Positions 1 through 64,000 of a stretch of 64,000 nucleotides of DNA are shown here, one piece after another. The notes under the pieces were generated by a model, which searched no databases, was not told the origin of the DNA, and saw nothing but the letters and a program-made list of their open reading frames with translations. A program made the translations under genes and the position numbers. The first letter of the stretch is position 1. Each line of letters starts with the position of its first letter. The DNA comes from Marivita geojedonensis (GTDB lineage Bacteria; Pseudomonadota; Alphaproteobacteria; Rhodobacterales; Rhodobacteraceae), in the NCBI RefSeq assembly GCF_002115805.1, contig NZ_JFKC01000001.1, positions 62,001 through 126,000 on the forward strand, read 5' to 3'.

Positions 1-198
1 ACCCTGACCTTCAATCCCGGTTGGGACCAGTCGGCGCAGCCACTCCAAGACTTCATGGACGTGCGCGCCATTCAGGCGGAGCTGAAATCAAAGGGGATGA
101 CCCTCGAAGTGGAAACCGACCCTTACGGCACCGGGCCTGCGCATATCGTGCTGACCGATCCGGACGGCAATCCGGTGCTGATCGACCAGCACCACTGA
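1..198 (+). CDS. VOC/glyoxalase-fold protein, C-terminal fragment
   Basis: The frame is open from the first base and ends with TGA at 196-198, so only the last 65 residues are here. The visible part ends in a pattern typical of the last strand of a vicinal-oxygen-chelate module (AHIVLTDPDGNPVLIDQH), where an acidic or aromatic metal or substrate ligand often sits. It points toward the minus-strand gene that follows and ends one base before that gene's stop. The substrate cannot be told from this fragment. The fold call is moderately sure and the function is unknown. Confidence 0.6.
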   Translation, partial: TLTFNPGWDQSAQPLQDFMDVRAIQAELKSKGMTLEVETDPYGTGPAHIVLTDPDGNPVLIDQHH

Positions 199-804
199 TC
201 ACCAGAGCCGCGGGATGGCCTTTTCCTCGTAGGTGGCGTCATAGTCTGCGCCGCCCATCGCGCCATCGGTCATGTCGGCCAGGATCTCGCCCACTGTCGG
301 CAGACCATCGGGCACAGGCGCGCCGTCCCAAAGCCCCGAGCGCATCAGCGCCTTGGCGCATTGGGTGTAAACCTCGCTCACCTCGGTGACGATCACGGTT
401 GAAGGCTGCATGTTCTTCTTTTCGAAACTGGCGCGCAGGTCGGGGTCGTCGGTGATCCACGCTTTGCCGTTCACCCGCACCGTAGTCTTGGTGCCGGGGA
501 TCATGAACAGGAAGGCGATGCGCGGGTCTTCGATGAGATCGCGCAAAGCGTCGAGCCGGTTGTTCCCGCGCCAGTCGGGGAGCAGGATCGTGCGGGGATC
601 GGCCACCCGCACCACCGGGTCCACATCCCCGCGCGGTGTGCCATGTGCGCCGCGCGTGCCGACGGTCGAGATCACGCAGAACCGCGCGGCCTCGACCCAG
701 CGGCGATAGCTGGGCGTCAGATGATCGGCGACTTTGCTGAGCGATGCCGGCACGGGCGCGTCATAGAGCGCTTCCAACTCGGCAGCGGTCTCAATGCGGC
801 GCAT
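199..804 (-). CDS. Pyridoxamine 5'-phosphate oxidase-family (split-barrel flavin) protein
   Basis: A 201-residue protein with the split-barrel FMN-binding pattern of the pyridoxamine-phosphate oxidase superfamily. A strand reads FCVISTVGTRGAHGTPRGD, followed by the phosphate-binding stretch LLPDWRGNNRLDALRDL and IAFLFMIPGTKTTVRVNG. This matches the subgroup of about 200 residues annotated only as PNPOx family (MSMEG_1061-like), not biosynthetic PdxH. It probably binds FMN or F420-like flavin and acts as a cytosolic oxidoreductase; the substrate is unknown. It is the last gene of the ftsE-ftsX-plsC set and its start lies inside the end of plsC (14-nt overlap), so it is likely co-transcribed and translationally coupled. 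Confidence 0.75.
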   Translation of the reverse strand: MRRIETAAELEALYDAPVPASLSKVADHLTPSYRRWVEAARFCVISTVGTRGAHGTPRGDVDPVVRVADPRTILLPDWRGNNRLDALRDLIEDPRIAFLFMIPGTKTTVRVNGKAWITDDPDLRASFEKKNMQPSTVIVTEVSEVYTQCAKALMRSGLWDGAPVPDGLPTVGEILADMTDGAMGGADYDATYEEKAIPRLW

Positions 805-1525
805 GGAACCCGGCTTCTTCGTTCAGGCGGTTGGATGCGGTTTCGATCCGCTCTTCCAGAAGTGAGAGGAACTGATCGCGCGGCAGGCCTGGCGGGATCG
901 GTTCGAGGAATTCGACGACGGCTGTCCCCTGTTTGCGGTAGATGCCGCGCTTGGGCCAGAACAGGCCCACATTCGCCGCCACCGGGACACAGGGCTGGTT
1001 CAGTTGTTCATAGAGCACTGCCGTGCCGACCTTGTAGGGCGCCTTCACGCCCGGAGCGATACGGGTGCCCTGCGGGTAGATGATCAGCTGTCCGGGCGTT
1101 GCCGTGCCTTTTTTCACTCCGTCGACCATCTGCTTGATCGCCACAGAGCGCTTGCCCCGATCTACGGGGATACAGCCGATGCGCAGACCGTACTGGCCGA
1201 CGATGGGCGAATACATCAGGATGCGCTTCATGATGAACTTCCCGGCGGGGACCGCCGAGAACACCATGAACACGTCAAGGAAGCTCTGGTGTTTCGACGC
1301 CACGATACATTCGTAGTCGGGTGGTGTTCCACGGATCTCGGTTTTCAACCCGATCATCCACGGTGCCGCCCAGCGCACAAAGCGGCAGACGCTCATGCAG
1401 GCGACACGAGCCCCGCGCCGCGATACCAGCGCCCACGGGAACAGCACGATGCCCACCACCGCAATCGAGACATAGACCATGATGATGTAGACGAGGGAAC
1501 GGAGCCACTGGATTGCATATGCCAT
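791..1525 (-). CDS. plsC: 1-acyl-sn-glycerol-3-phosphate acyltransferase
   Basis: Lysophosphatidate acyltransferase of 244 residues, which adds the second acyl chain to make phosphatidate at the inner membrane. It has an N-terminal hydrophobic segment (about residues 7-32), the HX4D catalytic motif in KHQSFLD, and the second acceptor-binding motif YPQGTR in place of the commoner EGTR. The ATG at 1525 is preferred because its A is the last base of the ftsX TGA (a TGATG overlap). The same frame stays open further upstream, but only across the body of ftsX. Phospholipid synthesis here is probably coupled only by transcription to the division ABC genes. Confidence 0.85.
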   Translation of the reverse strand: MAYAIQWLRSLVYIIMVYVSIAVVGIVLFPWALVSRRGARVACMSVCRFVRWAAPWMIGLKTEIRGTPPDYECIVASKHQSFLDVFMVFSAVPAGKFIMKRILMYSPIVGQYGLRIGCIPVDRGKRSVAIKQMVDGVKKGTATPGQLIIYPQGTRIAPGVKAPYKVGTAVLYEQLNQPCVPVAANVGLFWPKRGIYRKQGTAVVEFLEPIPPGLPRDQFLSLLEERIETASNRLNEEAGFHAPH

Positions 1526-2430
1526 CAGGCCAAATCCTCCAAAACGCGTCCCGCAGCGAAACGGGTTGCGAAGAATGCCACCAGCCCGGAAAGCGGCGGG
1601 ATCAGGATGACCCAGACCCAGCCCCACCCCTGGATACTGAGATCGGTGAGAAAGCCCGTCGTGTCCGATCCGGCAGGAATCAGGAACAGCGCGACGATAC
1701 CGGTGAGCGTCCCGAAGGCGGCTCCCGTCAGCGCACGCAGAGCGAAACGACGGACAAACGCGCTGGCGATATAGGTGTCCTTTGCGCCGACGAGGCGCAG
1801 CACGGCGATCACCTGCGCGTTGGCCGCAAGTGCGGCGTTGGCCGCAAGCGTCACCATTGCGCCGGTCGCGGTGGCGATGAGCAGGATCGACGCCCATCCC
1901 AAGAGCCGCAGCCGTCCGGCCGCGTCGATCAGCGGCCTCCGCCAGCGGGCATGATCGTCCAGAACGGCGGCGGGGGCTTCGGCGGCAAGGCGCAGGCGCA
2001 GGCCTGCAGCGTCATAGCCTTCGTCGGTTTCGATGATGTCGATCAACTGGGGCAGCGGCAGGTCTTCGATCGGCAGGTCGGACCCGAACCACGGGGCGAG
2101 CAAAGCGCGCTGTTCTTCGGTGCTCAGCGCACGGGCATCGATGATACCGGGCGTGGTGCGCAACACGCGCAGCGCCGCTTCGGTCTGGGTCGCAACCTCT
2201 CCGGCCGGGGCCGAGATGCGCAGGGTCGAGGATTGCGCCAGCTCCTCGCCCCAGCGGTCGGCCACGCGACCCGCGGCCAGCGAAAGCGCAAGGGCAAACA
2301 CCGCGAGAAAGGACATGGCGAAAGCGCTGAACAGAGTCAGTCGCGCGGTAAACCCGGTGGGCGGAACAACCCGGTCCGCCTTTTCATCGAATTTCAGCAT
2401 CCGGGCCGTGCTGCGCAGATCGAACATCAC
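1525..2430 (-). CDS. ftsX: Cell-division ABC transporter permease FtsX
   Basis: A 301-residue membrane protein with a cytosolic N-terminus, a first transmembrane segment at about 30-52, a large periplasmic loop, and three C-terminal transmembrane segments (about 172-194, 223-247 and 266-290). This is the FtsX/MacB-like plan. With FtsE it forms the divisome complex that activates periplasmic peptidoglycan hydrolysis. It overlaps ftsE by 4 nt (ATGA) upstream and plsC by 1 nt downstream. The sequence is diverged, as alphaproteobacterial FtsX usually is; adjacency to a clear FtsE makes the call firm. Confidence 0.85.
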   Translation of the reverse strand: MMFDLRSTARMLKFDEKADRVVPPTGFTARLTLFSAFAMSFLAVFALALSLAAGRVADRWGEELAQSSTLRISAPAGEVATQTEAALRVLRTTPGIIDARALSTEEQRALLAPWFGSDLPIEDLPLPQLIDIIETDEGYDAAGLRLRLAAEAPAAVLDDHARWRRPLIDAAGRLRLLGWASILLIATATGAMVTLAANAALAANAQVIAVLRLVGAKDTYIASAFVRRFALRALTGAAFGTLTGIVALFLIPAGSDTTGFLTDLSIQGWGWVWVILIPPLSGLVAFFATRFAAGRVLEDLA

Positions 2431-3104
2431 AGATCCGCTCCGGCCATCTGCAGGCGGCGGTTCGAGATCCGCAGCACCCGGGTCTGTACCTGCGCCTTGG
2501 CCGCGCGGATCAGACCGAGATCATGGGTCGCGACAAGGATCGTCTTTCCCATGCGGTTCAATTCGACGAGCAGGGTCAGCAGGCGCTGGGACATCTCCCA
2601 GTCGATATTGCCGGTGGGTTCGTCGGCAAGGATCACATCCGGCGACATGATCACCGCGCGGGCCAGCGCCGCGCGCTGGCGTTCACCGCCGGACAGCTCG
2701 GGCGGGAGCGCATCCGCGCGTGAGGTCAAGCCGACCCAGGCCAGCAGTTCCTTGAGGTTCGCGTCGGCACCGTCGGCATCCTGTCCGGACACGGTCAGCG
2801 GCAGAGCCACGTTCTCCGTCACCGGCAGGTGATCGAGAAACTGGCAGTCCTGATGCACCACTCCGATCTTTCGCCGCAGAAGGGCGACGTCATCCCGGCC
2901 CAGACCGCGTACATCGCGGTCGAACAGCCGGACATGCCCGGCCGTTGCCTGCAACGCGCCGTAGCAGAGTTTGAGGAACGTGGTCTTGCCCGACCCGGAT
3001 GGCCCGGTGAGGAAATGGAACGAGCCCGGAGGCACGCTCAGGCTCATGTCTGTCAGCAATTCACCACCGCCATAACTGTAGGCTACATTTTCCAACTCGA
3101 TCAC
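2427..3104 (-). CDS. ftsE: Cell-division ATP-binding protein FtsE
   Basis: ABC ATPase of 225 residues, the cytosolic motor of FtsEX. Walker A is GPSGSGKTT, the signature is LSGGERQR, and Walker B with the catalytic Glu is DVILADEPTGNID, where the NID ending is typical of FtsE/LolD-type ATPases. The switch His is in VATHD. It is the first gene of a minus-strand group ftsE-ftsX-plsC-PNPOx and is divergent from the zinc-ribbon gene at 3288, leaving about 180 bp for two promoters. Pairing with FtsX separates it from LolD and MacB. Confidence 0.9.
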   Translation of the reverse strand: MIELENVAYSYGGGELLTDMSLSVPPGSFHFLTGPSGSGKTTFLKLCYGALQATAGHVRLFDRDVRGLGRDDVALLRRKIGVVHQDCQFLDHLPVTENVALPLTVSGQDADGADANLKELLAWVGLTSRADALPPELSGGERQRAALARAVIMSPDVILADEPTGNIDWEMSQRLLTLLVELNRMGKTILVATHDLGLIRAAKAQVQTRVLRISNRRLQMAGADL

Positions 3105-3287
3105 GGCGGTCTTGCCCCTGCCCCTGGTTCGGCGTTGTTGTGCCTGAGCATCGTGCCGGTTTCAATGCGGCGGAGGCCACACAATAGGGTTTTACAAGCG
3201 GAAAGGCGCGCCTATTGTGCAGAACAAACGATGAGCAACGAAGGTTGGCCGGAAAAACACGGCCATCCGAACGGGGGCAACAGGCAT

Positions 3288-4148
3288 ATGCGGCTGACAT
3301 GTCCAAGCTGCGGGGCGCAGTACGAAGTCCCCGATGATGTCATTCCCGACGAGGGACGGGACGTTCAGTGTTCCAATTGCGGGAACACCTGGTTTCAGAT
3401 GCATGACAGCCGGAAAAGCCCGGAAGCCGAGGAAGCAGAAGCTGCGGCTCCAAAAGACGCTGTCTGGCATCCCGAGGTCGAGAGCGACATCGAAGACGGC
3501 CCATCGGTGAACCAGGGCGCGGCACCGGGAAGCAGTCCGCCCCAATCGCCCCCGAAGCGACGCGAGCTCGATCCGTCCGTCGCGGATATTCTGCGCGAAG
3601 AAGCCGAGCTTGAGGCGAAGGCCCGCGAGGCGGAAGCCGGTTCTCTTGAGGAGCAGCAGGAACTTGGCCTGCAGGAACCCGAGGACGAGGCCGCGAAACG
3701 GGCACGCCAGGCGCAGGAACGGATGCGCCGGCTGCGGGGCGAAGACCCCGAGGCCGCCGCTGCGGCGGCGGCGGCGTCTGCCGTAGCAGACCGGCCAAAA
3801 TCGCGCGGCGACATGCTGCCGGACGTGGAAGAGATCAACCAGACGCTCCGCGCTTCGAGCGAGCGACGTGAAGTCCGCTCGGTTCAGGCCGATCTTGAGG
3901 ATGAAGACGATGCACCCGGCGGGTTTGGTCGTGGTTTCATCCTCACGCTTCTGCTTTTTGCCATTGCCGCTGCCCTTTATGTTTTTGCGCCGCAGCTGGC
4001 AGAAACCGTGCCACAACTGAAAGCGCCGCTTGACACATATGTGACGCTGATCAACCAGTTGCGCATGTGGCTGGACGCTCAGGTCTCGTCGATCCTTGGC
4101 ATGATCAACGGTGCTGCGGGCGATGCTGCCGCGCCGGACGGCACCTGA
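3288..4148 (+). CDS. MJ0042-type zinc-ribbon membrane protein
   Basis: A 286-residue protein beginning with an MJ0042/zinc_ribbon_4-5 module (CPSC near residue 5 and CSNC near residue 28). A long acidic, Glu/Ala/Arg-rich and probably disordered or coiled segment follows, including an alanine run encoded by GCN repeats near 3760-3780. One transmembrane helix lies at about 218-240, with a short C-terminal tail outside. An in-frame ATG at 3231 is possible, but the ATG at 3288 lies just before the first Cys, as in the family. The gene is divergent from ftsE. Function is not known; a scaffold or regulator at the membrane is an inference from the architecture alone. Confidence 0.7.
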   Translation: MRLTCPSCGAQYEVPDDVIPDEGRDVQCSNCGNTWFQMHDSRKSPEAEEAEAAAPKDAVWHPEVESDIEDGPSVNQGAAPGSSPPQSPPKRRELDPSVADILREEAELEAKAREAEAGSLEEQQELGLQEPEDEAAKRARQAQERMRRLRGEDPEAAAAAAAASAVADRPKSRGDMLPDVEEINQTLRASSERREVRSVQADLEDEDDAPGGFGRGFILTLLLFAIAAALYVFAPQLAETVPQLKAPLDTYVTLINQLRMWLDAQVSSILGMINGAAGDAAAPDGT

Positions 4149-4306
4149 CGCAGATCAGCGCCAGTTCAGATCGTGCTCGTGGCCATGTGGACCTATTCGT
4201 GATGGGCGTCTGGCCCTAACGTGCGCCGCGCGTTCTGATCAAGATGCTTTTGCCAGAGCGCGTGCCGCATCCGGCCTATTGTGATTCTCAAACGGAGGTG
4301 ACGACC

Positions 4307-5695
4307 ATGGACGGTACATTGTCCCAAAACGATCTCAGCCACGTGGTCGAAGCCGATCGCGCCCATGTGTGGCACCACCTGATCCAGCACAAGCCCTTCG
4401 AGACGAACGATCCCCGGATCATCGTCGAAGGCAAAGGTATGCGGGTCTGGGACCAGAAGGGCAAAGAGCATCTTGATGCCGTGTCCGGCGGTGTCTGGAC
4501 GGTGAACGTGGGCTATGGCCGCGAAAGCATCGCCAAGGCGGTCTATGATCAGTTGCTGAAGCTGAACTATTTTGCGGGTTCCGCAGGATCGATCCCCGGT
4601 GCGCTTTTCTCGGAAAAGCTGATCTCCAAGATGCCGGGCATGACCCGCGTCTACTATACGAACTCCGGCTCCGAGGCGAACGAGAAGGCGTTCAAGATGG
4701 TCCGCCAGATCGCGCACAAGCGCTACGGCGGCCAGAAACACAAGATCCTCTACCGTGACCGCGATTACCACGGCACCACCATCGGCTGTCTGTCGGCAGG
4801 CGGTCAGGACGAGCGCAACGCGCAGTACGGGCCGTTCACGCCCGGTTTCGTGCGCGTGCCGCATTGCCTTGAATACCGCGCCGCCGATCAGGGCGCCCCG
4901 ACCGAGAATTACGGCGAATGGGCCGCGGACCAGATCGAACAGGTGATCCTGCGCGAAGGCCCGGACACCGTTGGCGCTCTGTGCCTCGAGCCGGTCACGG
5001 CTGGTGGCGGCGTCATCACCCCGCCGCAGGGTTACTGGGACCGCGTTCAGGAGATCTGCCGCAAGTACGATATTCTGCTGCACATCGACGAAGTGGTCTG
5101 TGGCGTGGGTCGCACCGGGAAATGGTTCGGCTACCAGCAGTATGGCGTGCAGCCGGACATGGTGACGATGGCCAAGGGTGTTGCCTCGGGCTATGCCGCG
5201 ATTGCCTGCCTTGTGACGACCGAGGACGTGTTCTCGATGTTCAAGGACAATGCCGACGATCCGCTGAACTACTTCCGCGATATTTCCACCTTTGGCGGCT
5301 GCACCGCAGGTCCGGCAGCGGCGCTGGAGAACATGCGGATCATCGAGGACGAAGGCCTGCTGGATAACACCACGGCTATGGGTGAATACATGCTCGACCA
5401 GTTGCATGCACTGGCCGACAAGCACGCCGTCATCGGCAACGTCCGGGGCAAGGGCCTGTTCCTTGGTGCCGAACTGGTCGAAGACCGCGAAACCCGCGCG
5501 CCGATGGCGGAAAAGCGGGTGCAGAAGGTGGTTGCGGACTGCATGGGCCAGGGCGTCATCATCGGTGCGACCAACCGCTCTCTGCCTGGCATGAACAACA
5601 CGCTGTGTTTCAGCCCGGCGCTGATCGCCACCAAGGACGACATCAACCAGATCATCGCATCGGTTGACGAGGCACTTGGACGCGAATTTGGGTGA
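4307..5695 (+). CDS. tpa: Class III aminotransferase, probable taurine--pyruvate aminotransferase
   Basis: PLP-dependent class III aminotransferase of 462 residues. Visible features are the substrate-loop TNSGSEANEKAFKMVRQ, the cofactor Asp motif HIDEVVCGVGRTG, and the Schiff-base lysine K290 in TMAKGVASGY. Overall wording (VWHHLIQHK near the start) resembles taurine:pyruvate aminotransferase, which makes sulfoacetaldehyde and alanine. The usual partners (xsc, tauABC, tauR) are absent here, so another omega-amino donor is possible. The start is set by the strong RBS GGAGG at 4294-4298 before ATG 4307; the frame stays open upstream without an RBS. It shares a GTGA overlap with the next gene, indicating coupling. 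Confidence 0.65.
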   Translation: MDGTLSQNDLSHVVEADRAHVWHHLIQHKPFETNDPRIIVEGKGMRVWDQKGKEHLDAVSGGVWTVNVGYGRESIAKAVYDQLLKLNYFAGSAGSIPGALFSEKLISKMPGMTRVYYTNSGSEANEKAFKMVRQIAHKRYGGQKHKILYRDRDYHGTTIGCLSAGGQDERNAQYGPFTPGFVRVPHCLEYRAADQGAPTENYGEWAADQIEQVILREGPDTVGALCLEPVTAGGGVITPPQGYWDRVQEICRKYDILLHIDEVVCGVGRTGKWFGYQQYGVQPDMVTMAKGVASGYAAIACLVTTEDVFSMFKDNADDPLNYFRDISTFGGCTAGPAAALENMRIIEDEGLLDNTTAMGEYMLDQLHALADKHAVIGNVRGKGLFLGAELVEDRETRAPMAEKRVQKVVADCMGQGVIIGATNRSLPGMNNTLCFSPALIATKDDINQIIASVDEALGREFG

Positions 5696-6402
5696 CTGAT
5701 CCTTTGATCACGGGCCAGCGCATGAATGCGCTGGGCCAACCCATCGGCTTACCTCTTGCCGACACATCGCCCCGCCCGGTGCCGCCGCGTACCGATATGG
5801 TGGGGCGATATTGTTCCGTGGTGCCGCTGTCACCGGATCACGCAGACGATCTTTACACCGCCTTCCGCGCGGATGAAGAAGATCGCATCTGGACCTACCT
5901 GCCCAATGGCCCTTACCACGATCCGGCTGAATTTCGGGCATGGGTGGATGCCGCGATTGCGCAGGATGATCCACTCATGCACGCAATTGTTGTCGATGGC
6001 CGCGCGGTGGGTCACGCCAGTTACCTGCGGATAAATCCGACAAGCGCCAGCATCGAGGTGGGATTCATCAACCTGTCCCCCGCCCTGCAAAAGACCCGTG
6101 CCGCGACTGAATTTCAGTTTCTGATGATGCAGCACGCCTTCGATGAGCTGGGCTATCGCCGTTACGAATGGAAATGCGATGCGCTGAACGCACCGTCTCG
6201 CAGGGCGGCGGAACGGCTGGGGTTTACCTATGAAGGTACGTTCCGGCAGGCGACCCATTACAAGGGCCGCAATCGCGACACCGCATGGTTTTCGATTCTC
6301 GACAAAGAGTGGCCAAAGCTGAGGTCGCGCTTTGAAAGCTGGCTCTCGGAAGACAATTTTGACACGGTCGGAGTGCAGATTCGCCCGTTGCAAGCACCGT
6401 GA
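5692..6402 (+). CDS. GNAT-family N-acetyltransferase (RimJ/RimL type)
   Basis: A 236-residue protein of the RimJ/RimL-like GNAT subgroup. It has an N-terminal region of about 40 residues, then the acetyltransferase core with VGHASYLRI, the pattern SIEVGFINLSPALQKTRAATE where acetyl-CoA binds, and the C-terminal WKCDALNAPSRRAAERLGF typical of the group. The start is GTG 5692, overlapping the aminotransferase stop by 4 nt, so it is translationally coupled to it. The likely role is acetylation of an amino group on a small molecule or protein. The coupling hints at a substrate related to the aminotransferase pathway, but this is inference. Confidence 0.75.
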   Translation: MTDPLITGQRMNALGQPIGLPLADTSPRPVPPRTDMVGRYCSVVPLSPDHADDLYTAFRADEEDRIWTYLPNGPYHDPAEFRAWVDAAIAQDDPLMHAIVVDGRAVGHASYLRINPTSASIEVGFINLSPALQKTRAATEFQFLMMQHAFDELGYRRYEWKCDALNAPSRRAAERLGFTYEGTFRQATHYKGRNRDTAWFSILDKEWPKLRSRFESWLSEDNFDTVGVQIRPLQAP

Positions 6403-6475
6403 AAATGGGTGCAATAGCCTGAGACAATTCAAAAATCCTGTCTGACTACGCAAATTTGCATCGCTTGCCCCATAA

Positions 6476-6491
6476 TTTTACGCGCGTAAAA
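6476..6491. promoter_or_regulatory. Perfect 16-bp palindrome upstream of glgP
   Basis: TTTTACGCGCGTAAAA is a perfect inverted repeat in the AT-rich 180-bp gap before the glycogen operon, about 95-110 bp ahead of the glgP start. It has no T-run after it and its arms are AT-rich, so it looks more like an operator than a terminator. The binding protein is unknown. Confidence 0.45.
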
Positions 6492-6542
6492 AAATTAGCT
6501 ATCAGTGGAAAATTGAATTACATTAAGTATACGGAGCCATGT

Positions 6543-6550
6543 TAGCGCTA
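6543..6550. promoter_or_regulatory. Short LacI-type palindrome (TAGCGCTA) near glgP
   Basis: TAGCGCTA, in the context GTTAGCGCTACC, has the central-CG palindromic form used by many LacI-family sugar regulators. It lies about 35 bp ahead of the glgP start, where a repressor could block initiation. Its short length makes chance possible. Confidence 0.35.
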
Positions 6551-6585
6551 CCGCAATCTATGACCCGACCTTGGAACGCATCCGG

Positions 6586-8970
6586 ATGACCATGAAAACC
6601 GACATTCTGAACCGCCTGAAATACTCGCTGGGCAAGGACGCCGAGAATGCGTCAACCTATGACTGGCGCATTGCGCTGTCGCTCGTCCTGCGGGACCAGA
6701 TGGTGGAGACATGGTTCCGCTCGACCAAGGAAACTTACGCGGCCTCTCCAAAGCGGGTTTACTACCTGTCGATGGAGTTTCTTATCGGGCGGTTGATCGA
6801 GGACATGATCTCGAACCTGCGGATGGAGGAAAAGGTCAAAGCGACGCTGGTCGAGCTGGGTCAGGATTACGACACCATCGTGCATGACGAACCCGACGCC
6901 GCGCTGGGCAATGGCGGGCTGGGCCGTCTGGCCGCCTGTTTCATGGATTCGCTTGCAACCCTGGGCATCCCGGCCTTCGGCTATGGTATCCGCTATGAGC
7001 ACGGGTTGTTCGAGCAGAGCTTTGCCCAGGGCCAGCAGGTCGAAAAACCCGAGACCTGGCTGACCCAGCGTCATGCCTGGGAATTCGAGCGGCCGGAGTC
7101 GCAGTACCGCATCGGCTTTGGCGGGCATGTCGATCATCACGAGGGCAAAGCCTATTGGCACCCCGGCGAGGTGGTGATGGCAACGGCCTATGACACGCCC
7201 GTGGTCGGGTGGAATGGCGACTGGGGCAACACGCTGCGCCTCTGGTCCGCGCAGCCTGCCAAGGAGTTCGATCTCGAAAGCTTCAACCGGGGCGATTACC
7301 TTGCTGCCGGTCGGTCCGAGGCGCTGGCGCGCACGATCAGCCGGGTTCTCTATCCGGACGATACCACCGAAAGCGGCAAGGAACTGCGCCTGAAGCAGGA
7401 GTATTTCTTCACCGCCGCGTCGATCATGGACCTCCTCCGTCGCTATCTGAAAGACCACGACGATATCCGCGCCCTGCCCGATTACGTTGCGATCCAGTTG
7501 AACGACACGCACCCGGCCATCGCAGGACCGGAACTGGTGCGCATTCTGGTGGATGAGCACGACATTCCGATGGACGAGGCGATTCCGCTGGCGCGCAAAT
7601 GTCTTGCCTACACCAACCACACGCTTCTGCCGGAAGCGCTGGAGCGGTGGAGCGAGCATCTGATGGGGCGCATCCTGCCGCGCCATCTGGAAATCATCCG
7701 CGCCATCGAACACGCGCATCAGACTGAATTCCCCGGCAGCCCGCGTATTCTGGAAAATGGCGATGTGCGCATGGGGGAACTGGCCTTCATCATGGCGCAC
7801 AAGGTCAATGGCGTCTCGGCGCTGCACACCGATCTGGTCAAGGAAACGGTCTTTGCCGATCTGCACCGCATTCACCCGACGCGGATCATCAACCAGACCA
7901 ACGGCATCACGCCGCGCCGCTGGCTCTATGGCTGCAACCCGTCGCTGCGCCACCTGATCACCGACACGATTGGCGAAGGCTGGGTGACAGATCTGGAACA
8001 ATTGACCGCTCTCAAATCCAAGCGCGACGATGCGGCCTTCATCGAGGCGTTCACCGCGTCAAAGCGCGAGAACAAGGCGAACCTGTCCAACTGGACCCTA
8101 CAGACAATGGGCGTCAGCCTTGACCCGGACGCGATGTTCGACGTGCAGATCAAGCGCATCCACGAATATAAACGCCAGTTGATGAACCTTTTGGAGACTG
8201 TCGCGTTATGGAACGATATGCGCGACAACCCGAACGCAGACTGGACCCCGCGAGTAAAGATTTTCGGCGGCAAGGCAGCGCCGGGATATTTCGTGGCCAA
8301 GGACATCATTCGCCTGATCAATGATGTGGCAGCGGTTATCAATGCCGACGAGGTCACGGGCGACAAGCTCAAGATCGTCTATCCCCCGAACTACAACGTG
8401 ACGATGGCCGAACGGCTGATCCCGGCGGCGGACCTGTCGGAACAGATCTCGACGGCAGGCAAAGAGGCGTCGGGCACCGGCAACATGAAGTTTGCCCTCA
8501 ACGGTGCGCTGACCATCGGCACGCTGGACGGTGCAAACGTCGAAATCCGCGAACATGTCGGCTCAGAGAACTTCTTCCTGTTCGGCCTGACCGCACAAGA
8601 GGTGATGGAGCGTCGCACCCATCACGGCTACGCGCGTGCTGCCATCGAGGCCAGCCCGCGGCTGCAACGGGTGCTTGGTCAGATCGCCGAGGGGCGTTTT
8701 GCACCGCATGACCCAAGCCGCTATCATGGGCTTGTAGGGATGCTCTATGACCATGACTATTTCCTCGTGACCTGCGACTTCGACAGCTATTTCGACACGC
8801 AGCGCCGCGCCGACACCGCCTATCGCAACCCGGCGAACTGGGCCGCGATGGCGCTGGTCAACACCGCCAGCATGGGCTGGTTCTCGTCCGACCGCACGAT
8901 CAAGGGCTATGCCCGCGACATCTGGGGCGCGGAGAGCGTGACCAAAGCCAAGCTTGGGAAGACGGCATGA
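6586..8970 (+). CDS. glgP: Glycogen/starch alpha-glucan phosphorylase
   Basis: A GT35 phosphorylase of 794 residues, which releases glucose-1-phosphate from glycogen chain ends in the cytosol. The PLP-lysine motif [20 protein letters not shown] is complete, with K635 as the cofactor lysine. Other family landmarks are the [17 protein letters not shown] glycine-rich loop, [15 protein letters not shown], and the KRIHEYKRQ substrate-phosphate site. ATG 6586 is chosen; ATG 6592 and an in-frame TTG at 6571 are alternatives. It is the first gene of the seven-gene glycogen operon and overlaps glgB by 4 nt. Its glucose-1-P product is interconverted by the pgm at the other end of the operon. Confidence 0.95.
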
Positions 8971-11174
8971 CGGAAGCGAGCCTCCTGATCGACGAACCCA
9001 CAGCCCAGGCCATCGCCCAGGGGCAGCACGGTGATCCGTTTTCCGTTCTGGGCCTGCATGAGGTGGACGGAAAGCTGGTGATGCGCGCAATGCGCCCCGA
9101 AGCGGACAGCGTTGAGGTGATCGACGCCAAGACCGGGCGCACCCTCGTGGCGCTGGACCGGGTGCATGACGGGCTGTTCGCGGGTGTGATTCCACGCCGG
9201 AAGAAACGCTTTGCCTACCGCCTGCGCATGACACGCGGAAGCGATGTGTGGGAAGAACAGGACGCCTATGCCTTTGGCGCCAAGCTGGGCGAGATGGACG
9301 AATACCTTCTGGGCGAGGGTACACATAATCAGCTTTGGGATGCACTTGGTGCGCATGTCTGCACACATGAAGGCGTCGAGGGCACGCATTTTGCTGTCTG
9401 GGCGCCCAATGCGGCGCGTGTGTCGGTCGTGGGCGATTTCAACGGCTGGGATGGCCGCCGCCACGTGATGCGCCGCCGGGGTGCCACCGGGGTGCACGAG
9501 ATTTTCCTGCCCGGGCTTGGTGATGGCACCGTCTACAAATACGAAATCCTCGACAGCGCGCATCAGCTTCTACCATTGAAGGCCGACCCGGTTGGGTTCG
9601 GCGCGGAACTGCCGCCTGCAACGGCGTCGGTCGTGCGCGACCTGCGCGGGTATGAGTGGTCCGATGCCGGTTGGCTCTCCAAGCGCGGCGCAAAGCAGAA
9701 GATCGACCAGCCGATCTCGATCTACGAGGTCCATCTGGAAAGCTGGCGGCGCGTCCCGGAAGAGGGCAACCGGTCGCTGACCTATCTCGAACACGCATCC
9801 ATGCTGGTGGACTATGCCAAGGACATGGGCTTCACCCATATCGAACTCACACCAATCTCCGAATACCCGTTCGGCGGATCGTGGGGTTATCAGCCCGTAG
9901 GCCTGTTTGCGCCGACCTCGCGTTTTGGCGCTCCGCAGGAGTTTCGCGCGTTTGTCGATGCCTGCCATAAGGCGGGCTTGGGTGTCATTATAGACTGGGT
10001 GCCGGGGCATTTCCCGACCGATCAGCACGGGCTGGGCCGGTTCGACGGTTCGGCGCTTTATGAACATGCGGACCCGAAGGAAGGCTTCCACCCTGACTGG
10101 AACACGCTGGTTTACAACTATGGCCGGACGGAGGTGCAGAACTTCCTGATCGCCAATGCGAAATTCTGGTTCGAGGAATACCATATCGACGGGCTGCGCG
10201 TGGATGCCGTGGCCTCAATGCTCTACCGCGACTATTCGCGGAAAGAGGGCGAATGGGTGCCGAACCAGCATGGCGGGCGCGAGAACCTCGAAGCCATCGC
10301 CTTCATGCAGCATATGAACGAAGTGGTCTATGCCGCCGATGACAGCATCCTGACCGCCGCCGAGGAAAGCACCGCCTTTCCGGGGGTCAGCGCACCCACG
10401 AGCAGCGGTGGGCTTGGCTTCGGCTTCAAATGGAACATGGGATGGATGAACGACACCCTGCGGTACATGGCCGAAGACCCGATCAACCGGAAATACCACC
10501 ACGACAAGATGACCTTCGGCCTGCATTACGCGTTTTCGGAGAACTTCATCCTGCCGCTCAGCCATGACGAGGTAGTGCATGGCAAAGGCTCGCTTCTCGG
10601 CAAGATGCCGGGGGATGACTGGCAGCGCTTTGCCAACCTGCGGGCCTACTATGGCTTCATGTGGGGCCATCCCGGCAAGAAGCTGTTGTTCATGGGAGGC
10701 GAGTTCGCGCAGTCCGAAGAGTGGAACAACGAGAGCAGCCTCGACTGGCATCTGCTGGAGTATGGCCCGCATCAGGGGATGCAATCGCTGGTGCGTGACC
10801 TGAACACGCTCTATCGGGCAACGCCTGCGCTCTACGAAAAGGATGCGTCACAGGACGGCTTCCGCTGGATCGACGGCGGCAACGCGGCGGACTCCGTGTT
10901 TTCGTGGGTCCGTTACGGGAAGGACGGCAGCGCACCGGTTCTGGTGGTGTCGAACTTTACCCCGGTGCCGCGCACCGGGTTCCGTATTGGTGTGCCGCAG
11001 GCGGGCCACTGGACTGAGAAACTGAACACTGACGCCAGCCTGTATGGCGGCACTGATACGGGCACACCGGGAGGTGCGCATTCCGAGGACATCTCGATGC
11101 ACGGTTGCCCGTATTCCATCGAAATCACGGTTCCGCCATTGGCAACCGTGTTCTTCGAACTGACACTCGGCTGA
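8967..11174 (+). CDS. glgB: 1,4-alpha-glucan branching enzyme
   Basis: A GH13 branching enzyme of 735 residues with an extra N-terminal domain (about 1-110), a CBM48 domain (about 130-220, [20 protein letters not shown]), a TIM barrel, and a C-terminal beta domain. Predicted catalytic residues are nucleophile D413 in LRVDAVASM, acid/base E466 in AEEST, and the stabilising Asp in [12 protein letters not shown]. It makes alpha-1,6 branches in glycogen. The ATG overlaps the glgP stop (ATGA). A 24-nt gap with the RBS GGGGAGG separates it from glgC. Length is close to E. coli GlgB (728). Confidence 0.95.
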
Positions 11175-11198
11175 ACATTTGGCTCTGGGGAGGACCAC

Positions 11199-12458
11199 AT
11201 GAAAGAAGACAGATTTAGCCTGGCACAACAATCCATGGCCTTCATTCTCGCCGGTGGGCGTGGCAGCCGATTGAAGGAAATGACAGACATCCGGGCGAAA
11301 CCGGCTGTCTATTTCGGAGGCAAGACGCGGATAATCGACTTTGCGCTGTCGAACGCCGTCAATTCGGGCATCCGGCGCATTGGCGTGGCCACGCAATACA
11401 AAGCGCACAGCCTCATCCGCCACATCCAGCGCGGCTGGAGCTTTTTCCGCGCGGAACGCAACGAGTCGCTCGATATCCTGCCGGCCTCGCAGCAGCTGGA
11501 CGAGGACAACTGGTACAAAGGCACCGCCGATGCGGTGACACAGAACATCGACATCATTCGCGGCTATGGCCCGAAATACGTGCTCATCCTCGCGGGTGAT
11601 CACATCTATAAGCAGGACTACTCTTTCATGATTGAAGAGCATGTCCGCTCGGGCGCGAAGGTGACGGTCGGCTGCATCGCCGTCCCGCGTGAAGAGGCCA
11701 AAGGGTTTGGCGTCATGCATGTGGACGAGAGCGACAAGATCCTCGAATTCGTCGAAAAGCCCGCCGATCCGCCCGCCATGCCAGACAACCCGGACAAGGC
11801 GCTGGCCAGCATGGGCATCTACGTGTTCGAGGCGGAGTACCTCTATGAGGTTCTCAAGAAGGACGCGGCCAATCCCAAGTCCGAAAACGATTTCGGCAAG
11901 GACATCATTCCGGGCATCGTGGCCGAAGGCGGCGCGCGGGCGCATCCGTTCAGCCGCTCCTGCGTCATGTCGGGCCTCGAGACCGAGCCTTACTGGCGGG
12001 ATGTGGGCACCATCGACGCCTATTGGCAGGCGAATATCGATCTCACCGATTTCAAACCGGAACTCGATATCTTTGCCACCGACTGGCCGATCTGGACGTA
12101 TTCCGAACTGACGCCGCCGGCGAAGTTCATTCACAACGAAGAGGGCCGCCGCGGTCAGGCGGTGTCGTCGATGGTGTCGGGTGGTTGTATCATCTCGGGC
12201 TCCTCGCTGTATCGTTGCCTGCTGTTCACCGGTGTGAAGACACACTCCTATTCGCAACTCGAAGGGGTGGTCGCGCTGCCCTATGCCGAGGTGGGCCGCC
12301 GCGCGTATCTCAAGAACGTGGTGCTGGACCGGGGTGTGAAGATCCCGCCGGGCCTGATCGTGGGTGAAGACCCGAAGGCAGACGCCAAACGGTTCCGCCG
12401 GACTGAGAACGGGATCTGCCTGATTACGCAATCGATGATCGACAAACTGGAAAAGTGA
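11199..12458 (+). CDS. glgC: Glucose-1-phosphate adenylyltransferase (ADP-glucose pyrophosphorylase)
   Basis: A 419-residue enzyme catalysing ATP + glucose-1-P to ADP-glucose + PPi, the committed and usually allosterically controlled step of glycogen synthesis. The nucleotide-binding start reads [20 protein letters not shown], followed by [14 protein letters not shown] and the glucose-1-P motif EFVEKP. The C-terminal third is a left-handed beta helix ([14 protein letters not shown] onward). A good RBS (GGGGAGG) lies 8-9 nt before ATG 11199. It lies between glgB and glgA; the gap to glgA is 1 nt. Confidence 0.95.
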
Positions 12459-12459
12459 C

Positions 12460-13893
12460 ATGAACGTCCTGATGGTCGCCTCCGAATGTGCGCCTTTCGT
12501 CAAAACGGGAGGTCTGGCAGATGTGGTTGGCGCATTGCCGGGCGCATTGGCACCTTTGGGCGTGGATGCGCGGGTAGTCTTGCCTGCCTATCCGGCGCTG
12601 TTCCCGCTTTTGCCCAAGGGCACGGAGGTGGCTCAGTTCGATGACCTTCCGGGCGGGTCCGGGCGGATCGTGCAGGTCGAAGCGGAGGGCATCACGCTGC
12701 TTCTGCTGGATGCGCCACAGCTGTTTGACCGCCCCGGTGGCCTCTATGTTGATGAAAACGGACGTGACTGGTCGGACAACCACCTGCGCTTCGGTGCTCT
12801 GTCGATGGCGGGCGCGCGGATCGCGATGGGGGCAATCGACGGCTACCAGCCCGATGTGATCCACGCGCATGACTGGCAGGCGGCGCTTGCTCCGGTTTAT
12901 CTGCGCATGGCGGGCCGAGACACGCCGAGGTCGATCATCACCATTCACAACATCGCCTTTCAGGGTCGCTTTGGGCCGCAGGTTCTGGGCCAGTTGCACC
13001 TCAAGACCGACTGGTTCCACCCGGAGGGGCTGGAGTACCATGGCGATCTGAGCTTCCTCAAAGGCGCGCTGATGTATTCGGACCGGATCACCACGGTCAG
13101 CCCGACCTATGCGCGCGAGATCCTCACTCCGGAGTTCGGTATGGGTCTTGATGGCGTGCTGCGGTCGCGTGCCGGAGCTCTGAGCGGGCTGTTGAACGGG
13201 ATCGACATCGGCGCGTGGAACCCGGCGGACGATGCCGCATTGGCCCAGCCATACGATGTCAAAACGCTGAAGCGGAAAGCGGCCAATCGTGCGGCGCTGA
13301 GTGACCGTCTGGGATTGGACAGCGGAAGCTCTGGCCCGCTTTTCTGCGTTGTCAGCCGCCTGACCAGCCAGAAAGGTCTGGACGCGCTGCTTGAGGCCGT
13401 GCCGCATCTGGTGGAACGCGGGGCGCAGCTGGCGGTTTTGGGGACCGGGCAACCGGAACTGGAACAGGGGTTCCGCGACGCCGCAATGGCCCATCCCGGT
13501 CAGGTCGCAACCCATATCGGCTATGACGAGGCGCTGTCGCACCTGTTCCAGGCCGGCAGCGATGCCATCGTGATTCCGTCGCGGTTCGAACCCTGTGGGC
13601 TGACCCAGCTTTACGGGTTGCGCTATGGCACCCTGCCGGTCGTTGCGCGCACCGGAGGACTGGCGGACACGGTGATCGATGCCAACGTCGCCGCAATTCT
13701 GGCAAAGGCCGCGACTGGTTTCGTGTTCCACGATGTAAGCGCGACAGGACTGGCGGCTGTGATCGACCGCGTGGTTGAAGCCTATGCCGACACGAAGCTG
13801 TGGCAATCCATGCAGCGCGCCGCCATGCGCCATCCGGTGAGCTGGGACAGCTCGGCCCAAGCCTATCGTGATCTTTACGCAGATCTTCTCTGA
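12460..13893 (+). CDS. glgA: Glycogen synthase (ADP-glucose dependent)
   Basis: A GT5 glycosyltransferase of 477 residues, the same length as E. coli GlgA. The ADP-glucose-binding KTGGL motif is at residues 15-19. The C-terminal Rossmann domain has SRLTSQKGLDALLEAVPHL and the EX7E-type region SRFEPCGLTQLYGLRYGTLP. It extends alpha-1,4-glucan chains using the ADP-glucose made by the preceding GlgC. The start is one base after the glgC stop and the stop shares a base with the glgX start (TGATG), so the operon is tightly coupled here. Confidence 0.95.
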   Translation: MNVLMVASECAPFVKTGGLADVVGALPGALAPLGVDARVVLPAYPALFPLLPKGTEVAQFDDLPGGSGRIVQVEAEGITLLLLDAPQLFDRPGGLYVDENGRDWSDNHLRFGALSMAGARIAMGAIDGYQPDVIHAHDWQAALAPVYLRMAGRDTPRSIITIHNIAFQGRFGPQVLGQLHLKTDWFHPEGLEYHGDLSFLKGALMYSDRITTVSPTYAREILTPEFGMGLDGVLRSRAGALSGLLNGIDIGAWNPADDAALAQPYDVKTLKRKAANRAALSDRLGLDSGSSGPLFCVVSRLTSQKGLDALLEAVPHLVERGAQLAVLGTGQPELEQGFRDAAMAHPGQVATHIGYDEALSHLFQAGSDAIVIPSRFEPCGLTQLYGLRYGTLPVVARTGGLADTVIDANVAAILAKAATGFVFHDVSATGLAAVIDRVVEAYADTKLWQSMQRAAMRHPVSWDSSAQAYRDLYADLL

Positions 13894-15997
13894 TGACCTA
13901 TCACGCCACCGTCTCTGCGCAGCTCGAACCCGGCTCTCCGTCGCGGTTGGGAGCGCATTTCGACGGTGGTGGGACGAATTTCGCGGTGTTCTCGGAACAT
14001 GCGGAGCAGGTGTTCCTGTGCCTGTTTTCACCCGATGGCATGCGCGAAGAGATGCGTTTGCCCTTGCCGGAACGTACGGGCGCGGTGTGGCATGGGTATT
14101 TGCCCGGGGTGCAGCCCGGCACGCTTTATGGCTACCGCGCATCGGGGCCCTATGCGCCCGAGGCGGGACATCGGTTCAACCGGAACAAGCTGCTGGTCGA
14201 TCCCTACACGCGCGAATTTCACGGGGCGTTCACCGATCACACGGCCACCTTTGGCTACCAGCATGCATCGCCCGAGGGTGATCTGTCCTTTGACAGCCGC
14301 GACAGCGCGCCTTTTGTGGCGAAATCGGTGGTATCGGACCCGGGGCTGTTCCCACTGGATGCGCAGCCGCTGTCCAAAGGCTGGCACGACACGCTGATCT
14401 ATGAGGGCCACGTCAAGGGCCTGACCATGCGCCATCCGGCTGTGCCCGAGGCGCTGCGCGGCACCTATGATGGGCTGGCAACGCCCGCGATGCTCGACCA
14501 TCTGACCAAACTGGGGGTGACAGCGGTAGAGTTGTTGCCCGTTCAGGCGATCAAGTCCGAAGGGGCGCTTTCGGGGCGCGGGCTGGTCAATTACTGGGGC
14601 TACAACACGGTGGGCTTTTTCGCCCCCGAACCGCGCTATTTCGGCCCCGAAGGGGTGCGCGGATTCCGCGCGATGGTGGACCGGTTCCATGCCGCCGGGA
14701 TCGAAGTGATCCTCGACGTGGTCTACAATCATTCAGCGGAAGGAGATCAGCTTGGGCCGACCCTGTCGTTCCGTGGTCTGGACAACGCATCGTACTACCG
14801 CCTTCAGGACGATGCGCCGCGCTATTATGTGAACGACACGGGCTGCGGGAACACGCTCAACGTGACGCATCCGTTTGTCACGCGGCTGATCCTCGACAGT
14901 CTGCGGTTCTGGGTGCAGGCGATGGGGGTCGACGGTTTCCGCTTCGACCTGGCCACGACGCTCTGCCGCGAGGCGGATGGGTTCGACCGCACGGGGCGGT
15001 TCATGACCGCGCTGCGGCAGGACCCGGTGCTGGCCGGTGTCAAGATGATCGCGGAGCCGTGGGACATTGGCCCCGGCGGGTATCAGTTGGGCGGCTTCCC
15101 GGCCAAGTTCGCCGAATGGAACGACCACTATCGCGACACCGTGCGCAAATTCTGGCGCGGTGATGCGCATGGCGCGCAGGAGTTGGGATCGGCGCTTCTG
15201 GGTACGGCGCATGTGTTCGACAAGCGCGGGCGTCGGGTGTGGTCTTCGATCAACTATGCCGCCTCGCATGACGGGTTCACGCTGGGCGACACCACGCGCT
15301 ATGAAAAACGCCACAACGAGGCGAATGGCGAGGGTAACCGCGACGGGCACAAGGCGAACTTCAGCGAGAAGTTCGGTGTTGAAGGGCCGACCGAAGACCC
15401 GTCGATCCGTGCCCAACGCGCGCGGCGGCAGCGCAATATGCTGGCCACCGTTTTTCTGTCACAGGGCACGCCGATGCTGCTGGCGGGCGACGAAGGCGGG
15501 CACACTCAAAACGGCAACAACAACGCGTATTGTCAGGACAACGAAACCACATGGATCGACTGGGCCTCGCTTGACCCGGAGCAGATCGCGTTCACTGCGG
15601 CGCTATCGCGGGTGCGGCGGGACAATCCGATCCTGCGGCAGATGGATTTCCTGCACGGCGCCACGCGCGAGACCGACCGCCGAAAGGATGTCGAATGGCG
15701 CGGGTTCGACGGCAAACCGCTCAACTGGGGCGATGCCGATCTGGCCACCCTTTGCCTCCACCTGCGGGGCAATGCCGAAAGCGTGACGGGCAAAGCGTTG
15801 AGCGATGAGGTGTTCCTCGCGTTCAATCGGACGGAGGGCGAGCTCGATCTGTTGCTGCCCACCACCGCACAGGACCTTTGGGTGCGCGAGATCGACACTT
15901 CGAAGGCGGCGCAAACGCCGACGCCGATTGTCGGGGAGCGGATCAGCGTGCCCGCGCAATCGGTGAGCGCCTTTGTCCTCAAGCGCGGGTCAGCGCA

Positions 15998-16001
<4 letters not shown>
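13893..16001 (+). CDS. glgX: Glycogen debranching enzyme (GlgX type)
   Basis: A GH13_11 isoamylase-type enzyme of 702 residues that hydrolyses alpha-1,6 branches left after phosphorylase action. It has an N-terminal CBM48 domain (GTNFAVFSEHAEQVFLCLF), the barrel motif LDVVYNHSAEG, predicted nucleophile D352 in VDGFRFDLATTL, acid/base E388 in KMIAEPWDIGPGGYQLG, and the third Asp in ASHDGFTL. Length is slightly above E. coli GlgX (657). It overlaps glgA by 1 nt and malQ by 4 nt. Confidence 0.93.
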
Positions 16002-19602
<3,601 letters not shown>

Positions 19603-19651
19603 GCGATTGAGTATCTCGACAGCCCCGTCTGCATTGCGATACGGGAACCGG

Positions 19652-20095
19652 ATGAAGGCTTTTGTTGTCGATACCGTGGTTACCGTCACCTTTTTCACCC
19701 TTGTCGCAGGGATGACAGAGCTTTTCATTGCCGGGATGGAGCTGCATCAGGTGGTGGTTGCGCGTCTGCTGACGATACCCGTGATGGTGCTGACCGGACG
19801 TCCCTACGGCGTTTGGCGCGATTGGGTTTTTCTTAGAACAAACCCAAAGCAAAAACTCACCACGGTTCTCGTGGACATCATCGCTTTTCTGACATTCCAA
19901 GTGCCTGTCTATGTTGCAACGCTCATTGTCGCTGGAGCACGTGCTTCGGAAATCCACGCCGCCGTGGGCGCTGCAATCCTATTTATGGTCCTGCTTAGCC
20001 GTCCTTTTGGCCTGTTGCTCGAATGGGTGCGCCGTCAGGCGGGTACCGAGGTTGAGGCCCCGCCGTCAGTCCGCGTCACTCCGGCACCTCGCTGA
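19652..20095 (+). CDS. alaE: L-alanine exporter, AlaE family
   Basis: A 147-residue inner-membrane protein with four hydrophobic segments. It matches AlaE by length and by landmarks such as ARLLTIPVMVLTGRPYGVWRD, VDIIAFLTFQVPVYVATL and a C-terminal SRPFGLLLEWVRR. AlaE exports L-alanine and relieves intracellular accumulation. ATG 19652 has a GGGA six bases upstream; a TTG at 19607 would add 15 residues and cannot be excluded. It follows pgm on the same strand by about 50 nt, and its 3' end overlaps the convergent sitD-like gene by 20 nt. Confidence 0.75.
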   Translation: MKAFVVDTVVTVTFFTLVAGMTELFIAGMELHQVVVARLLTIPVMVLTGRPYGVWRDWVFLRTNPKQKLTTVLVDIIAFLTFQVPVYVATLIVAGARASEIHAAVGAAILFMVLLSRPFGLLLEWVRRQAGTEVEAPPSVRVTPAPR

Positions 20096-20933
20096 CGCGC
20101 AGCTGGGAGGCGCGGCGGGTCAAAATCTGGCGGCGGATGAAGGCCAGGATGAACAGCGACGACAGGATCAGGATGATCGTCGGCGCGGGTGCGCTGTCGA
20201 GAAAGAAGCTGAGGTAGGTGCCGAGCAGCATTGCCGCCATGTTAACACCGACAGCAACCCAGAGCATCGCCTTGAACTGCCGTACCAGCAGGAAAGCAAT
20301 CGCCCCCGGTGCGATCAGAAGGCCGATGGCGAGGATGAGGCCCGCCGCAGACAGCGTTGCCACGATGGTGAGCGACAGAGCTGTCAGCATCCCGTAATGG
20401 AGCGCGTTGACCCAGAGACCCGATGCCTGCGCCTGTGCCGGATCAAAGCTGTGCAGCAGCCAGTCCTTCCACTTGAGCACCAGAACCCCCGCGACCAGTG
20501 CCGAGATGATGCCTGCGGTCCAGAGCTCGTGCGGCTCGACGCCCAGCATGTTGCCGAAGAGGATGTGATCCAGGTGCGCGCTGGTTTCGACCGAAACATA
20601 AAGGACTATACCAAGGCCGAACATGCCCGAGAAGACGACGCCCATCACCGTGTCCTCTTTGACCCGGCTGTTGGTCGACAGATAGCCCGTTGCGATCGCG
20701 CAGGTCATCCCGGCGGCAAAGGCTCCGACGATCAGCGGGATGCCGAAGATATAGGCCAGAACGATGCCCGGCAGGACGGCATGGCTCACCGCGTCGCCCA
20801 TGAGCGCCCAGCCTTTGAGCACCAGAAAACACGAGAGCAGCGCGGTGGGCACCGCCACCATCATCGAGATCAGGAAGGCGTTTTGCATAAATGCAAAACG
20901 GAAGGGCAAAAGCAGCGTTTCTACGTCCATCAT
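20076..20933 (-). CDS. sitD: Manganese/iron ABC transporter permease (SitD-like)
   Basis: A 285-residue polytopic permease of the ABC-3 (zinc/manganese/iron) family with about eight hydrophobic segments. Family landmarks are VLKGWALMGDAVSHAVLPGI and the later GLILAIGLLIAPGAIAFLL. It forms the membrane channel with the neighbouring permease; the heterodimer is typical of SitCD/YfeCD. The start overlaps the upstream permease stop (ATGA at 20933-20930). The metal is likely Mn(II), inferred from operon type and the Mur-like box in front of sitA. Confidence 0.85.
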   Translation of the reverse strand: MMDVETLLLPFRFAFMQNAFLISMMVAVPTALLSCFLVLKGWALMGDAVSHAVLPGIVLAYIFGIPLIVGAFAAGMTCAIATGYLSTNSRVKEDTVMGVVFSGMFGLGIVLYVSVETSAHLDHILFGNMLGVEPHELWTAGIISALVAGVLVLKWKDWLLHSFDPAQAQASGLWVNALHYGMLTALSLTIVATLSAAGLILAIGLLIAPGAIAFLLVRQFKAMLWVAVGVNMAAMLLGTYLSFFLDSAPAPTIILILSSLFILAFIRRQILTRRASQLRVSEVPE

Positions 20934-21832
20934 GCACCGCCTTCTGCAGCATCGGCCTGTACCAGACTGTCTTTAGGCCCATCGCGCAGCGCCGCATCGG
21001 CTTTGCGCCGCGCGGCAAGAAGGCCGTGCTGTGGAGCAAAGACAAAGGCCACGAGGAAGATCAACGTTTGCAGGCAGACGATGATGCCACCCGTCGCGCC
21101 GTCGAGGAAGTAGCTGATATAGGCGCCGGTAAAACTCGTCACCGACCCGATCAGCACCGAGGTCACAATCAGGCGCGGGAAGCGGTCACAGAGCAGGTAG
21201 GCAGTCGCCCCCGGTGTCACGACCATCGCGATCACGAGGAAGGCGCCCACGGTCTGCATGGCAGCCACGACGGAGGCCGAGAGCAGCACGAAGAAAACCG
21301 CCTTGAGCAGCGGCGGGCGCAGGCCGATGGTACGGGCGTGGTTTTCATCGAAGAAGGTGACCATCAGGTCCTTCCACCTGAGAAGCAGCACCGCCAGCGA
21401 CACGAAGCCGATGAGGGCCAGTTGCAGCGTGTCCTCGGGTGTGATGGCGAGGATATTGCCCATGGTGATGGTCTGAACCGAGACCGAGATCGGGTTGACC
21501 GACACCATGAAGAGGCCCAGCCCGAAAAACGACGTGAAGATCAGACCGATGATGACGTCAGGCTTGAGGCCCGAGCGTTCCGACAGGAACAGCATTGACC
21601 CGGCGGCCAAACCACCCGCAATGAACGCGCCCAGCGCGAATGGCAGGCCAAGGATGTAAGCCCCCGCCACGCCAGGCACGACCGAATGCGCAAGCGCATC
21701 GCCGATCAGCGACCAGCCCTTGAGCATGAGATAGGCCGAGAGGAACGCACACACCGCGCCGACCAGCGCCGAGACCCACATGGCGTTGACCATGTAATTG
21801 TAGCCAAAGGGTTCGAGCAGAACGTCCATCAC
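20930..21832 (-). CDS. sitC: Manganese/iron ABC transporter permease (SitC-like)
   Basis: A 300-residue ABC-3 permease paralogous to the next gene, with landmarks [39 protein letters not shown] and [19 protein letters not shown]. The Asp/His of GDALAHS lies in the permease pore region conserved in this family. The C-terminus carries about 30 polar residues. Its start is 3 nt inside the end of sitB (ATGA overlap). Two distinct permeases, one ATPase and one binding protein match the Sit/Yfe arrangement rather than the ZnuABC one, which has a single permease. Confidence 0.85.
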
Positions 21833-22725
21833 GAATTGCTCTCGGTGATCTGGGTCTTGTCGCCGTACTGCACCAGCGGACGTTCGTCATCGGTGAAGAT
21901 GGTGATCGCGCGGGCGTCTTCGTCGTCATGCAGCGCATCGCCGCCTAGCGTGAAGTGGCGCAGCACACCGCCGAATGCACGTTCGAGGTTCTCGCGCGTG
22001 AAGGTGGTCTCGGTCGGCCCGTAGCTGAGCACGGTGCCTTTCACCAACACGGTGCGGTCGCAGAACTCGGGCACTGAGCCGAGGTTGTGGGTCGATACCA
22101 GCATCACCCGCCCTTCGTCGCGCAGTTCGCGCAGGAGCGCGATGATCTGGTCCTCGGTTTTCACATCCACGCCGGTAAATGGCTCATCCAGCAGGATCAC
22201 CTGCCCGTCCTGCGCCAAAGCGCGGGCCAGGAAGACGCGTTTGCGTTGGCCGCCGGACAACTCGCCGATCTGCCGGTGGCGGAACTCGGTCATGTTCACG
22301 CGGGCCAGCGCCTCATCGACCGCCTGGTGGTCGGCGGCTTTGGGGCGGCGCAAAAAGCCCATCTTGCCGTAGCGGCCCATCATCACGACATCTTCGACCA
22401 GCACAGGAAAGGCCCAGTCGACCTCTTCGGATTGTGGCACATAGGCGACGAGGTTCTGCGCCAGCGCCTCTTTCACTGTCATACCGAGGATGCGGATCTC
22501 GCCCTTGGCAGCAGGTACGAACCCCATGATCGCCTTGAAGAGCGTGGACTTGCCGGCGCCGTTGATGCCGACCAGAGCGGTCACAGTGCCGCGCGGGATT
22601 TCGAAACTGGCGTTCCATAGCGCGGTGTGGCCGTTGCGATAGGTGACGGTCACATCCCGAGCCGACAGCCCATCCTTGGCGCGGTTAACAGGGGTTTTGG
22701 TGGTCTGGCTCTGCTCATCGAGCAT
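21829..22725 (-). CDS. sitB: Manganese/iron ABC transporter ATP-binding protein (SitB-like)
   Basis: An ABC ATPase of 298 residues. Walker A is GINGAGKST, the Q-loop lies in [11 protein letters not shown], the signature is LSGGQRKR, Walker B is [12 protein letters not shown], and the switch His is in STHN. The [12 protein letters not shown] stretch is characteristic of Mn/Fe/Zn ABC-3 ATPases. ATG 22725 is chosen because the frame upstream runs through the 24-bp repeats and gives an unnatural repetitive peptide. It lies between sitA (138-nt gap) and sitC (4-nt overlap). Confidence 0.88.
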
Positions 22726-22736
22726 GGCGTGTCCTT

Positions 22737-22808
22737 GGTGTTGCAGGCCTCTGGCCTGACGGTGTTGCAGGCCTCTGGCCTGACGGTGTTGCAGGCCCAT
22801 GGCCTGAC
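22737..22808. repeat. Three tandem 24-bp repeats, each with a hairpin, between sitA and sitB
   Basis: Three head-to-tail 24-nt units lie at 22737-22760, 22761-22784 and 22785-22808. Each holds a perfect hairpin, CAGGCC-loop-GGCCTG. Units 1 and 2 are identical with loop TCT; unit 3 differs only in the loop (CAT). That the changes fall only in the loop supports a folded RNA or DNA element. It lies in the sitA-sitB gap, where it could stabilise the sitA end of the mRNA or reduce read-through. Confidence 0.8.
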
Positions 22809-22863
22809 ATGGGTGCGCCCGCAGCCTTTCAGCCGCGGGCCCTGGTGTTCATTTCGGCGCCGT

Positions 22864-23766
22864 CTAATTGGTGACGGCGGTCGTCAGACCTTCGGCAACG
22901 GTGCGCGTCGTGACCGTCAGCAGATCAAGATAGGTCGGCACCGGGCCACCGGCCTCGCTCAGAGAATCGACATAGAGCACGCCGCCATAGGTGACACCCG
23001 TTTCGCGCGCGACCTGTTCCGCCGGGGCGGTGTTCACGGTGCTTTCGCAGAAAACCACGGGAATGTTGTTCTCACGCACCCCGTCGATCACCGCGCGGAC
23101 CTGCTGGGGAGTGCCCACCTGATCAGCGTTCATCGGCCAGAGATACAGCTCTTTCAGCCCCATGTCGCGGGCCAGATAGCTGAAGGCGCCTTCACAGGTC
23201 ACCAACCAGCGCTGGTCTTCGGGTATCGCCGCGACTGACGCCCGGAGGGGTTCGATCGTAGCACGCAGTTCGTCTTTGTAACGCTTGGCGTTCTCGGTAT
23301 AGAGCGTGGCGTTGTCCGGGTCTGCGACAGAGAGGGCTTTGGTGATATTGTCGATGTAGATCAGCGCGTTATCGAGACCCATCCAGGCATGTGGGTTTGG
23401 CTTGCCTTCGTAGCTGCCTGACGAGATCGAAATCGGGTCGATGCCTTCGCTTAGCGTCACCGAGGGAACATCTTTGAGATTGGCGACGAATTGTTCGAAC
23501 CAAAGCTCGAGGTTCAGACCATTCCACAGGATCAGGTCGGCATCATAGGCGCGTACGATGTCCTGCGGGGTTGGTTCATAGCCGTGGATTTCGGCCCCCG
23601 GCTTGGTGATTGACACCACCTCGGCCGCGTCACCCGCAACGTTCGCCGCCATATCGGCCAACACGGTGAAGGTGGTCACAACCTTCAGCTTTTCGGCCGC
23701 TGTCGCCACGCTCGTCCCTGCCACAAGAAGCCCGGCCGTCAGCAGCGCCTTGAAACTCGCTCTCAT
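22864..23766 (-). CDS. sitA: Manganese/iron ABC transporter substrate-binding protein (SitA-like)
   Basis: A 300-residue cluster A-I (ZnuA/PsaA/SitA) periplasmic metal-binding protein. The N-terminus is a signal peptide with cleavage expected after ATAA (near residue 23). Metal ligands can be seen in order: His in IHGYEPTPQD, His in NPHAWMG, Glu in TCEGAFSYL, and a C-terminal Asp in LYVDSLSE. There is no long His-rich loop, which favours Mn/Fe over Zn. ATG 23766 has a GGAGGA RBS; an open frame upstream has no RBS. It is the first gene of sitA-B-C-D, with a Mur-like box at its promoter. Confidence 0.9.
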   Translation of the reverse strand: MRASFKALLTAGLLVAGTSVATAAEKLKVVTTFTVLADMAANVAGDAAEVVSITKPGAEIHGYEPTPQDIVRAYDADLILWNGLNLELWFEQFVANLKDVPSVTLSEGIDPISISSGSYEGKPNPHAWMGLDNALIYIDNITKALSVADPDNATLYTENAKRYKDELRATIEPLRASVAAIPEDQRWLVTCEGAFSYLARDMGLKELYLWPMNADQVGTPQQVRAVIDGVRENNIPVVFCESTVNTAPAEQVARETGVTYGGVLYVDSLSEAGGPVPTYLDLLTVTTRTVAEGLTTAVTN

Positions 23767-23785
23767 GTTTTGGTCCTCCGTGTTG

Positions 23786-23824
23786 AGTATGTCTGCATCT
23801 GATTGAAAATGCAAATCACTCGCA
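23786..23824 (-). promoter_or_regulatory. sitA promoter with Mur/Fur-type box
   Basis: Read on the minus strand, TTGCAT (23814-23809) and CATACT (23791-23786) are 17 nt apart and form a reasonable -35/-10 pair about 20-45 nt ahead of sitA. Overlapping the -35 is an imperfect palindrome at 23810-23824 (TGCAAATCACTCGCA on the plus strand). It resembles the manganese-responsive Mur box (TGCAAAT-type arms) known for alphaproteobacterial sit operons. Repression by Mn-loaded Mur is the expected control. The rest of 23825-24088 shows no gene that I can support. Confidence 0.55.
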
Positions 23825-24088
23825 ATTAGGTAGGTGCACAGTGCAGTGCTGCAAGGGACGGGAAAGAATAATTTGTGCAGATGGTTCCCCAGAAGAAATG
23901 AACGTTGGCCGCCGCTCTGCAAGAATCTTCCAGCCTCCGTTACCAACATGTTCTGACCCCGCCCGATGTGCTCAACGCCAATTGAATGAATTCGACTTTG
24001 CGAACCCCGTGCGCAAGATTCGGCTGGCATTGGCGCACATCTGGTCCAATTGTCGGGGTCATCCGCACAGCCGTCGGGATTGACGATC

Positions 24089-24499
24089 ATGCCGCAACTC
24101 AATGCCATCCATCACGTCGCAATCATCTGCGAAGACTACGCCCGGTCCAAGGCGTTCTACACGGGTGTCCTGGGTTTGGCGGTTCTCGCGGAAAACTATC
24201 GCGCCGAGCGGAAATCGTGGAAACTCGATCTGGCCCTGCCCGATGGGTCCCAGATCGAGTTGTTTTCATTTCCGGATGCGCCCAGACGTGCCACCGGACC
24301 GGAGGCACAGGGTCTGCGGCACCTGGCCTTTGCGGTGGATGATGTCGCGGCATGGAAGGACGATCTTGAGGCGCAAGGTATCGCGGTCGAGGCGATCCGG
24401 GTGGACGAATTCACCGGTCGGCGGTTCACGTTTTTTCGCGACCCCGACGATCTTCCGCTTGAACTCTACGAAGTGCCAAGGGCCGGTTCGCAGGACTGA
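24089..24499 (+). CDS. VOC-family metalloprotein (YaeR/GloA2-like)
   Basis: A 136-residue single VOC protein close to the YaeR/SMU1112c group of glyoxalase-like proteins. It opens with the metal His in AIHHVAIICEDY and the helix SKAFYTGVLGL. A Glu (SQIELFSF), a second His (GLRHLAFAVDD) and a terminal Glu (LPLELYEV) complete the usual H/E/H/E metal set. Such proteins are often annotated as lactoylglutathione lyase, but the physiological substrate is not known. ATG 24089 is used; a TTG 39 nt upstream is in frame. It is monocistronic and convergent with the LacI regulator (6-nt gap). Confidence 0.75.
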   Translation: MPQLNAIHHVAIICEDYARSKAFYTGVLGLAVLAENYRAERKSWKLDLALPDGSQIELFSFPDAPRRATGPEAQGLRHLAFAVDDVAAWKDDLEAQGIAVEAIRVDEFTGRRFTFFRDPDDLPLELYEVPRAGSQD

Positions 24500-24505
24500 C
24501 GCAAC

Positions 24506-25513
24506 TCAGCGCCCGGTGCTCGATGTTCGGCAGACGAGTGATACGGGCGTCCGAAGAACCGCATCCGGACGGCGGCCCTCCTGAATCCATTCGAGCAGGT
24601 GATGGGCTGCGGTATGGGCGAGGTTTGGGATATCGCAACTGACCGACGACAAGGGCGGATGGCTGTCCTGGCAATCCTCGATATCATCAATGCCAATAAC
24701 CCGGAGGTCTTTTCCGACGCGGGGCCCGTGTTCCGAGCAGCCGGCCAAAAGGCCCAATGCGACCAGGTCGTTGAAACACAGCACGCCATCGACATCGCTG
24801 TATGTCTGCCGCAGCTTGGGTGCCATAGACCGCCCGAAACTGCGCGATGTCTCTCCGGTCAGCACAAGCGGTTCGATGTTTTCGTCTTTCAGGGCCGATA
24901 GGTAGGCGCTCATGCGTTCGCGCGTAACCGGTCGTTCCGGCAAGCCGCCCAGGAACGCGATGCGTTTGCATCCCTGGTCCATAAGGTGCCGCGTGGCAAG
25001 CGCGCTGCCGGTCTCGTAATCGGGGGCTATGAAGGGAACGCGGGAGCCCAGGACCTCGAGCCGTCGAAACACCTGGATCGTCGGCACGGCAGCTTTGTGC
25101 AACTCCGCGGCAATCGCATCTTCCTGACCATAAGCCGGGGACAGGATCAGTCCCGAAAGACCATGTTCGCAGAGCGACGCAATCGTTCGGTTCTGCAGTT
25201 CGGGATCTTCGTCCGTATTGGCAATGACGGTCGCGTAACCCTGTTCGGCCAGATACATTTGAAGCGAAGCTGCAAACTCGGTGAAAAAGGGGTTGCGCAG
25301 ATCGTTGATGACAAGCCCGATCAACCCGGACGATGCAGAGCGCAGAGTGGCGGCGGAGCGGTTGTAGACATAGCCGAGATCGCGCATCGCCTCCCGCACG
25401 ATCTCGCGGGTGCTGTCCTTCACGGTTTCGCTGCCCCGAACGACGAGCGAAACGGTCGATTTCGAAACGCCCGCCGCTTTTGCAACATCAAGTATGGTAG
25501 GGCGTCGGGCCAT
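24506..25513 (-). CDS. LacI-family transcriptional regulator
   Basis: A 335-residue LacI/GalR protein with an N-terminal helix-turn-helix (TILDVAKAAGVSKSTVSLVV, residues 6-25), the hinge helix region NRSAATLRS, and a periplasmic-binding-protein-like effector domain (IGLVINDLRNPFF onward, with GVLCFNDLVALGLL). It is the last gene of a long minus-strand run starting at 39987, so it is probably autoregulated. The run's promoter carries two TGGAACGTTCCA palindromes of LacI type; this protein is the natural candidate to bind them. The effector is probably a sugar or cyclitol, unproven. Confidence 0.88.
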   Translation of the reverse strand: MARRPTILDVAKAAGVSKSTVSLVVRGSETVKDSTREIVREAMRDLGYVYNRSAATLRSASSGLIGLVINDLRNPFFTEFAASLQMYLAEQGYATVIANTDEDPELQNRTIASLCEHGLSGLILSPAYGQEDAIAAELHKAAVPTIQVFRRLEVLGSRVPFIAPDYETGSALATRHLMDQGCKRIAFLGGLPERPVTRERMSAYLSALKDENIEPLVLTGETSRSFGRSMAPKLRQTYSDVDGVLCFNDLVALGLLAGCSEHGPRVGKDLRVIGIDDIEDCQDSHPPLSSVSCDIPNLAHTAAHHLLEWIQEGRRPDAVLRTPVSLVCRTSSTGR

Positions 25514-25521
25514 GTTACCTT

Positions 25522-26688
25522 TTACGTTTCTATCCCGTGTAGCGAAAGCAGGGTTCGCATGCGATGTTCCGCCAATTCCGGATTCAACAACAGTCGGGCG
25601 TCATCCGCCAGTCGGAAAACCGCCGCATAATGGGTGATTTCCCGGCTCGACTGGAAGCCACCCGGCATGATGAAATGGCTTTGAGCCCCGTTCAACCACG
25701 CGAGAAAGGCAATTCCCGCCTTGTAGAAACGTGTTGGCGCTTTGAAGATTTCGCGGCTGAGCGGGACGGTTGGGGCGAACAAGGCGTGGTATCGCGCGCT
25801 GTCGCCTTCCGCCAGTGCCTCAAGAGCCTGAGAGGCGGCAGGAGCGATGGCGGCAAAGATGCCGAGCAGCGCGTGACTGTAGCGCGTACCGTCGCCCTCG
25901 ATGAGTGGGGCATAATTGAAATCGTCGCCGGTATAGAGCCGCACCCCTCCGGGCAATCGCGCGCGGAAGGATTCTTCATGCCCCTGATCGAGCAGTGAAA
26001 TCTTTATGCCATCGACCTTGGCCGGGTTCTCGGCAATCAGACCGAGAACAAAATCGCTGGCCTGCGCCACATCTTTGGTTCCCCAGTAGCCTGCCAGCGT
26101 GGGGTCGAACATATCGCCGAGCCAGTGCAGGATGACAGGCTTTTCCGCCCCGTCGATCAGTGTGCGATACACTGTGTGGTAAGTCTCAGCCGGGGCGTTG
26201 ATCGCCGTGAAGGCGCGTGACGCCATCAGGATCAGTTGGCCGCCCACTGCTTCGATGGCTTCGGCCTGCTCTTGGTATGCGGCGAGGATCGCATTTGAGG
26301 AGGTGAGTTCGTCAAGGCCCCTGTGGTCGGTTCCTGCACCACAGGCAACCCTAGGCGCCAGAGGATGGGCTTTGGCAGCCGACATGGTCCGTTCGATCAG
26401 TTCTTTGGCTGTAAGCCAATCGACACCCATCCCGCGTTGCGCGGTATCCATGGCCTCTGCAAGGCCAAGGCCTTGATCCCACAGCCATGTGCGGAACGCG
26501 AGTGTCGCGTCCCAGTCGACTGCGGGCCGGGTGTCCCAGGGGTTCCGTTCGCGCAGAGGATCGCTCACGACATGAGCGGCGGCAAAGGCGGTGCGGGTCA
26601 GAGGCACTGTGGGCGGACGGGCTTCAAGCGGGTCGCCTTGCAGGGAGTAGCCGACAAGTTGGCCATCGGAGGTGGGTAGGTTCAGCAT
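25522..26688 (-). CDS. DUF993 family protein (dihydrodipicolinate-synthase-like)
   Basis: A 388-residue protein of the DUF993 group, related by fold to the DapA/N-acetylneuraminate-lyase TIM barrels. Visible pieces are CGAGTDHRGLDEL, QLILMASRAF, a conserved KPVILHWLGDMFDP, the stretch KVDGIKISLLDQGHEE (with a candidate Schiff-base Lys in IKIS) and GVRLYTGDDFNY. These suggest an aldolase or lyase acting on a keto-sugar or keto-acid. The exact reaction is not known to me. It sits between Dabb and lacI with gaps of 8-9 nt, so it belongs to the same operon. Confidence 0.75.
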   Translation of the reverse strand: MLNLPTSDGQLVGYSLQGDPLEARPPTVPLTRTAFAAAHVVSDPLRERNPWDTRPAVDWDATLAFRTWLWDQGLGLAEAMDTAQRGMGVDWLTAKELIERTMSAAKAHPLAPRVACGAGTDHRGLDELTSSNAILAAYQEQAEAIEAVGGQLILMASRAFTAINAPAETYHTVYRTLIDGAEKPVILHWLGDMFDPTLAGYWGTKDVAQASDFVLGLIAENPAKVDGIKISLLDQGHEESFRARLPGGVRLYTGDDFNYAPLIEGDGTRYSHALLGIFAAIAPAASQALEALAEGDSARYHALFAPTVPLSREIFKAPTRFYKAGIAFLAWLNGAQSHFIMPGGFQSSREITHYAAVFRLADDARLLLNPELAEHRMRTLLSLHGIET

Positions 26689-26697
26689 GTCAGGGCC

Positions 26698-27006
26698 TCA
26701 CACTTCGATGTCCAGAACGAGTATTCCGTCGATCCCACCGACGGCATTGGCGACCAGTTGCGCACCGAGAGCCTTGTGCTCTTCGTTCTCGGAATACGCC
26801 TGCAGAGCGGCCCAATCGTCAAAATCGATGACGAAGCCATGCATGTAACCGCGCTCGATTTGTTCGGGGCTCCGCGAGCGGCCACCCTTGAAGTCGCGCG
26901 CTCCGGGAAGGGTCACGGTAAGGTCGGCGAGTCCACGATAGATCTCTGAAACCTTTTCCTCGGGGGTCTCGGGTTTGAATTTGGTCAGGACGATATGGCG
27001 GATCAT
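26698..27006 (-). CDS. Dabb-family (stress-responsive A/B barrel) protein
   Basis: A 102-residue ferredoxin-like alpha/beta-barrel protein opening with MIRHIVLTKFKPETPEE, the classic Dabb start, with YMHGFVIDFDDWAALQAY as the second typical strand-helix. Dabb proteins are small dimeric barrels; some act as cyclases or decarboxylases and many have unknown roles in catabolic operons. The start overlaps the stop of the broken GMC gene by 4 nt. The DUF993-Dabb pairing suggests that the two act on the same intermediate. Confidence 0.8.
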   Translation of the reverse strand: MIRHIVLTKFKPETPEEKVSEIYRGLADLTVTLPGARDFKGGRSRSPEQIERGYMHGFVIDFDDWAALQAYSENEEHKALGAQLVANAVGGIDGILVLDIEV

Positions 27007-28582
27007 TTCAGATACCCTTGATCTTGCTTGATCATATCGGCGGCTTTTTCACCGATCATGATCGAGGGGGCGTTCGTATTGGACGAAACGACATTGGGCA
27101 TAATCGAAGCGTCCGCGATGCGCAGACCGTCGATGCCATTGAAGCGCAGCCGCAGGTCGAGCACCGCCTCGGCATCACTTCCCATGCGACAGGTACCTGC
27201 ACAGTGGTGCGACGTCTTGGAGTGAACGCAGATGAAGTTGAAGTAATCTTGATCAGACCGAACATCCGGCCCCGGCAGGCGCTCTGCAAGGATGAAGGGT
27301 TTCAACGCGTCCTGTGCCAGGATGTCCTGAACCAACTTCAAACCACGGATCGACATTTCGCGATCATATGGATCAGAGAGGTAGTTCGGATCGATGAGTG
27401 GCGCGTCCGCAGGATTGGCGCTTTTGAGCCGGACCGTGCCGCGGGATCGAGGACGCAGGTGGCAGGCGTTCAGGGTCACGCCGCCGTTTGGCATGGTCAC
27501 CACGCCAGCCTCGATACCGGTCCCAAGGCCGAGATGCATCTGAATGTCCGGCGAGCGTGCGGTCTCGTCAGCGTACCAGAAACCACCGGTTTCAAACAGG
27601 CTGGAGGCCACCGGTCCCTTGCGGGTGAACAGGTATTGCAGCGCGGCCCATGCGGAATTGTGCAGTTTGGCAAAGCGGTCATAGGTGTGAGGACCGGTCA
27701 CTTCGCAGATCGCATAGAGATCGAGGTGGTCCTGCAGATTTGCGCCCACTTGCCAACGTCGATCCCCAGAGCGCTGAGATCGTCAGCCGGTCCGATCCCC
27801 GAAAGCTGCAGGAGACGCGGCGAGCCTATAGCGCCGGAGGACAGGATCACTTCGCGGTCTGCGGTGATCCTTGTGCCGTCGACCATTTCAACACCGGTCG
27901 CACGCCCGTTTTCAACGATGATCCTACGCACGTGCGCCTTCATTTGGACGGTCAGGTTGGGGCGGGAACGGGCCGGTGCCAGAAATGCCATCGCCGCCGA
28001 GGACCGCCGCGCATTTCGCTGTGTGAGCTGGTAATATCCGGCACCGTCTTGCCTTGCGCCGTTTACGTCAGTGGTCGTGGGGATGCCAAGCTGCCCTGCC
28101 GCCTTGATGAAGGCATCACAGATTGGCAGAGGCGCCGCTGGCATCGACACGCCCAAAGGACCACCCTTTGCGTGATAGGTGCCGTCATAGGTGTCGTTGT
28201 CCTCGGATTTCCTGAAATACGGAAGGACCTCGTCGTAGCTCCACCCGTCGCACCCCATCTGGCGCCAATCGTCATAGTCCTGTGCGGCGCCCCGGGTGTA
28301 TATCTGCGCGTTGATCGCAGACCCCCCGCCAATCACCTTGGCTTGGGTATAGGGAAAATCCTTGCCCTGCATCGAGCGTTGCGGAACAGTTGTCCAACCC
28401 CAGGATCCGATGCCCTTGGTCATTTTGGCAAAGCCCGCAGGCAGGTGGAAAAACGGATGGCGGTCGCTGCCGCCTGCCTCAAGAAGCAACACCTGCGCGT
28501 CCGGCATCTCGCTCAGACGCGCTGCCACGACCGAGCCAGCGGACCCCCCGCCGATCACAATGAAATCGTATCCCCTACCCAT
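27003..28582 (-). pseudogene. GMC-family oxidoreductase (choline-dehydrogenase-like), frameshifted
   Basis: The two halves of one GMC flavoprotein lie in different frames. The 5' part (28582 to about 27755) has the FAD motif IGGGSAGSVVAARLSE and the GMC signature region. The 3' part (about 27749 to 27003) carries NLQDHLDLYAICEVTG, the catalytic SHHCAGTCRMGSD and the C-terminal N-containing loop. The frame changes near 27749-27755. Five bases (GGCAA) stand between GIDV and VGANLQDHL, where relatives have about six codons (usually ending LPG), so a deletion of about 13 nt is the likely cause. Together the halves match a normal length of about 530. It could be a true loss of function or an assembly error. 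Confidence 0.8.
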
Positions 28583-28591
28583 GTCGTTGTC

Positions 28592-29350
28592 TCACAGTCT
28601 CGGAATGGAAAGTCCGCCATCCACCGGGATCGTTGCCCCGGTGGCAAAGCGCATCTGGCCTTGGACAAGGGGCAGCACCACGTTCGCAATGTCCTGCGGC
28701 ATGCCCCAACGGGATGCCGGCACAAGACCGGCTTCGATACGGGCGGTATATTTGTCCTTCACACCCGCGGTCATCTCGGTCGCGATTATGCCCGGACGCA
28801 GTTCGAATACGCCGATGTCATGCGGGGCCAACCGGACCGCGAAGAGTTTGCTCATCATTGCTGCACCGGCCTTGGACATGCAGTATTCAGCACGTTCGAC
28901 AGAAGCCATCTCTGCGCTCACCGACGTCACGAAGACCATCGCGCGATAGGTGTCAGACGGTTTCTCCAGCATGCGCCGGGCCACCTCCTGAGACAGAAAG
29001 AACGCGCCACGGAGATTGACGTTCATGACCATATCGAAACCCGCTGGCTCCATATCGAGCATGTCACCCCGGACAGGTGCGCCGATGCCTGCATTGTTGA
29101 TCAGCGTGGTAACGGGCCCAAGCGTGGCCTCGACCTGATCGAGGAGTCCCGGGACCGCGGAAATGTCGGACACATCGTGCTGCACATAGAGCGCGGCATC
29201 ACCGAGACGCTCCAGAGCGCTGCGCACCGTCTGATCATCAAGTTTCGGCAGTGAGGCGATGACAATCCTGAACCCTGCACCAGCCAGGGTTTCGGCAATG
29301 GCAAAGCCGATGCCCTGCTGCCCACCGGTGATCAATGCGACGCCGCTCAT
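28592..29350 (-). CDS. Short-chain dehydrogenase/reductase (FabG-like)
   Basis: A 252-residue classical SDR with the cofactor motif TGGQQGIGFAIAE (TGxxxGIG), NNAG, the catalytic Ser in VTSVSAE, the Tyr/Lys pair YCMSK, and a C-terminal GATIPVDGG. It is annotated generically as 3-oxoacyl-ACP reductase-like, but the operon context favours oxidation of a sugar or polyol hydroxyl. ATG 29350 overlaps the GMC stop (ATGA); an open extension upstream lies within that gene. It is co-transcribed with its neighbours. Confidence 0.82.
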   Translation of the reverse strand: MSGVALITGGQQGIGFAIAETLAGAGFRIVIASLPKLDDQTVRSALERLGDAALYVQHDVSDISAVPGLLDQVEATLGPVTTLINNAGIGAPVRGDMLDMEPAGFDMVMNVNLRGAFFLSQEVARRMLEKPSDTYRAMVFVTSVSAEMASVERAEYCMSKAGAAMMSKLFAVRLAPHDIGVFELRPGIIATEMTAGVKDKYTARIEAGLVPASRWGMPQDIANVVLPLVQGQMRFATGATIPVDGGLSIPRL

Positions 29351-30846
29351 GCCGCAAACTCCGTCTCTCGGATGTGCCGCCCGGCGCGGAGGGCAAGTGC
29401 CGCAATCGTGAGCGCAGGGTTCACAGCCGCCGATGTGGGCAGGACAGACGCATCCACGATGAAAAGGTTTTGGTGATCGTGAGAACGACAGAACGTATCG
29501 ACGACACTGGATTGCGGATCTTTGCCCATCCGAGCTGTGCCGCATTGGTGCGACGGGGTTCTGCGGTCAAACGGCTTGGCGACTACAATCGGGAAACCCG
29601 CCTCGCGCAGCTTGGACTTGAGCAGCCTGACCAGCCCTTCATGCGCCGCCCAGTTCGACCGTTTCCAATCGAGCCTGATCTGACCATCCTTGAGCGTGAC
29701 GCGGCTTTCGGGATCCGGCAGATCTTCTGACATTGCGTAAAAATCGTAGCTGCGCGCGGCGATGATGTTTGCCAGCCAATTCGGCAAACCCGAACTCGCG
29801 GCCAAGATCGGCCCGGTAATCTTGCCCAGCATCTGTATGTTGCCGAGAGGTGCTGCGTTCTCATTGGCGCTGAGGTAGTAATCGTTGACCATGATCGTCT
29901 TTTGGTAGACCGAGCGGTTTTTCCTGAAAGGGTGCAGCGCGAGCACGGCCGAGCAATTGTGGTTCATGAAATTCCGCCCGACCTGATCGGAGCGGTTGGC
30001 AAGACCGTTCGGAGCGGCATCGCCTGCAGAGGCAAGGAGCAGAGCAGCGCTTTGCACAGCCCCGGCGGAAAGAACGACAAGACGCGGCGCCAGGCTCTTT
30101 TCCTCACCGTCTTGTTCATAGACCACGCGAGACACTCGTCCGTCGGCATCGGCAATTAATCGCGTGACGCGGCACTTGGTCATCAGGCTGACGTTGTCAT
30201 GGACCAATGCGGTTTTCAGGCTCCGGCTCTCTGCGTCCATCTTTCCGCCGCAGGTGTCGGGGAACGCGTCCCAGGTCGTTTGTCCGCCGGCCAACCAGCG
30301 GTCGAGATCGACACCCAATGGCAGGCTTGCGGGTGAGAGGCCGACACGGGCCAACCGCGCGCGTAGATCGGCTATGTCGGGTTCGTCCGGGACAGCCGTG
30401 TGCGGATACTGTCCGGAATGAGGCGGTTCGGTTGGATCTTCTCCAAGCGTTCCACGTACTGCGAAGAACTCTTCTGCCGCTTGGTAATCCGGTTCAAGCT
30501 CTGCATAGGAGATGGGCCACCCAGGCGTGGAGCCGCCCAGGTGTTGGAGCACTCCAAAGTCTTCCGCGCGGTACCGGATCAGGACCGCGCCGTAAAACTT
30601 CGAATTTCCGCCGACATTGTAGTAGTTTCCCGGATTGAAGGGCTTGTTTGCCCCATCGAGCCAGGTCTCTTCGGGACGAAACACGCCATTGCCAAAAATC
30701 GCCTGCGCATCGCGATCATACCGGGACGGTGCCAGCCTGTCGCCGCGCTCAAGGATCACGATCCTTCGGCCAGTCGGCGCAAGCGCCGCAGCGATTGTCG
30801 CGCCGCCCATGCCCGAGCCAATGATGACAATGTCAGCAGACGTCAT
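29347..30846 (-). CDS. GMC-family FAD-dependent oxidoreductase
   Basis: A 499-residue GMC flavoprotein with an N-terminal FAD motif IGSGMGGATIAAAL and the Glu of VILERGD. The middle holds the NVGGNSKFYGAVLIRY FAD-attachment-like region. The catalytic His region is PSHQCGTARMG, and the final loop AAVNPALTIAALALR carries the second catalytic residue. It is distinct from the broken choline-dehydrogenase-like GMC nearby and closer to sugar or polyol-oxidising members. No signal peptide is seen, so it should be cytosolic. It overlaps both neighbours by 4 nt. The substrate is unknown. Confidence 0.82.
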   Translation of the reverse strand: MTSADIVIIGSGMGGATIAAALAPTGRRIVILERGDRLAPSRYDRDAQAIFGNGVFRPEETWLDGANKPFNPGNYYNVGGNSKFYGAVLIRYRAEDFGVLQHLGGSTPGWPISYAELEPDYQAAEEFFAVRGTLGEDPTEPPHSGQYPHTAVPDEPDIADLRARLARVGLSPASLPLGVDLDRWLAGGQTTWDAFPDTCGGKMDAESRSLKTALVHDNVSLMTKCRVTRLIADADGRVSRVVYEQDGEEKSLAPRLVVLSAGAVQSAALLLASAGDAAPNGLANRSDQVGRNFMNHNCSAVLALHPFRKNRSVYQKTIMVNDYYLSANENAAPLGNIQMLGKITGPILAASSGLPNWLANIIAARSYDFYAMSEDLPDPESRVTLKDGQIRLDWKRSNWAAHEGLVRLLKSKLREAGFPIVVAKPFDRRTPSHQCGTARMGKDPQSSVVDTFCRSHDHQNLFIVDASVLPTSAAVNPALTIAALALRAGRHIRETEFAA

Positions 30847-31955
30847 GGAACGATACGGTTCTTGCTGGCGGGGTCGAACGCCACTGCCTTTTCCATGTTG
30901 ACCGCAAAGGTGAAATCCGCGCCGGGACGCACTTCGGCATCCGAACGCATCCTGGCAATGACGTCCTTGCCCCCGAGGGTCATCGATACGAAGGTGTCGG
31001 ACCCTGCAGGTTCGGTCACAACGATCCGATTGGTCAGATGTGCAATGTTGGATGACTTGCGGTCCGCTGCATCCTCGTCGGTGATCGTCTCGGGGCGAAT
31101 ACCGAGCAGAATGTCCCGACCCTCCCAGGCAGCGAGATTGTCCTGACTGAAAGGCAACTCGGCAAGACTGCCATCATGCAGCGCGACCTCCGCGACGGGG
31201 CGACCGTTTGCCAGCCGCACGGTTGCGGGGACCACGTTCATCGCAGGCGACCCCATAAAGGTCGCCACGAAGATATTCGCGGGGGTGTCGTATATCTCCT
31301 GAGGGGTTCCGAGTTGCTGAACGTAGCCGCCGTTCATCACCGCAATGCGTGTCGACAGGGTCATGGCTTCGATCTGGTCATGCGTCACATAGACTATCGT
31401 GGTGCCGAGGTTCTGATGCAGTTTCTTGATCTCGGTGCGCATGTCGACGCGCAACTTTGCGTCGAGGTTCGAAAGCGGCTCGTCGAAGAGAAAGACATCC
31501 GGGTTGCGGACCAGAGCGCGCCCCATCGCCACGCGCTGGCGCTGCCCACCGGAGAGAGCGCCGGGCTTACGGTCAAGCAGTTGTTCAATCTGCAGGAGCT
31601 TGGCCACATCATGCATGGCCTTCTCGCGCTCGGCCTTCGGTGTCCCATGCATTTCAAGGCCAAAGGTGATGTTTTGGCCAACGGTCATGTTCGGGTAAAG
31701 CGCATAGCTCTGGAACACCATTGCGATGTTGCGCTTTGACGGGTGCACGCCGTTCATCACCACATCCTTGATGCGGATCTCACCTGAGGTGATGTCTTCA
31801 AGCCCGGCGATCATGTTGAGCAGCGTGGACTTGCCGCACCCAGAAGGCCCAACCAGGACGAGAAACTTACCCTCTTCCACAGAGATGTCCACCTTGTGCA
31901 GCACTTCGACCGCGCCATAGGATTTGGTGGTGTTGTCGATGTCGAGAAAGCCCAT
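30843..31955 (-). CDS. Sugar ABC transporter ATP-binding protein (UgpC/MalK type)
   Basis: A CUT1-family ATPase of 370 residues with Walker A GPSGCGKST, signature LSGGQRQR, Walker B VFLFDEPLSNLDA, and the switch His in VTHDQ. A C-terminal TOBE/MalK-like regulatory domain starts near residue 235 (LGIRPETI). It energises the two permeases upstream in the operon. Such ATPases import mono- or oligosaccharides, polyols or glycerol-3-P; the name UgpC is only a family label. It overlaps the GMC gene by 4 nt. Confidence 0.9.
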   Translation of the reverse strand: MGFLDIDNTTKSYGAVEVLHKVDISVEEGKFLVLVGPSGCGKSTLLNMIAGLEDITSGEIRIKDVVMNGVHPSKRNIAMVFQSYALYPNMTVGQNITFGLEMHGTPKAEREKAMHDVAKLLQIEQLLDRKPGALSGGQRQRVAMGRALVRNPDVFLFDEPLSNLDAKLRVDMRTEIKKLHQNLGTTIVYVTHDQIEAMTLSTRIAVMNGGYVQQLGTPQEIYDTPANIFVATFMGSPAMNVVPATVRLANGRPVAEVALHDGSLAELPFSQDNLAAWEGRDILLGIRPETITDEDAADRKSSNIAHLTNRIVVTEPAGSDTFVSMTLGGKDVIARMRSDAEVRPGADFTFAVNMEKAVAFDPASKNRIVP

Positions 31956-31960
31956 GGCGT

Positions 31961-32842
31961 TTATCCTTTGACTGATCCAGCCATCAGACCGCGCACGAAG
32001 TAGCGGCCGGCGACGATGTAAACGAGAAGTGTGGGAAGAGCGGCGAGGATCGCGCCTGCGAAATGGACGTTGTATTCCTTCACGCCCGTGGACGATTGCA
32101 CGAGGTTGTTCAGCGCCACCGTCATTGGAGCGCCATCCCCACTGGCGAAGGACGCCCCGAACAGGAAGTCATTCCAGATGTTGGTGAACTGCCAGATGAT
32201 GCAGACGACAGCGATTGGTCCGGAGCTTGGCAGAAGAATCCGCCAGAAGATCTTGAAGAAACTCGCACCATCAATCTGGGCGGCACGCACAAGTTCAGTC
32301 GGAAACACCGCGTAGTAGTTGCGGAAATAGAGCGTCGAAAAACCGATCCCGTAAACGACGTGGACCAGCACGAGACCAGAAGCCGTTCCCGCCAGCCCGA
32401 GGAAACCGAGGACGGCCGCCATCGGGATGAGCACGATCTGGAACGGGATGAAGCAGGCGAACAGCATCAGGCCGAAGAGGATCGTATCATACCTGAAGCG
32501 CCATTTGGTCAGCACATAACCATTCAACGCACCAAGGATCGTCGAAATCGCAACAGCGGGAACGACCATCGAGATGGAGTTCCAGAAATAGGGTTTCAGC
32601 CCTGTCGGCTCCACCCCGATCTGCGCGGTGGACCAAGCCTTGAGCCATGGCTCGATCGTCCAGACCTCGGGAAGCGCCATCATGCCTCCACCGGTGATCT
32701 CGGACAGCGGCTTCACCGAGTTCACGAGCATGACGTAAAGCGGCAGCAGGTAGAACAGCGCAAAAAGCAACAGGAAGAGATAGATCAGAACCCGAACCGC
32801 GCGCCCTGTGCGGATTGCGGTGTCTTGCATGGCGACGGACAT
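31961..32842 (-). CDS. Sugar ABC transporter permease (MalG type)
   Basis: A 293-residue permease with six transmembrane segments and the EAA-like cytoplasmic loop RAAQIDGASFFKIFWRILLP, which contacts the ATPase. The N-terminus is a short cytosolic tail then YLFLLLFALFYLLPLYVMLVN. It pairs with the MalF-type permease, with which it shares a TGATG junction at 32842-32844; a GTG at 32845 is an alternative start. Part of the operon's CUT1 importer. Confidence 0.88.
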   Translation of the reverse strand: MSVAMQDTAIRTGRAVRVLIYLFLLLFALFYLLPLYVMLVNSVKPLSEITGGGMMALPEVWTIEPWLKAWSTAQIGVEPTGLKPYFWNSISMVVPAVAISTILGALNGYVLTKWRFRYDTILFGLMLFACFIPFQIVLIPMAAVLGFLGLAGTASGLVLVHVVYGIGFSTLYFRNYYAVFPTELVRAAQIDGASFFKIFWRILLPSSGPIAVVCIIWQFTNIWNDFLFGASFASGDGAPMTVALNNLVQSSTGVKEYNVHFAGAILAALPTLLVYIVAGRYFVRGLMAGSVKG

Positions 32843-33759
32843 CACTTCTTCTCCCTCAATTCGGCGTAGAGGTAGGGAATCATAATGGCTGCGATGGTCA
32901 TCAGCATGATGACAGCCGAGGACGCACCGATGCCCATTTGATTGCGACTGAATGTGTAGGAATACATGAAGGTCGCGGGCAGTTCGGTTGCGCGGCCCGG
33001 ACCGCCGCCGGTCAGAGCGATCACGAGGTCAAACGTCTTGATCGCAAGATGGCTGAGGATCACGAAGGCCGACAGGAACGCAGGCCGCAGCTGTGGAATG
33101 ATGATGCGGCGATAGAGGTTCCAGTTCGATGCCCCGTCCATCTGCGCGGCTTTGAGGATCTCGTTGTCGATGCCGCGCAGCCCGGCAAGGAACATCGCCA
33201 TGACAAAACCCGAGGTTTGCCAGACTGCTGCAAGAACCACCGTATAGATCGCGTAGTCGCGGTTTTTGATCCAATCGAATTCGAAGCTCGTCCAGCCCCA
33301 GCTTTGCATGACATTCTCGAGCCCGATACCCGGGTCAAGGAACCACTTCCATGCTGTGCCGGTGACGATGAAGCTCAGTGCCATCGGATAGAGGTAGATG
33401 GTGCGCAGCGCGCCTTCTGCGCGGATCTTCTGATCCAGAAAGATTGCGAGTCCGAGGCCAAGGCAGGTGCAAATGCCGATATAGAGGCCGGCGAAGGTGG
33501 CCATGTTCCAAAGAGAAATTTCCCAGTGGGACAGGCTGAAGAGCTTCTCGTAGTTGGAGAAGCCGATGAGTTCCAGCGTCCTTTGTCCGTCATTGTTGAC
33601 GAATGGAAGGATCCGACTGTCCGTGAACGAGACGTAAACCGTGAAAAGGATGAAACCGTAGACAAAGATCAGGACCATCGCGAGAGACGGCGACAGAACA
33701 AGTTTGGGAAGCCAGTTTTGCAGGCGCGTTTGGAAATCCGCCTCAGTCCGAGCCGACAT
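32842..33759 (-). CDS. Sugar ABC transporter permease (MalF type)
   Basis: A 305-residue CUT1 permease with about six transmembrane segments, an N-terminal helix at about 20-42 and the EAA loop LKAAQMDGASNWNLYRRIIIPQL. It forms the translocation pore with the MalG-type partner. A 70-nt gap with a UUCG hairpin separates it from the broken binding-protein gene upstream, a usual place to adjust binding protein versus permease levels. Confidence 0.88.
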   Translation of the reverse strand: MSARTEADFQTRLQNWLPKLVLSPSLAMVLIFVYGFILFTVYVSFTDSRILPFVNNDGQRTLELIGFSNYEKLFSLSHWEISLWNMATFAGLYIGICTCLGLGLAIFLDQKIRAEGALRTIYLYPMALSFIVTGTAWKWFLDPGIGLENVMQSWGWTSFEFDWIKNRDYAIYTVVLAAVWQTSGFVMAMFLAGLRGIDNEILKAAQMDGASNWNLYRRIIIPQLRPAFLSAFVILSHLAIKTFDLVIALTGGGPGRATELPATFMYSYTFSRNQMGIGASSAVIMLMTIAAIMIPYLYAELREKK

Positions 33760-33800
33760 GCGCGATCCCCCTCTTCAGGATGCCATTTCAGAGTGTGTGA

Positions 33801-33818
33801 GGCGGCCCGAAGGCCGCC
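33801..33818 (-). promoter_or_regulatory. UUCG-capped hairpin between binding-protein and permease genes
   Basis: On the minus strand the sequence is GGCGGCC-TTCG-GGCCGCC, a perfect 7-bp GC stem with a C(UUCG)G tetraloop. No T-run follows, so it should not terminate fully. It fits an mRNA-stabilising or read-through-limiting hairpin that keeps binding-protein mRNA above permease mRNA. Confidence 0.7.
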
Positions 33819-33829
33819 CCACGGGAGGA

Positions 33830-35080
33830 TCACTTGGCGATCGAGACGGCGTCGACCAATTCTGCGACAGCTGTTTCGCTGTCATACTCGCCGTTGAAAT
33901 GCGCCGTGATGACATCGAGGATCGCGTTCTTGACCCCGGCCGGGTTCGCGTGACCATGGGCCATCGAACCGAACAGGTTGCCCGACGCGTTGGCCGCTGC
34001 GAGATCTGCAATGCCCTTTTTACCACATGCGTCAAACGCTTCGTCCGACACATCGGTGCGCGCCGGAACAGAACCTTTCACCACGTTGAACGCAGACTGG
34101 AAAGACGGAGACAGGATCGCAGATGCAAGCGCCGCCTGCTCCTCGGACACCGAGCCGCCCTGATCGAACATCATGAATTGGTCAGCGTTGAACGTGACCT
34201 GATCCTGCGTTCCCGGGAAACGGAAGCACAGGAAGTCTTCGTCCGGGGTTTTGCCGGCATTCAGGAATTCGCCCTTTGCCCAGTCGCCCATCATCTGGAA
34301 TGCCGCTTCGCCGTTGATGACCATCGCCGTGGCGAGGTTCCAGTCCCGGCCCGCGAAGTTTTCATCCACGTAGTTGCGCAGCGTGTTCATACGATCGAAA
34401 GCTTCCTTCATCGTATCGGAACCAAGCGCCTCTTCGTCCAGATCAATGAAAGCTGCCTTGTAGAACTCCGGGCCTCCGGTCGACATCGCGATTGCGTCGA
34501 AAACGGTGGCCTCCTGCCAGGCCTGACCACCTCAGGCAATCGGAATGACTCCGGCTGCCTTCAAGGTGTCGAGCGCAGCGACGAACTCATCCCAGGTCTG
34601 CGGGACAGCAACGCCATTTGCATCGAGCACGGCCTTGTTTGCCCAGACCCAGTTGGTCGAGTGCACGTTTACCGGCGCGGAGATCCACTTGCTGTCCCAC
34701 TTGGCGAAGAACTGCAGCGCTTCAGGAACCACTGCATCCCAACCCTCGCGCGCGGCCACCTCGTTGAGGTCGGCAAGAGCGCCTTGCTTGCCCCAGTCAA
34801 GAACGTCGAAGCCCAGCGCCTGAACGGCGGTCGGGGCATCACCGGACGCAACGCGGGCGCGGAGAACGGTCATTGCCTGCTCACCGCCGCCGCCAGCGAC
34901 CGGCATGTCCATCCAGCCCACGCCCTGCGCCTCAAGATCCTCCTTGAGCACGTTGAGGGCCGCCGCTTCGCCGCCCGAGGTCCACCAGTGCAGAACCTCC
35001 ACATCCTCTGCCTGTGCTGCACCGCCGCTGATCATCAGCGCCAGCGCCATTGCCGTCTTGGTCTTCATTATCGAACGCAT
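33830..35080 (-). pseudogene. Sugar ABC transporter substrate-binding protein, interrupted by in-frame TGA
   Basis: A CUT1 extracellular binding protein that would be 416 residues. The signal peptide ([20 protein letters not shown]) and the mature start [13 protein letters not shown] are normal, and an RBS GGGAGGA precedes ATG 35080. Codon 183 is TGA (34534-34532) in an otherwise continuous frame. The protein reads VIPIA[15 protein letters not shown], where relatives carry a sense residue before GGQ.W. Everything downstream to the natural end is intact. A single nonsense change (for example from CGA, TGG or TTA) is the simplest account; sequencing error or read-through is possible. Without this protein the importer should not work. 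Confidence 0.85.
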
Positions 35081-35118
35081 CTCAGTCCTCCCAGTTGCAT
35101 TCAGTTGGTTGCCCGCGC

Positions 35119-36645
35119 CTATTCTGCGCGCGGAGTGACCCAAGGTGCGCGGCTGTCGCGTCCTACGCGCATCACCACGGATTTCACCTCAAGGAATTCC
35201 TCAAAGCCGTATTTTCCGATTTCTCGTCCGGTGCCCGATTGTTTCATCCCGCCGAAAGCCAGTTCGGGATAACCATCCATCCAGGTGTTGGTCCAAACCG
35301 TCCCTGCCTGCGCACGCCGTGCAAATTCGAGACATGTATGGACGCTTTCGCTCCAGACCCCGGCCGAGAGTCCGTATTCGCTGTCGTTGGTCAGCGCGAT
35401 GGCGTCATCCAGTGTTCTGAATGTGAGCACCGAAAGGACGGGGCCGAATACCTCTTCCCGTGCCACCGCCATGTCGGCGGACACGGAACTGATGACCGTC
35501 GGTTGGTAGAACTGATCTCCCAAACCTTCGACATCGAGATACGCACCGCCCAGCTCCAGACGGGCTCCTGCGGCAACGGCCTCCTGCACATAGCCGTCGA
35601 TCCGGGCGTTGTGCTCTGGCGTGACGATGGCCCCGACCTGCGTGGTCGGATCCAGAGGATCTCCGAACTTCACCTTTTTGGAAAGCGCAACGACGCGGGC
35701 TACAAAATCCTCGGCGATATCCTCGTGGACGATGATCCTGCTGGACGAGTTACAGCACTGACCCACGTTGAAATAGACGCCGAAGGTCACTGCATCTGCC
35801 GCGTTCTCCAGATCCGCATCCGGGAATATGACCTGAGGGTTCTTTCCGCCCAACTCGAGCGCGACCTTCTTCAGCGTGTCGGAAGCTGCCTTGGTGATGA
35901 GTTTGCCCACCGCTGTGGAACCCGTGAACGTCACCATGTCGACGTCCGGGTGCGTCGACTTCAGACTGCCCACGGGGTCACCATATCCAAGGACGATATT
36001 GCACACGCCAGCGGGCAGTCCTGCCTGCATCAACAACTCGCCCATCATGACGGTCGATGAAGGCGTCATTTCCGAAGGCTTCACAACGACAGTGCACCCC
36101 GCAGCCAAGGCAAACGGAAGTTTCTGGCTGAGGATCCAAAACGGGAAATTCCAGGGTGTGATGACAGAGACCACTCCGATGGGGTCCTTCACGACAACAC
36201 CGAGCATGTCACTTCCAAGAGTGTTGTGGCTGTCGCCCTGCGACGTGCGTGCCAGCGCAGCCGCGTAGCGCCACAGGTCCGCGGCGCCGGCGACCTCGCC
36301 TTTGGACTGCGAAATCGGTTTGCCGCTTTCGAGCGTTTCCTGAAGTGCGATGCGATCGACATTGGCCTCGATCAGATCAGCCACCCGTAGAAGGACCGCC
36401 GCGCGTTCGCGTCCGGAAATGCGGCTCCAGATGCCAGCGTCGAAAGCCCGGCGTGCCGCCTTGATGGCGGCGTCTGTCTCTTCCGGGCCACCCTTGGATG
36501 AGGTGCTGACCACAGTTCCATGGGACGGAGACACCCGATCGAACGTCTCTCTGCCAGTGACCCAGGCTCCGTCGATCAGATGCCGCCCGGTAAATGGCTG
36601 GGGCAACTCGTATGCGATGGACGTGTTTATGCTGAGGTCATTCAT
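35119..36645 (-). CDS. NAD(P)-dependent aldehyde dehydrogenase
   Basis: An ALDH-superfamily enzyme of 508 residues close to betaine-aldehyde or gamma-glutamyl-type dehydrogenases. Motifs are the catalytic-pocket Asn in ITPWNFPFW, the nucleotide loop [11 protein letters not shown], the general-base Glu in [14 protein letters not shown], and the catalytic Cys at residue 298 in [11 protein letters not shown]. The C-terminal [12 protein letters not shown] is typical. It would oxidise an aldehyde formed in the pathway to an acid, possibly feeding the adjacent CoA-transferase. Gaps: 38 nt to the binding-protein gene downstream and 5 nt to the hydratase upstream. Confidence 0.88.
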
Positions 36646-36650
36646 GTGGA

Positions 36651-37418
36651 TCAGAACCCGGTAAAATCTGCAGTGCGTTTGTTCAGAAAAGCATCGACGC
36701 CTTCGTTCCGATCATCGGATGAGGCAGCCGCGGCACTGGCGAGCGCTTCGATGCCTGCTGCGGCATCCTCGCCGCGCGCCGCATGGATCATGCTCTTGGC
36801 CAGTTCATTCGCCCGAGGCGAGACATCTTTAAGCGACGCTGCAATCTCCCTTGCCACGGAAAGCGTATCCTCTGCGACCTCGGCCACGAATCCAAAACCA
36901 AGTGCCCGGTCCGCAGTGAGGCGGCGGCCAAAGAGAGCAAGCTCTTTGAGTACAGGTTCGGGCATCAGACGTGCGACGCGTTGCGTCCCGGACCATCCGG
37001 GGACGATGCCGACCCTGGCTTCGGGAAGCGCGAGTGTTGCGTGCGGGGTCATGACCCGTATGTCGCAGCACGCTGCAAGCTCGAGCCCTCCGCCGAAAGC
37101 ATGACCATTGAGTGCGCCGATTGTCGGTTTGCCGAGCCGTGCCAGCCGGTCGAAGACGCGGTGGCCGCTCCGCACCCAATCCCGTGCAAATGCGGACGGG
37201 GTCATAGGCCCCCACTCCGAGATATCCGCCCCGCAGCAAAATGCCTTGGACCCGGCGCCGGTTACCACAAGTGCGCGCAGATCGGGATTTGCCTCGACCG
37301 CATCGCAATACTCGGCAATCTGGCGCAGCATTCCCATGGTCAGGGCATTGAGCCTGGACTCGTTTTCGAGCCGCATCACAGCCAGAGAACCGTCATATGT
37401 CAGCGTGACATTGCTCAT
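36651..37418 (-). CDS. Enoyl-CoA hydratase/isomerase (crotonase fold)
   Basis: A 255-residue crotonase-family protein. The CoA oxyanion-hole stretch is AFCCGADISEWG, and both hydratase glutamates are present: one in GGGLELAACCDI and one in LPEARVGIVPGWSGTQR. This supports true hydratase-type chemistry, although ring-cleaving or retro-Claisen members share the fold. The ATG overlaps the CoA-transferase stop by 4 nt, so a CoA ester made by that enzyme is the likely substrate. Confidence 0.85.
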   Translation of the reverse strand: MSNVTLTYDGSLAVMRLENESRLNALTMGMLRQIAEYCDAVEANPDLRALVVTGAGSKAFCCGADISEWGPMTPSAFARDWVRSGHRVFDRLARLGKPTIGALNGHAFGGGLELAACCDIRVMTPHATLALPEARVGIVPGWSGTQRVARLMPEPVLKELALFGRRLTADRALGFGFVAEVAEDTLSVAREIAASLKDVSPRANELAKSMIHAARGEDAAAGIEALASAAAASSDDRNEGVDAFLNKRTADFTGF

Positions 37419-38986
37419 AGTTCGAGCCCCATCGGCGCTTCCGCCAGAAGCGATTTCGGCATCACACGCGCATTTTCCGCCACTCGAACATGTCCACCGG
37501 ACGCAGCGACGATATGCGCTTCAGGGTCGATACCCGGCATGATCTCGGTTGCAACAAGACCGTTTCCGGTCAGTTCGATGACGCAGCGCTCGGTCACGTA
37601 GAGCACGTTCTGCCCCTGCTCACGCGCACGGCGACCGGAGAATGTCACGTGCTCCACCTCATCGACCATCTTGGTGAATTTGCCGGGGGCGGCGATGTGG
37701 ATTCCGTTTTCGGTCAACTCGATCTGGGCTCCAGCCTCGAACCAACCCGAAAAGACGATTTTTCTGGCATGGGCCGTAATGTCGACAAAGCCACCGCATC
37801 CCGCAGTCAGATAGGGTTTCTTGCCCAGCTTCGAGACATTCACGTTGCCCTCGACATCAACTTCGAGGAACGACAGGAAGGACACGTCAAAGCCTGCGCC
37901 CTGGAAATAGATGAATTGCTGTGGCGAGGGTACGAAGGCGTCCGCATTGGATGCGCAGCCGAATGCGAAACCCGTCAGAGGCACGCCCCCGACGGCCCCT
38001 TGTTCAATCGCCCAGGTGACGGCATCCGGATGACCTTCCTCGAGCAGAATCCGCGGCACCATGGCCGAGATCCCGAAACCCAGATTGGCGGTCATTCCCC
38101 GCTTGAGTTCCTGCGCAGCGCGCCGGGCGATGACCTTTTCCACGCCATGCTCCGCGTGAGAGAAACTGTCCCACGGACGCATGATCTCACCCGAAATCGC
38201 CGGATCGTACTGAGTTTCGGTTGTTTGCTTCTGGTTCGGATCGACGACAACGCAATCTACAAGGTGACCGGGCACCCGGACCTCATGCGGACGCAGGCTG
38301 CCATTCGCCGTGATACGTTTGACCTGAGCGATTACCAGACCGCCATTGTTGCGCACGCAGATGGCCTGTTCGAGGCCACCAAGATAAGCGCCTTCATGTT
38401 CATAGGTGAGATTGCCGCGTTCATCTGACGTGGTGGCGCGGATGATGGCGACGTTTGGCGTTATGTTGGGGAAATGGAGCCAGGTATCTCCGCCAAATTC
38501 CACACGGCTGACAATCGGGGATGCTGCGCCTTTGTCGTTCATCGCGCAGCCTTGCCGCTTGGGATCGACGAAGGTTTCAAGACCTACCTTGGTCAATACA
38601 CCGGGACGATGCGCGGCGGCTTCTCGGTGCATGTCGAACATGATCCCGGAGGGGACGTTATACGCGGCAACCCGATCTTCGACGATCATCTTCCAGATCT
38701 CGGGCATCGCGACACTCGACGGCCCGGACGGATAGGACCCCGCCAGAACGCGGGACAGAAGACCATCCTTTGCAATGTGGTCCATGCCCTTCACGCCGTA
38801 GACGTCTCCGGCCGCAATGGGATGCAGCGCGGTAATGGCTCTGGGATGGCCCTCGGCGTCAAAACGCGCACCAATCGCCTTGAGAACTGCGTCGGGGCAG
38901 CCGAGGGATGACGAGGACGACACCGAAACGACTGCGCCATCCGGAATCCGGCAGACCGCGTCCTGAACCGAAACGACTTTGCTCAT
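37415..38986 (-). CDS. Acyl-CoA:acetate/3-ketoacid CoA-transferase, fused alpha-beta
   Basis: A family I CoA-transferase of 523 residues with both halves in one chain, as in YdiF and propionate CoA-transferase. The predicted catalytic Glu is E328 in WAIEQGAVGGVP, the position aligned with the glutamyl-CoA-forming residue of propionate CoA-transferase. The oxyanion region in the C-half has the usual GFAFGCASNADAF shape. It would activate a short organic acid from the pathway using acyl-CoA. It overlaps the Gfo/Idh gene upstream (4 nt) and the hydratase downstream (4 nt). Confidence 0.85.
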   Translation of the reverse strand: MSKVVSVQDAVCRIPDGAVVSVSSSSSLGCPDAVLKAIGARFDAEGHPRAITALHPIAAGDVYGVKGMDHIAKDGLLSRVLAGSYPSGPSSVAMPEIWKMIVEDRVAAYNVPSGIMFDMHREAAAHRPGVLTKVGLETFVDPKRQGCAMNDKGAASPIVSRVEFGGDTWLHFPNITPNVAIIRATTSDERGNLTYEHEGAYLGGLEQAICVRNNGGLVIAQVKRITANGSLRPHEVRVPGHLVDCVVVDPNQKQTTETQYDPAISGEIMRPWDSFSHAEHGVEKVIARRAAQELKRGMTANLGFGISAMVPRILLEEGHPDAVTWAIEQGAVGGVPLTGFAFGCASNADAFVPSPQQFIYFQGAGFDVSFLSFLEVDVEGNVNVSKLGKKPYLTAGCGGFVDITAHARKIVFSGWFEAGAQIELTENGIHIAAPGKFTKMVDEVEHVTFSGRRAREQGQNVLYVTERCVIELTGNGLVATEIMPGIDPEAHIVAASGGHVRVAENARVMPKSLLAEAPMGLEL

Positions 38987-39987
38987 TCCGGCGCTCCGTA
39001 TTCGATGGCCACCTTTCGGCCCGTCTGCGCGGCCTCGCGAACTGCCAATGCCACGGCCAGAGACTTGATCCCATCGGACCCCGACGCGGCCGGGGCGCCT
39101 TGACCCTTCACCGCTGCCGTAAAGTCAGCAACGCCCTGGACATATAGAGAGTGGTCCGAACAGGGGATTTCGCGCCTTCCCTCTGCCGTTACCAGGGTCA
39201 CGGAACCCACCGGCATCTGGGTCATGACCCCGGACGCAAAGATTGAACCCATGGTACCGTGCACTTCGAAACCCGTGCCGGCGAATGGATGAGTGAAACT
39301 TTCGTGGGACATGACCATGGCCCCTGAGGGCATTGACCAGACCGACATACAGCTATCCTCAACGCCGCGCCCCATGCCGGACTGCGCCATCTGAGCAACA
39401 ACATCCACCGGGTCTTCACCAAGTAGAAAACGCGCCACATCTGCGTCATGCACGGTGATGTCGGGAATCACTCCGCCACCTGCCGTGGCATCATTGATCC
39501 GCCAGCCCTGAAGGTTCTCCGGCAGGTGCACGGCGTGGTGAATCCGCAGCGAAAGAACTTTCCCAATCTGTCCCGATTGGATGATGTCGCGAACTGCGCG
39601 ATGCGTACCGGAACAGCGCAGATGGTGATTGGTGCCGAAGACCAGACCTTTCGCCTTCGCCGCGCCCACCATCTCATGGGCTTCTGCCAGGGTCATACCG
39701 AGCGGCTTTTCACACAGCACATGCTTGCCAGTTGCAATCGCCGCCATGGCCTGATCATGGTGCTTTTCATTTGTCGACGAAATGTACACACACGCCGGAC
39801 CCTTATCGGAAAGAGCCTCCGCAAGATCGGCGGTGCTATTGGCTATACCGTGCTCGTCAGCCCATTTCGCCGTCCGGTCCCCCGATCCGCTGACGATCCA
39901 GGTCACGTCGCTACCGGCCTGAGCGCGCACCGCTGAGATCATGTGCTGCGAGGCAATAGTGCTGGCACCGACAAAGATCCACTGCAT
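38983..39987 (-). CDS. Gfo/Idh/MocA-family oxidoreductase
   Basis: A 334-residue NAD(P)-dependent dehydrogenase of the glucose-fructose oxidoreductase/inositol dehydrogenase type. It has an N-terminal Rossmann start IFVGASTIASQHM, the catalytic-Lys motif HVLCEKPLGMTL, and the later substrate-site HDADVARFLLG with a typical His/Asp pair. It is the first gene of the 15.5-kb operon. ATG 39987 is preferred because GGAG lies 9 nt upstream; ATG 40002 would leave the RBS inside the gene. It likely oxidises a sugar or cyclitol, or reduces a keto-sugar. The substrate is unknown. Confidence 0.83.
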   Translation of the reverse strand: MQWIFVGASTIASQHMISAVRAQAGSDVTWIVSGSGDRTAKWADEHGIANSTADLAEALSDKGPACVYISSTNEKHHDQAMAAIATGKHVLCEKPLGMTLAEAHEMVGAAKAKGLVFGTNHHLRCSGTHRAVRDIIQSGQIGKVLSLRIHHAVHLPENLQGWRINDATAGGGVIPDITVHDADVARFLLGEDPVDVVAQMAQSGMGRGVEDSCMSVWSMPSGAMVMSHESFTHPFAGTGFEVHGTMGSIFASGVMTQMPVGSVTLVTAEGRREIPCSDHSLYVQGVADFTAAVKGQGAPAASGSDGIKSLAVALAVREAAQTGRKVAIEYGAPE

Positions 39988-40006
39988 CGCCCGATTCTCC
40001 ATAATA

Positions 40007-40018
40007 TGGAACGTTCCA
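40007..40018. promoter_or_regulatory. LacI-type operator O1
   Basis: TGGAACGTTCCA, a perfect 12-bp palindrome with the central CG typical of LacI-family operators. It lies just downstream of the predicted -10, over the likely transcription start, and 20 nt ahead of the Gfo/Idh start codon. Confidence 0.75.
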
Positions 40019-40023
40019 AAAGT

Positions 40024-40052
40024 TAATTACTGGAACGTTCCATATTTGACAA
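40024..40052 (-). promoter_or_regulatory. Predicted promoter of the catabolic operon
   Basis: On the minus strand TTGTCA (40052-40047) and TAATTA (40029-40024) are exactly 17 nt apart, upstream of the Gfo/Idh start at 39987. The -35 is good and the -10 is weak, as expected for a regulated promoter. One operator fills the spacer and a second lies just downstream of the -10. Confidence 0.55.
40031..40042. promoter_or_regulatory. LacI-type operator O2
   Basis: A second exact copy of TGGAACGTTCCA, inside the spacer between the predicted -35 and -10. It is 24 bp centre-to-centre from the first copy. Two identical palindromes at a single promoter make a regulatory role very likely; the LacI protein at 24506-25513 is the best candidate ligand. 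Confidence 0.78.
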
Positions 40053-40244
40053 CAGAAGTTTTCGAAGAATCGCGGAGCGAAGCTTGGAAGCGGCCGCATG
40101 CTCCTCGGAAAATGCGGATGGCAAATGGTCTTCAGCAGGAATGCGGAGAGATCAGCTTTTTGAATTGCTGGATCCAGATGTATGGATCAGGCGAACGAGA
40201 ACTGAAAACCGCGCCTGCAGAAAACGTCGCATGTCTGATTACAG

Positions 40245-40320
40245 TGGTGAGCCGTGCAGGATTCGAACCTGCGACCCACTGATTAAAAGTCAGTTGCTCT
40301 ACCAACTGAGCTAACGGCCC
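40245..40320 (-). tRNA. tRNA-Lys (anticodon TTT)
   Basis: A 76-nt cloverleaf on the minus strand with encoded CCA. The acceptor GGGCCGT pairs with ACGGCTC through one G-T pair, followed by discriminator A. The D-loop contains AGCTCAGTTGGTAGAGC, the anticodon arm reads CTGACTTTTAATCAG with TTT at the anticodon, and the T-arm contains GGTTCGAATCC. It is transcribed toward the catabolic operon promoter. 40053-40244 holds nothing else that I can support. Confidence 0.96.
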
Positions 40321-40462
40321 ACTGGCGGGCTATCTAGAAAGAGGGCGGAGTGCGGTCAACCCCCAAAACGGCACAATCCAATAGTAACTTACAGTTTGGC
40401 GTGTTGGCCGTGTGCCCCCGCACTGGAAAGATGTATGCGACAGGCGTATATGCGCGCGCATG

Positions 40463-41299
40463 ATGACCCACAAACCGCGCGATATCGCCTTCATGAAGAT
40501 GCACGGGCTCGGCAATGACTTTGTCGTGCTGGATGCGCGTGTGCAGCCTGTCGTGATGACCGCCGCGCTGGCGCAGGCTATTGGCGACCGACATCGCGGA
40601 GTGGGATTCGATCAGCTTGCCTTGATTGAACGCGGTGCAGGTGACGCGGATGCGCGGCTGGTGTTCTACAATTCAGACGGATCGACGGCAGGAGCCTGCG
40701 GCAATGCCACGCGCTGCATCGCCCGTCATCTGATGGACGAAAGCGGCTTGACCGGGGTGACCCTGACCACCGAGCGGGGGCAGCTTTTTGCGCGGGACGC
40801 CGGAAACGGGCTGACCTCTGTGAACATGGGGCAGCCACAGTTGCGTTGGGATGAGGTACCGCTGGCGCACGAGATGGATACTTTGGAGCTGCCCATCGAC
40901 GGAGCTCCGACAGCGACAGGTATGGGCAATCCGCATTGCACGTTCTTTGTCGAGGATGCCGAATCGGTGGACCTTGAAACGCGCGGTGCCGAAATCGAAG
41001 ATCATCCACTGTATCCGCAGCGCACCAATGTGCAGTTCGCCAGCCTTATTGGACCCGACCATCTACGGATGCGGGTGTGGGAGCGCGGGGTTGGTGTCAC
41101 GCTGGCCTCTGGGTCATCCTCCTGTGCGACGGCCGTTGCCGCGGCTCGGCGCGGCCTGACCGGGCGGCGGGTGAGCATCGACCTTGATGGTGGGCGGATC
41201 GAGATCGACTGGCGCGAAGATGGTGTCTGGATGACCGGACCGACCGCGCATGTATTCAGCGGCACATTTACGGCAGAGTGGCTGGAGCGCGTGTCATGA
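40463..41299 (+). CDS. dapF: Diaminopimelate epimerase
   Basis: A 278-residue DapF, which converts LL- to meso-diaminopimelate for lysine and peptidoglycan. It starts with the family sequence [16 protein letters not shown]. The first catalytic Cys is C79 in GACGNATRC, and the Glu of ERG is kept. Oddly, the second catalytic Cys (ACGSG in E. coli) is Ser216 here (LASGSSSCA), with the nearest Cys at 221. The rest (SMGNPHC-like [16 protein letters not shown]) is normal. ATG 40460 is an alternative start. It overlaps mtaB by 4 nt. Confidence 0.88.
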
Positions 41300-42549
41300 C
41301 CCCGCCCAAGTTCACCACGCTCGGCTGTCGACTGAACGCCTATGAAACCGAAGCGATGAAAGACCTCGCCGCGCAGGCGGGGCTTGAGAACGCTGTTGTG
41401 GTCAACACCTGTGCCGTGACCGCCGAAGCGGTGCGCAAGGCACGGCAGGAGATTCGCAAGCTGCGTCGGGACAATCCGAACGCGAAGTTGATCGTGACCG
41501 GCTGTGCCGCGCAGACCGAACCCGAGACCTTTGCCAAGATGGCTGAGGTCGATGCTGTGATCGGCAACACCGAAAAGATGACGCCGGACACCTGGAAAGG
41601 GCTGGCGGCAGATTTCATCGGCGAAACCGAGTCGGTGCAGGTCAATGACATCATGTCAGTGACGGAAACCGCGCAGCACCTGATCGACGGCTTCGGCACG
41701 CGGTCCCGCGCCTATGTGCAGGTCCAGAACGGCTGCGACCATCGCTGCACCTTCTGCATCATCCCCTTCGGCCGCGGCAATTCGCGCTCGGTGCCGGCCG
41801 GGGTGATCGTGGATCAGATCAAGCGGCTGGTGGACAAGGGCTTCAACGAAGTCGTGCTGACCGGGGTCGATCTGACGTCCTGGGGCGCAGACCTGCCCGC
41901 GCAGCCAAAGCTGGGCGACTTGGTGATGCGCATCCTCAAGCTGGTGCCCGATCTGCCGCGCCTGCGGATCAGCTCCATCGACAGCATCGAGGTGGACGAG
42001 AACCTGATGCAGGCGATTGCCTCCGAACCACGCCTGATGCCGCACCTGCACCTGAGTCTTCAGCATGGCGACGACCTGATCCTCAAGCGGATGAAACGCC
42101 GCCATCTGCGCGACGATGCGATCCGCTTTGCCGAAGAGGCGCGCAGGTTGCGCCCCGACATGACCTTTGGTGCGGACATCATCGCCGGGTTCCCGACCGA
42201 GACCGAGGCGCATTTCGAGAATTCGCTGAAGCTGGTCGAGGAATGCAATCTGACTTGGCTGCATGTCTTCCCCTATTCCCCGCGCGAAGGCACGCCAGCC
42301 GCACGGATGCCGCAGGTGGACGGGCGCGCGATCAAGGACCGCGCCGCGCGGTTACGTGCGGCGGGTGAGGCTGCCGTGTCGCGCCATTTGACGGCGCAGC
42401 AGGGCCAGACGCACAGCGTACTGATGGAAGCCCCGGACATGGGACGGACCGAACAGTTCACCGAGGTCAGGTTTGCGACAGAGCAACCGGTCGGACAGAT
42501 CGTGCGCGCGACAATCATCGGACAGGACGGGCACCAACTGGTGGCCTGA
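41296..42549 (+). CDS. mtaB: tRNA t6A37 methylthiotransferase MtaB
   Basis: A radical-SAM methylthiotransferase of 417 residues, converting t6A37 to ms2t6A37 in tRNAs that read ANN codons. The N-terminal UPF0004 domain supplies cluster cysteines in TLGCRLN, NTCAVT and TGCAAQ. The radical-SAM motif is [12 protein letters not shown], and a C-terminal TRAM-like region follows. [10 protein letters not shown] and the length separate it from RimO (present at 46646) and MiaB. A neighbouring tRNA-Lys(TTT), a known substrate class for ms2t6A, is probably coincidence. It overlaps dapF by 4 nt. Confidence 0.9.
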
Positions 42550-42561
42550 TGCCGGCGGACG

Positions 42562-42603
42562 CGTTTGCGTCAACGCAAACGGTCGATGCGTCGACGCATC
42601 GAC
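42562..42603. promoter_or_regulatory. Two adjacent palindromes upstream of pcs, 21 bp apart
   Basis: Palindrome 1 (42562-42581) has 9-bp arms CGTTTGCGT/ACGCAAACG around CA. Palindrome 2 (42582-42603) is perfect over 22 bp, with half-site GTCGATGCGTC. Both share the core TGCGTC(A/G)ACGCA, and their centres are 21 bp apart (two helical turns). They lie between mtaB and pcs, about 72 nt and more ahead of the pcs start. No T-run follows, so they are better read as operators than as terminators. Confidence 0.65.
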
Positions 42604-42674
42604 ACGGCTCGCAACAGCGGGAAAAAAGCGCACTGGCAATTGCACCGCTTGGACAATTCGGCCAAAACCTCGGC

Positions 42675-43370
42675 ATGAGTGATCAATCCCGCGCCTTGTG
42701 CGTCCATCTCCTGACCGCCACCGGGGCCGTCTTTGCCATGCTGGCGCTTCTGGCGGCCGCGCAGGAAAAATGGTCGATCATGTTCCTCTGGCTGGTTGTC
42801 GCCTTTGCGGTCGATGGAATCGACGGTCCGTTGGCCCGAAAATACGATGTGAAAAACAATGCGCCGCGGTTTGACGGTGTGTTGCTGGATCTGATTATCG
42901 ACTATCTGACCTACGTGTTCATCCCGGCCTTCGCGCTGTTTCAATCCGGGCTGCTGCCCGGCTGGACCGGCTGGTTCGCGATTATCGTGATCACCTTTGC
43001 GTCGGCCATGTATTTCGCCGACAGCCGGATGAAAACGTCGGACAATTCGTTCCACGGCTTTCCCGGCTGCTGGAACATGCTGATCCTTGTTCTCTTCGCC
43101 ATCGAGCCGAACTTCTGGGTCTCGCTGACACTGGTCGCCGTGCTGGCGGTTGCGATGTTCCTGCCGCTCAAGTTCATCCACCCGGTGCGGACCGAGCGCT
43201 GGCGCAACCTGTCTCTGCCGATTGCCCTCGCCTGGACATTCTTTGCCGGTTGGGCGGCGTGGGTCGATTTCCACCCTGAAAGCTGGGCGCATTGGGGATT
43301 GATCGCTACATCGGTCTATCTCGTTCTCGTCGGCATCGTTCAGCAGATTGTACCGATACGCGGGCAGTGA
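42675..43370 (+). CDS. pcs: Phosphatidylcholine synthase
   Basis: A 231-residue CDP-alcohol phosphatidyltransferase with about seven to eight transmembrane segments. It joins CDP-diacylglycerol and choline to make phosphatidylcholine in one step, a route found in alphaproteobacteria that associate with hosts or take up choline. The catalytic CDP-AP motif is seen as DGIDGPLARKYD with RFDGVLLDLIID (DG..AR...G...D...D). ATG 42675 fits family lengths. The frame is open back to the mtaB stop, but that part runs through the palindromes and looks non-coding. A weak RBS is a doubt. Confidence 0.82.
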   Translation: MSDQSRALCVHLLTATGAVFAMLALLAAAQEKWSIMFLWLVVAFAVDGIDGPLARKYDVKNNAPRFDGVLLDLIIDYLTYVFIPAFALFQSGLLPGWTGWFAIIVITFASAMYFADSRMKTSDNSFHGFPGCWNMLILVLFAIEPNFWVSLTLVAVLAVAMFLPLKFIHPVRTERWRNLSLPIALAWTFFAGWAAWVDFHPESWAHWGLIATSVYLVLVGIVQQIVPIRGQ

Positions 43371-43405
43371 TTGCCTTCGGAAGGAAAGCGGCGCATGGCT
43401 GAGCC

Positions 43406-44329
43406 ATGTTCGTGCCCAAAGCCCCAAACCCACTGCTTGCCGCGCTTCTGACGCTGTTGGCCTCTGCCTTTGTCGGGGGCACGACCCTGCTGGCCAAGAT
43501 GTTGGGAACCGATACTCTGGGGCCGGCGCTGAACCCGCTTCAGATCAGCCAAGGACGGTTCACCTTTGCCTTTCTCGCCTTTGCTGTCGCAGCACTGGTG
43601 ATGCGGTTGCAGGTCACGCAAATCGCGTGGCCGGTGCATACATTGCGGGTGGCGTTCGGTTGGGGTGGCGTAACACTCATGTTCGCAGCGGCGGCGTTCA
43701 TCCCGCTGTCGGACGCAACGGCGATCAGCTTCCTGAATCCGGTGATCGGAATGCTGCTGGCGATTCCGCTGCTGGGAGAGCGCGTGGGCCCGGTTCGACT
43801 GTCGGCGGCGGCAATTGCACTGCTCGGCGCGATGATCCTCCTGAGACCAACGCCAGAGGCGTTTCATCCCGCTGCGCTTTTGGCCGTCGGCGCAGCCCTG
43901 TCACTTGGGTTCGAGGTGATCGTGATCAAGCGCCTGACGGGCCGCGAAGGACCATTGCAAATCCTGCTGGTGAACAACGTGATCGGCGTGGGCATCGCCT
44001 CGGCCGCGGCGGTTTGGGTCTGGATCGCTCCGACCCCGCAGCAATGGTTGGCCTTGGCCGGGATCGGACTGTTGATGGCCTCGGCCCAGACCTGTTTCAT
44101 CAATGCCATCGCCCGCGCCGATGCGAGCTTCGTCGGCCCGTTCTTCTATGCCACGCTGGTCTTTGCCGCGATCTACGATTTCGTCGTTTTTGGCGTACGC
44201 CCAGATGCCGTGTCGGTGATCGGGACGGTGGTCATTCTCTGCGGCGCGGGCCTGTTGGTGTGGCGGGAAGGCCGGATCAGGCCTTCAACCGGTAGCCCCG
44301 TCGGAAGAATTGCCACGCCACGAGATTGA
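43406..44329 (+). CDS. DMT/EamA-family transporter
   Basis: A 307-residue permease with ten predicted transmembrane segments in two EamA repeats. The end of the first repeat is seen as PLSDATAISFLNPVIGMLLAIPLLGERVG, and the second ends in FFYATLVFAAIYDFVVFG. Such proteins export amino acids, purines or other small metabolites; the substrate cannot be read. The last 53 nt overlap the convergent ABC-2 permease gene, so the C-terminal tail may extend beyond the functional fold. Confidence 0.82.
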   Translation: MFVPKAPNPLLAALLTLLASAFVGGTTLLAKMLGTDTLGPALNPLQISQGRFTFAFLAFAVAALVMRLQVTQIAWPVHTLRVAFGWGGVTLMFAAAAFIPLSDATAISFLNPVIGMLLAIPLLGERVGPVRLSAAAIALLGAMILLRPTPEAFHPAALLAVGAALSLGFEVIVIKRLTGREGPLQILLVNNVIGVGIASAAAVWVWIAPTPQQWLALAGIGLLMASAQTCFINAIARADASFVGPFFYATLVFAAIYDFVVFGVRPDAVSVIGTVVILCGAGLLVWREGRIRPSTGSPVGRIATPRD

Positions 44330-45086
44330 TGGCGACCGTGCTGGTGACGGCAACCACCGCACCCAGCGCAGGGCTGCTGTCGGAAACACCGATCATACCC
44401 CAGCGCACCCCGTCGATCAGATAGAAGATCGGATTGGCATGGGTGATGTCGTACATCACCGGTGGCAGCGCCTCGACCGAGTAGAACGTGCCCGACAGGA
44501 ACGCGAGCGGTGTGACGACAAAATTGGTGATCGCTGCCATCTGATCGAATTTTTCGGCGTAGATGCCTGCGACCATGCCTATACCTGACAGGAAGGCCGC
44601 ACCGACAATGACGAAGAACAGGGCGGTCAACGGGTGCTGCGGGACCAGCCCCATGAACAGCCAGAGCGCAATTGCGATTGCAACAGCGACCATCAAACCG
44701 CGCGCGACACCACCTGCAAGATAGCCGAGAACCAATTCCCCCGCCGAGAGCGGAGGCATCAGGGTATCGACGATGTTGCCCTGCACCTTGGACACCACGA
44801 TCGAGGACGACGTGTTGGCAAAGGCGTTCTGGATGACCGTCATCATCAGGATGCCCGGTGCGATGAATGTTGTGAAATCAACCCCCATCACGTCGCCCCG
44901 GCGTGGGCCGATGGCGATGGTGAAAATCAGCATGAAAAGGCCCGCCGTCACCAGCGGTGCCAGCAGCGTTTGTGTCCAGACGTTCAGAAATCGCAGGATT
45001 TCGCGCTGCCCCAGCGTGTATAGGCCCAGCCAGTTCACGCGCCCGAACCGACGTTCATGTGCGATCATCTGCTCAGTTTGCTGCAT
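44277..45086 (-). CDS. ABC-2 type transporter permease (YadH-like)
   Basis: A 269-residue ABC-2 membrane protein with a cytosolic N-terminus and six transmembrane segments. Visible family features are LAPLVTAGLFMLIFTIAIGP, the ABC-2 signature-like SSSIVVSKVQGNIVDTLMPPLSAGEL, and TNFVVTPLAFLSGTFYSVEALP. It matches the YadH/polysaccharide-drug export type. No cognate ATPase gene lies nearby, so its partner must be elsewhere. It is divergent from gcrA. Confidence 0.82.
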   Translation of the reverse strand: MQQTEQMIAHERRFGRVNWLGLYTLGQREILRFLNVWTQTLLAPLVTAGLFMLIFTIAIGPRRGDVMGVDFTTFIAPGILMMTVIQNAFANTSSSIVVSKVQGNIVDTLMPPLSAGELVLGYLAGGVARGLMVAVAIAIALWLFMGLVPQHPLTALFFVIVGAAFLSGIGMVAGIYAEKFDQMAAITNFVVTPLAFLSGTFYSVEALPPVMYDITHANPIFYLIDGVRWGMIGVSDSSPALGAVVAVTSTVAINLVAWQFFRRGYRLKA

Positions 45087-45111
45087 AGGGACCTCTTGCT
45101 TTCTCTGCGGG

Positions 45112-45139
45112 TTGTAACTCGCACGCGCATGACTAGAAT
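45112..45139 (+). promoter_or_regulatory. Predicted gcrA promoter
   Basis: TTGTAA (45112-45117) and TAGAAT (45134-45139), separated by 16 nt, give a good sigma-70-like promoter on the plus strand, divergent from the ABC-2 permease gene. Transcription would start near 45146 and give a leader of about 58 nt. Confidence 0.5.
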
Positions 45140-45160
45140 AAGGAGCGACTTAGAGATTTC

Positions 45161-45190
45161 GGGCGGCCAACGCAAACGGCCGCTCTTTTT
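45161..45190 (+). terminator. Terminator-like hairpin in the gcrA leader (candidate attenuator)
   Basis: GGGCGGCC (45161-45168), a 9-nt loop, then GGCCGCTC (45178-45185) forms an 8-bp stem with one G-T pair, followed at once by TTTTT (45186-45190). It lies 13 nt ahead of gcrA, between its promoter and RBS. The only upstream neighbour is divergent, so there is no plus-strand gene for it to end. Attenuation of gcrA is the plain reading. Confidence 0.65.
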
Positions 45191-45203
45191 GATGGAGGGC
45201 GCG

Positions 45204-45785
45204 ATGTCCTGGACCGATGAACGTGTTGAGCTGCTCAAGAAGATGTGGGGCGAAGGCCAGTCGGCAAGCCAGATTGCAAAGGAACTGGGCGGAGTCACGC
45301 GCAACGCAGTGATTGGCAAGGTGCATCGACTTGGGCTTTCGAACCGGGCGGGCGCCGCGGGGACAGCCAAGGCGGAACCCAAGCCCGCGCCCAAGGCCGA
45401 AGCAGCCAAGCCGAAGCCCGCAGCGAAAGCCGCCGCACCTGCCAAGCCCTCGAAACCGGAAGTGGTGATGGAGACCAAATCGGCCACACCTCCGCCGTCG
45501 CCGCGCAAGCAGATCATTCCGGCAGGTCAGCCGCTGCCTCCGCAGCCGTCAGCCAATGAAATCAGTCCGGAAGCTCTGGCCAAGGTGAACGCGGTCGAGA
45601 AGAAGGCAAAGAAGCTGTCGCTGATGGAGTTGACCGAGCGGACGTGCAAATGGCCGGTGGGCGACCCGGCGACCGAGAATTTCTGGTTCTGCGGCCTGCC
45701 TGTTCAGCAGGGCAAGCCTTACTGCGAAGCCCATGTCGGTGTCGCGTTCCAGCCGATGAGCGCGCGGCGCGACCGCCGTCGTTAG
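45204..45785 (+). CDS. gcrA: Cell-cycle regulator GcrA
   Basis: A 193-residue GcrA-family protein. The N-terminal DNA-binding domain is diagnostic: MSWTDERVELLKKMW, then SASQIAKELGGVTRNAVIGKVHRLGLS. A Lys/Ala/Pro-rich linker (about 50-120) precedes the C-terminal sigma-70-binding region with TCKWPVGDP, FWFCGLP and PYCEAH. GcrA activates transcription from methylated GANTC-containing promoters together with RNA polymerase sigma-70. ATG 45204 has GGAGG at 45194-45198. A terminator-like hairpin lies directly in front. Confidence 0.93.
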   Translation: MSWTDERVELLKKMWGEGQSASQIAKELGGVTRNAVIGKVHRLGLSNRAGAAGTAKAEPKPAPKAEAAKPKPAAKAAAPAKPSKPEVVMETKSATPPPSPRKQIIPAGQPLPPQPSANEISPEALAKVNAVEKKAKKLSLMELTERTCKWPVGDPATENFWFCGLPVQQGKPYCEAHVGVAFQPMSARRDRRR

Positions 45786-45850
45786 GATCTTTGGGCTTTG
45801 CCATGCATGAGGGGCGGGTTGACCGCTCCTTCCTCTTTGGACATTCCGCG

Positions 45851-46390
45851 CTACCAGATTTCCGATCTGTTCAGCGCAGGTACGCAGACCGATGGGCCCG
45901 CCAGCGGCGTAAGCGGTGCATCGGTCAGGGATTGAGCAATCCAGCCTTGTGGCATCGATAGCGGCAAAGGCGCGGGCACTGTCTCGGTGGTGACCGGCAC
46001 AAATCCGACACGACCATAAAAGCCTGGATCACCATAGGTGATCGCAATGTCCGCACCTTCGTCCTGCAAAGCTCTGAGCGCGTGGCTCAACAGCCGCTGC
46101 CCAATCCCTTTGCCTTGACAGTCGGAGGCCACCGCCATTGGAGACAGTAGAAATGCCTTCCTCTTATCTCGTTCGAAGCGCAATCGCGTGAAGATCGCGC
46201 AGGCACGGAGCACGTCGCCGTCCTGGGATGTAAAGACGCGGATATCATCTCTCGGTGTCTTGGACAGCAAATCGTGAGCGAGGTCACCGATCAGCGCGCC
46301 TTCTTCTTCGCCTTCCGAGGCGGTGAAGGTGTCTTTGAACAATTGAACGATTTGGTCTGCCTGACCTATCGGGTTCTCCACGAACTGCAT
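45851..46390 (-). CDS. GNAT-family N-acetyltransferase (YhbS-like)
   Basis: A 179-residue GNAT protein. The acetyl-CoA site is LLSPMAVASDCQGKGIGQRLLSHAL (motif A, QGKGIG), followed by ITYGDPGFYGRVGFVPV, the YhbS-type Gly-rich strand turn. ATG 46390 gives the usual length; upstream in-frame starts would add about 23 unusual residues. The target is unknown; relatives act on small amines or proteins. It is a single gene, convergent with gcrA. Confidence 0.8.
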   Translation of the reverse strand: MQFVENPIGQADQIVQLFKDTFTASEGEEEGALIGDLAHDLLSKTPRDDIRVFTSQDGDVLRACAIFTRLRFERDKRKAFLLSPMAVASDCQGKGIGQRLLSHALRALQDEGADIAITYGDPGFYGRVGFVPVTTETVPAPLPLSMPQGWIAQSLTDAPLTPLAGPSVCVPALNRSEIW

Positions 46391-46520
46391 TTCGCCGCGC
46401 CTACATCCTGCCAGTCGATGCTGGATCGTTACGCATGACTCCCGCATCCGCCGAGCCATAGAGCAGATACCAGAGCCCTGTCTTAGCGCTTAAGACGTTC
46501 TCGGAAAATGGGACATGCGC

Positions 46521-46543
46521 TCACCTGCCCCGAAAACAGGTGA
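46521..46543. other. Hairpin between GNAT gene and rimO
   Basis: TCACCTG (46521-46527) pairs with CAGGTGA (46537-46543) around a 9-nt loop. It has no T-run. It lies in the 255-bp gap between the divergent GNAT and rimO genes, on the rimO side; leader structure or operator is undecided. Confidence 0.4.
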
Positions 46544-46645
46544 CGGCACCGGCATCGGGTTTGGCAAGCATTCGTGCGCATAATGTCTGAGCGCTGGTTG
46601 CATTCGGCCCTTCCCCCACGAACAGCAAATCTCTATATGCCGCGC

Positions 46646-48013
46646 ATGTCCCAGAACCCGCCCTCCCTTCGCCCCGATCTTGCGCCCTCTGCGCGCTTTT
46701 CCGACACGCCGCGCGCCGGTCAGCCCACCATCGGCATGGTGTCGCTGGGTTGCCCCAAGGCTCTGGTGGACAGCGAACGCATCCTGACCCGGCTGCGCGC
46801 CGAAGGTTACGGGATCAGTCCAGATTATTCCGGGGCAGACGCGGTGATCGTGAACACCTGTGGGTTCCTCGATTCCGCCAAGGCGGAAAGCCTGGAGGCC
46901 ATTGGAGAGGCCCTGACCGAAAATGGCCGCGTGATTGTCACGGGCTGTCTGGGGGCAGAACCGGACTACATCACCGGCGCGCATCCCAAGGTGCTGGCCG
47001 TGACCGGCCCGCATCAATACGAACAGGTGCTGGACGCGGTGCATGCCGCCGTGCCGCCCGATCCCGATCCGTTCATCGACCTGCTTCCCGCCTCGGGCGT
47101 GAAGCTGACGCCGCGCCATTACAGCTATCTGAAGATTTCCGAGGGCTGCAATCACACCTGCAAGTTCTGCATCATTCCGGACATGCGCGGTCTGCTGACG
47201 TCGCGCCCGGCGAAAGCGGTTCTGCGCGAGGCGGAAAAGCTGGTCGACTCGGGTGTGCGGGAATTGCTTGTGATTTCGCAGGACACCTCGGCCTATGGCA
47301 CGGACTGGAAAGACCGAGACGAGAAATTCCCGATCCTGTCGCTGGCCCGTGATCTTGGCAGCTTGGGCGCGTGGGTGCGGATGCATTACGTCTATCCGTA
47401 CCCGCATGTGCGCGAGCTTGTGCCGCTGATGGCGGATGGTCTGGTGCTGCCCTACCTCGACATCCCGTTCCAGCACGCGCATCCCGACACGCTGAAACGC
47501 ATGGCCCGCCCTGCCGCTGCCGCCCGGACACTGGACGAAATCGCGGCCTGGCGCGACATCTGCCCCGACATCACGCTGCGCTCGACCTTCATCGTCGGCT
47601 ATCCCGGCGAGACCGAAGACGAGTTCCAGACCCTGCTGGACTGGATGGACGAGGCGCAGCTGGATCGCGTCGGGTGCTTTCAATACGAAAACGTCGCCGG
47701 CGCCCGGTCGAACGCGCTGCCGGATCATGTCCCGGACGAGGTCAAGCAGGAGCGCTGGGACCGGTTCATGGAAAAGGCGCAGGCCATTTCCGAGGCCAAG
47801 CTGGCGGCCAAGGTCGGGCGGCGCATGGATGTCATCATCGACGATATCGACGAAGACGGCATTGCCACCTGCCGCACCAAGGCCGACGCGCCCGAGATTG
47901 ACGGCAACCTTTTCATCGACGATGGCACCGAGGGTCTGTCGGTGGGAGAGATCGTCACGGTCGAGGTGGACGAGGCAGGCGAATACGACCTTTGGGGGCA
48001 GCGCATTTCCTAA
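46646..48013 (+). CDS. rimO: Ribosomal protein S12 methylthiotransferase RimO
   Basis: A radical-SAM methylthiotransferase of 455 residues modifying the beta-carbon of an Asp in ribosomal protein S12. The UPF0004 cysteines are in [12 protein letters not shown] (the RimO-specific start), NTCGFLD and TGCLGAEP. The radical-SAM motif is [12 protein letters not shown], and a C-terminal TRAM domain covers about the last 70 residues. ATG 46646 follows another in-frame ATG at 46637; either could be used. It is a second methylthiotransferase in the window besides MtaB, but not in the same operon. Confidence 0.92.
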
Positions 48014-48052
48014 AAGACGTGCGTTGCCGGCCGGTCGTTGTAAAGTGACGTC

Positions 48053-49000
48053 ATGAGACCGGACAATCACAGCTTCAGCCACCTCGTGTCGCGAACGGGC
48101 AAAGCGGTGGCAGATGGCGCGGACGACTACGCCTATCGTTGGACACATGTGCAGGGTGATGTGGATTACGCGGCGCAGGAATTGGCCCAGCTCTCGCTCG
48201 ATCCGGTTGTGGTGGCGGCTCTGTCAGCCACGGAGACCCGACCACGCTGCACGCCGCATGGGGACGGCGCAGTTGTAATCCTGCGCGGTGTAAACCTGAT
48301 CGAAGGGGCCGACCCGGAGGACATGATCTCGCTTCGGGTCTGGATCGAGCAATCCCGCATCATCAGCGTTGGTATCCGCCCACTGGGTGCACTGGATGAC
48401 GTCGTAAGTGCGGTGGCAAGCGACCGTGCACCGGTGACGACGGGCGCCATGCTTGCCAGCATTGCCCTGCGTCTGGTGGACCGGGCAGAGCCGGTGATCG
48501 CTGATCTGAATGAAGAACTCGATCAGGTCGAGGATGCTCTCAAAGACAGCGACATCGCCCACACCCGCGCCGCCGTCTCCGAAACCCGTCGGATGGCAAT
48601 CGCGTTGCGGCGGCATCTCTTCCCACAGCGGGATGCGCTGACAACGCTGGAGGTTGAAGGGTTCGACTGGATTCCCACGCTGGCTTCGGCACATCTGCGC
48701 GAGGCAGTGGATCGGTTGACGCGGCTGTGCGAGGAACTGGACATGATCCGGGAGCGATGCCAAGTCGTGCAGGACCATCTGCTGGACGTACGGTCCGAGG
48801 CGATGAACCAACAGATGCTGGTGCTGACCGTGGTGGCCGCGTTCTTTCTGCCACTGAGTTTTCTGACCGGTCTTTTGGGAATCAATGTTGGCGGTGTGCC
48901 GCTGGCACAAAGTCCCCATGGGTTCTGGATCATCTGCGGCGTCATCGCGATCATCGGCGTGTTGGAATACCTGCTGTTCCGGAAGTTCAAGCTTTTCTGA
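48053..49000 (+). CDS. CorA-superfamily metal transporter, ZntB-like
   Basis: A 315-residue CorA-type protein with a large cytosolic N-terminal domain, a long helix, and two C-terminal transmembrane helices. The pore-loop motif reads GLLGINVGGVP, the G-x-N-x-G-G form of ZntB rather than the GMN of CorA. ZntB proteins carry Zn(II) or other divalent ions, driven by the proton gradient in some studied cases. It is a single gene downstream of rimO by 39 nt, possibly co-transcribed. Confidence 0.83.
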   Translation: MRPDNHSFSHLVSRTGKAVADGADDYAYRWTHVQGDVDYAAQELAQLSLDPVVVAALSATETRPRCTPHGDGAVVILRGVNLIEGADPEDMISLRVWIEQSRIISVGIRPLGALDDVVSAVASDRAPVTTGAMLASIALRLVDRAEPVIADLNEELDQVEDALKDSDIAHTRAAVSETRRMAIALRRHLFPQRDALTTLEVEGFDWIPTLASAHLREAVDRLTRLCEELDMIRERCQVVQDHLLDVRSEAMNQQMLVLTVVAAFFLPLSFLTGLLGINVGGVPLAQSPHGFWIICGVIAIIGVLEYLLFRKFKLF

Positions 49001-49030
49001 TCCGCCACTGATGTACCTGTTACGACCGCG

Positions 49031-49080
49031 TTGGGGGCGCTGCCCCCGTCCGCCTGCGGCGGACTCCCCCGAGGTATTTA
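49031..49080. repeat. GC-rich double-hairpin intergenic element (Rhodobacterales type)
   Basis: GGGGGC-GCT-GCCCCC (49033-49047) is followed directly by GTCCGCC-TGC-GGCGGAC (49048-49064) and CTCCCCCGAGGTATTTA. Elements of this layout recur between genes in Rhodobacterales genomes, from general knowledge. It probably ends or stabilises the transcript of the ZntB-like gene. Only one copy is visible in this window. Confidence 0.6.
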
Positions 49081-49143
49081 GAAAACAGAGAAGGCCCGAG
49101 GCCGTTCCCTTGTCGTCGGGGCGGAGAGACATAGCTCAGCATT

Positions 49144-49533
49144 ATGGCAGAAACGTCCGAAACCCGCGTTCTTTTCAACGATCAGTGCCCCGTCTGTTCG
49201 TTCGAGATCAACCACTACGCCGCCTACGCGCACCGCGAGGGGCTTCCGATCCGCTTTGACGATCTGAACGGGCCGGATCGGGCAGCGTGGGGGATCGACG
49301 AGGACAGCGCGGCGAGGCGGCTATACGTGTTGCGTGATGGTAAACTCACCAGTGGCGTACCGGCGTTTCTTGTACTGTGGCGCGAGATGCCGCGCTATCG
49401 TTGGCTGGCACGGATCGTCGGGCTGCCGGGCATCCGGCAGATGGCCTCGGCGATCTATGACCACGCTCTGGCCCCGATGATCTATCGCTGGCATCTGCGG
49501 CGCAAAGCGCGCCAGATCAGCCAATCAGGATGA
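49144..49533 (+). CDS. DCC-family thiol-disulfide oxidoreductase-like protein (DUF393)
   Basis: A 129-residue protein with the signature start LFNDQCPVCSFEINHY, the D-x-C-P-x-C motif that gives the DCC family its name. It resembles a reduced thioredoxin-like fold. The exact redox partner is not known. It is a single gene on the plus strand whose 3' end overlaps the convergent dgkA by 17 nt. Confidence 0.82.
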   Translation: MAETSETRVLFNDQCPVCSFEINHYAAYAHREGLPIRFDDLNGPDRAAWGIDEDSAARRLYVLRDGKLTSGVPAFLVLWREMPRYRWLARIVGLPGIRQMASAIYDHALAPMIYRWHLRRKARQISQSG

Positions 49534-49864
49534 CCACCCACGCCACCCCGGCAGCAATCGAGGCCACGGCCACCCCCGCGCTGCCCGCGTCCTTGGCGCG
49601 TTTGGCAAGCGGGTGCTGTTCGGTCGAGATGTAGTCGATGGCGTCTTCGATGGCGGTGTTCAGAAGCTCGACGGCAAGCACCAGGATGCCCAGCGCAAGA
49701 ATCAGCGCGCGTTCCGCCGGGGTCAGCGGCAGGACCAGCGCCAGTGCGGCGGAGACGAGATTTGCCCAGACCCAGCTGCGGAAGCTGTGTTCGGATCGCC
49801 AGGTTGCCAACCATCCGGCCCAGGACCAGATGCAGCGCAGTTTCAGTCTGTGGAAGAACTCCAT
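49517..49864 (-). CDS. dgkA: Diacylglycerol kinase (prokaryotic DgkA)
   Basis: A 115-residue integral-membrane kinase with three transmembrane helices, recycling diacylglycerol to phosphatidate. The family signature is clear: ELLNTAIEDAIDYIS, then HPLAKRAKDAGSAGV, with the catalytic Glu and the cytosolic metal-binding Glu. ATG 49864 gives a near-standard length (E. coli 122). Its start overlaps the upstream YigZ-like gene by 22 nt, so the two are likely co-translated. Confidence 0.88.
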   Translation of the reverse strand: MEFFHRLKLRCIWSWAGWLATWRSEHSFRSWVWANLVSAALALVLPLTPAERALILALGILVLAVELLNTAIEDAIDYISTEQHPLAKRAKDAGSAGVAVASIAAGVAWVVILIG

Positions 49865-50226
49865 CCGGCGGCCTCCTGTGAGTGATCGAGGTAGTGGCGC
49901 ACGCAATCCTGAACATGGCGGAAACGATCTCCGCCAAGGTGCTTGCCACCGTACCAGCGGGTGACGACGATGACGTGATCGGTCAGCCCTTCGCGTTCCA
50001 GCATTTGCAGGATGATCTGCCCCGCACCGCCTTCGCCATCATCGTTCTTCAGCGGGGTGCCATCAGAAGAAACGACGGCCCAGCTGTTGTGCGTGGCCTT
50101 GGCGTATTTCTTGCTGCGCTTGAGCTCTTTAAGGAAAGCCTGTGCCGCCTCCCGGCTGGCGGCTGGCCCGCCACTCACCGCGTATTTGGAGCCGCGGTCG
50201 GAGATGACGCCTTCAAACTGTTTCAT
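49843..50226 (-). CDS. YigZ/IMPACT-family protein (N-terminal domain only)
   Basis: A 127-residue protein corresponding to the UPF0029/Impact N-terminal domain. It has SKYAVSGGPAASREAAQAFL, the ATHNSWAVV region, the conserved DDGEGGAG stretch and VIVVTRWYGGKHLGGDRF. Full YigZ is about 200 residues with a second domain (DUF1949) that is absent here, as is common in alphaproteobacteria. Molecular role is unclear; IMPACT relatives influence translation control. It overlaps dgkA and the hypothetical gene upstream. Confidence 0.82.
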   Translation of the reverse strand: MKQFEGVISDRGSKYAVSGGPAASREAAQAFLKELKRSKKYAKATHNSWAVVSSDGTPLKNDDGEGGAGQIILQMLEREGLTDHVIVVTRWYGGKHLGGDRFRHVQDCVRHYLDHSQEAAGWSSSTD

Positions 50227-50671
50227 CTTCCAGATGCAGTTTCATGTCGACCAGTACCTGCTGCAGCGCAAGTGTTTCGCGCAGGAGGCGTCGGGCTTCG
50301 TTGGCGCTGATCACACCGTCTTCGATGGACTGGTGGTATTCCGACATCAACATCGCGAACCGCTGGCTGAGTGCGACCACATCTGAGTTCACGCCACCCT
50401 TCCCGGCCGTGTTGTCCCGGCGTTCGTCAAAAGACAGCGTGATACCATTCAGTTCGGCAAGGGCAGAGGTCACATGCGGATAGCTTGATACCTGTTCAAG
50501 CGCCGCAACCGCATCGACCGGAATGAACCGGTCGGCATGTTCATCGTGGTCCGCGTAGTACCGTCCGAGGGTCGCCTTGGACTTCCTTGTAAGTTCGCAG
50601 GCTTTTTCGATGCCAACGTCTTTGACCAGCAGTTCGGTGTGTTTTTTCAGATACGGACCAAATGTCGGCAT
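50213..50671 (-). CDS. Conserved hypothetical, possible HTH regulator
   Basis: A 152-residue protein that I do not recognise with certainty. The N-terminal part (about residues 8-42, with VGIEKACELTRKSKATLGRYY) reads like a helix-turn-helix, and the pattern 'RKS..TLGRYY' plus 'IPVDAVAALE' resembles phage-CII-like or CP76-type regulators. The C-terminal half is helical and ends in ETLALQQVLVDMKLHLED, possibly a dimerising coiled coil. It overlaps the YigZ-like gene by 14 nt, so it is the first gene of a three-gene unit. The function remains open. Confidence 0.6.
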   Translation of the reverse strand: MPTFGPYLKKHTELLVKDVGIEKACELTRKSKATLGRYYADHDEHADRFIPVDAVAALEQVSSYPHVTSALAELNGITLSFDERRDNTAGKGGVNSDVVALSQRFAMLMSEYHQSIEDGVISANEARRLLRETLALQQVLVDMKLHLEDETV

Positions 50672-50966
50672 TTCGAACCCCCTACGCGTTCCCGGAGGAG
50701 TGGGAACTCAACAGCTTCTTTCCCCTGACTTTGATCGTAATGCAATGGCACAGCAGAACCAGACCCGAATTAGTCGGGCACCAAGGCACATGGGGCACGG
50801 TTTCGACTCAAGGTAGAACGGCCCGATCTGGGATGCGTGCAGGTGTTGTCAGCACGGAATGCGACGCAGGCCGTGCCAGGTATTGCCACTCGCGGAAACG
50901 ATGGCCGCACGCATCCCGCTTTTCCCGCTCTTGCGCGCCGGGGCGGGTTGCGGCACATGGCGAGGC
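50672..50966 (+). other. Intergenic stretch upstream of tdk
   Basis: 295 bases between the divergent hypothetical gene and tdk. I see a small hairpin, CCCGA-ATTAG-TCGGG (near 50764-50778), and an open frame leading into tdk without an RBS or family resemblance. No RNA gene, repeat or promoter can be firmly supported. Confidence 0.4.
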
Positions 50967-51548
50967 ATGGCGAAGCTCTATTTCAACTACTCCACCATGA
51001 ACGCAGGCAAATCGACCCTGCTGCTTCAGGCTGCGCACAACTACGAAGAGCGCGGGATGTCGGTTTATCGCATGACGGCGGCTTTCGACGACCGCGCCGG
51101 TCAGGGCAAGATCGGGTCGCGCATCGGCTTTGCGCGCGAGGCGGACACGTTTTCGCCTTCAGATGATCTGTTTGCCCGGATCAAGGATGTTCTGGCCGAG
51201 ACGGAGCTGGCCTGTATTTTCATCGACGAGGCGCAATTCCTGACACCGGATCAGGTGTGGCAACTGGCGCGGGTTGCGGATGATCTGGGTGTGCCTGTGA
51301 TGGCCTATGGGTTGCGGGTGGATTTTCAGGGCCAACTGTTTCCCGGGTCCGCAACGCTTCTGGCGCTGGCAGATTCGCTGCGCGAGGTGCGCACGATCTG
51401 CCATTGCGGTCGCAAGGCGACGATGGTGGTGCGCAAGGACGATCAGGGTCGGGTTATGACCGAAGGCGCGCAGGTGCAGATCGGCGGCAACGAAACCTAT
51501 GTCAGCCTCTGTCGCAAGCATTGGCGGCAGGAAACCGGTTCGCTCTGA
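50967..51548 (+). CDS. tdk: Thymidine kinase
   Basis: A type II thymidine kinase of 193 residues phosphorylating thymidine (and deoxyuridine) for salvage. The P-loop is STMNAGKSTLLL near residue 10, Walker B with the catalytic Glu is CIFIDEAQFL, and a zinc-binding C-terminal lasso domain has Cys pairs in TICHCGRKA and YVSLCRKH. ATG 50967 with the purine-rich GGCGAGGC upstream is chosen over longer in-frame starts, since the family begins just before the P-loop. Confidence 0.92.
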   Translation: MAKLYFNYSTMNAGKSTLLLQAAHNYEERGMSVYRMTAAFDDRAGQGKIGSRIGFAREADTFSPSDDLFARIKDVLAETELACIFIDEAQFLTPDQVWQLARVADDLGVPVMAYGLRVDFQGQLFPGSATLLALADSLREVRTICHCGRKATMVVRKDDQGRVMTEGAQVQIGGNETYVSLCRKHWRQETGSL

Positions 51549-51646
51549 TCCGAAAAAGTTCCCTAACACATCAAAAATATATCGTGGAACATCCTGCCAT
51601 GAGCCTCGGTTGTGATCGCAGAAGCAACACAGCCCAGGAGGTTAGC

Positions 51647-52144
51647 ATGACCAAGTTCTTCGCAAGCGCACTTGCACTGACCGTCGCAACATCCGGCGCA
51701 TGGGCCGGCAGCCATTCGGCCGGCGAAATGACGACAGAGCGTTCCACGGCGACTCCGATGATGGAGACCAGTGTGGCGACCAACATGTCGCTCGACGATC
51801 CGGCAAACCTGATCCGCACTCGCGACATCACGGGTGGCGACGTCTACACCACCAATGCCGCCAATGACGAAGGTTGGTCGATGGACACCGTCTATTCCGA
51901 AATTGGCGCAGACTGGAACGATATCGGTGAAATCGAAGACATCATCCTGAACAAGGACGGCCAGATGATCGGTATCGTCGCCGAGGTCGGTGGGTTCCTC
52001 GACATCGCTGACAAGCACGTGATGATCCCGATCTCCGATGTGAACCTCGTTGCTGTTGACGACCGCACCTATGCGTTCGTGACCAAGCACAGCGAAGAGG
52101 CACTCGAGCAGATGGAATCTGTCGATGAAGGCTTCTGGAACTGA
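51647..52144 (+). CDS. Secreted PRC-barrel domain protein
   Basis: A 165-residue protein with a cleavable signal peptide (MTKFFASALALTVATSGAWA, cut expected before GSHS). A low-complexity Thr/Met-rich stretch follows, then a PRC-barrel domain (about 70-155) containing DWNDIGEIEDIILNKDGQM, where the 'IGE(I/V)EDI' run is typical. PRC-barrel proteins of this kind are periplasmic and often linked to stress. The RBS AGGAGG lies 7 nt before ATG 51647. A strong terminator follows at 52169. Confidence 0.78.
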   Translation: MTKFFASALALTVATSGAWAGSHSAGEMTTERSTATPMMETSVATNMSLDDPANLIRTRDITGGDVYTTNAANDEGWSMDTVYSEIGADWNDIGEIEDIILNKDGQMIGIVAEVGGFLDIADKHVMIPISDVNLVAVDDRTYAFVTKHSEEALEQMESVDEGFWN

Positions 52145-52168
52145 CGTCTCCGGCTTTGATCAAGACGG

Positions 52169-52195
52169 AAAGAGGGCCGATCGGCCCTCTTTTTT
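52169..52195. terminator. Bidirectional intrinsic terminator
   Basis: A perfect 24-bp palindrome (52169-52192, half AAAGAGGGCCGA) is followed by T-rich sequence on both strands. It lies between the convergent PRC-barrel gene and the KAS III-like gene and ends both transcripts. Confidence 0.9.
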
Positions 52196-52199
52196 GTGC

Positions 52200-53318
52200 T
52201 CAGGCGCGCTCGACCAGGACAGAGCCGACGGAGTATCCAGCGCCGAAGGAACAGATCACCCCTCGGTCCCCCGGTTGCATGTCACCGGAGTATTTCGAAA
52301 AGGCGATGATCGATCCCGCCGAGGACGTGTTGGCATAGTCCTGCAGGATGTTCGGCTGTTCACCCGGCTCGGGTGTGCGACCCAGAACCTTTTTTCCGAT
52401 GAAATCGTTCATCGTCTTGTTCGCCTGATGCAGCCACAGCCGTTTCAGGCAGTCGGCCTGCCAGCCTTCGTCCTCGAGATGGCCGAGGATATGCGCCGAC
52501 ACCATCGGCAGCACTTCCTTGAACACCTTACGCCCGTTCTGCATGAACTGCATGTCCCGCCGGTCTTCCATCTGGTCGCGGGTGCGGCGCAGGAAACCGT
52601 TGTTGTTGCGGATATTGTTGGAAAACTCGGTCGCGCAGCGCGTGCCGTGGATGGTGAAATGCGCCCCCCTGGCATTGGCGTCGGGTTCGATGACCACAGC
52701 GGTGGCCACGTCGCCGAAGATGAAGTGGCAGTCCCGATCGCGCCATTCGAGATGGGCGGAACAGATCTCGGGGTTCACCACGATGGCGCATTTGACCGAG
52801 CCCGAGCGCACCATATCCGCCGCCGCCTGAATGCCGAAGGTGGCCGAGGAACAGGCCACGTTCATGTCAAAGGCAAAACCGCCGGCGCCGATCAGGCTTT
52901 GAATCTCTACCGCAATCGCCGGATATGCGCGTTCGTGGTTCGACGCGGCGCAGATCACCAGATCGACCTCGGATGCCGCGCGCCCGGCCTGCGCCAGCGC
53001 CTTGGTGATCGCATCGACCGCCATTTCCGCCATGATCGACGGTTCGTCGTCGGAACGCGCCCGCAGATGCGGAAACATGCGACCGGGGTCCAGAACACCG
53101 GTCTTGTCCATCACGTAGCGCTGTTCGATCCCCGAGGCGGAAACGATGAAATCGGCACTGGAATGGGGTACCGCTTCGATCTCGCCCGCAGCAATCGCGT
53201 CGGCGTTTTCGGCATTGATCCGATCGGCATAGGCGTTGAAAGCCACCACGAGTTCATCATTGGTGATGGTGTTCTCAGGGGTGAACACACCGCTTCCGGT
53301 GATGGCGGGCTGGATCAT
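52200..53318 (-). CDS. Beta-ketoacyl-ACP synthase III-like protein
   Basis: A thiolase-superfamily KAS III-type enzyme of 372 residues, longer than housekeeping FabH (about 320). The catalytic triad is visible: Cys in NVACSSATFG, His in LWLHQANKTM, and Asn in DYANTSSAGS. The N-terminus carries an insertion (about residues 30-60). KAS III enzymes condense acyl-CoA with malonyl-ACP; longer relatives make or modify specialised acyl chains. Whether this is the essential FabH cannot be told here. It is a single gene with a hairpin in its leader (53335-53358, arms GCGTGCAG/CTGCACGC). Confidence 0.82.
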   Translation of the reverse strand: MIQPAITGSGVFTPENTITNDELVVAFNAYADRINAENADAIAAGEIEAVPHSSADFIVSASGIEQRYVMDKTGVLDPGRMFPHLRARSDDEPSIMAEMAVDAITKALAQAGRAASEVDLVICAASNHERAYPAIAVEIQSLIGAGGFAFDMNVACSSATFGIQAAADMVRSGSVKCAIVVNPEICSAHLEWRDRDCHFIFGDVATAVVIEPDANARGAHFTIHGTRCATEFSNNIRNNNGFLRRTRDQMEDRRDMQFMQNGRKVFKEVLPMVSAHILGHLEDEGWQADCLKRLWLHQANKTMNDFIGKKVLGRTPEPGEQPNILQDYANTSSAGSIIAFSKYSGDMQPGDRGVICSFGAGYSVGSVLVERA

Positions 53319-53436
53319 GGCTCGGGTCCTTTTTGCGTGCAGGGACCAGACTGCACGCGCGCGTCGGGGTCAAGTGCGACGCTGCGCAACTGCAAAGCCT
53401 TCAGGTCGGATCACGTTTTCACCTGCGCCGCGAAGC

Positions 53437-54390
53437 CTAAACTGCATTGGGGAGCGCCTGCCCCTTGGCAAAGGCAATCGCATTGTCGACCGCCATCAGC
53501 CCCATCGCAGTCCGCACCTCAAGCGCGGCCGTGCCCAGATGCGGCAGGAGCGTGACGTTTTCCATATCGATCAACGCCTGCGGCACCTTCGGCTCGAACT
53601 CGTAGACATCGAGCCCTGCTCCGGCGATCCGGCCTTCGGAGAGAGCCGCGATCAGATCAGCCTCGTTCACAACGTCCCCGCGCGCGATATTCACCAGATG
53701 GGCGTGCGGCTGCATGGCGGTCAGGACCGCAGCGTCAATCAGGTGGTGAGTCTCTGCCCCGCCAGGCACGGCGACCACCATCACATCTACCTGAGCCGCG
53801 AGATCGGTCAGGTTGGGCACCTGTTCGGCAGGGAACTGCATCTCTCTCGGGGATCGGTTGTAATACTTCACCGCCATGCCAAAACCGAAATGCGCGCGTC
53901 GCGCGATGGCCTGGCCGATGCGCCCCATCCCGACCACACCCAAGGTCTTGCCGGACATGTGCAGGCCCAAGAGCTGTGTGGGATGCCAGCCTTCCCACCG
54001 CCCTGCCCGCACCAAGCGTTCGCCCTCACCGGCGCGGCGGCAGGTCATGAGCATCAGGGTCAAAGCGATGTCAGCGGTGGCGTCAGTCACCGCTCCGGGG
54101 GTGTTGGTCACCTCAATCCCCGCCGCGCGCGCGGCGGCGGCATCGATATGGTTGTACCCCACCCCGAAATTCGCCAGCAGCTTGGTCCGTTTCTCCGGCA
54201 CCGCATCAAAAATGTCCGCACGATAGGCGTCACCCAAGGTGGGGAGCACCACGTCATACGCCGACAGGCTCTGGATCAGTTCTTCGCGGCTCAGCGGCGC
54301 GGTGTTGTCGCGCACGGTGACATCAAAGACCTCTCGGGCCTTGTTCAGAACCGGATCAGGAAGTTTGCGGGTGATCAGCAGAGTCAGCAC
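53437..54390 (-). CDS. D-2-hydroxyacid dehydrogenase (glyoxylate/hydroxypyruvate reductase type)
   Basis: A 317-residue NAD(P)-dependent D-isomer-specific 2-hydroxyacid dehydrogenase. The nucleotide motif is LGVVGMGRIGQAIARRA (GxGxxG), the catalytic Arg is in VNIARGDVV, the Glu in GLDVYEFEP, and the catalytic His in LLPHLGTAA. The 'HLGTA' ending fits glyoxylate or glycerate-type reductases. Its start lies 7 nt inside the end of csaA, so it is the last gene of proC-csaA-this gene. Confidence 0.85.
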   Translation of the reverse strand: MLTLLITRKLPDPVLNKAREVFDVTVRDNTAPLSREELIQSLSAYDVVLPTLGDAYRADIFDAVPEKRTKLLANFGVGYNHIDAAAARAAGIEVTNTPGAVTDATADIALTLMLMTCRRAGEGERLVRAGRWEGWHPTQLLGLHMSGKTLGVVGMGRIGQAIARRAHFGFGMAVKYYNRSPREMQFPAEQVPNLTDLAAQVDVMVVAVPGGAETHHLIDAAVLTAMQPHAHLVNIARGDVVNEADLIAALSEGRIAGAGLDVYEFEPKVPQALIDMENVTLLPHLGTAALEVRTAMGLMAVDNAIAFAKGQALPNAV

Positions 54391-54725
54391 AGGCGCGCTC
54401 CGTTTGGTGTGTCTTTGTCGGGTACGGCCAGGACGATGGCCTCACCTGCATCATAGAAGCCAAGCACAAGCGCTTCGGACATGAACGGCCCGATCTGGCG
54501 TGGAGGGAAATTGACGACGCCCATGACCTTTTTGCCGACCAGCGTTTCCGGGTCGTAGTGCACCGTGATCTGTGCCGAGGATTTCTTGACGCCGATCTCG
54601 TCGCCGTAATCGACCCAAAGCTTGATCGCAGGTTTGCGGGCCTCTGGGAACGGTTCAGCCTGAATGACGGTGCCAACCCGGATATCGACCTTCATGAAAT
54701 CGTCGAACGTGATCTGATCAGCCAT
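54384..54725 (-). CDS. csaA: tRNA-binding protein, CsaA-like
   Basis: A 113-residue OB-fold tRNA-binding protein (the EMAP/Trbp111 type). Family landmarks are DFMKVDIRVGTVIQAEPFPEARKPA, KKSSAQITVHY and GVVNFPPRQIGPFMSEALVLGF. CsaA is described as a chaperone-like, secretion-related tRNA-binding protein. ATG 54725 is used because it overlaps the proC stop by 8 nt and begins with the usual MADQITF-like start. Confidence 0.87.
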   Translation of the reverse strand: MADQITFDDFMKVDIRVGTVIQAEPFPEARKPAIKLWVDYGDEIGVKKSSAQITVHYDPETLVGKKVMGVVNFPPRQIGPFMSEALVLGFYDAGEAIVLAVPDKDTPNGARLC

Positions 54726-55533
54726 TGGCCAGTTCCCTGGACCGCTTCGTTGCCGCATCGATGGTCTGCGCGATGAGTGGCGGCAAGCCGGTCTCTTCAT
54801 CCATCAGCACGTTCAACCCCGCCTGCGTGGTGCCATTGGGGCTTGTGACGTTAACCCGCAGCTGGCTTGGGGTTTCATTGGCCTGCATCGCCAGCGCGCC
54901 AGAGCCTGCGACGGTGGCTTTGGCCAGCGTCATCGCCAGTTCGGGGGCCAGACCTTGCGCCTCCCCGGCGCGGGCGAGACACTCGATCATGTGGAACACA
55001 TAGGCCGGGCCAGATCCGCTGAGACCAGTGACCGCATCCATCTGATCTTCGGCCTCAAGACGCACCGTCTGGCCGATAGCGGACAGTAATGTCTCGGCCT
55101 GCTGCATCTGCGTCTCAGAGACCTGCGCATTGCCGATGATCGCGGTTATCCCCTGCTTTACGGCGGCGGGCGTGTTGGGGATGGACCGGATCACCGGGGT
55201 CTTGTCCCCCAGCATCTCTTCGAAGGTGGCGATGGTGATACCCGCCGCGACCGACAGGAACAGCGTGTCGCCATTGCCCAATGGTGCCAGCGTGGGCAGC
55301 GCATCGCGCATGATCTGCGGTTTGACGGCAACCAGCACAATCGCCGGGCTTTCCGGCAAACCGGCATTCAGATGTACGCCTTGCGCCTGCACCCAGTCGG
55401 ACGGGTTGGGATCGTTGACCCAAACCGAGCTGGCAGGCAATCCCCCGGCCAGCCAACCTTCGAGCATGGCTGATCCCATCTTGCCACAACCCAAGAGAAC
55501 CAGACCGCGCTTGGCGATATCGGAATTCTGCAT
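54718..55533 (-). CDS. proC: Pyrroline-5-carboxylate reductase
   Basis: A 271-residue ProC, catalysing the last step of proline synthesis with NAD(P)H. The N-terminal Rossmann motif is VLLGCGKMGSAMLEGW, then VLVAVKPQIM, RSIPNTPAAVKQGITAI, and the C-terminal dimer/catalytic signature DAVTGLSGSGPAYVFHMIE. ATG 55533 is preferred; a GTG at 55545 sits in a run of G and may instead be part of the RBS. It is the first gene of proC-csaA-hydroxyacid dehydrogenase. Confidence 0.92.
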   Translation of the reverse strand: MQNSDIAKRGLVLLGCGKMGSAMLEGWLAGGLPASSVWVNDPNPSDWVQAQGVHLNAGLPESPAIVLVAVKPQIMRDALPTLAPLGNGDTLFLSVAAGITIATFEEMLGDKTPVIRSIPNTPAAVKQGITAIIGNAQVSETQMQQAETLLSAIGQTVRLEAEDQMDAVTGLSGSGPAYVFHMIECLARAGEAQGLAPELAMTLAKATVAGSGALAMQANETPSQLRVNVTSPNGTTQAGLNVLMDEETGLPPLIAQTIDAATKRSRELANG

Positions 55534-55566
55534 GATGCCCCCCACGTTTTGCGTTGGGGGCCAGTG

Positions 55567-56067
55567 TTACGCGCGGCCGTAGGCCTCTGCAATGGCGACC
55601 TCAAGTGCATCTTTCGGATCGCGGTTGCCCCAGACAACCAGCTGGAAGGCAGGGTAATAGCGCTCCGCACTCATCACCGCGCAATTGATCATCGTGTCGA
55701 TCTGCTCGGCGCTGGCGACATTGCCACCAGCCAGAACCAGACCGTAGCGATAGACCATCAGCTTGGCCTCTTCCCAATAGGTGAAAGCCCCGGCCCAGCA
55801 CTGGTCGTTCACGAGGTTCAGTCCGGCATGGAGCGCGGGCATCCGGTCAGCCGGCGGGTCCATGTCGAAGGTGCAGATCAAGCGCAGGGTTTCGTCGTAG
55901 GGCGACCACGCCAGAGTGATCGAATAGGTCCGCCACTGGCCTTCGACCGCCATCGCGATCTGATCTTCCGCAATACGGTCGAAATCCCAGTCGTGATGCT
56001 CGGCGATGTGTTCAACGATATCGATCGGGTGGATGTCGTCTTCAAGATACTGCTCGGACAGGGCCAT
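55567..56067 (-). CDS. YbjN-domain protein
   Basis: A 166-residue YbjN/T3SS-chaperone-like fold protein with the recognisable stretches MAVEGQWRTYSITLAWSPYD, LNLVNDQCWAGAFTYW and a C-terminal ERYYPAFQLVVWG. No catalytic residues are evident. Relatives are widely conserved in alphaproteobacteria with a regulatory or sensory guess only. It lies 33 nt ahead of proC on the same strand and may be the first gene of that transcript. Confidence 0.8.
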   Translation of the reverse strand: MALSEQYLEDDIHPIDIVEHIAEHHDWDFDRIAEDQIAMAVEGQWRTYSITLAWSPYDETLRLICTFDMDPPADRMPALHAGLNLVNDQCWAGAFTYWEEAKLMVYRYGLVLAGGNVASAEQIDTMINCAVMSAERYYPAFQLVVWGNRDPKDALEVAIAEAYGRA

Positions 56068-56508
56068 GATGCCGCCTCCTGTTGCCTGTGCGGAAAGGCG
56101 GGCTGTGCCCTACCTCTCGGTGCCTGCTCTAGGGGCTGCGTTGGATCGCCGTCCCCCTACAACATATGCTGCATGGGCCGAGCCGCTGCGTAAAGCGATA
56201 TTTCGGGGATAAGCCCAATAAGTTGTGGAGAAGTCCAGCAGATGTGGTGGACGCGAATAGTGCCACAAATTGTGGATAAAACCACGCAAAAAGTGGTCGC
56301 CTTGTGCGCACACCTGCGAAACCGCGATCAGGACGCATCACAATCGCAAAATTGCTTTGGCGCGCGTCCGGCCAGAGACTGTCTAAAATTTGAGCAGGAT
56401 TCCCAAAGCGGAAAACGTCACCGTGCGTCTCAGGTTCAGCTTCGTGGCGAGCGCTTCTCGCAATCGTCGATCAATGGGGCGGGGATGGCGTATCTATCTG
56501 CGAAAAGC
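56068..56508. other. 440-bp non-coding stretch with DnaA-box-like sites
   Basis: Between the YbjN gene and the terminator at 56509 no convincing gene is seen. On the reverse strand an exact TTATCCACA (plus-strand TGTGGATAA at 56271-56279) and a one-mismatch copy (TGTGGAGAA, 56224-56232) lie 47 bp apart, with the palindrome CCACAAATTGTGG at 56263-56275 overlapping the exact copy. Such sites could bind DnaA. A short RNA ending at the 56509 hairpin is another possibility. Confidence 0.4.
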
Positions 56509-56542
56509 AAAAAGGACGATGCGTTTACGCATCGTCCTTTTT
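56509..56542. terminator. Strong bidirectional terminator hairpin
   Basis: A 16-bp perfect stem (arm AAAAAGGACGATGCGT) with a 2-nt loop, having A-run and T-run on opposite sides so it works on both strands. It ends the minus-strand ubiK transcript. Any plus-strand transcript from 56068-56508 would also end here. Confidence 0.9.
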
Positions 56543-56594
56543 GATGATTCAACTTTGGCGCAATCCAATCAGTCGTATTCAGCGGACCTGTGGA

Positions 56595-56840
56595 TTACTT
56601 CTTGGCCGCTTCCAGTGCGTCCAAGCGGGCTTTAAGCGTTTCGTTTTCTTCGCGCGCTTTCATGGCCATTGCACGGACTGCATCAAACTCTTCCCGTGTG
56701 ACAAAATCACGGTCGGCCAGCCAGCGATCGATCATTGATTTCATCGCCGTTTCCGCCTCGTCCTTGGCACCCTGCGCCACGCCCATGGCGTTGGTCATCA
56801 GCTGCGACAGATCTTCGAATACCTTGTTGCGCGTTTGCAT
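56595..56840 (-). CDS. ubiK: Ubiquinone biosynthesis accessory factor UbiK
   Basis: An 81-residue BMFP/UbiK-family protein: an N-terminal amphipathic helix (VFEDLSQLMTNAMGVAQGAKDEAE), the family run DFVTREEFDAVRAMAMKAREEN, and a C-terminal trimeric coiled coil ending DALEAAKK. UbiK helps hydroxylation steps of ubiquinone synthesis together with UbiJ. ATG 56840 follows GGAGAC. It is divergent from lgt. Confidence 0.88.
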   Translation of the reverse strand: MQTRNKVFEDLSQLMTNAMGVAQGAKDEAETAMKSMIDRWLADRDFVTREEFDAVRAMAMKAREENETLKARLDALEAAKK

Positions 56841-56933
56841 ATGTGTCTCCGGCGTTTGCTTGTTCTCTATATGGGCTTCCGACCAGCACGGCACAAGGTT
56901 GACTTCGCCGCAGAGCAATGACCATCTGCGCGC

Positions 56934-57818
56934 ATGTCGACCGGCCTGCCTTTCCCGAATGTCTCGCCCGAGCTGTTTTCGATCTCGATTTTCGGGATGG
57001 AATTTGCGCTGCGTTGGTACGCGCTGGCCTATATCGCAGGCATTCTGATCGGGTGGCGCATTGCGGTTGCGGCCGTCAAGCGCGCGCCACTGTGGGCGGA
57101 TGACTCCCCGCCCATGCGTCCTGAACAGGTCGAGGAACTGCTGACTTGGGTCATCCTCGGGATCATTCTTGGCGGTCGCCTTGGCTTTGTTCTGTTTTAT
57201 CAGCCGGGCTATTACCTCGCCAATCCGAGCCAGATACTTGCCATCTGGCAAGGCGGGATGTCGTTTCACGGAGGACTTGTCGGCGTCATCGCAGCAGCTC
57301 TGGTCTTCTGCCTCAGAGCAAGGATTCCTCTGCGCCCTGCAGCGGACATGATGGCGCTGGCGACACCTCCGGGGCTGTTTCTGGGTCGCATCGCGAATTT
57401 CATAAATGCAGAGCTTTGGGGGCGACCGACGGACTTGCCATGGGGCGTTCAGTTTCCTGGCGAAGCGGCGCAAGCCTGTGGGCAGGCGCTTGGCGAAGTG
57501 TGCGCAAGACACCCATCGCAGGTGTACGAGGCGCTGCTGGAAGGCCTGTTGCTAGGTTCGGTTCTGCTCTGGCTGGCGTTTCACCGGGGAGCGCTCCGTA
57601 TTCCCGGGCGCATCGTCGGCCTTTTCATCGGCGGTTACGGCGTGGCGCGGTTTTTGGTGGAATTCGTGCGACAGCCGGATGCGCAGTTCGTGTCCGAGGG
57701 CAATCCACTTGGCCTTGCGTGGCATGTGGCCGGATACGGATTTACCATGGGCCAGATGCTGTCGCTGCCAATGATCCTGGTCGGCTTTTACCTCTGGATG
57801 ACGGCAAAACGCACATGA
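56934..57818 (+). CDS. lgt: Prolipoprotein diacylglyceryl transferase
   Basis: A 294-residue inner-membrane enzyme with seven predicted transmembrane helices that adds diacylglycerol to the lipobox Cys of prolipoproteins. The essential His and loop lie in [12 protein letters not shown]. The Lgt signature is [22 protein letters not shown], and the [12 protein letters not shown] stretch is also conserved. It overlaps midA by 4 nt and heads the lgt-midA-pgeF unit. Confidence 0.94.
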
Positions 57819-58891
57819 CCGCGCTTGCAGAGATACTACGACAGCAGATCAAGGCGACCGGGCCAATGACTTTGGCGCAGTATATGTCGGCCTGTCTGCT
57901 CCATCCCGAGCATGGCTACTACACGACACAGGATGCGTTGGGTGTAGATGGCGATTTCACCACCGCTCCGGAAATTTCCCAAATGTTCGGCGAGGTGATC
58001 GGCCTTTGCGTTGCACAGGCCTGGTTGGATCAGGGCGCGCCGGAACGGTTTGCCCTGATCGAGCTGGGGCCCGGTCGCGGTACTCTGATCGCGGATATCA
58101 TGCGAGCCACCGTGAAGGTGCCTGGATTTCATTCTGCAGCGCAGGTGCATCTTTTGGAAGCCTCTGACCGGATGCGCGGTCTGCAGGCGAAGGCGCTGCC
58201 CGCGCATCGACCCGAGTGGCACGACACCGCTGAGACGTTGCCTGAGGACCAACCTGTATTCGTCATCGCGAACGAGTTCTTCGACGCACTTCCAATCCGA
58301 CAATTCCAACGCGATCCGAAAGGCTGGCGCGAGGTCATGGTGGGCGTGGCCGACGATGGTTCTTTGCAACGGGGTTTGAGTGCCCCCGCGCCCATCGACG
58401 CGCTCGAACGTCGGCTGAGCGATACAGAGCCGGGCTCTCTGGTGGAGACCTGTGCGCACGGAACCGCCGTGATCGATGCGATTGCGCGAAGAATTGTCCG
58501 GCACGGTGGCATGGCGCTCATCCTCGACTACGGCGGCTGGCACTCGGACGGTGACACCTTCCAGGCGGTGAGGGCGCATCGTCCGGTCGACCCATTTGAA
58601 GAACCGGGGCGTGCGGACCTGACCGCGCATGTGGATTTCGAAGCGCTGGCCCGAGCGGCACTGCTTGCCGGCTGCGCGGCAAGCCAGATGACAAACCAAG
58701 GTGTTTTTCTCGAGCGGCTCGGAATAACACCCCGCGCGCAGACCCTTGCGAAAGCTCTGGATGGCGCTGAGCTCGATGCACATGTCGCCGCACATCGGCG
58801 GTTGACCCACCCCGATGAAATGGGTTCCCTGTTCAAGGTGCTGGGCCTCTATCCCGGCAGCGAGTCGCCTCCGCCCGGACTGGATCCATGA
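57815..58891 (+). CDS. SAM-dependent methyltransferase, MidA/NDUFAF7 family
   Basis: A 358-residue class I methyltransferase of the DUF185/MidA group. It has an N-terminal [19 protein letters not shown], the SAM site [28 protein letters not shown], and the C-terminal TAHVDFEAL. The mitochondrial homologue methylates an Arg of the NDUFS2 subunit during complex I assembly; a similar role on NuoD is likely here. It overlaps both lgt and pgeF by 4 nt (ATGA), giving tight coupling. Confidence 0.87.
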
Positions 58892-59643
58892 CGCTCGAAA
58901 TCATCACGTCAGACAGCCTCGGTGCCCTGCGCCATGGTTTTTTCACCCGTCGCGGCGGCGCCTCCTCTGGTGTCTTTTCCGGACTCAACTGCGGAACCGG
59001 GTCATCTGACCAATCCGAGATCGTCGCGATCAACCGAGCCCGCGTGGCTGACGCTATGCAGGTACCGGGAGAACACCTCGTTACCGTCCATCAGACCCAC
59101 TCCGCTCACGTGCAGACGGTCGATGGCCCAGTGGGCGATCCGAAGCCGAAGGCGGATGCCATGGTTTCGAGCACACCCGGCGTCGGGCTGGGGATTCTTA
59201 CTGCAGATTGCCAACCCGTCCTTTTTGCTGACCACACGGCACAGGTGATCGGCGCGGCACATGCGGGCTGGCGCGGTGCGCTGGACGGAATTCTGGAAGC
59301 GACGGTCGATGCGATGGTGGCTCTGGGAGCGGAGCGCGACAATATCGTGGCTGTTATCGGCCCGAGCATCAGTCAGCGCGCCTATGAGGTGGGTCCGGAG
59401 TTTCTTGACGCCTTTCTTGCCGAAGATCCGCAATATGCGCGCTTCTTCGTCAACGGATCGAATGACAAGTTCCATTTCGATCTTCCGGCCTTTGGCCTGC
59501 ACAGACTGCGCAGCGCGGGTGTGACTGCGGAATGGACTCGGCACTGCACGTATTCGGATGCTGAACGGTTCTATTCCTATCGCCGCGCAACCCATGCACG
59601 GGAGGCGGATTACGGACGATTGATATCGGTCATCCGACTGTAA
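58888..59643 (+). CDS. pgeF: Peptidoglycan editing factor PgeF (YfiH, multicopper-like laccase fold)
   Basis: A 251-residue YfiH/DUF152 protein. The zinc-site residues of the family are seen in TVHQTHSAHV, LTADCQPVLF and the hallmark GAAHAGWRG. Family members have purine-nucleoside phosphorylase/deaminase activity in vitro, and E. coli PgeF edits wrong amino acids in peptidoglycan precursors. It is the last gene of lgt-midA-pgeF. A longer intergenic stretch follows. Confidence 0.87.
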   Translation: MTLEIITSDSLGALRHGFFTRRGGASSGVFSGLNCGTGSSDQSEIVAINRARVADAMQVPGEHLVTVHQTHSAHVQTVDGPVGDPKPKADAMVSSTPGVGLGILTADCQPVLFADHTAQVIGAAHAGWRGALDGILEATVDAMVALGAERDNIVAVIGPSISQRAYEVGPEFLDAFLAEDPQYARFFVNGSNDKFHFDLPAFGLHRLRSAGVTAEWTRHCTYSDAERFYSYRRATHAREADYGRLISVIRL

Positions 59644-59785
59644 AGGTCAGACGACGGGCATTGGCGCGATGCCCTAATCAATCACAGGAATATACCGGTA
59701 TTGTCCACGTTAGGTCACAAACGCGCCTCATTGCGACAGTTAATTGCTCTCAACGAAACGAACGAATACCCATCGGAGCAGTCCA

Positions 59786-59938
59786 ATGTCGCGCACCTCG
59801 AAATTCATCGCCTCTGTCGTCGCAACCTCGAACGAGGACATGCCGGCGCTTCCATTCCAGCGCGGCGCGGCGCGCAAGGCAATGTTCGCACGTATCAAAG
59901 CCGAGACAGCGCATCAACCTGTGCGCAAGCGGGCCTGA
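59786..59938 (+). CDS. Small conserved basic protein (50 aa)
   Basis: A 50-residue protein, MSRTSKFIASVVATSNEDMP onward, ending in KAETAHQPVRKRA. GGAG lies 7 nt ahead of ATG 59786, and a clean intrinsic terminator follows at 60027. I recall very similar short proteins beginning 'MSRTSKFIAS' in Rhodobacterales genomes, from memory and not searched. It has no transmembrane segment. The mix of a helix-prone N-terminus and an Arg/Lys-rich end suggests a nucleic-acid- or protein-binding peptide, but the function is unknown. Confidence 0.6.
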   Translation: MSRTSKFIASVVATSNEDMPALPFQRGAARKAMFARIKAETAHQPVRKRA

Positions 59939-60026
59939 CCCTCAAATCCGGAAAGCTCGGCCACAATTGACGCGAATTGTGGCGGACTTGTTTGCGCCTC
60001 TCACACAATCCATCAGTTTTTCCCCG

Positions 60027-60053
60027 ATTGGCCGCGCTTTCGCGGCCAATTTT
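60027..60053 (+). terminator. Intrinsic terminator after the 50-aa gene
   Basis: ATTGGCCGCG (60027-60036), loop CTTT, CGCGGCCAAT (60041-60050), then TTT and a T-rich stretch. It gives a stable 10-bp stem, ending the short transcript. Confidence 0.85.
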
Positions 60054-60172
60054 CGTTGTTTTTTGACGAATCAAACATGACTGAGCCATCTTTCTTTTAC
60101 GAAATCGCACCGTCATTCTGGTGTTGTTGGTGGGGGCCAACGCGGATGTGACCTCAACGTTGAAGGGATCAC

Positions 60173-60952
60173 ATGGCTCACTCCTCGACCGATCGCATGA
60201 CGACGACGGATTTCGATGCCTATGCGGTTTCCAATGATCAAGTTGCCACGTTCGACGGGCAGCCTCGTAGCGACGTTCCTCTCACGCGCACAATCGAGGC
60301 TGCCGCCATTCTCTCTGACCAATCGATCTTCGAGTCCTCGTTCACCGTTCCCGCTACGCCGACCTTCGAAGCCTGCGCTTCAGCTTTTGCGCGTGGCACC
60401 CTGATTTCAACCGTGATGGGCCCCATTGCCGTTGAAGACCTGATCCCTGGAGATCTGGTCGAAACGCACCGTGGGCCGCAACCCGTTGTCTGGAAAGGCA
60501 GCACCAGTTACCTACCGGATTTTGGTGGCGACACCACGTCATTGACCCATCTGCTGCGCCTGCCCGGGTACGGAATAGATCAAAGCGATCTTCTTCTTGG
60601 TCCTGCCGCACGTCTTGTGGTCCGTCAGGACCGGTTCAGCGACCTTCTGAACTGTGACGCTGTTCTGGCCCCGGCGTCGGATTATGTCGATGGCGACCGG
60701 ATTTTGCGTGTGACTCCGCCCGGCTCGGTGCAGTTGTATCACTTCGCACTGCAGCGGCACGGCATCATCAGAGCAAACGGACACGAGCTTGAAAGCTATC
60801 ATCCGGGCCGGATCACTGGCCCCGAAATCGGCGCATCGGTGAAGAACGTGTTGAAATCCATGTTCCGGCATCTGAACGATCTGGATGCATTCGGCGATCT
60901 GGCATTCCCGCGGACAACACGCGATGTCATCGAGACCTTGCGGGTCGCCTGA
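60173..60952 (+). CDS. Hint-domain protein (Hint_2), probable non-splicing
   Basis: A 259-residue protein with about 70 N-terminal residues of low similarity, then a Hint_2 (hedgehog/intein-type) domain: FARGTLISTVMGPIAVEDLI, GDLVETHRGPQPVVWKG, LLGPAARLVVRQDR and a later HGIIRANGHELESYHPG. The usual nucleophilic Cys of such domains ('CF..GT') is Ala here (SAFARGT), so self-cleavage is doubtful. Roseobacter genomes carry many of these single-domain proteins of unknown role. The RBS-like GAAGGGA precedes ATG 60173. Confidence 0.8.
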   Translation: MAHSSTDRMTTTDFDAYAVSNDQVATFDGQPRSDVPLTRTIEAAAILSDQSIFESSFTVPATPTFEACASAFARGTLISTVMGPIAVEDLIPGDLVETHRGPQPVVWKGSTSYLPDFGGDTTSLTHLLRLPGYGIDQSDLLLGPAARLVVRQDRFSDLLNCDAVLAPASDYVDGDRILRVTPPGSVQLYHFALQRHGIIRANGHELESYHPGRITGPEIGASVKNVLKSMFRHLNDLDAFGDLAFPRTTRDVIETLRVA

Positions 60953-62659
<1,707 letters not shown>

Positions 62660-62667
62660 GAAATCAA

Positions 62668-62695
62668 ACGGGTCGGACCATTAGGCCCGACCCGT
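62668..62695 (+). terminator. Hairpin after trxB
   Basis: ACGGGTCGG (62668-62676) and CCGACCCGT (62687-62695) form a 9-bp stem with a 10-nt loop, 9 nt past the trxB stop. Only short T content follows, so termination is probable but weak. The remaining bases to 62850 contain no RNA motif that I can name. Confidence 0.6.
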
Positions 62696-62850
62696 ATTCC
62701 AAGACTTTGACGCTTTTTCAGTAAAGCATTTTCAGAACTGGCGTAAATTCCGCACATTTTCCCGAATTAGGGCGCTGCGCGACCTTGTCACTGGACTTCT
62801 GTCCCGATGCGGGCGTAACCAGCGCGCAAATTTGATCCGAGAGCAGACGA

Positions 62851-64000
62851 ATGTATCCCCAAAACCTTGCCCCGATCCCAGAACTTTATGTGTCATATGA
62901 CAGCGCGCAGAAGCTCAAGGTGGAAGCAGCAGACCTTGTCAGCCATGATCTGACGCCGCGCCAGATCTGCGACCTCGAACTCCTGATGAATGGCGGTTTC
63001 AACCCGCTAAAAGGGTTCCTGAGCGAAGAAGACTACGACAGCGTTGTCGAGAACATGCGGCTTACGGACGGCACGCTTTGGCCGATGCCGATCACTCTGG
63101 ATGTCTCTGAGTCTTTTGCCGACAGCTTGGAGATCGGGCAGGATATTGCGCTGCGCGATCAGGAGGGCGTGATCCTGGGCACCATGACAGTGACCGACCG
63201 CTGGGTGCCGAACAAAGCGCGCGAGGCGGAAAAGGTGTTCGGGGCGGATGACGATGCGCATCCTGCAGTGAACTACCTGCACAACAAAGCGGGCAAAGTC
63301 TATCTGGGTGGTCCGGTGACGGGCATCCAGCAGCCTGTGCACTACGATTTCCGCGCCCGTCGCGACACGCCGAACGAACTGCGCGCCTATTTCCGCAAGC
63401 TGGGCTGGCGCAAGGTGGTGGCGTTCCAGACACGCAATCCGCTGCACCGCGCGCACCAGGAACTGACCTTCCGAGCCGCCAAAGAAGCGCAAGCAAACCT
63501 CTTGATCCATCCCGTGGTGGGCATGACCAAGCCCGGCGACGTGGATCACTTCACTCGCGTGCGCTGCTACGAGGCGGTGCTGGACAAGTATCCGCAATCG
63601 ACCACGACAATGTCTTTGCTCAACCTTGCCATGCGTATGGCCGGTCCGCGCGAGGCCGTCTGGCATGGGCTGATCCGCAAGAACCACGGTTGCACGCATT
63701 TCATCGTCGGCCGCGACCACGCCGGCCCAGGCAAGAACTCCAAGGGTGAGGACTTCTACGGTCCGTACGATGCACAGGACCTGTTCCGCGAACACGAGGC
63801 GGAAATCGGCATCGAGATGGTCGATTTCAAACATATGGTCTACGTGCAGGAGCGCGCCCAGTACGAGCCGATGGACGAGATCGCCGATAAGGACGATGTA
63901 ACCATCCTCAATATCTCGGGCACCGAATTGCGTCGCCGCCTTTCAGAAGGTCTCGACATCCCGGAATGGTTCTCGTTCCCCGAGGTTGTCGCGGAACTGC
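62851..64000 (+). CDS. Sulfate adenylyltransferase (partial; may continue into APS kinase)
   Basis: The first 383 codons of an ATP sulfurylase, which makes adenosine phosphosulfate (APS) from ATP and sulfate; the gene runs off the window. Seen are the N-terminal PUA-like domain ([20 protein letters not shown]), the nucleotide HXXH motif at H199-H202 in [12 protein letters not shown], and the second conserved run [11 protein letters not shown]. Rhodobacterales often have a Sat-CysC fusion of about 570 residues, which cannot be judged here. ATG 62851 follows a purine-rich GAGAGCAG. Confidence 0.88.

Follow-up and report, generated by a model that had tools for sequence, protein, structure and literature searches.

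The window analysed here is a stretch of 64,000 nucleotides from Marivita geojedonensis (assembly GCF_002115805.1, contig NZ_JFKC01000001.1, positions 62,001 to 126,000), and all coordinates refer to it. Between 39987 and 24506, 14 genes follow each other on the minus strand. The first encodes a protein of the Gfo/Idh family (38983 to 39987, with the start placed as in the sequence-only reading; the ORF tool gives 40002). It is followed by a fused two-domain acyl-CoA transferase of the YdiF/FadX type (37415 to 38986), an enoyl-CoA hydratase or crotonase (36651 to 37418), an aldehyde dehydrogenase (ALDH; 35119 to 36645), and the four components of a CUT1 transporter: a solute-binding protein (SBP; 33830 to 35080), two permeases (32842 to 33759 and 31961 to 32845), and a UgpC/MalK-type ATPase (30843 to 31955; PRK11650, 450 bits against a cut-off of 432). 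The remaining genes encode a first GMC oxidoreductase (GMC1; 29347 to 30846), an SDR dehydrogenase (28592 to 29350), a second, choline dehydrogenase-like GMC protein (GMC2; 27003 to 28582), a Dabb-domain protein (26698 to 27006), a DUF993 protein (25522 to 26688), and a LacI-family protein (24506 to 25513). Genes overlap by 4 nt or are separated by 5 to 9 nt, with two exceptions, ALDH/SBP (38 nt) and SBP/permease (70 nt). The single-strand, tightly spaced run ending in a LacI gene, as previously described from the letters alone, was thus found as claimed.

Two of the 14 genes are damaged in this copy. The SBP gene contains an in-frame TGA at 34534-34532, a codon at which all 67 aligned relatives (more than 60% identity, taken from 80 named loci) have histidine. 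The reading frame of GMC2 is broken by a frameshift near 27750, leaving pieces at 27698-28582 and 27003-27749.

Operator and regulator

A pattern scan predicted two LacI-type operators, both the perfect palindrome TGGAACGTTCCA, directly upstream of gene 1 at 40031 to 40042 (distal) and 40007 to 40018 (proximal). When up to one mismatch was allowed, they were the only sites in the window (0.12 expected; two sites were reached in 1 of 100 shuffles). They were also the only exact sites in the 4.31-Mb genome, for which the reversed-pattern control yielded one. An identical palindrome was located just upstream of the reductase gene described below in 11 of the 15 genomes scanned. Transcription of all genes from one promoter, which had been proposed before, is supported only indirectly, via these operator-like sites. 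The LacI-family gene at the end of the operon is presumed to encode its regulator. The main text of the LacI-regulon paper PMC4052901 does not mention "anhydro" or "afr."

Gene 1 and the substrate class

Judged from its matches, gene 1 is an orthologue of the Sinorhizobium 1,5-anhydro-D-fructose (AF) reductase (AFR) and not the generic Gfo/Idh protein that it had been taken for. It scored 338 bits with 2glx and 328 bits with 4koa, the next kind of protein reaching just 91 bits. Identity to the S. meliloti AFR is about 50%, a level that does not prove specificity. Lys94, Asp176, and His180, which we take to be the AFR catalytic residues, are present in the window protein and in 20/20 aligned matches. 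This and all residue counts below refer to aligned matches in loci of at least 9 kb, a few stretches being entered twice (e.g., L153 and L161). AFR also reduces other 2-keto-aldoses. The orthology names a substrate class, the 1,5-anhydrohexitols, an assignment that appears well supported, and argues against a cyclitol. Two substrates were rejected by profile scores: a cyclitol, with 129.5 bits for inositol 2-dehydrogenase (cut-off, 355), and levoglucosan, with 88 bits for levoglucosan dehydrogenase (NCBIfam cut-off, 650). The earlier expectation of an unphosphorylated, sugar-like substrate that is imported by the CUT1 system and oxidized to a keto form is supported, except for the cyclitol.

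Enzymes encoded downstream of gene 1

The CoA-transferase, with its two fused domains, matches ydiF (2ahu; E = 3e-94). Glu328, presumably the active-site glutamate of YdiF-type CoA-transferases, is present in 22/22 aligned matches, as are Glu113 and Glu133 of the crotonase, which we take to be the catalytic glutamates of enoyl-CoA hydratase. For the two damaged genes, proteins from intact relatives were compared. The SBP was nearest to 4r2b, followed by other sugar-binding proteins, including the glucose-binding 2b3b. GMC2 was nearest to choline dehydrogenase, a chloramphenicol-inactivating oxidoreductase, and alcohol oxidases, and its choline dehydrogenase and alcohol oxidase relatives presumably point to primary-alcohol chemistry. 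The nearest relatives of GMC1 are FAD-dependent glucose/fructose dehydrogenases; His433 and Asn476 were found in 83/83 aligned matches, and Tyr156 and Lys160 of the SDR in 82/82.

A Foldseek search with DUF993 returned 4dnh at the top, then dihydrodipicolinate synthases and N-acetylneuraminate lyases, with target TM scores of 0.72 to 0.80 among the matches listed. DUF993 thus has the (beta/alpha)8 fold of the DapA/N-acetylneuraminate lyase superfamily, in line with its original description as a DapA-like barrel, and it is likely the C-C cleaving enzyme of the operon. Lys229 is kept in 127/127 aligned matches and sits in the strand counted as the sixth. An hhalign comparison with DapA of the same genome was not significant (probability, 0.5), so the assignment of Lys229 as a candidate Schiff-base lysine is based on motif, strand order, and fold. 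Pfam lists DUF993 as being of unknown function despite the solved structure 4dnh.

Conservation of the operon

The 14-gene operon is strongly conserved and is not a chance run. Co-occurrence, proposed earlier as a check, was evaluated in 80 named loci, and each gene was scored only where the contig was long enough. GMC2 was present in 75/76 loci, SDR in 74/75, LacI in 74/76, GMC1 in 69/71, the ATPase in 68/70, the permeases in 67/69 and 66/68, and the SBP in 63/65. Lower values were obtained for ALDH (54/64) and Dabb (60/80). Six of the apparent ALDH losses (L073, L080, L085, L100, L101, and L104) derive from extra permease-ATPase sequence that shifts the expected place past the flank, while L076, L102, L114, and L134 lack the gene; the 20 loci scored without Dabb next to DUF993 may include Dabb proteins of less than 40% identity. 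A glycerate kinase gene follows LacI in 41/70 loci. Carrier genera include Ruegeria, Tabrizicola, and Rhizobium. On S. meliloti pSymB, the genes from AFR through GMC2 are arranged as in the window (no Dabb is listed), glycerate kinase comes next, and DUF993 is divergent.

AFR was found in 48 of the 50 named genomes tested that carry this type of DUF993, and two were without it. Among 248 genomes of the source organism's family, 21 have AFR, 54 have DUF993, and 17 have both (Fisher's test, P = 1.8e-9, not corrected for kinship); 37 of the 54 DUF993 genomes gave no AFR match when up to eight candidates per genome were scored. A Bradyrhizobium plasmid carries AFR paired with a GMC1 relative alone, which fits the expectation for a pair that epimerizes 1,5-anhydroglucitol (AG) via AF to 1,5-anhydromannitol (AM).

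In a class sample of 35 DUF993 stretches, 15 contained an enolase-type gene, 2 a CoA-transferase gene, and none both (about 0.9 expected by chance); one of these stretches (L043) stops short of where its CoA-transferase would be. These counts are no more than suggestive of an enolase-type dehydratase that may replace CoA-transferase and crotonase at other DUF993 loci.

Operons with a KDG-kinase-like gene in place of DUF993

Four AFR loci without an adjoining DUF993 gene (in G394, G464, the second G619 locus, and Rhizobium CCGE532) contain a kinase gene. Its best family is the 2-keto-3-deoxy-D-gluconate (KDG) kinase KdgK in each case (230 to 263 bits; runner-up, 104 to 125), although all stay below the 400 bits that NCBIfam sets as the cut-off for KdgK. 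Among solved structures, the closest match of the G464 kinase is annotated as 2-dehydro-3-deoxygluconokinase. The palindrome found in the window also precedes the KDG-kinase-like gene in G619 and the three-gene run containing it in G464. Conversely, a KDG-kinase match within 40 kb was found at 0 of 12 loci with AFR and DUF993 on the same contig, and the M. geojedonensis genome gave none at an E value of 1e-30. This adjacency count sets three DUF993-less loci (G394, G464, and the second G619 locus) against the 12; Rhizobium CCGE532 belongs to another collection and stands outside the Fisher test. G409 and G577 were left out since their contigs end near the operon, and the only match in G409 (44%) lies on another contig. 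In G070, G339, and G340 (AFR identities of 51, 48, and 42%), no such operon was present in the stretches read, the G339 contig being 3.3 kb long.

The DUF993-less operons retain CoA-transferase, hydratase, and Dabb (54 to 60% identity), whereas SDR is absent. Loss of Dabb together with SDR and DUF993 was considered and rejected on this ground, so that SDR and DUF993 alone appear to be exchanged for the KDG-kinase-like gene. The second G619 locus deviates in lacking the CoA-transferase, crotonase, ALDH, and GMC genes, and its genome has DUF993 elsewhere. In Rhizobium CCGE532, another plasmid encodes a different DUF993 (52.7%), and several genes of the operon look broken. KDG-kinase-type operons also contain a flavoprotein resembling fumarate reductase and, in some cases, a Gfo protein resembling levoglucosan dehydrogenase, neither of which is used by the route proposed below.

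Since CoA-transferase and hydratase persist in the DUF993-less operons, which have a KDG-kinase-like gene, the steps involving CoA most likely precede cleavage and are independent of DUF993. The order suggested by the sequence-only reading, in which a CoA ester is made after cleavage, is therefore probably wrong. It should be noted that KDG had been proposed as an intermediate before the kinase was found; that version had DUF993 cleave KDG directly, and oxidation by SDR was added later.

Proposed pathway and alternatives

The gene families, the AFR orthology, the conservation, the operator linkage, and the exchange of SDR and DUF993 for a KDG kinase can be read from sequence comparison. From these we infer every reaction of the following pathway, including ring opening and the DUF993 step. 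The CUT1 transporter would take up the anhydrohexitol. AG would be oxidized at C2 to AF by GMC1, acting as AG 2-dehydrogenase, and AF would be reduced to AM by the AFR orthologue, a step expected to be NADPH dependent by the definition of AFR. The primary alcohol at C6 of AM would then be converted to the acid by GMC2, with ALDH, where present, acting on the C6 aldehyde; because mannitol is symmetric, this acid would be 2,6-anhydro-D-mannonate. After formation of its thioester by the fused CoA-transferase, the crotonase would remove the C5 hydrogen and the C4 hydroxyl group. Addition of water to the enol ether thus formed, possibly assisted by Dabb, would open the ring and yield KDG. By Fischer bookkeeping, the D-erythro form of KDG arises from AM and not from AG. 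SDR, as KDG dehydrogenase, would oxidize KDG, and DUF993 would split the product into pyruvate and glycerate, the latter entering central metabolism via glycerate 2-kinase. Alternatively, DUF993 could act on KDG itself, releasing pyruvate and glyceraldehyde.

In the usual crotonase reaction, water goes to the beta carbon, whereas the proposed ring opening requires it at the alpha carbon (C5). Dabb, which is present in both operon types, possibly helps ring opening or tautomerization; the route gives it no definite step.

We consider the chances about even that the operon encodes an aerobic catabolic pathway for AG, AF, and AM by these steps. The more specific idea that the cyclic ether of AG and AM is opened without oxygenase or radical chemistry, through C6 oxidation, CoA activation, and crotonase to KDG and then through DUF993 and SDR to pyruvate and glycerate, is put forward tentatively, as slightly less than an even bet. 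For the same substrates, the ring could instead be opened through beta-elimination, starting from a 3-keto intermediate as in levoglucosan catabolism; SDR or GMC1 would then act at C3, Dabb would be the eliminase, and the CoA enzymes would work later on an acid. Gfo/Idh and isomerase-type families are known from 3-keto sugar chemistry, and both occur near DUF993 in 25/35 DUF993 loci of the class sample; Dabb could replace the isomerase, of which there is none among the 14 genes. However, SDR is placed late by its absence from KDG-kinase-type operons, where Dabb and the CoA genes remain, and we regard this alternative as unlikely.

If an oxygenase whose gene lies outside the operon hydroxylated AM at C1 to give D-mannose, the CoA genes of the operon would be left to serve another compound. 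The portion of the review PMC12441222 used here credits this route to the 2006 Sinorhizobium morelense work, and P450 genes are present in 21/22 AFR genomes tested. Yet G577 (93% complete) gave no P450 match, none was seen among the window genes or in the operons of Peteryoungia and S. meliloti as annotated, and the only P450 gene within 15 kb of AFR on the same contig in the 22 genomes (G394) lies about 12 kb off, outside the operon. The mannose route also gives CoA-transferase, crotonase, ALDH, GMC2, and DUF993 no job even though they are kept with AFR, and we judge it improbable for this operon. The S. morelense AFR reduces several osones to manno-aldoses. This property, together with the resemblance of the SBP to sugar-binding proteins, one of them glucose binding, would suit an operon for an oxidized hexose such as glucosone rather than an anhydrohexitol; an aldose product, however, would seem to need no ring-ether chemistry, CoA ester, or crotonase, and we judge this substrate to be quite improbable. 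The original proposal of a cyclitol or free sugar that is oxidized and cleaved by DUF993, with a fragment converted to a CoA ester, fits the DapA-superfamily fold in its cleavage step; with the AFR orthology counting against such a substrate, it is very improbable.

Significance and comparison with known systems

AG, a human blood sugar, belongs to the principal polyols of the body, and the neutropenia seen in GSD-Ib and in G6PC3 deficiency can be traced to AG 6-phosphate. The operon supplies candidate enzymes for the oxygen-requiring breakdown of anhydro sugars, the later steps of which lack named enzymes. If true, the proposed pathway would provide a role for DUF993 that is open to test and a CoA-dependent way of opening a sugar ether.

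Levoglucosan catabolism also employs a Gfo/Idh-family enzyme, levoglucosan dehydrogenase, for an anhydro sugar. Gene 1 differs in being nearest to AFR (338 bits), with its 88 bits for the levoglucosan enzyme standing against the cut-off of 650. The archaeal nonphosphorylative Entner-Doudoroff tail consists of a DapA-superfamily KDG aldolase, an aldehyde dehydrogenase, and glycerate 2-kinase. A DapA-fold lyase and glycerate 2-kinase acting on KDG would be shared with the operon, but DUF993 forms a family of its own, is bacterial, and is accompanied by an SDR, and its KDG would stem from an anhydro-sugar acid.

The earlier statement that no pathway with this gene set had been described holds in part. 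We found no published description of the set in the literature, surveyed mostly at the level of titles and abstract openings, whereas the first step is known (PMC12441222). According to the sections of that review considered here, aerobic breakdown starts with the reduction of AF to AM and goes on to mannose by way of a P450-like C1 hydroxylase that has yet to be identified; these sections state that no analogous oxidative route has been described for AG. The anaerobic AG/AM pathway of Ma et al., as summarized there, uses the same substrates through a PTS and the glycyl-radical enzymes YbiW/PflD; the 14-gene operon has neither a PTS nor a glycyl-radical gene, and the products differ. Closest is the AF catabolism of S. 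morelense (Kuhn, Yu, and Giffhorn, 2006, as given in PMC12441222), whose first dedicated enzyme, AFR giving AM, is orthologous to gene 1. From AM, that route is reported to continue by P450-like C1 hydroxylation to mannose, while the operon described here, which has no oxygenase gene, would proceed by C6 oxidation, CoA activation, and ring opening to KDG.

Layout and conservation of the operon

The 14 genes run in a single direction on the minus strand, from 39987 down to 24506, in the order Gfo/Idh, fused CoA-transferase, enoyl-CoA hydratase (ECH, a crotonase), aldehyde dehydrogenase (ALDH), CUT1 binding protein, two permeases, ATPase, GMC1, SDR, GMC2, Dabb, DUF993, and LacI. Adjacent genes overlap by 4 nt or are separated by a few nucleotides, except around the binding-protein gene. 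A tRNA-Lys (ttt) gene lies just upstream (40245-40320, minus strand), and a metal uptake set, comprising a ZnuA-like binding protein, an ATPase, and an ABC-3 permease, follows on the same strand (20930-24108). The binding-protein gene contains an in-frame TGA at 34532-34534, a position that is His in all 67 of the 67 relatives aligned, and a frameshift interrupts GMC2 at about 27750. Because of these two lesions, the Marivita copy, judged by its sequence, may be inactive or decaying, or the draft assembly may contain errors.

Named genomes were scanned with the window DUF993, yielding 80 loci (the best 80 of 180 relatives), in which the same gene order was found with few exceptions. Counting only loci whose contig reaches far enough, GMC2 recurred in 75/76, SDR in 74/75, LacI in 74/76, GMC1 in 69/71, the ATPase in 68/70, the permeases in 67/69 and 66/68, the binding protein in 63/65, ALDH in 54/64, and Dabb in 60/80. 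The one-strand operon of 14 genes proposed in the sequence-only reading was thus borne out by the gene calls and by the recurring order, and its homologues are indeed co-located elsewhere. Residues that we take to be catalytic were kept in all aligned matches: E113 and E133 of the crotonase and E328 of the CoA-transferase (22/22 each), K94/D176/H180 of the Gfo/Idh protein (20/20), Y156/K160 of SDR (82/82), H433/N476 of GMC1 (83/83), and K229 of DUF993 (127/127). Among plasmid records, three carried the window DUF993 type at 74 to 77% identity, and the other 144 were all below 60%. On Sinorhizobium meliloti pSymB the order is LacI-AFR-CoA-transferase-ECH-ALDH-binding protein-permeases-ATPase-GMC1-SDR-GMC2-glycerate kinase, with DUF993 divergent; Peteryoungia has all 14 genes plus glycerate kinase. 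No published description of the set was found at the level of titles and abstract openings, with subscription literature mostly outside coverage.

Substrate class

The operon probably acts on 1,5-anhydrohexitols. Compared with solved proteins, its first gene matched 1,5-anhydro-D-fructose reductases (AFRs; 2glx, 338 bits; 4koa, 328 bits), and the next protein scored 91 bits. AFR was found in 48 of 50 named genomes tested that carry the window-type DUF993. In the family of the window, sampled at one genome per genus (n = 248), 21 genomes had AFR, 54 had DUF993, and 17 had both (Fisher P = 1.8e-9, kinship not corrected for); both genes were on the same contig, at most 16 kb apart, in 12 of the 17 and on separate contigs in 5. 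The remaining 37 DUF993 genomes gave no AFR match with at most 8 candidates scored per genome, so the count of 21 may be an undercount. A class-wide sample (n = 385) gave 35 genomes with DUF993, 5 with AFR, and 2 with both.

In the two named exceptions (loci L076 and L114), neither AFR nor the ALDH and CUT1 genes were found; CoA-transferase, ECH, GMC1, SDR, GMC2, Dabb, DUF993, LacI, and glycerate kinase were present, with a divergent DHA2-type MFS gene upstream in L076. Lacking those genes, these operons may serve the use of a downstream pathway intermediate. AFR matches also occurred in 11 Bradyrhizobium plasmid records, one of which (L162, 14001-16667) holds a minimal cluster of AFR and a GMC1 relative with an MFS gene nearby, the other operon genes being missing in the stretch read. 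On a Komagataeibacter plasmid (L164, 4240-7438), a 43% AFR relative has as neighbors an MFS transporter gene and a member of the fumarylacetoacetate hydrolase family, perhaps another pathway ending.

Proposed route to 2-keto-3-deoxy-D-gluconate

In the proposed route, 1,5-anhydroglucitol (AG) would be oxidized to 1,5-anhydro-D-fructose (AF) by GMC1, whose nearest proteins are FAD glucose and fructose dehydrogenases, and AF would be reduced to 1,5-anhydromannitol (AM) by AFR. GMC2 (nearest to choline dehydrogenase, a chloramphenicol-inactivating oxidoreductase, and alcohol oxidases) and ALDH would convert the C6 hydroxyl of AM to an acid, from which the CoA-transferase (nearest protein, YdiF) would form a CoA thioester. 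The crotonase would then dehydrate across C5-H/C4-OH to an enol ether, and hydration at C5 would open the ring to give 2-keto-3-deoxy-D-gluconate (KDG). The geometry of AM appears to suit a crotonase, which needs C4-OH and H5 on the same face and C4 to be L relative to the C6 thioester. By Fischer bookkeeping, D-erythro KDG is obtained from AM and not from AG, which would explain why AG is epimerized to AM first. We regard KDG as more likely than not the product of the middle section of the pathway; the CoA-dependent ring opening as drawn has somewhat less than an even chance of being correct. Two points fit poorly: addition of water at the alpha carbon is not usual crotonase chemistry, and Dabb has no step in the route.

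AFR operons with a KDG-kinase-like gene

KDG had been noted as the expected product before AFR operons without DUF993 were examined, when glycerate kinase near several DUF993 genes was already known. In two genomes, G394 and G464, the AFR operon comprises AFR, CoA-transferase, ECH, ALDH, GMC1, GMC2, Dabb, and LacI and has neither SDR nor DUF993. Both also have a PfkB kinase that scores highest against the KDG kinase family, at 230 bits in G394 and 263 bits in G464, compared with 104 and 107 bits for the second-best family. Among solved proteins, 2-dehydro-3-deoxygluconokinase is closest to the G464 kinase. KDG-kinase-like genes were also found on a plasmid of Rhizobium CCGE532 (250 bits), a strain in which a separate plasmid encodes a different DUF993 (52.7%), and at a second AFR locus of G619 (252 bits), which contains just AFR, CUT1 genes, LacI, and the kinase, the DUF993 operon lying elsewhere. 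None of the four kinases reached the curated KDG-kinase cutoff of 400 bits. A KDG-kinase match was near AFR at 3/3 loci without DUF993 (G394, G464, and the second G619 locus), against none within 40 kb at the 12 same-contig AFR and DUF993 loci (P = 0.002). G409 and G577 were left out because their contigs end near the operon, as were G070, G339, and G340, with no such operon in the stretches read, and CCGE532, which came from another collection. The window's own genome gave no KDG-kinase match at E 1e-30.

Two copies of a palindrome, TGGAACGTTCCA, a candidate operator, stand immediately ahead of AFR in the window, and the 4.31-Mb genome has no further exact site; the reversed-pattern control gave one site there and none in the other 14 genomes. 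Of the 15 genomes scanned, 11 have it directly upstream of AFR. In G464 just two further sites occur, both ahead of a run of Gfo, flavoprotein, and KDG kinase; the third site in G619 precedes the KDG kinase, and G409 has three sites between flavoprotein and Gfo genes. Four genomes count against a shared operator: no exact site was found in G418 and G611; G489 has one, away from AFR, and G450 has eight, none upstream of AFR. The flavoprotein, fumarate-reductase-like and about 690 to 710 amino acids long, accompanies AFR operons without DUF993 (L207, 9014-13146; L208, 376-3762; L166, 3059-6021; L212, 13738-18015), sometimes with a levoglucosan-dehydrogenase-like Gfo. Neither has a role in the proposed scheme, and both are misfits.

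End of the pathway

The AlphaFold2 model of DUF993 (mean pLDDT, 81) resembles dihydrodipicolinate synthase and N-acetylneuraminate lyase in Foldseek comparisons. In the original version of the KDG route, DUF993 would cleave KDG directly; this aldol cleavage, to pyruvate and glyceraldehyde, is now the alternative. We favor oxidation of KDG by SDR followed by DUF993 cleavage to pyruvate and glycerate, because the fold is DapA-like, glycerate kinase is nearby, and SDR and DUF993 are both missing in G394 and G464. Downstream of LacI, 41 of 70 loci (from the best 80 of 180 relatives) have a gene for glycerate kinase (identities, 33 to 77%), and the S. meliloti operon ends with one. The favored ending, through SDR and DUF993 to pyruvate and glycerate, has less than an even chance of being correct. 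In the class sample, a Gfo/Idh and an isomerase-type protein lie near DUF993 in 25 of 35 stretches and an enolase-family dehydratase in 15 of 35, which fits an enzyme cleaving deoxy-keto acids. The sole glycerate kinase match in the window's genome at E 1e-20 (contig C29, 352-1587; L230) has 37% identity, with one TGA read through.

Comparison with known routes

Reduction of AF to AM in aerobic Rhizobiaceae is described in a 2025 review (PMC12441222), according to which AM is next hydroxylated at C1, yielding mannose, by a P450-like enzyme that has yet to be identified. Another poor fit to our scheme is that P450 genes were present in 21 of 22 AFR genomes; the G394 genome has a P450 gene some 12 kb away from AFR, outside the operon. 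For AG, the review states that no analogous oxidative pathway has been described, and the gut route is anaerobic and employs glycyl-radical enzymes (PMC12441222).
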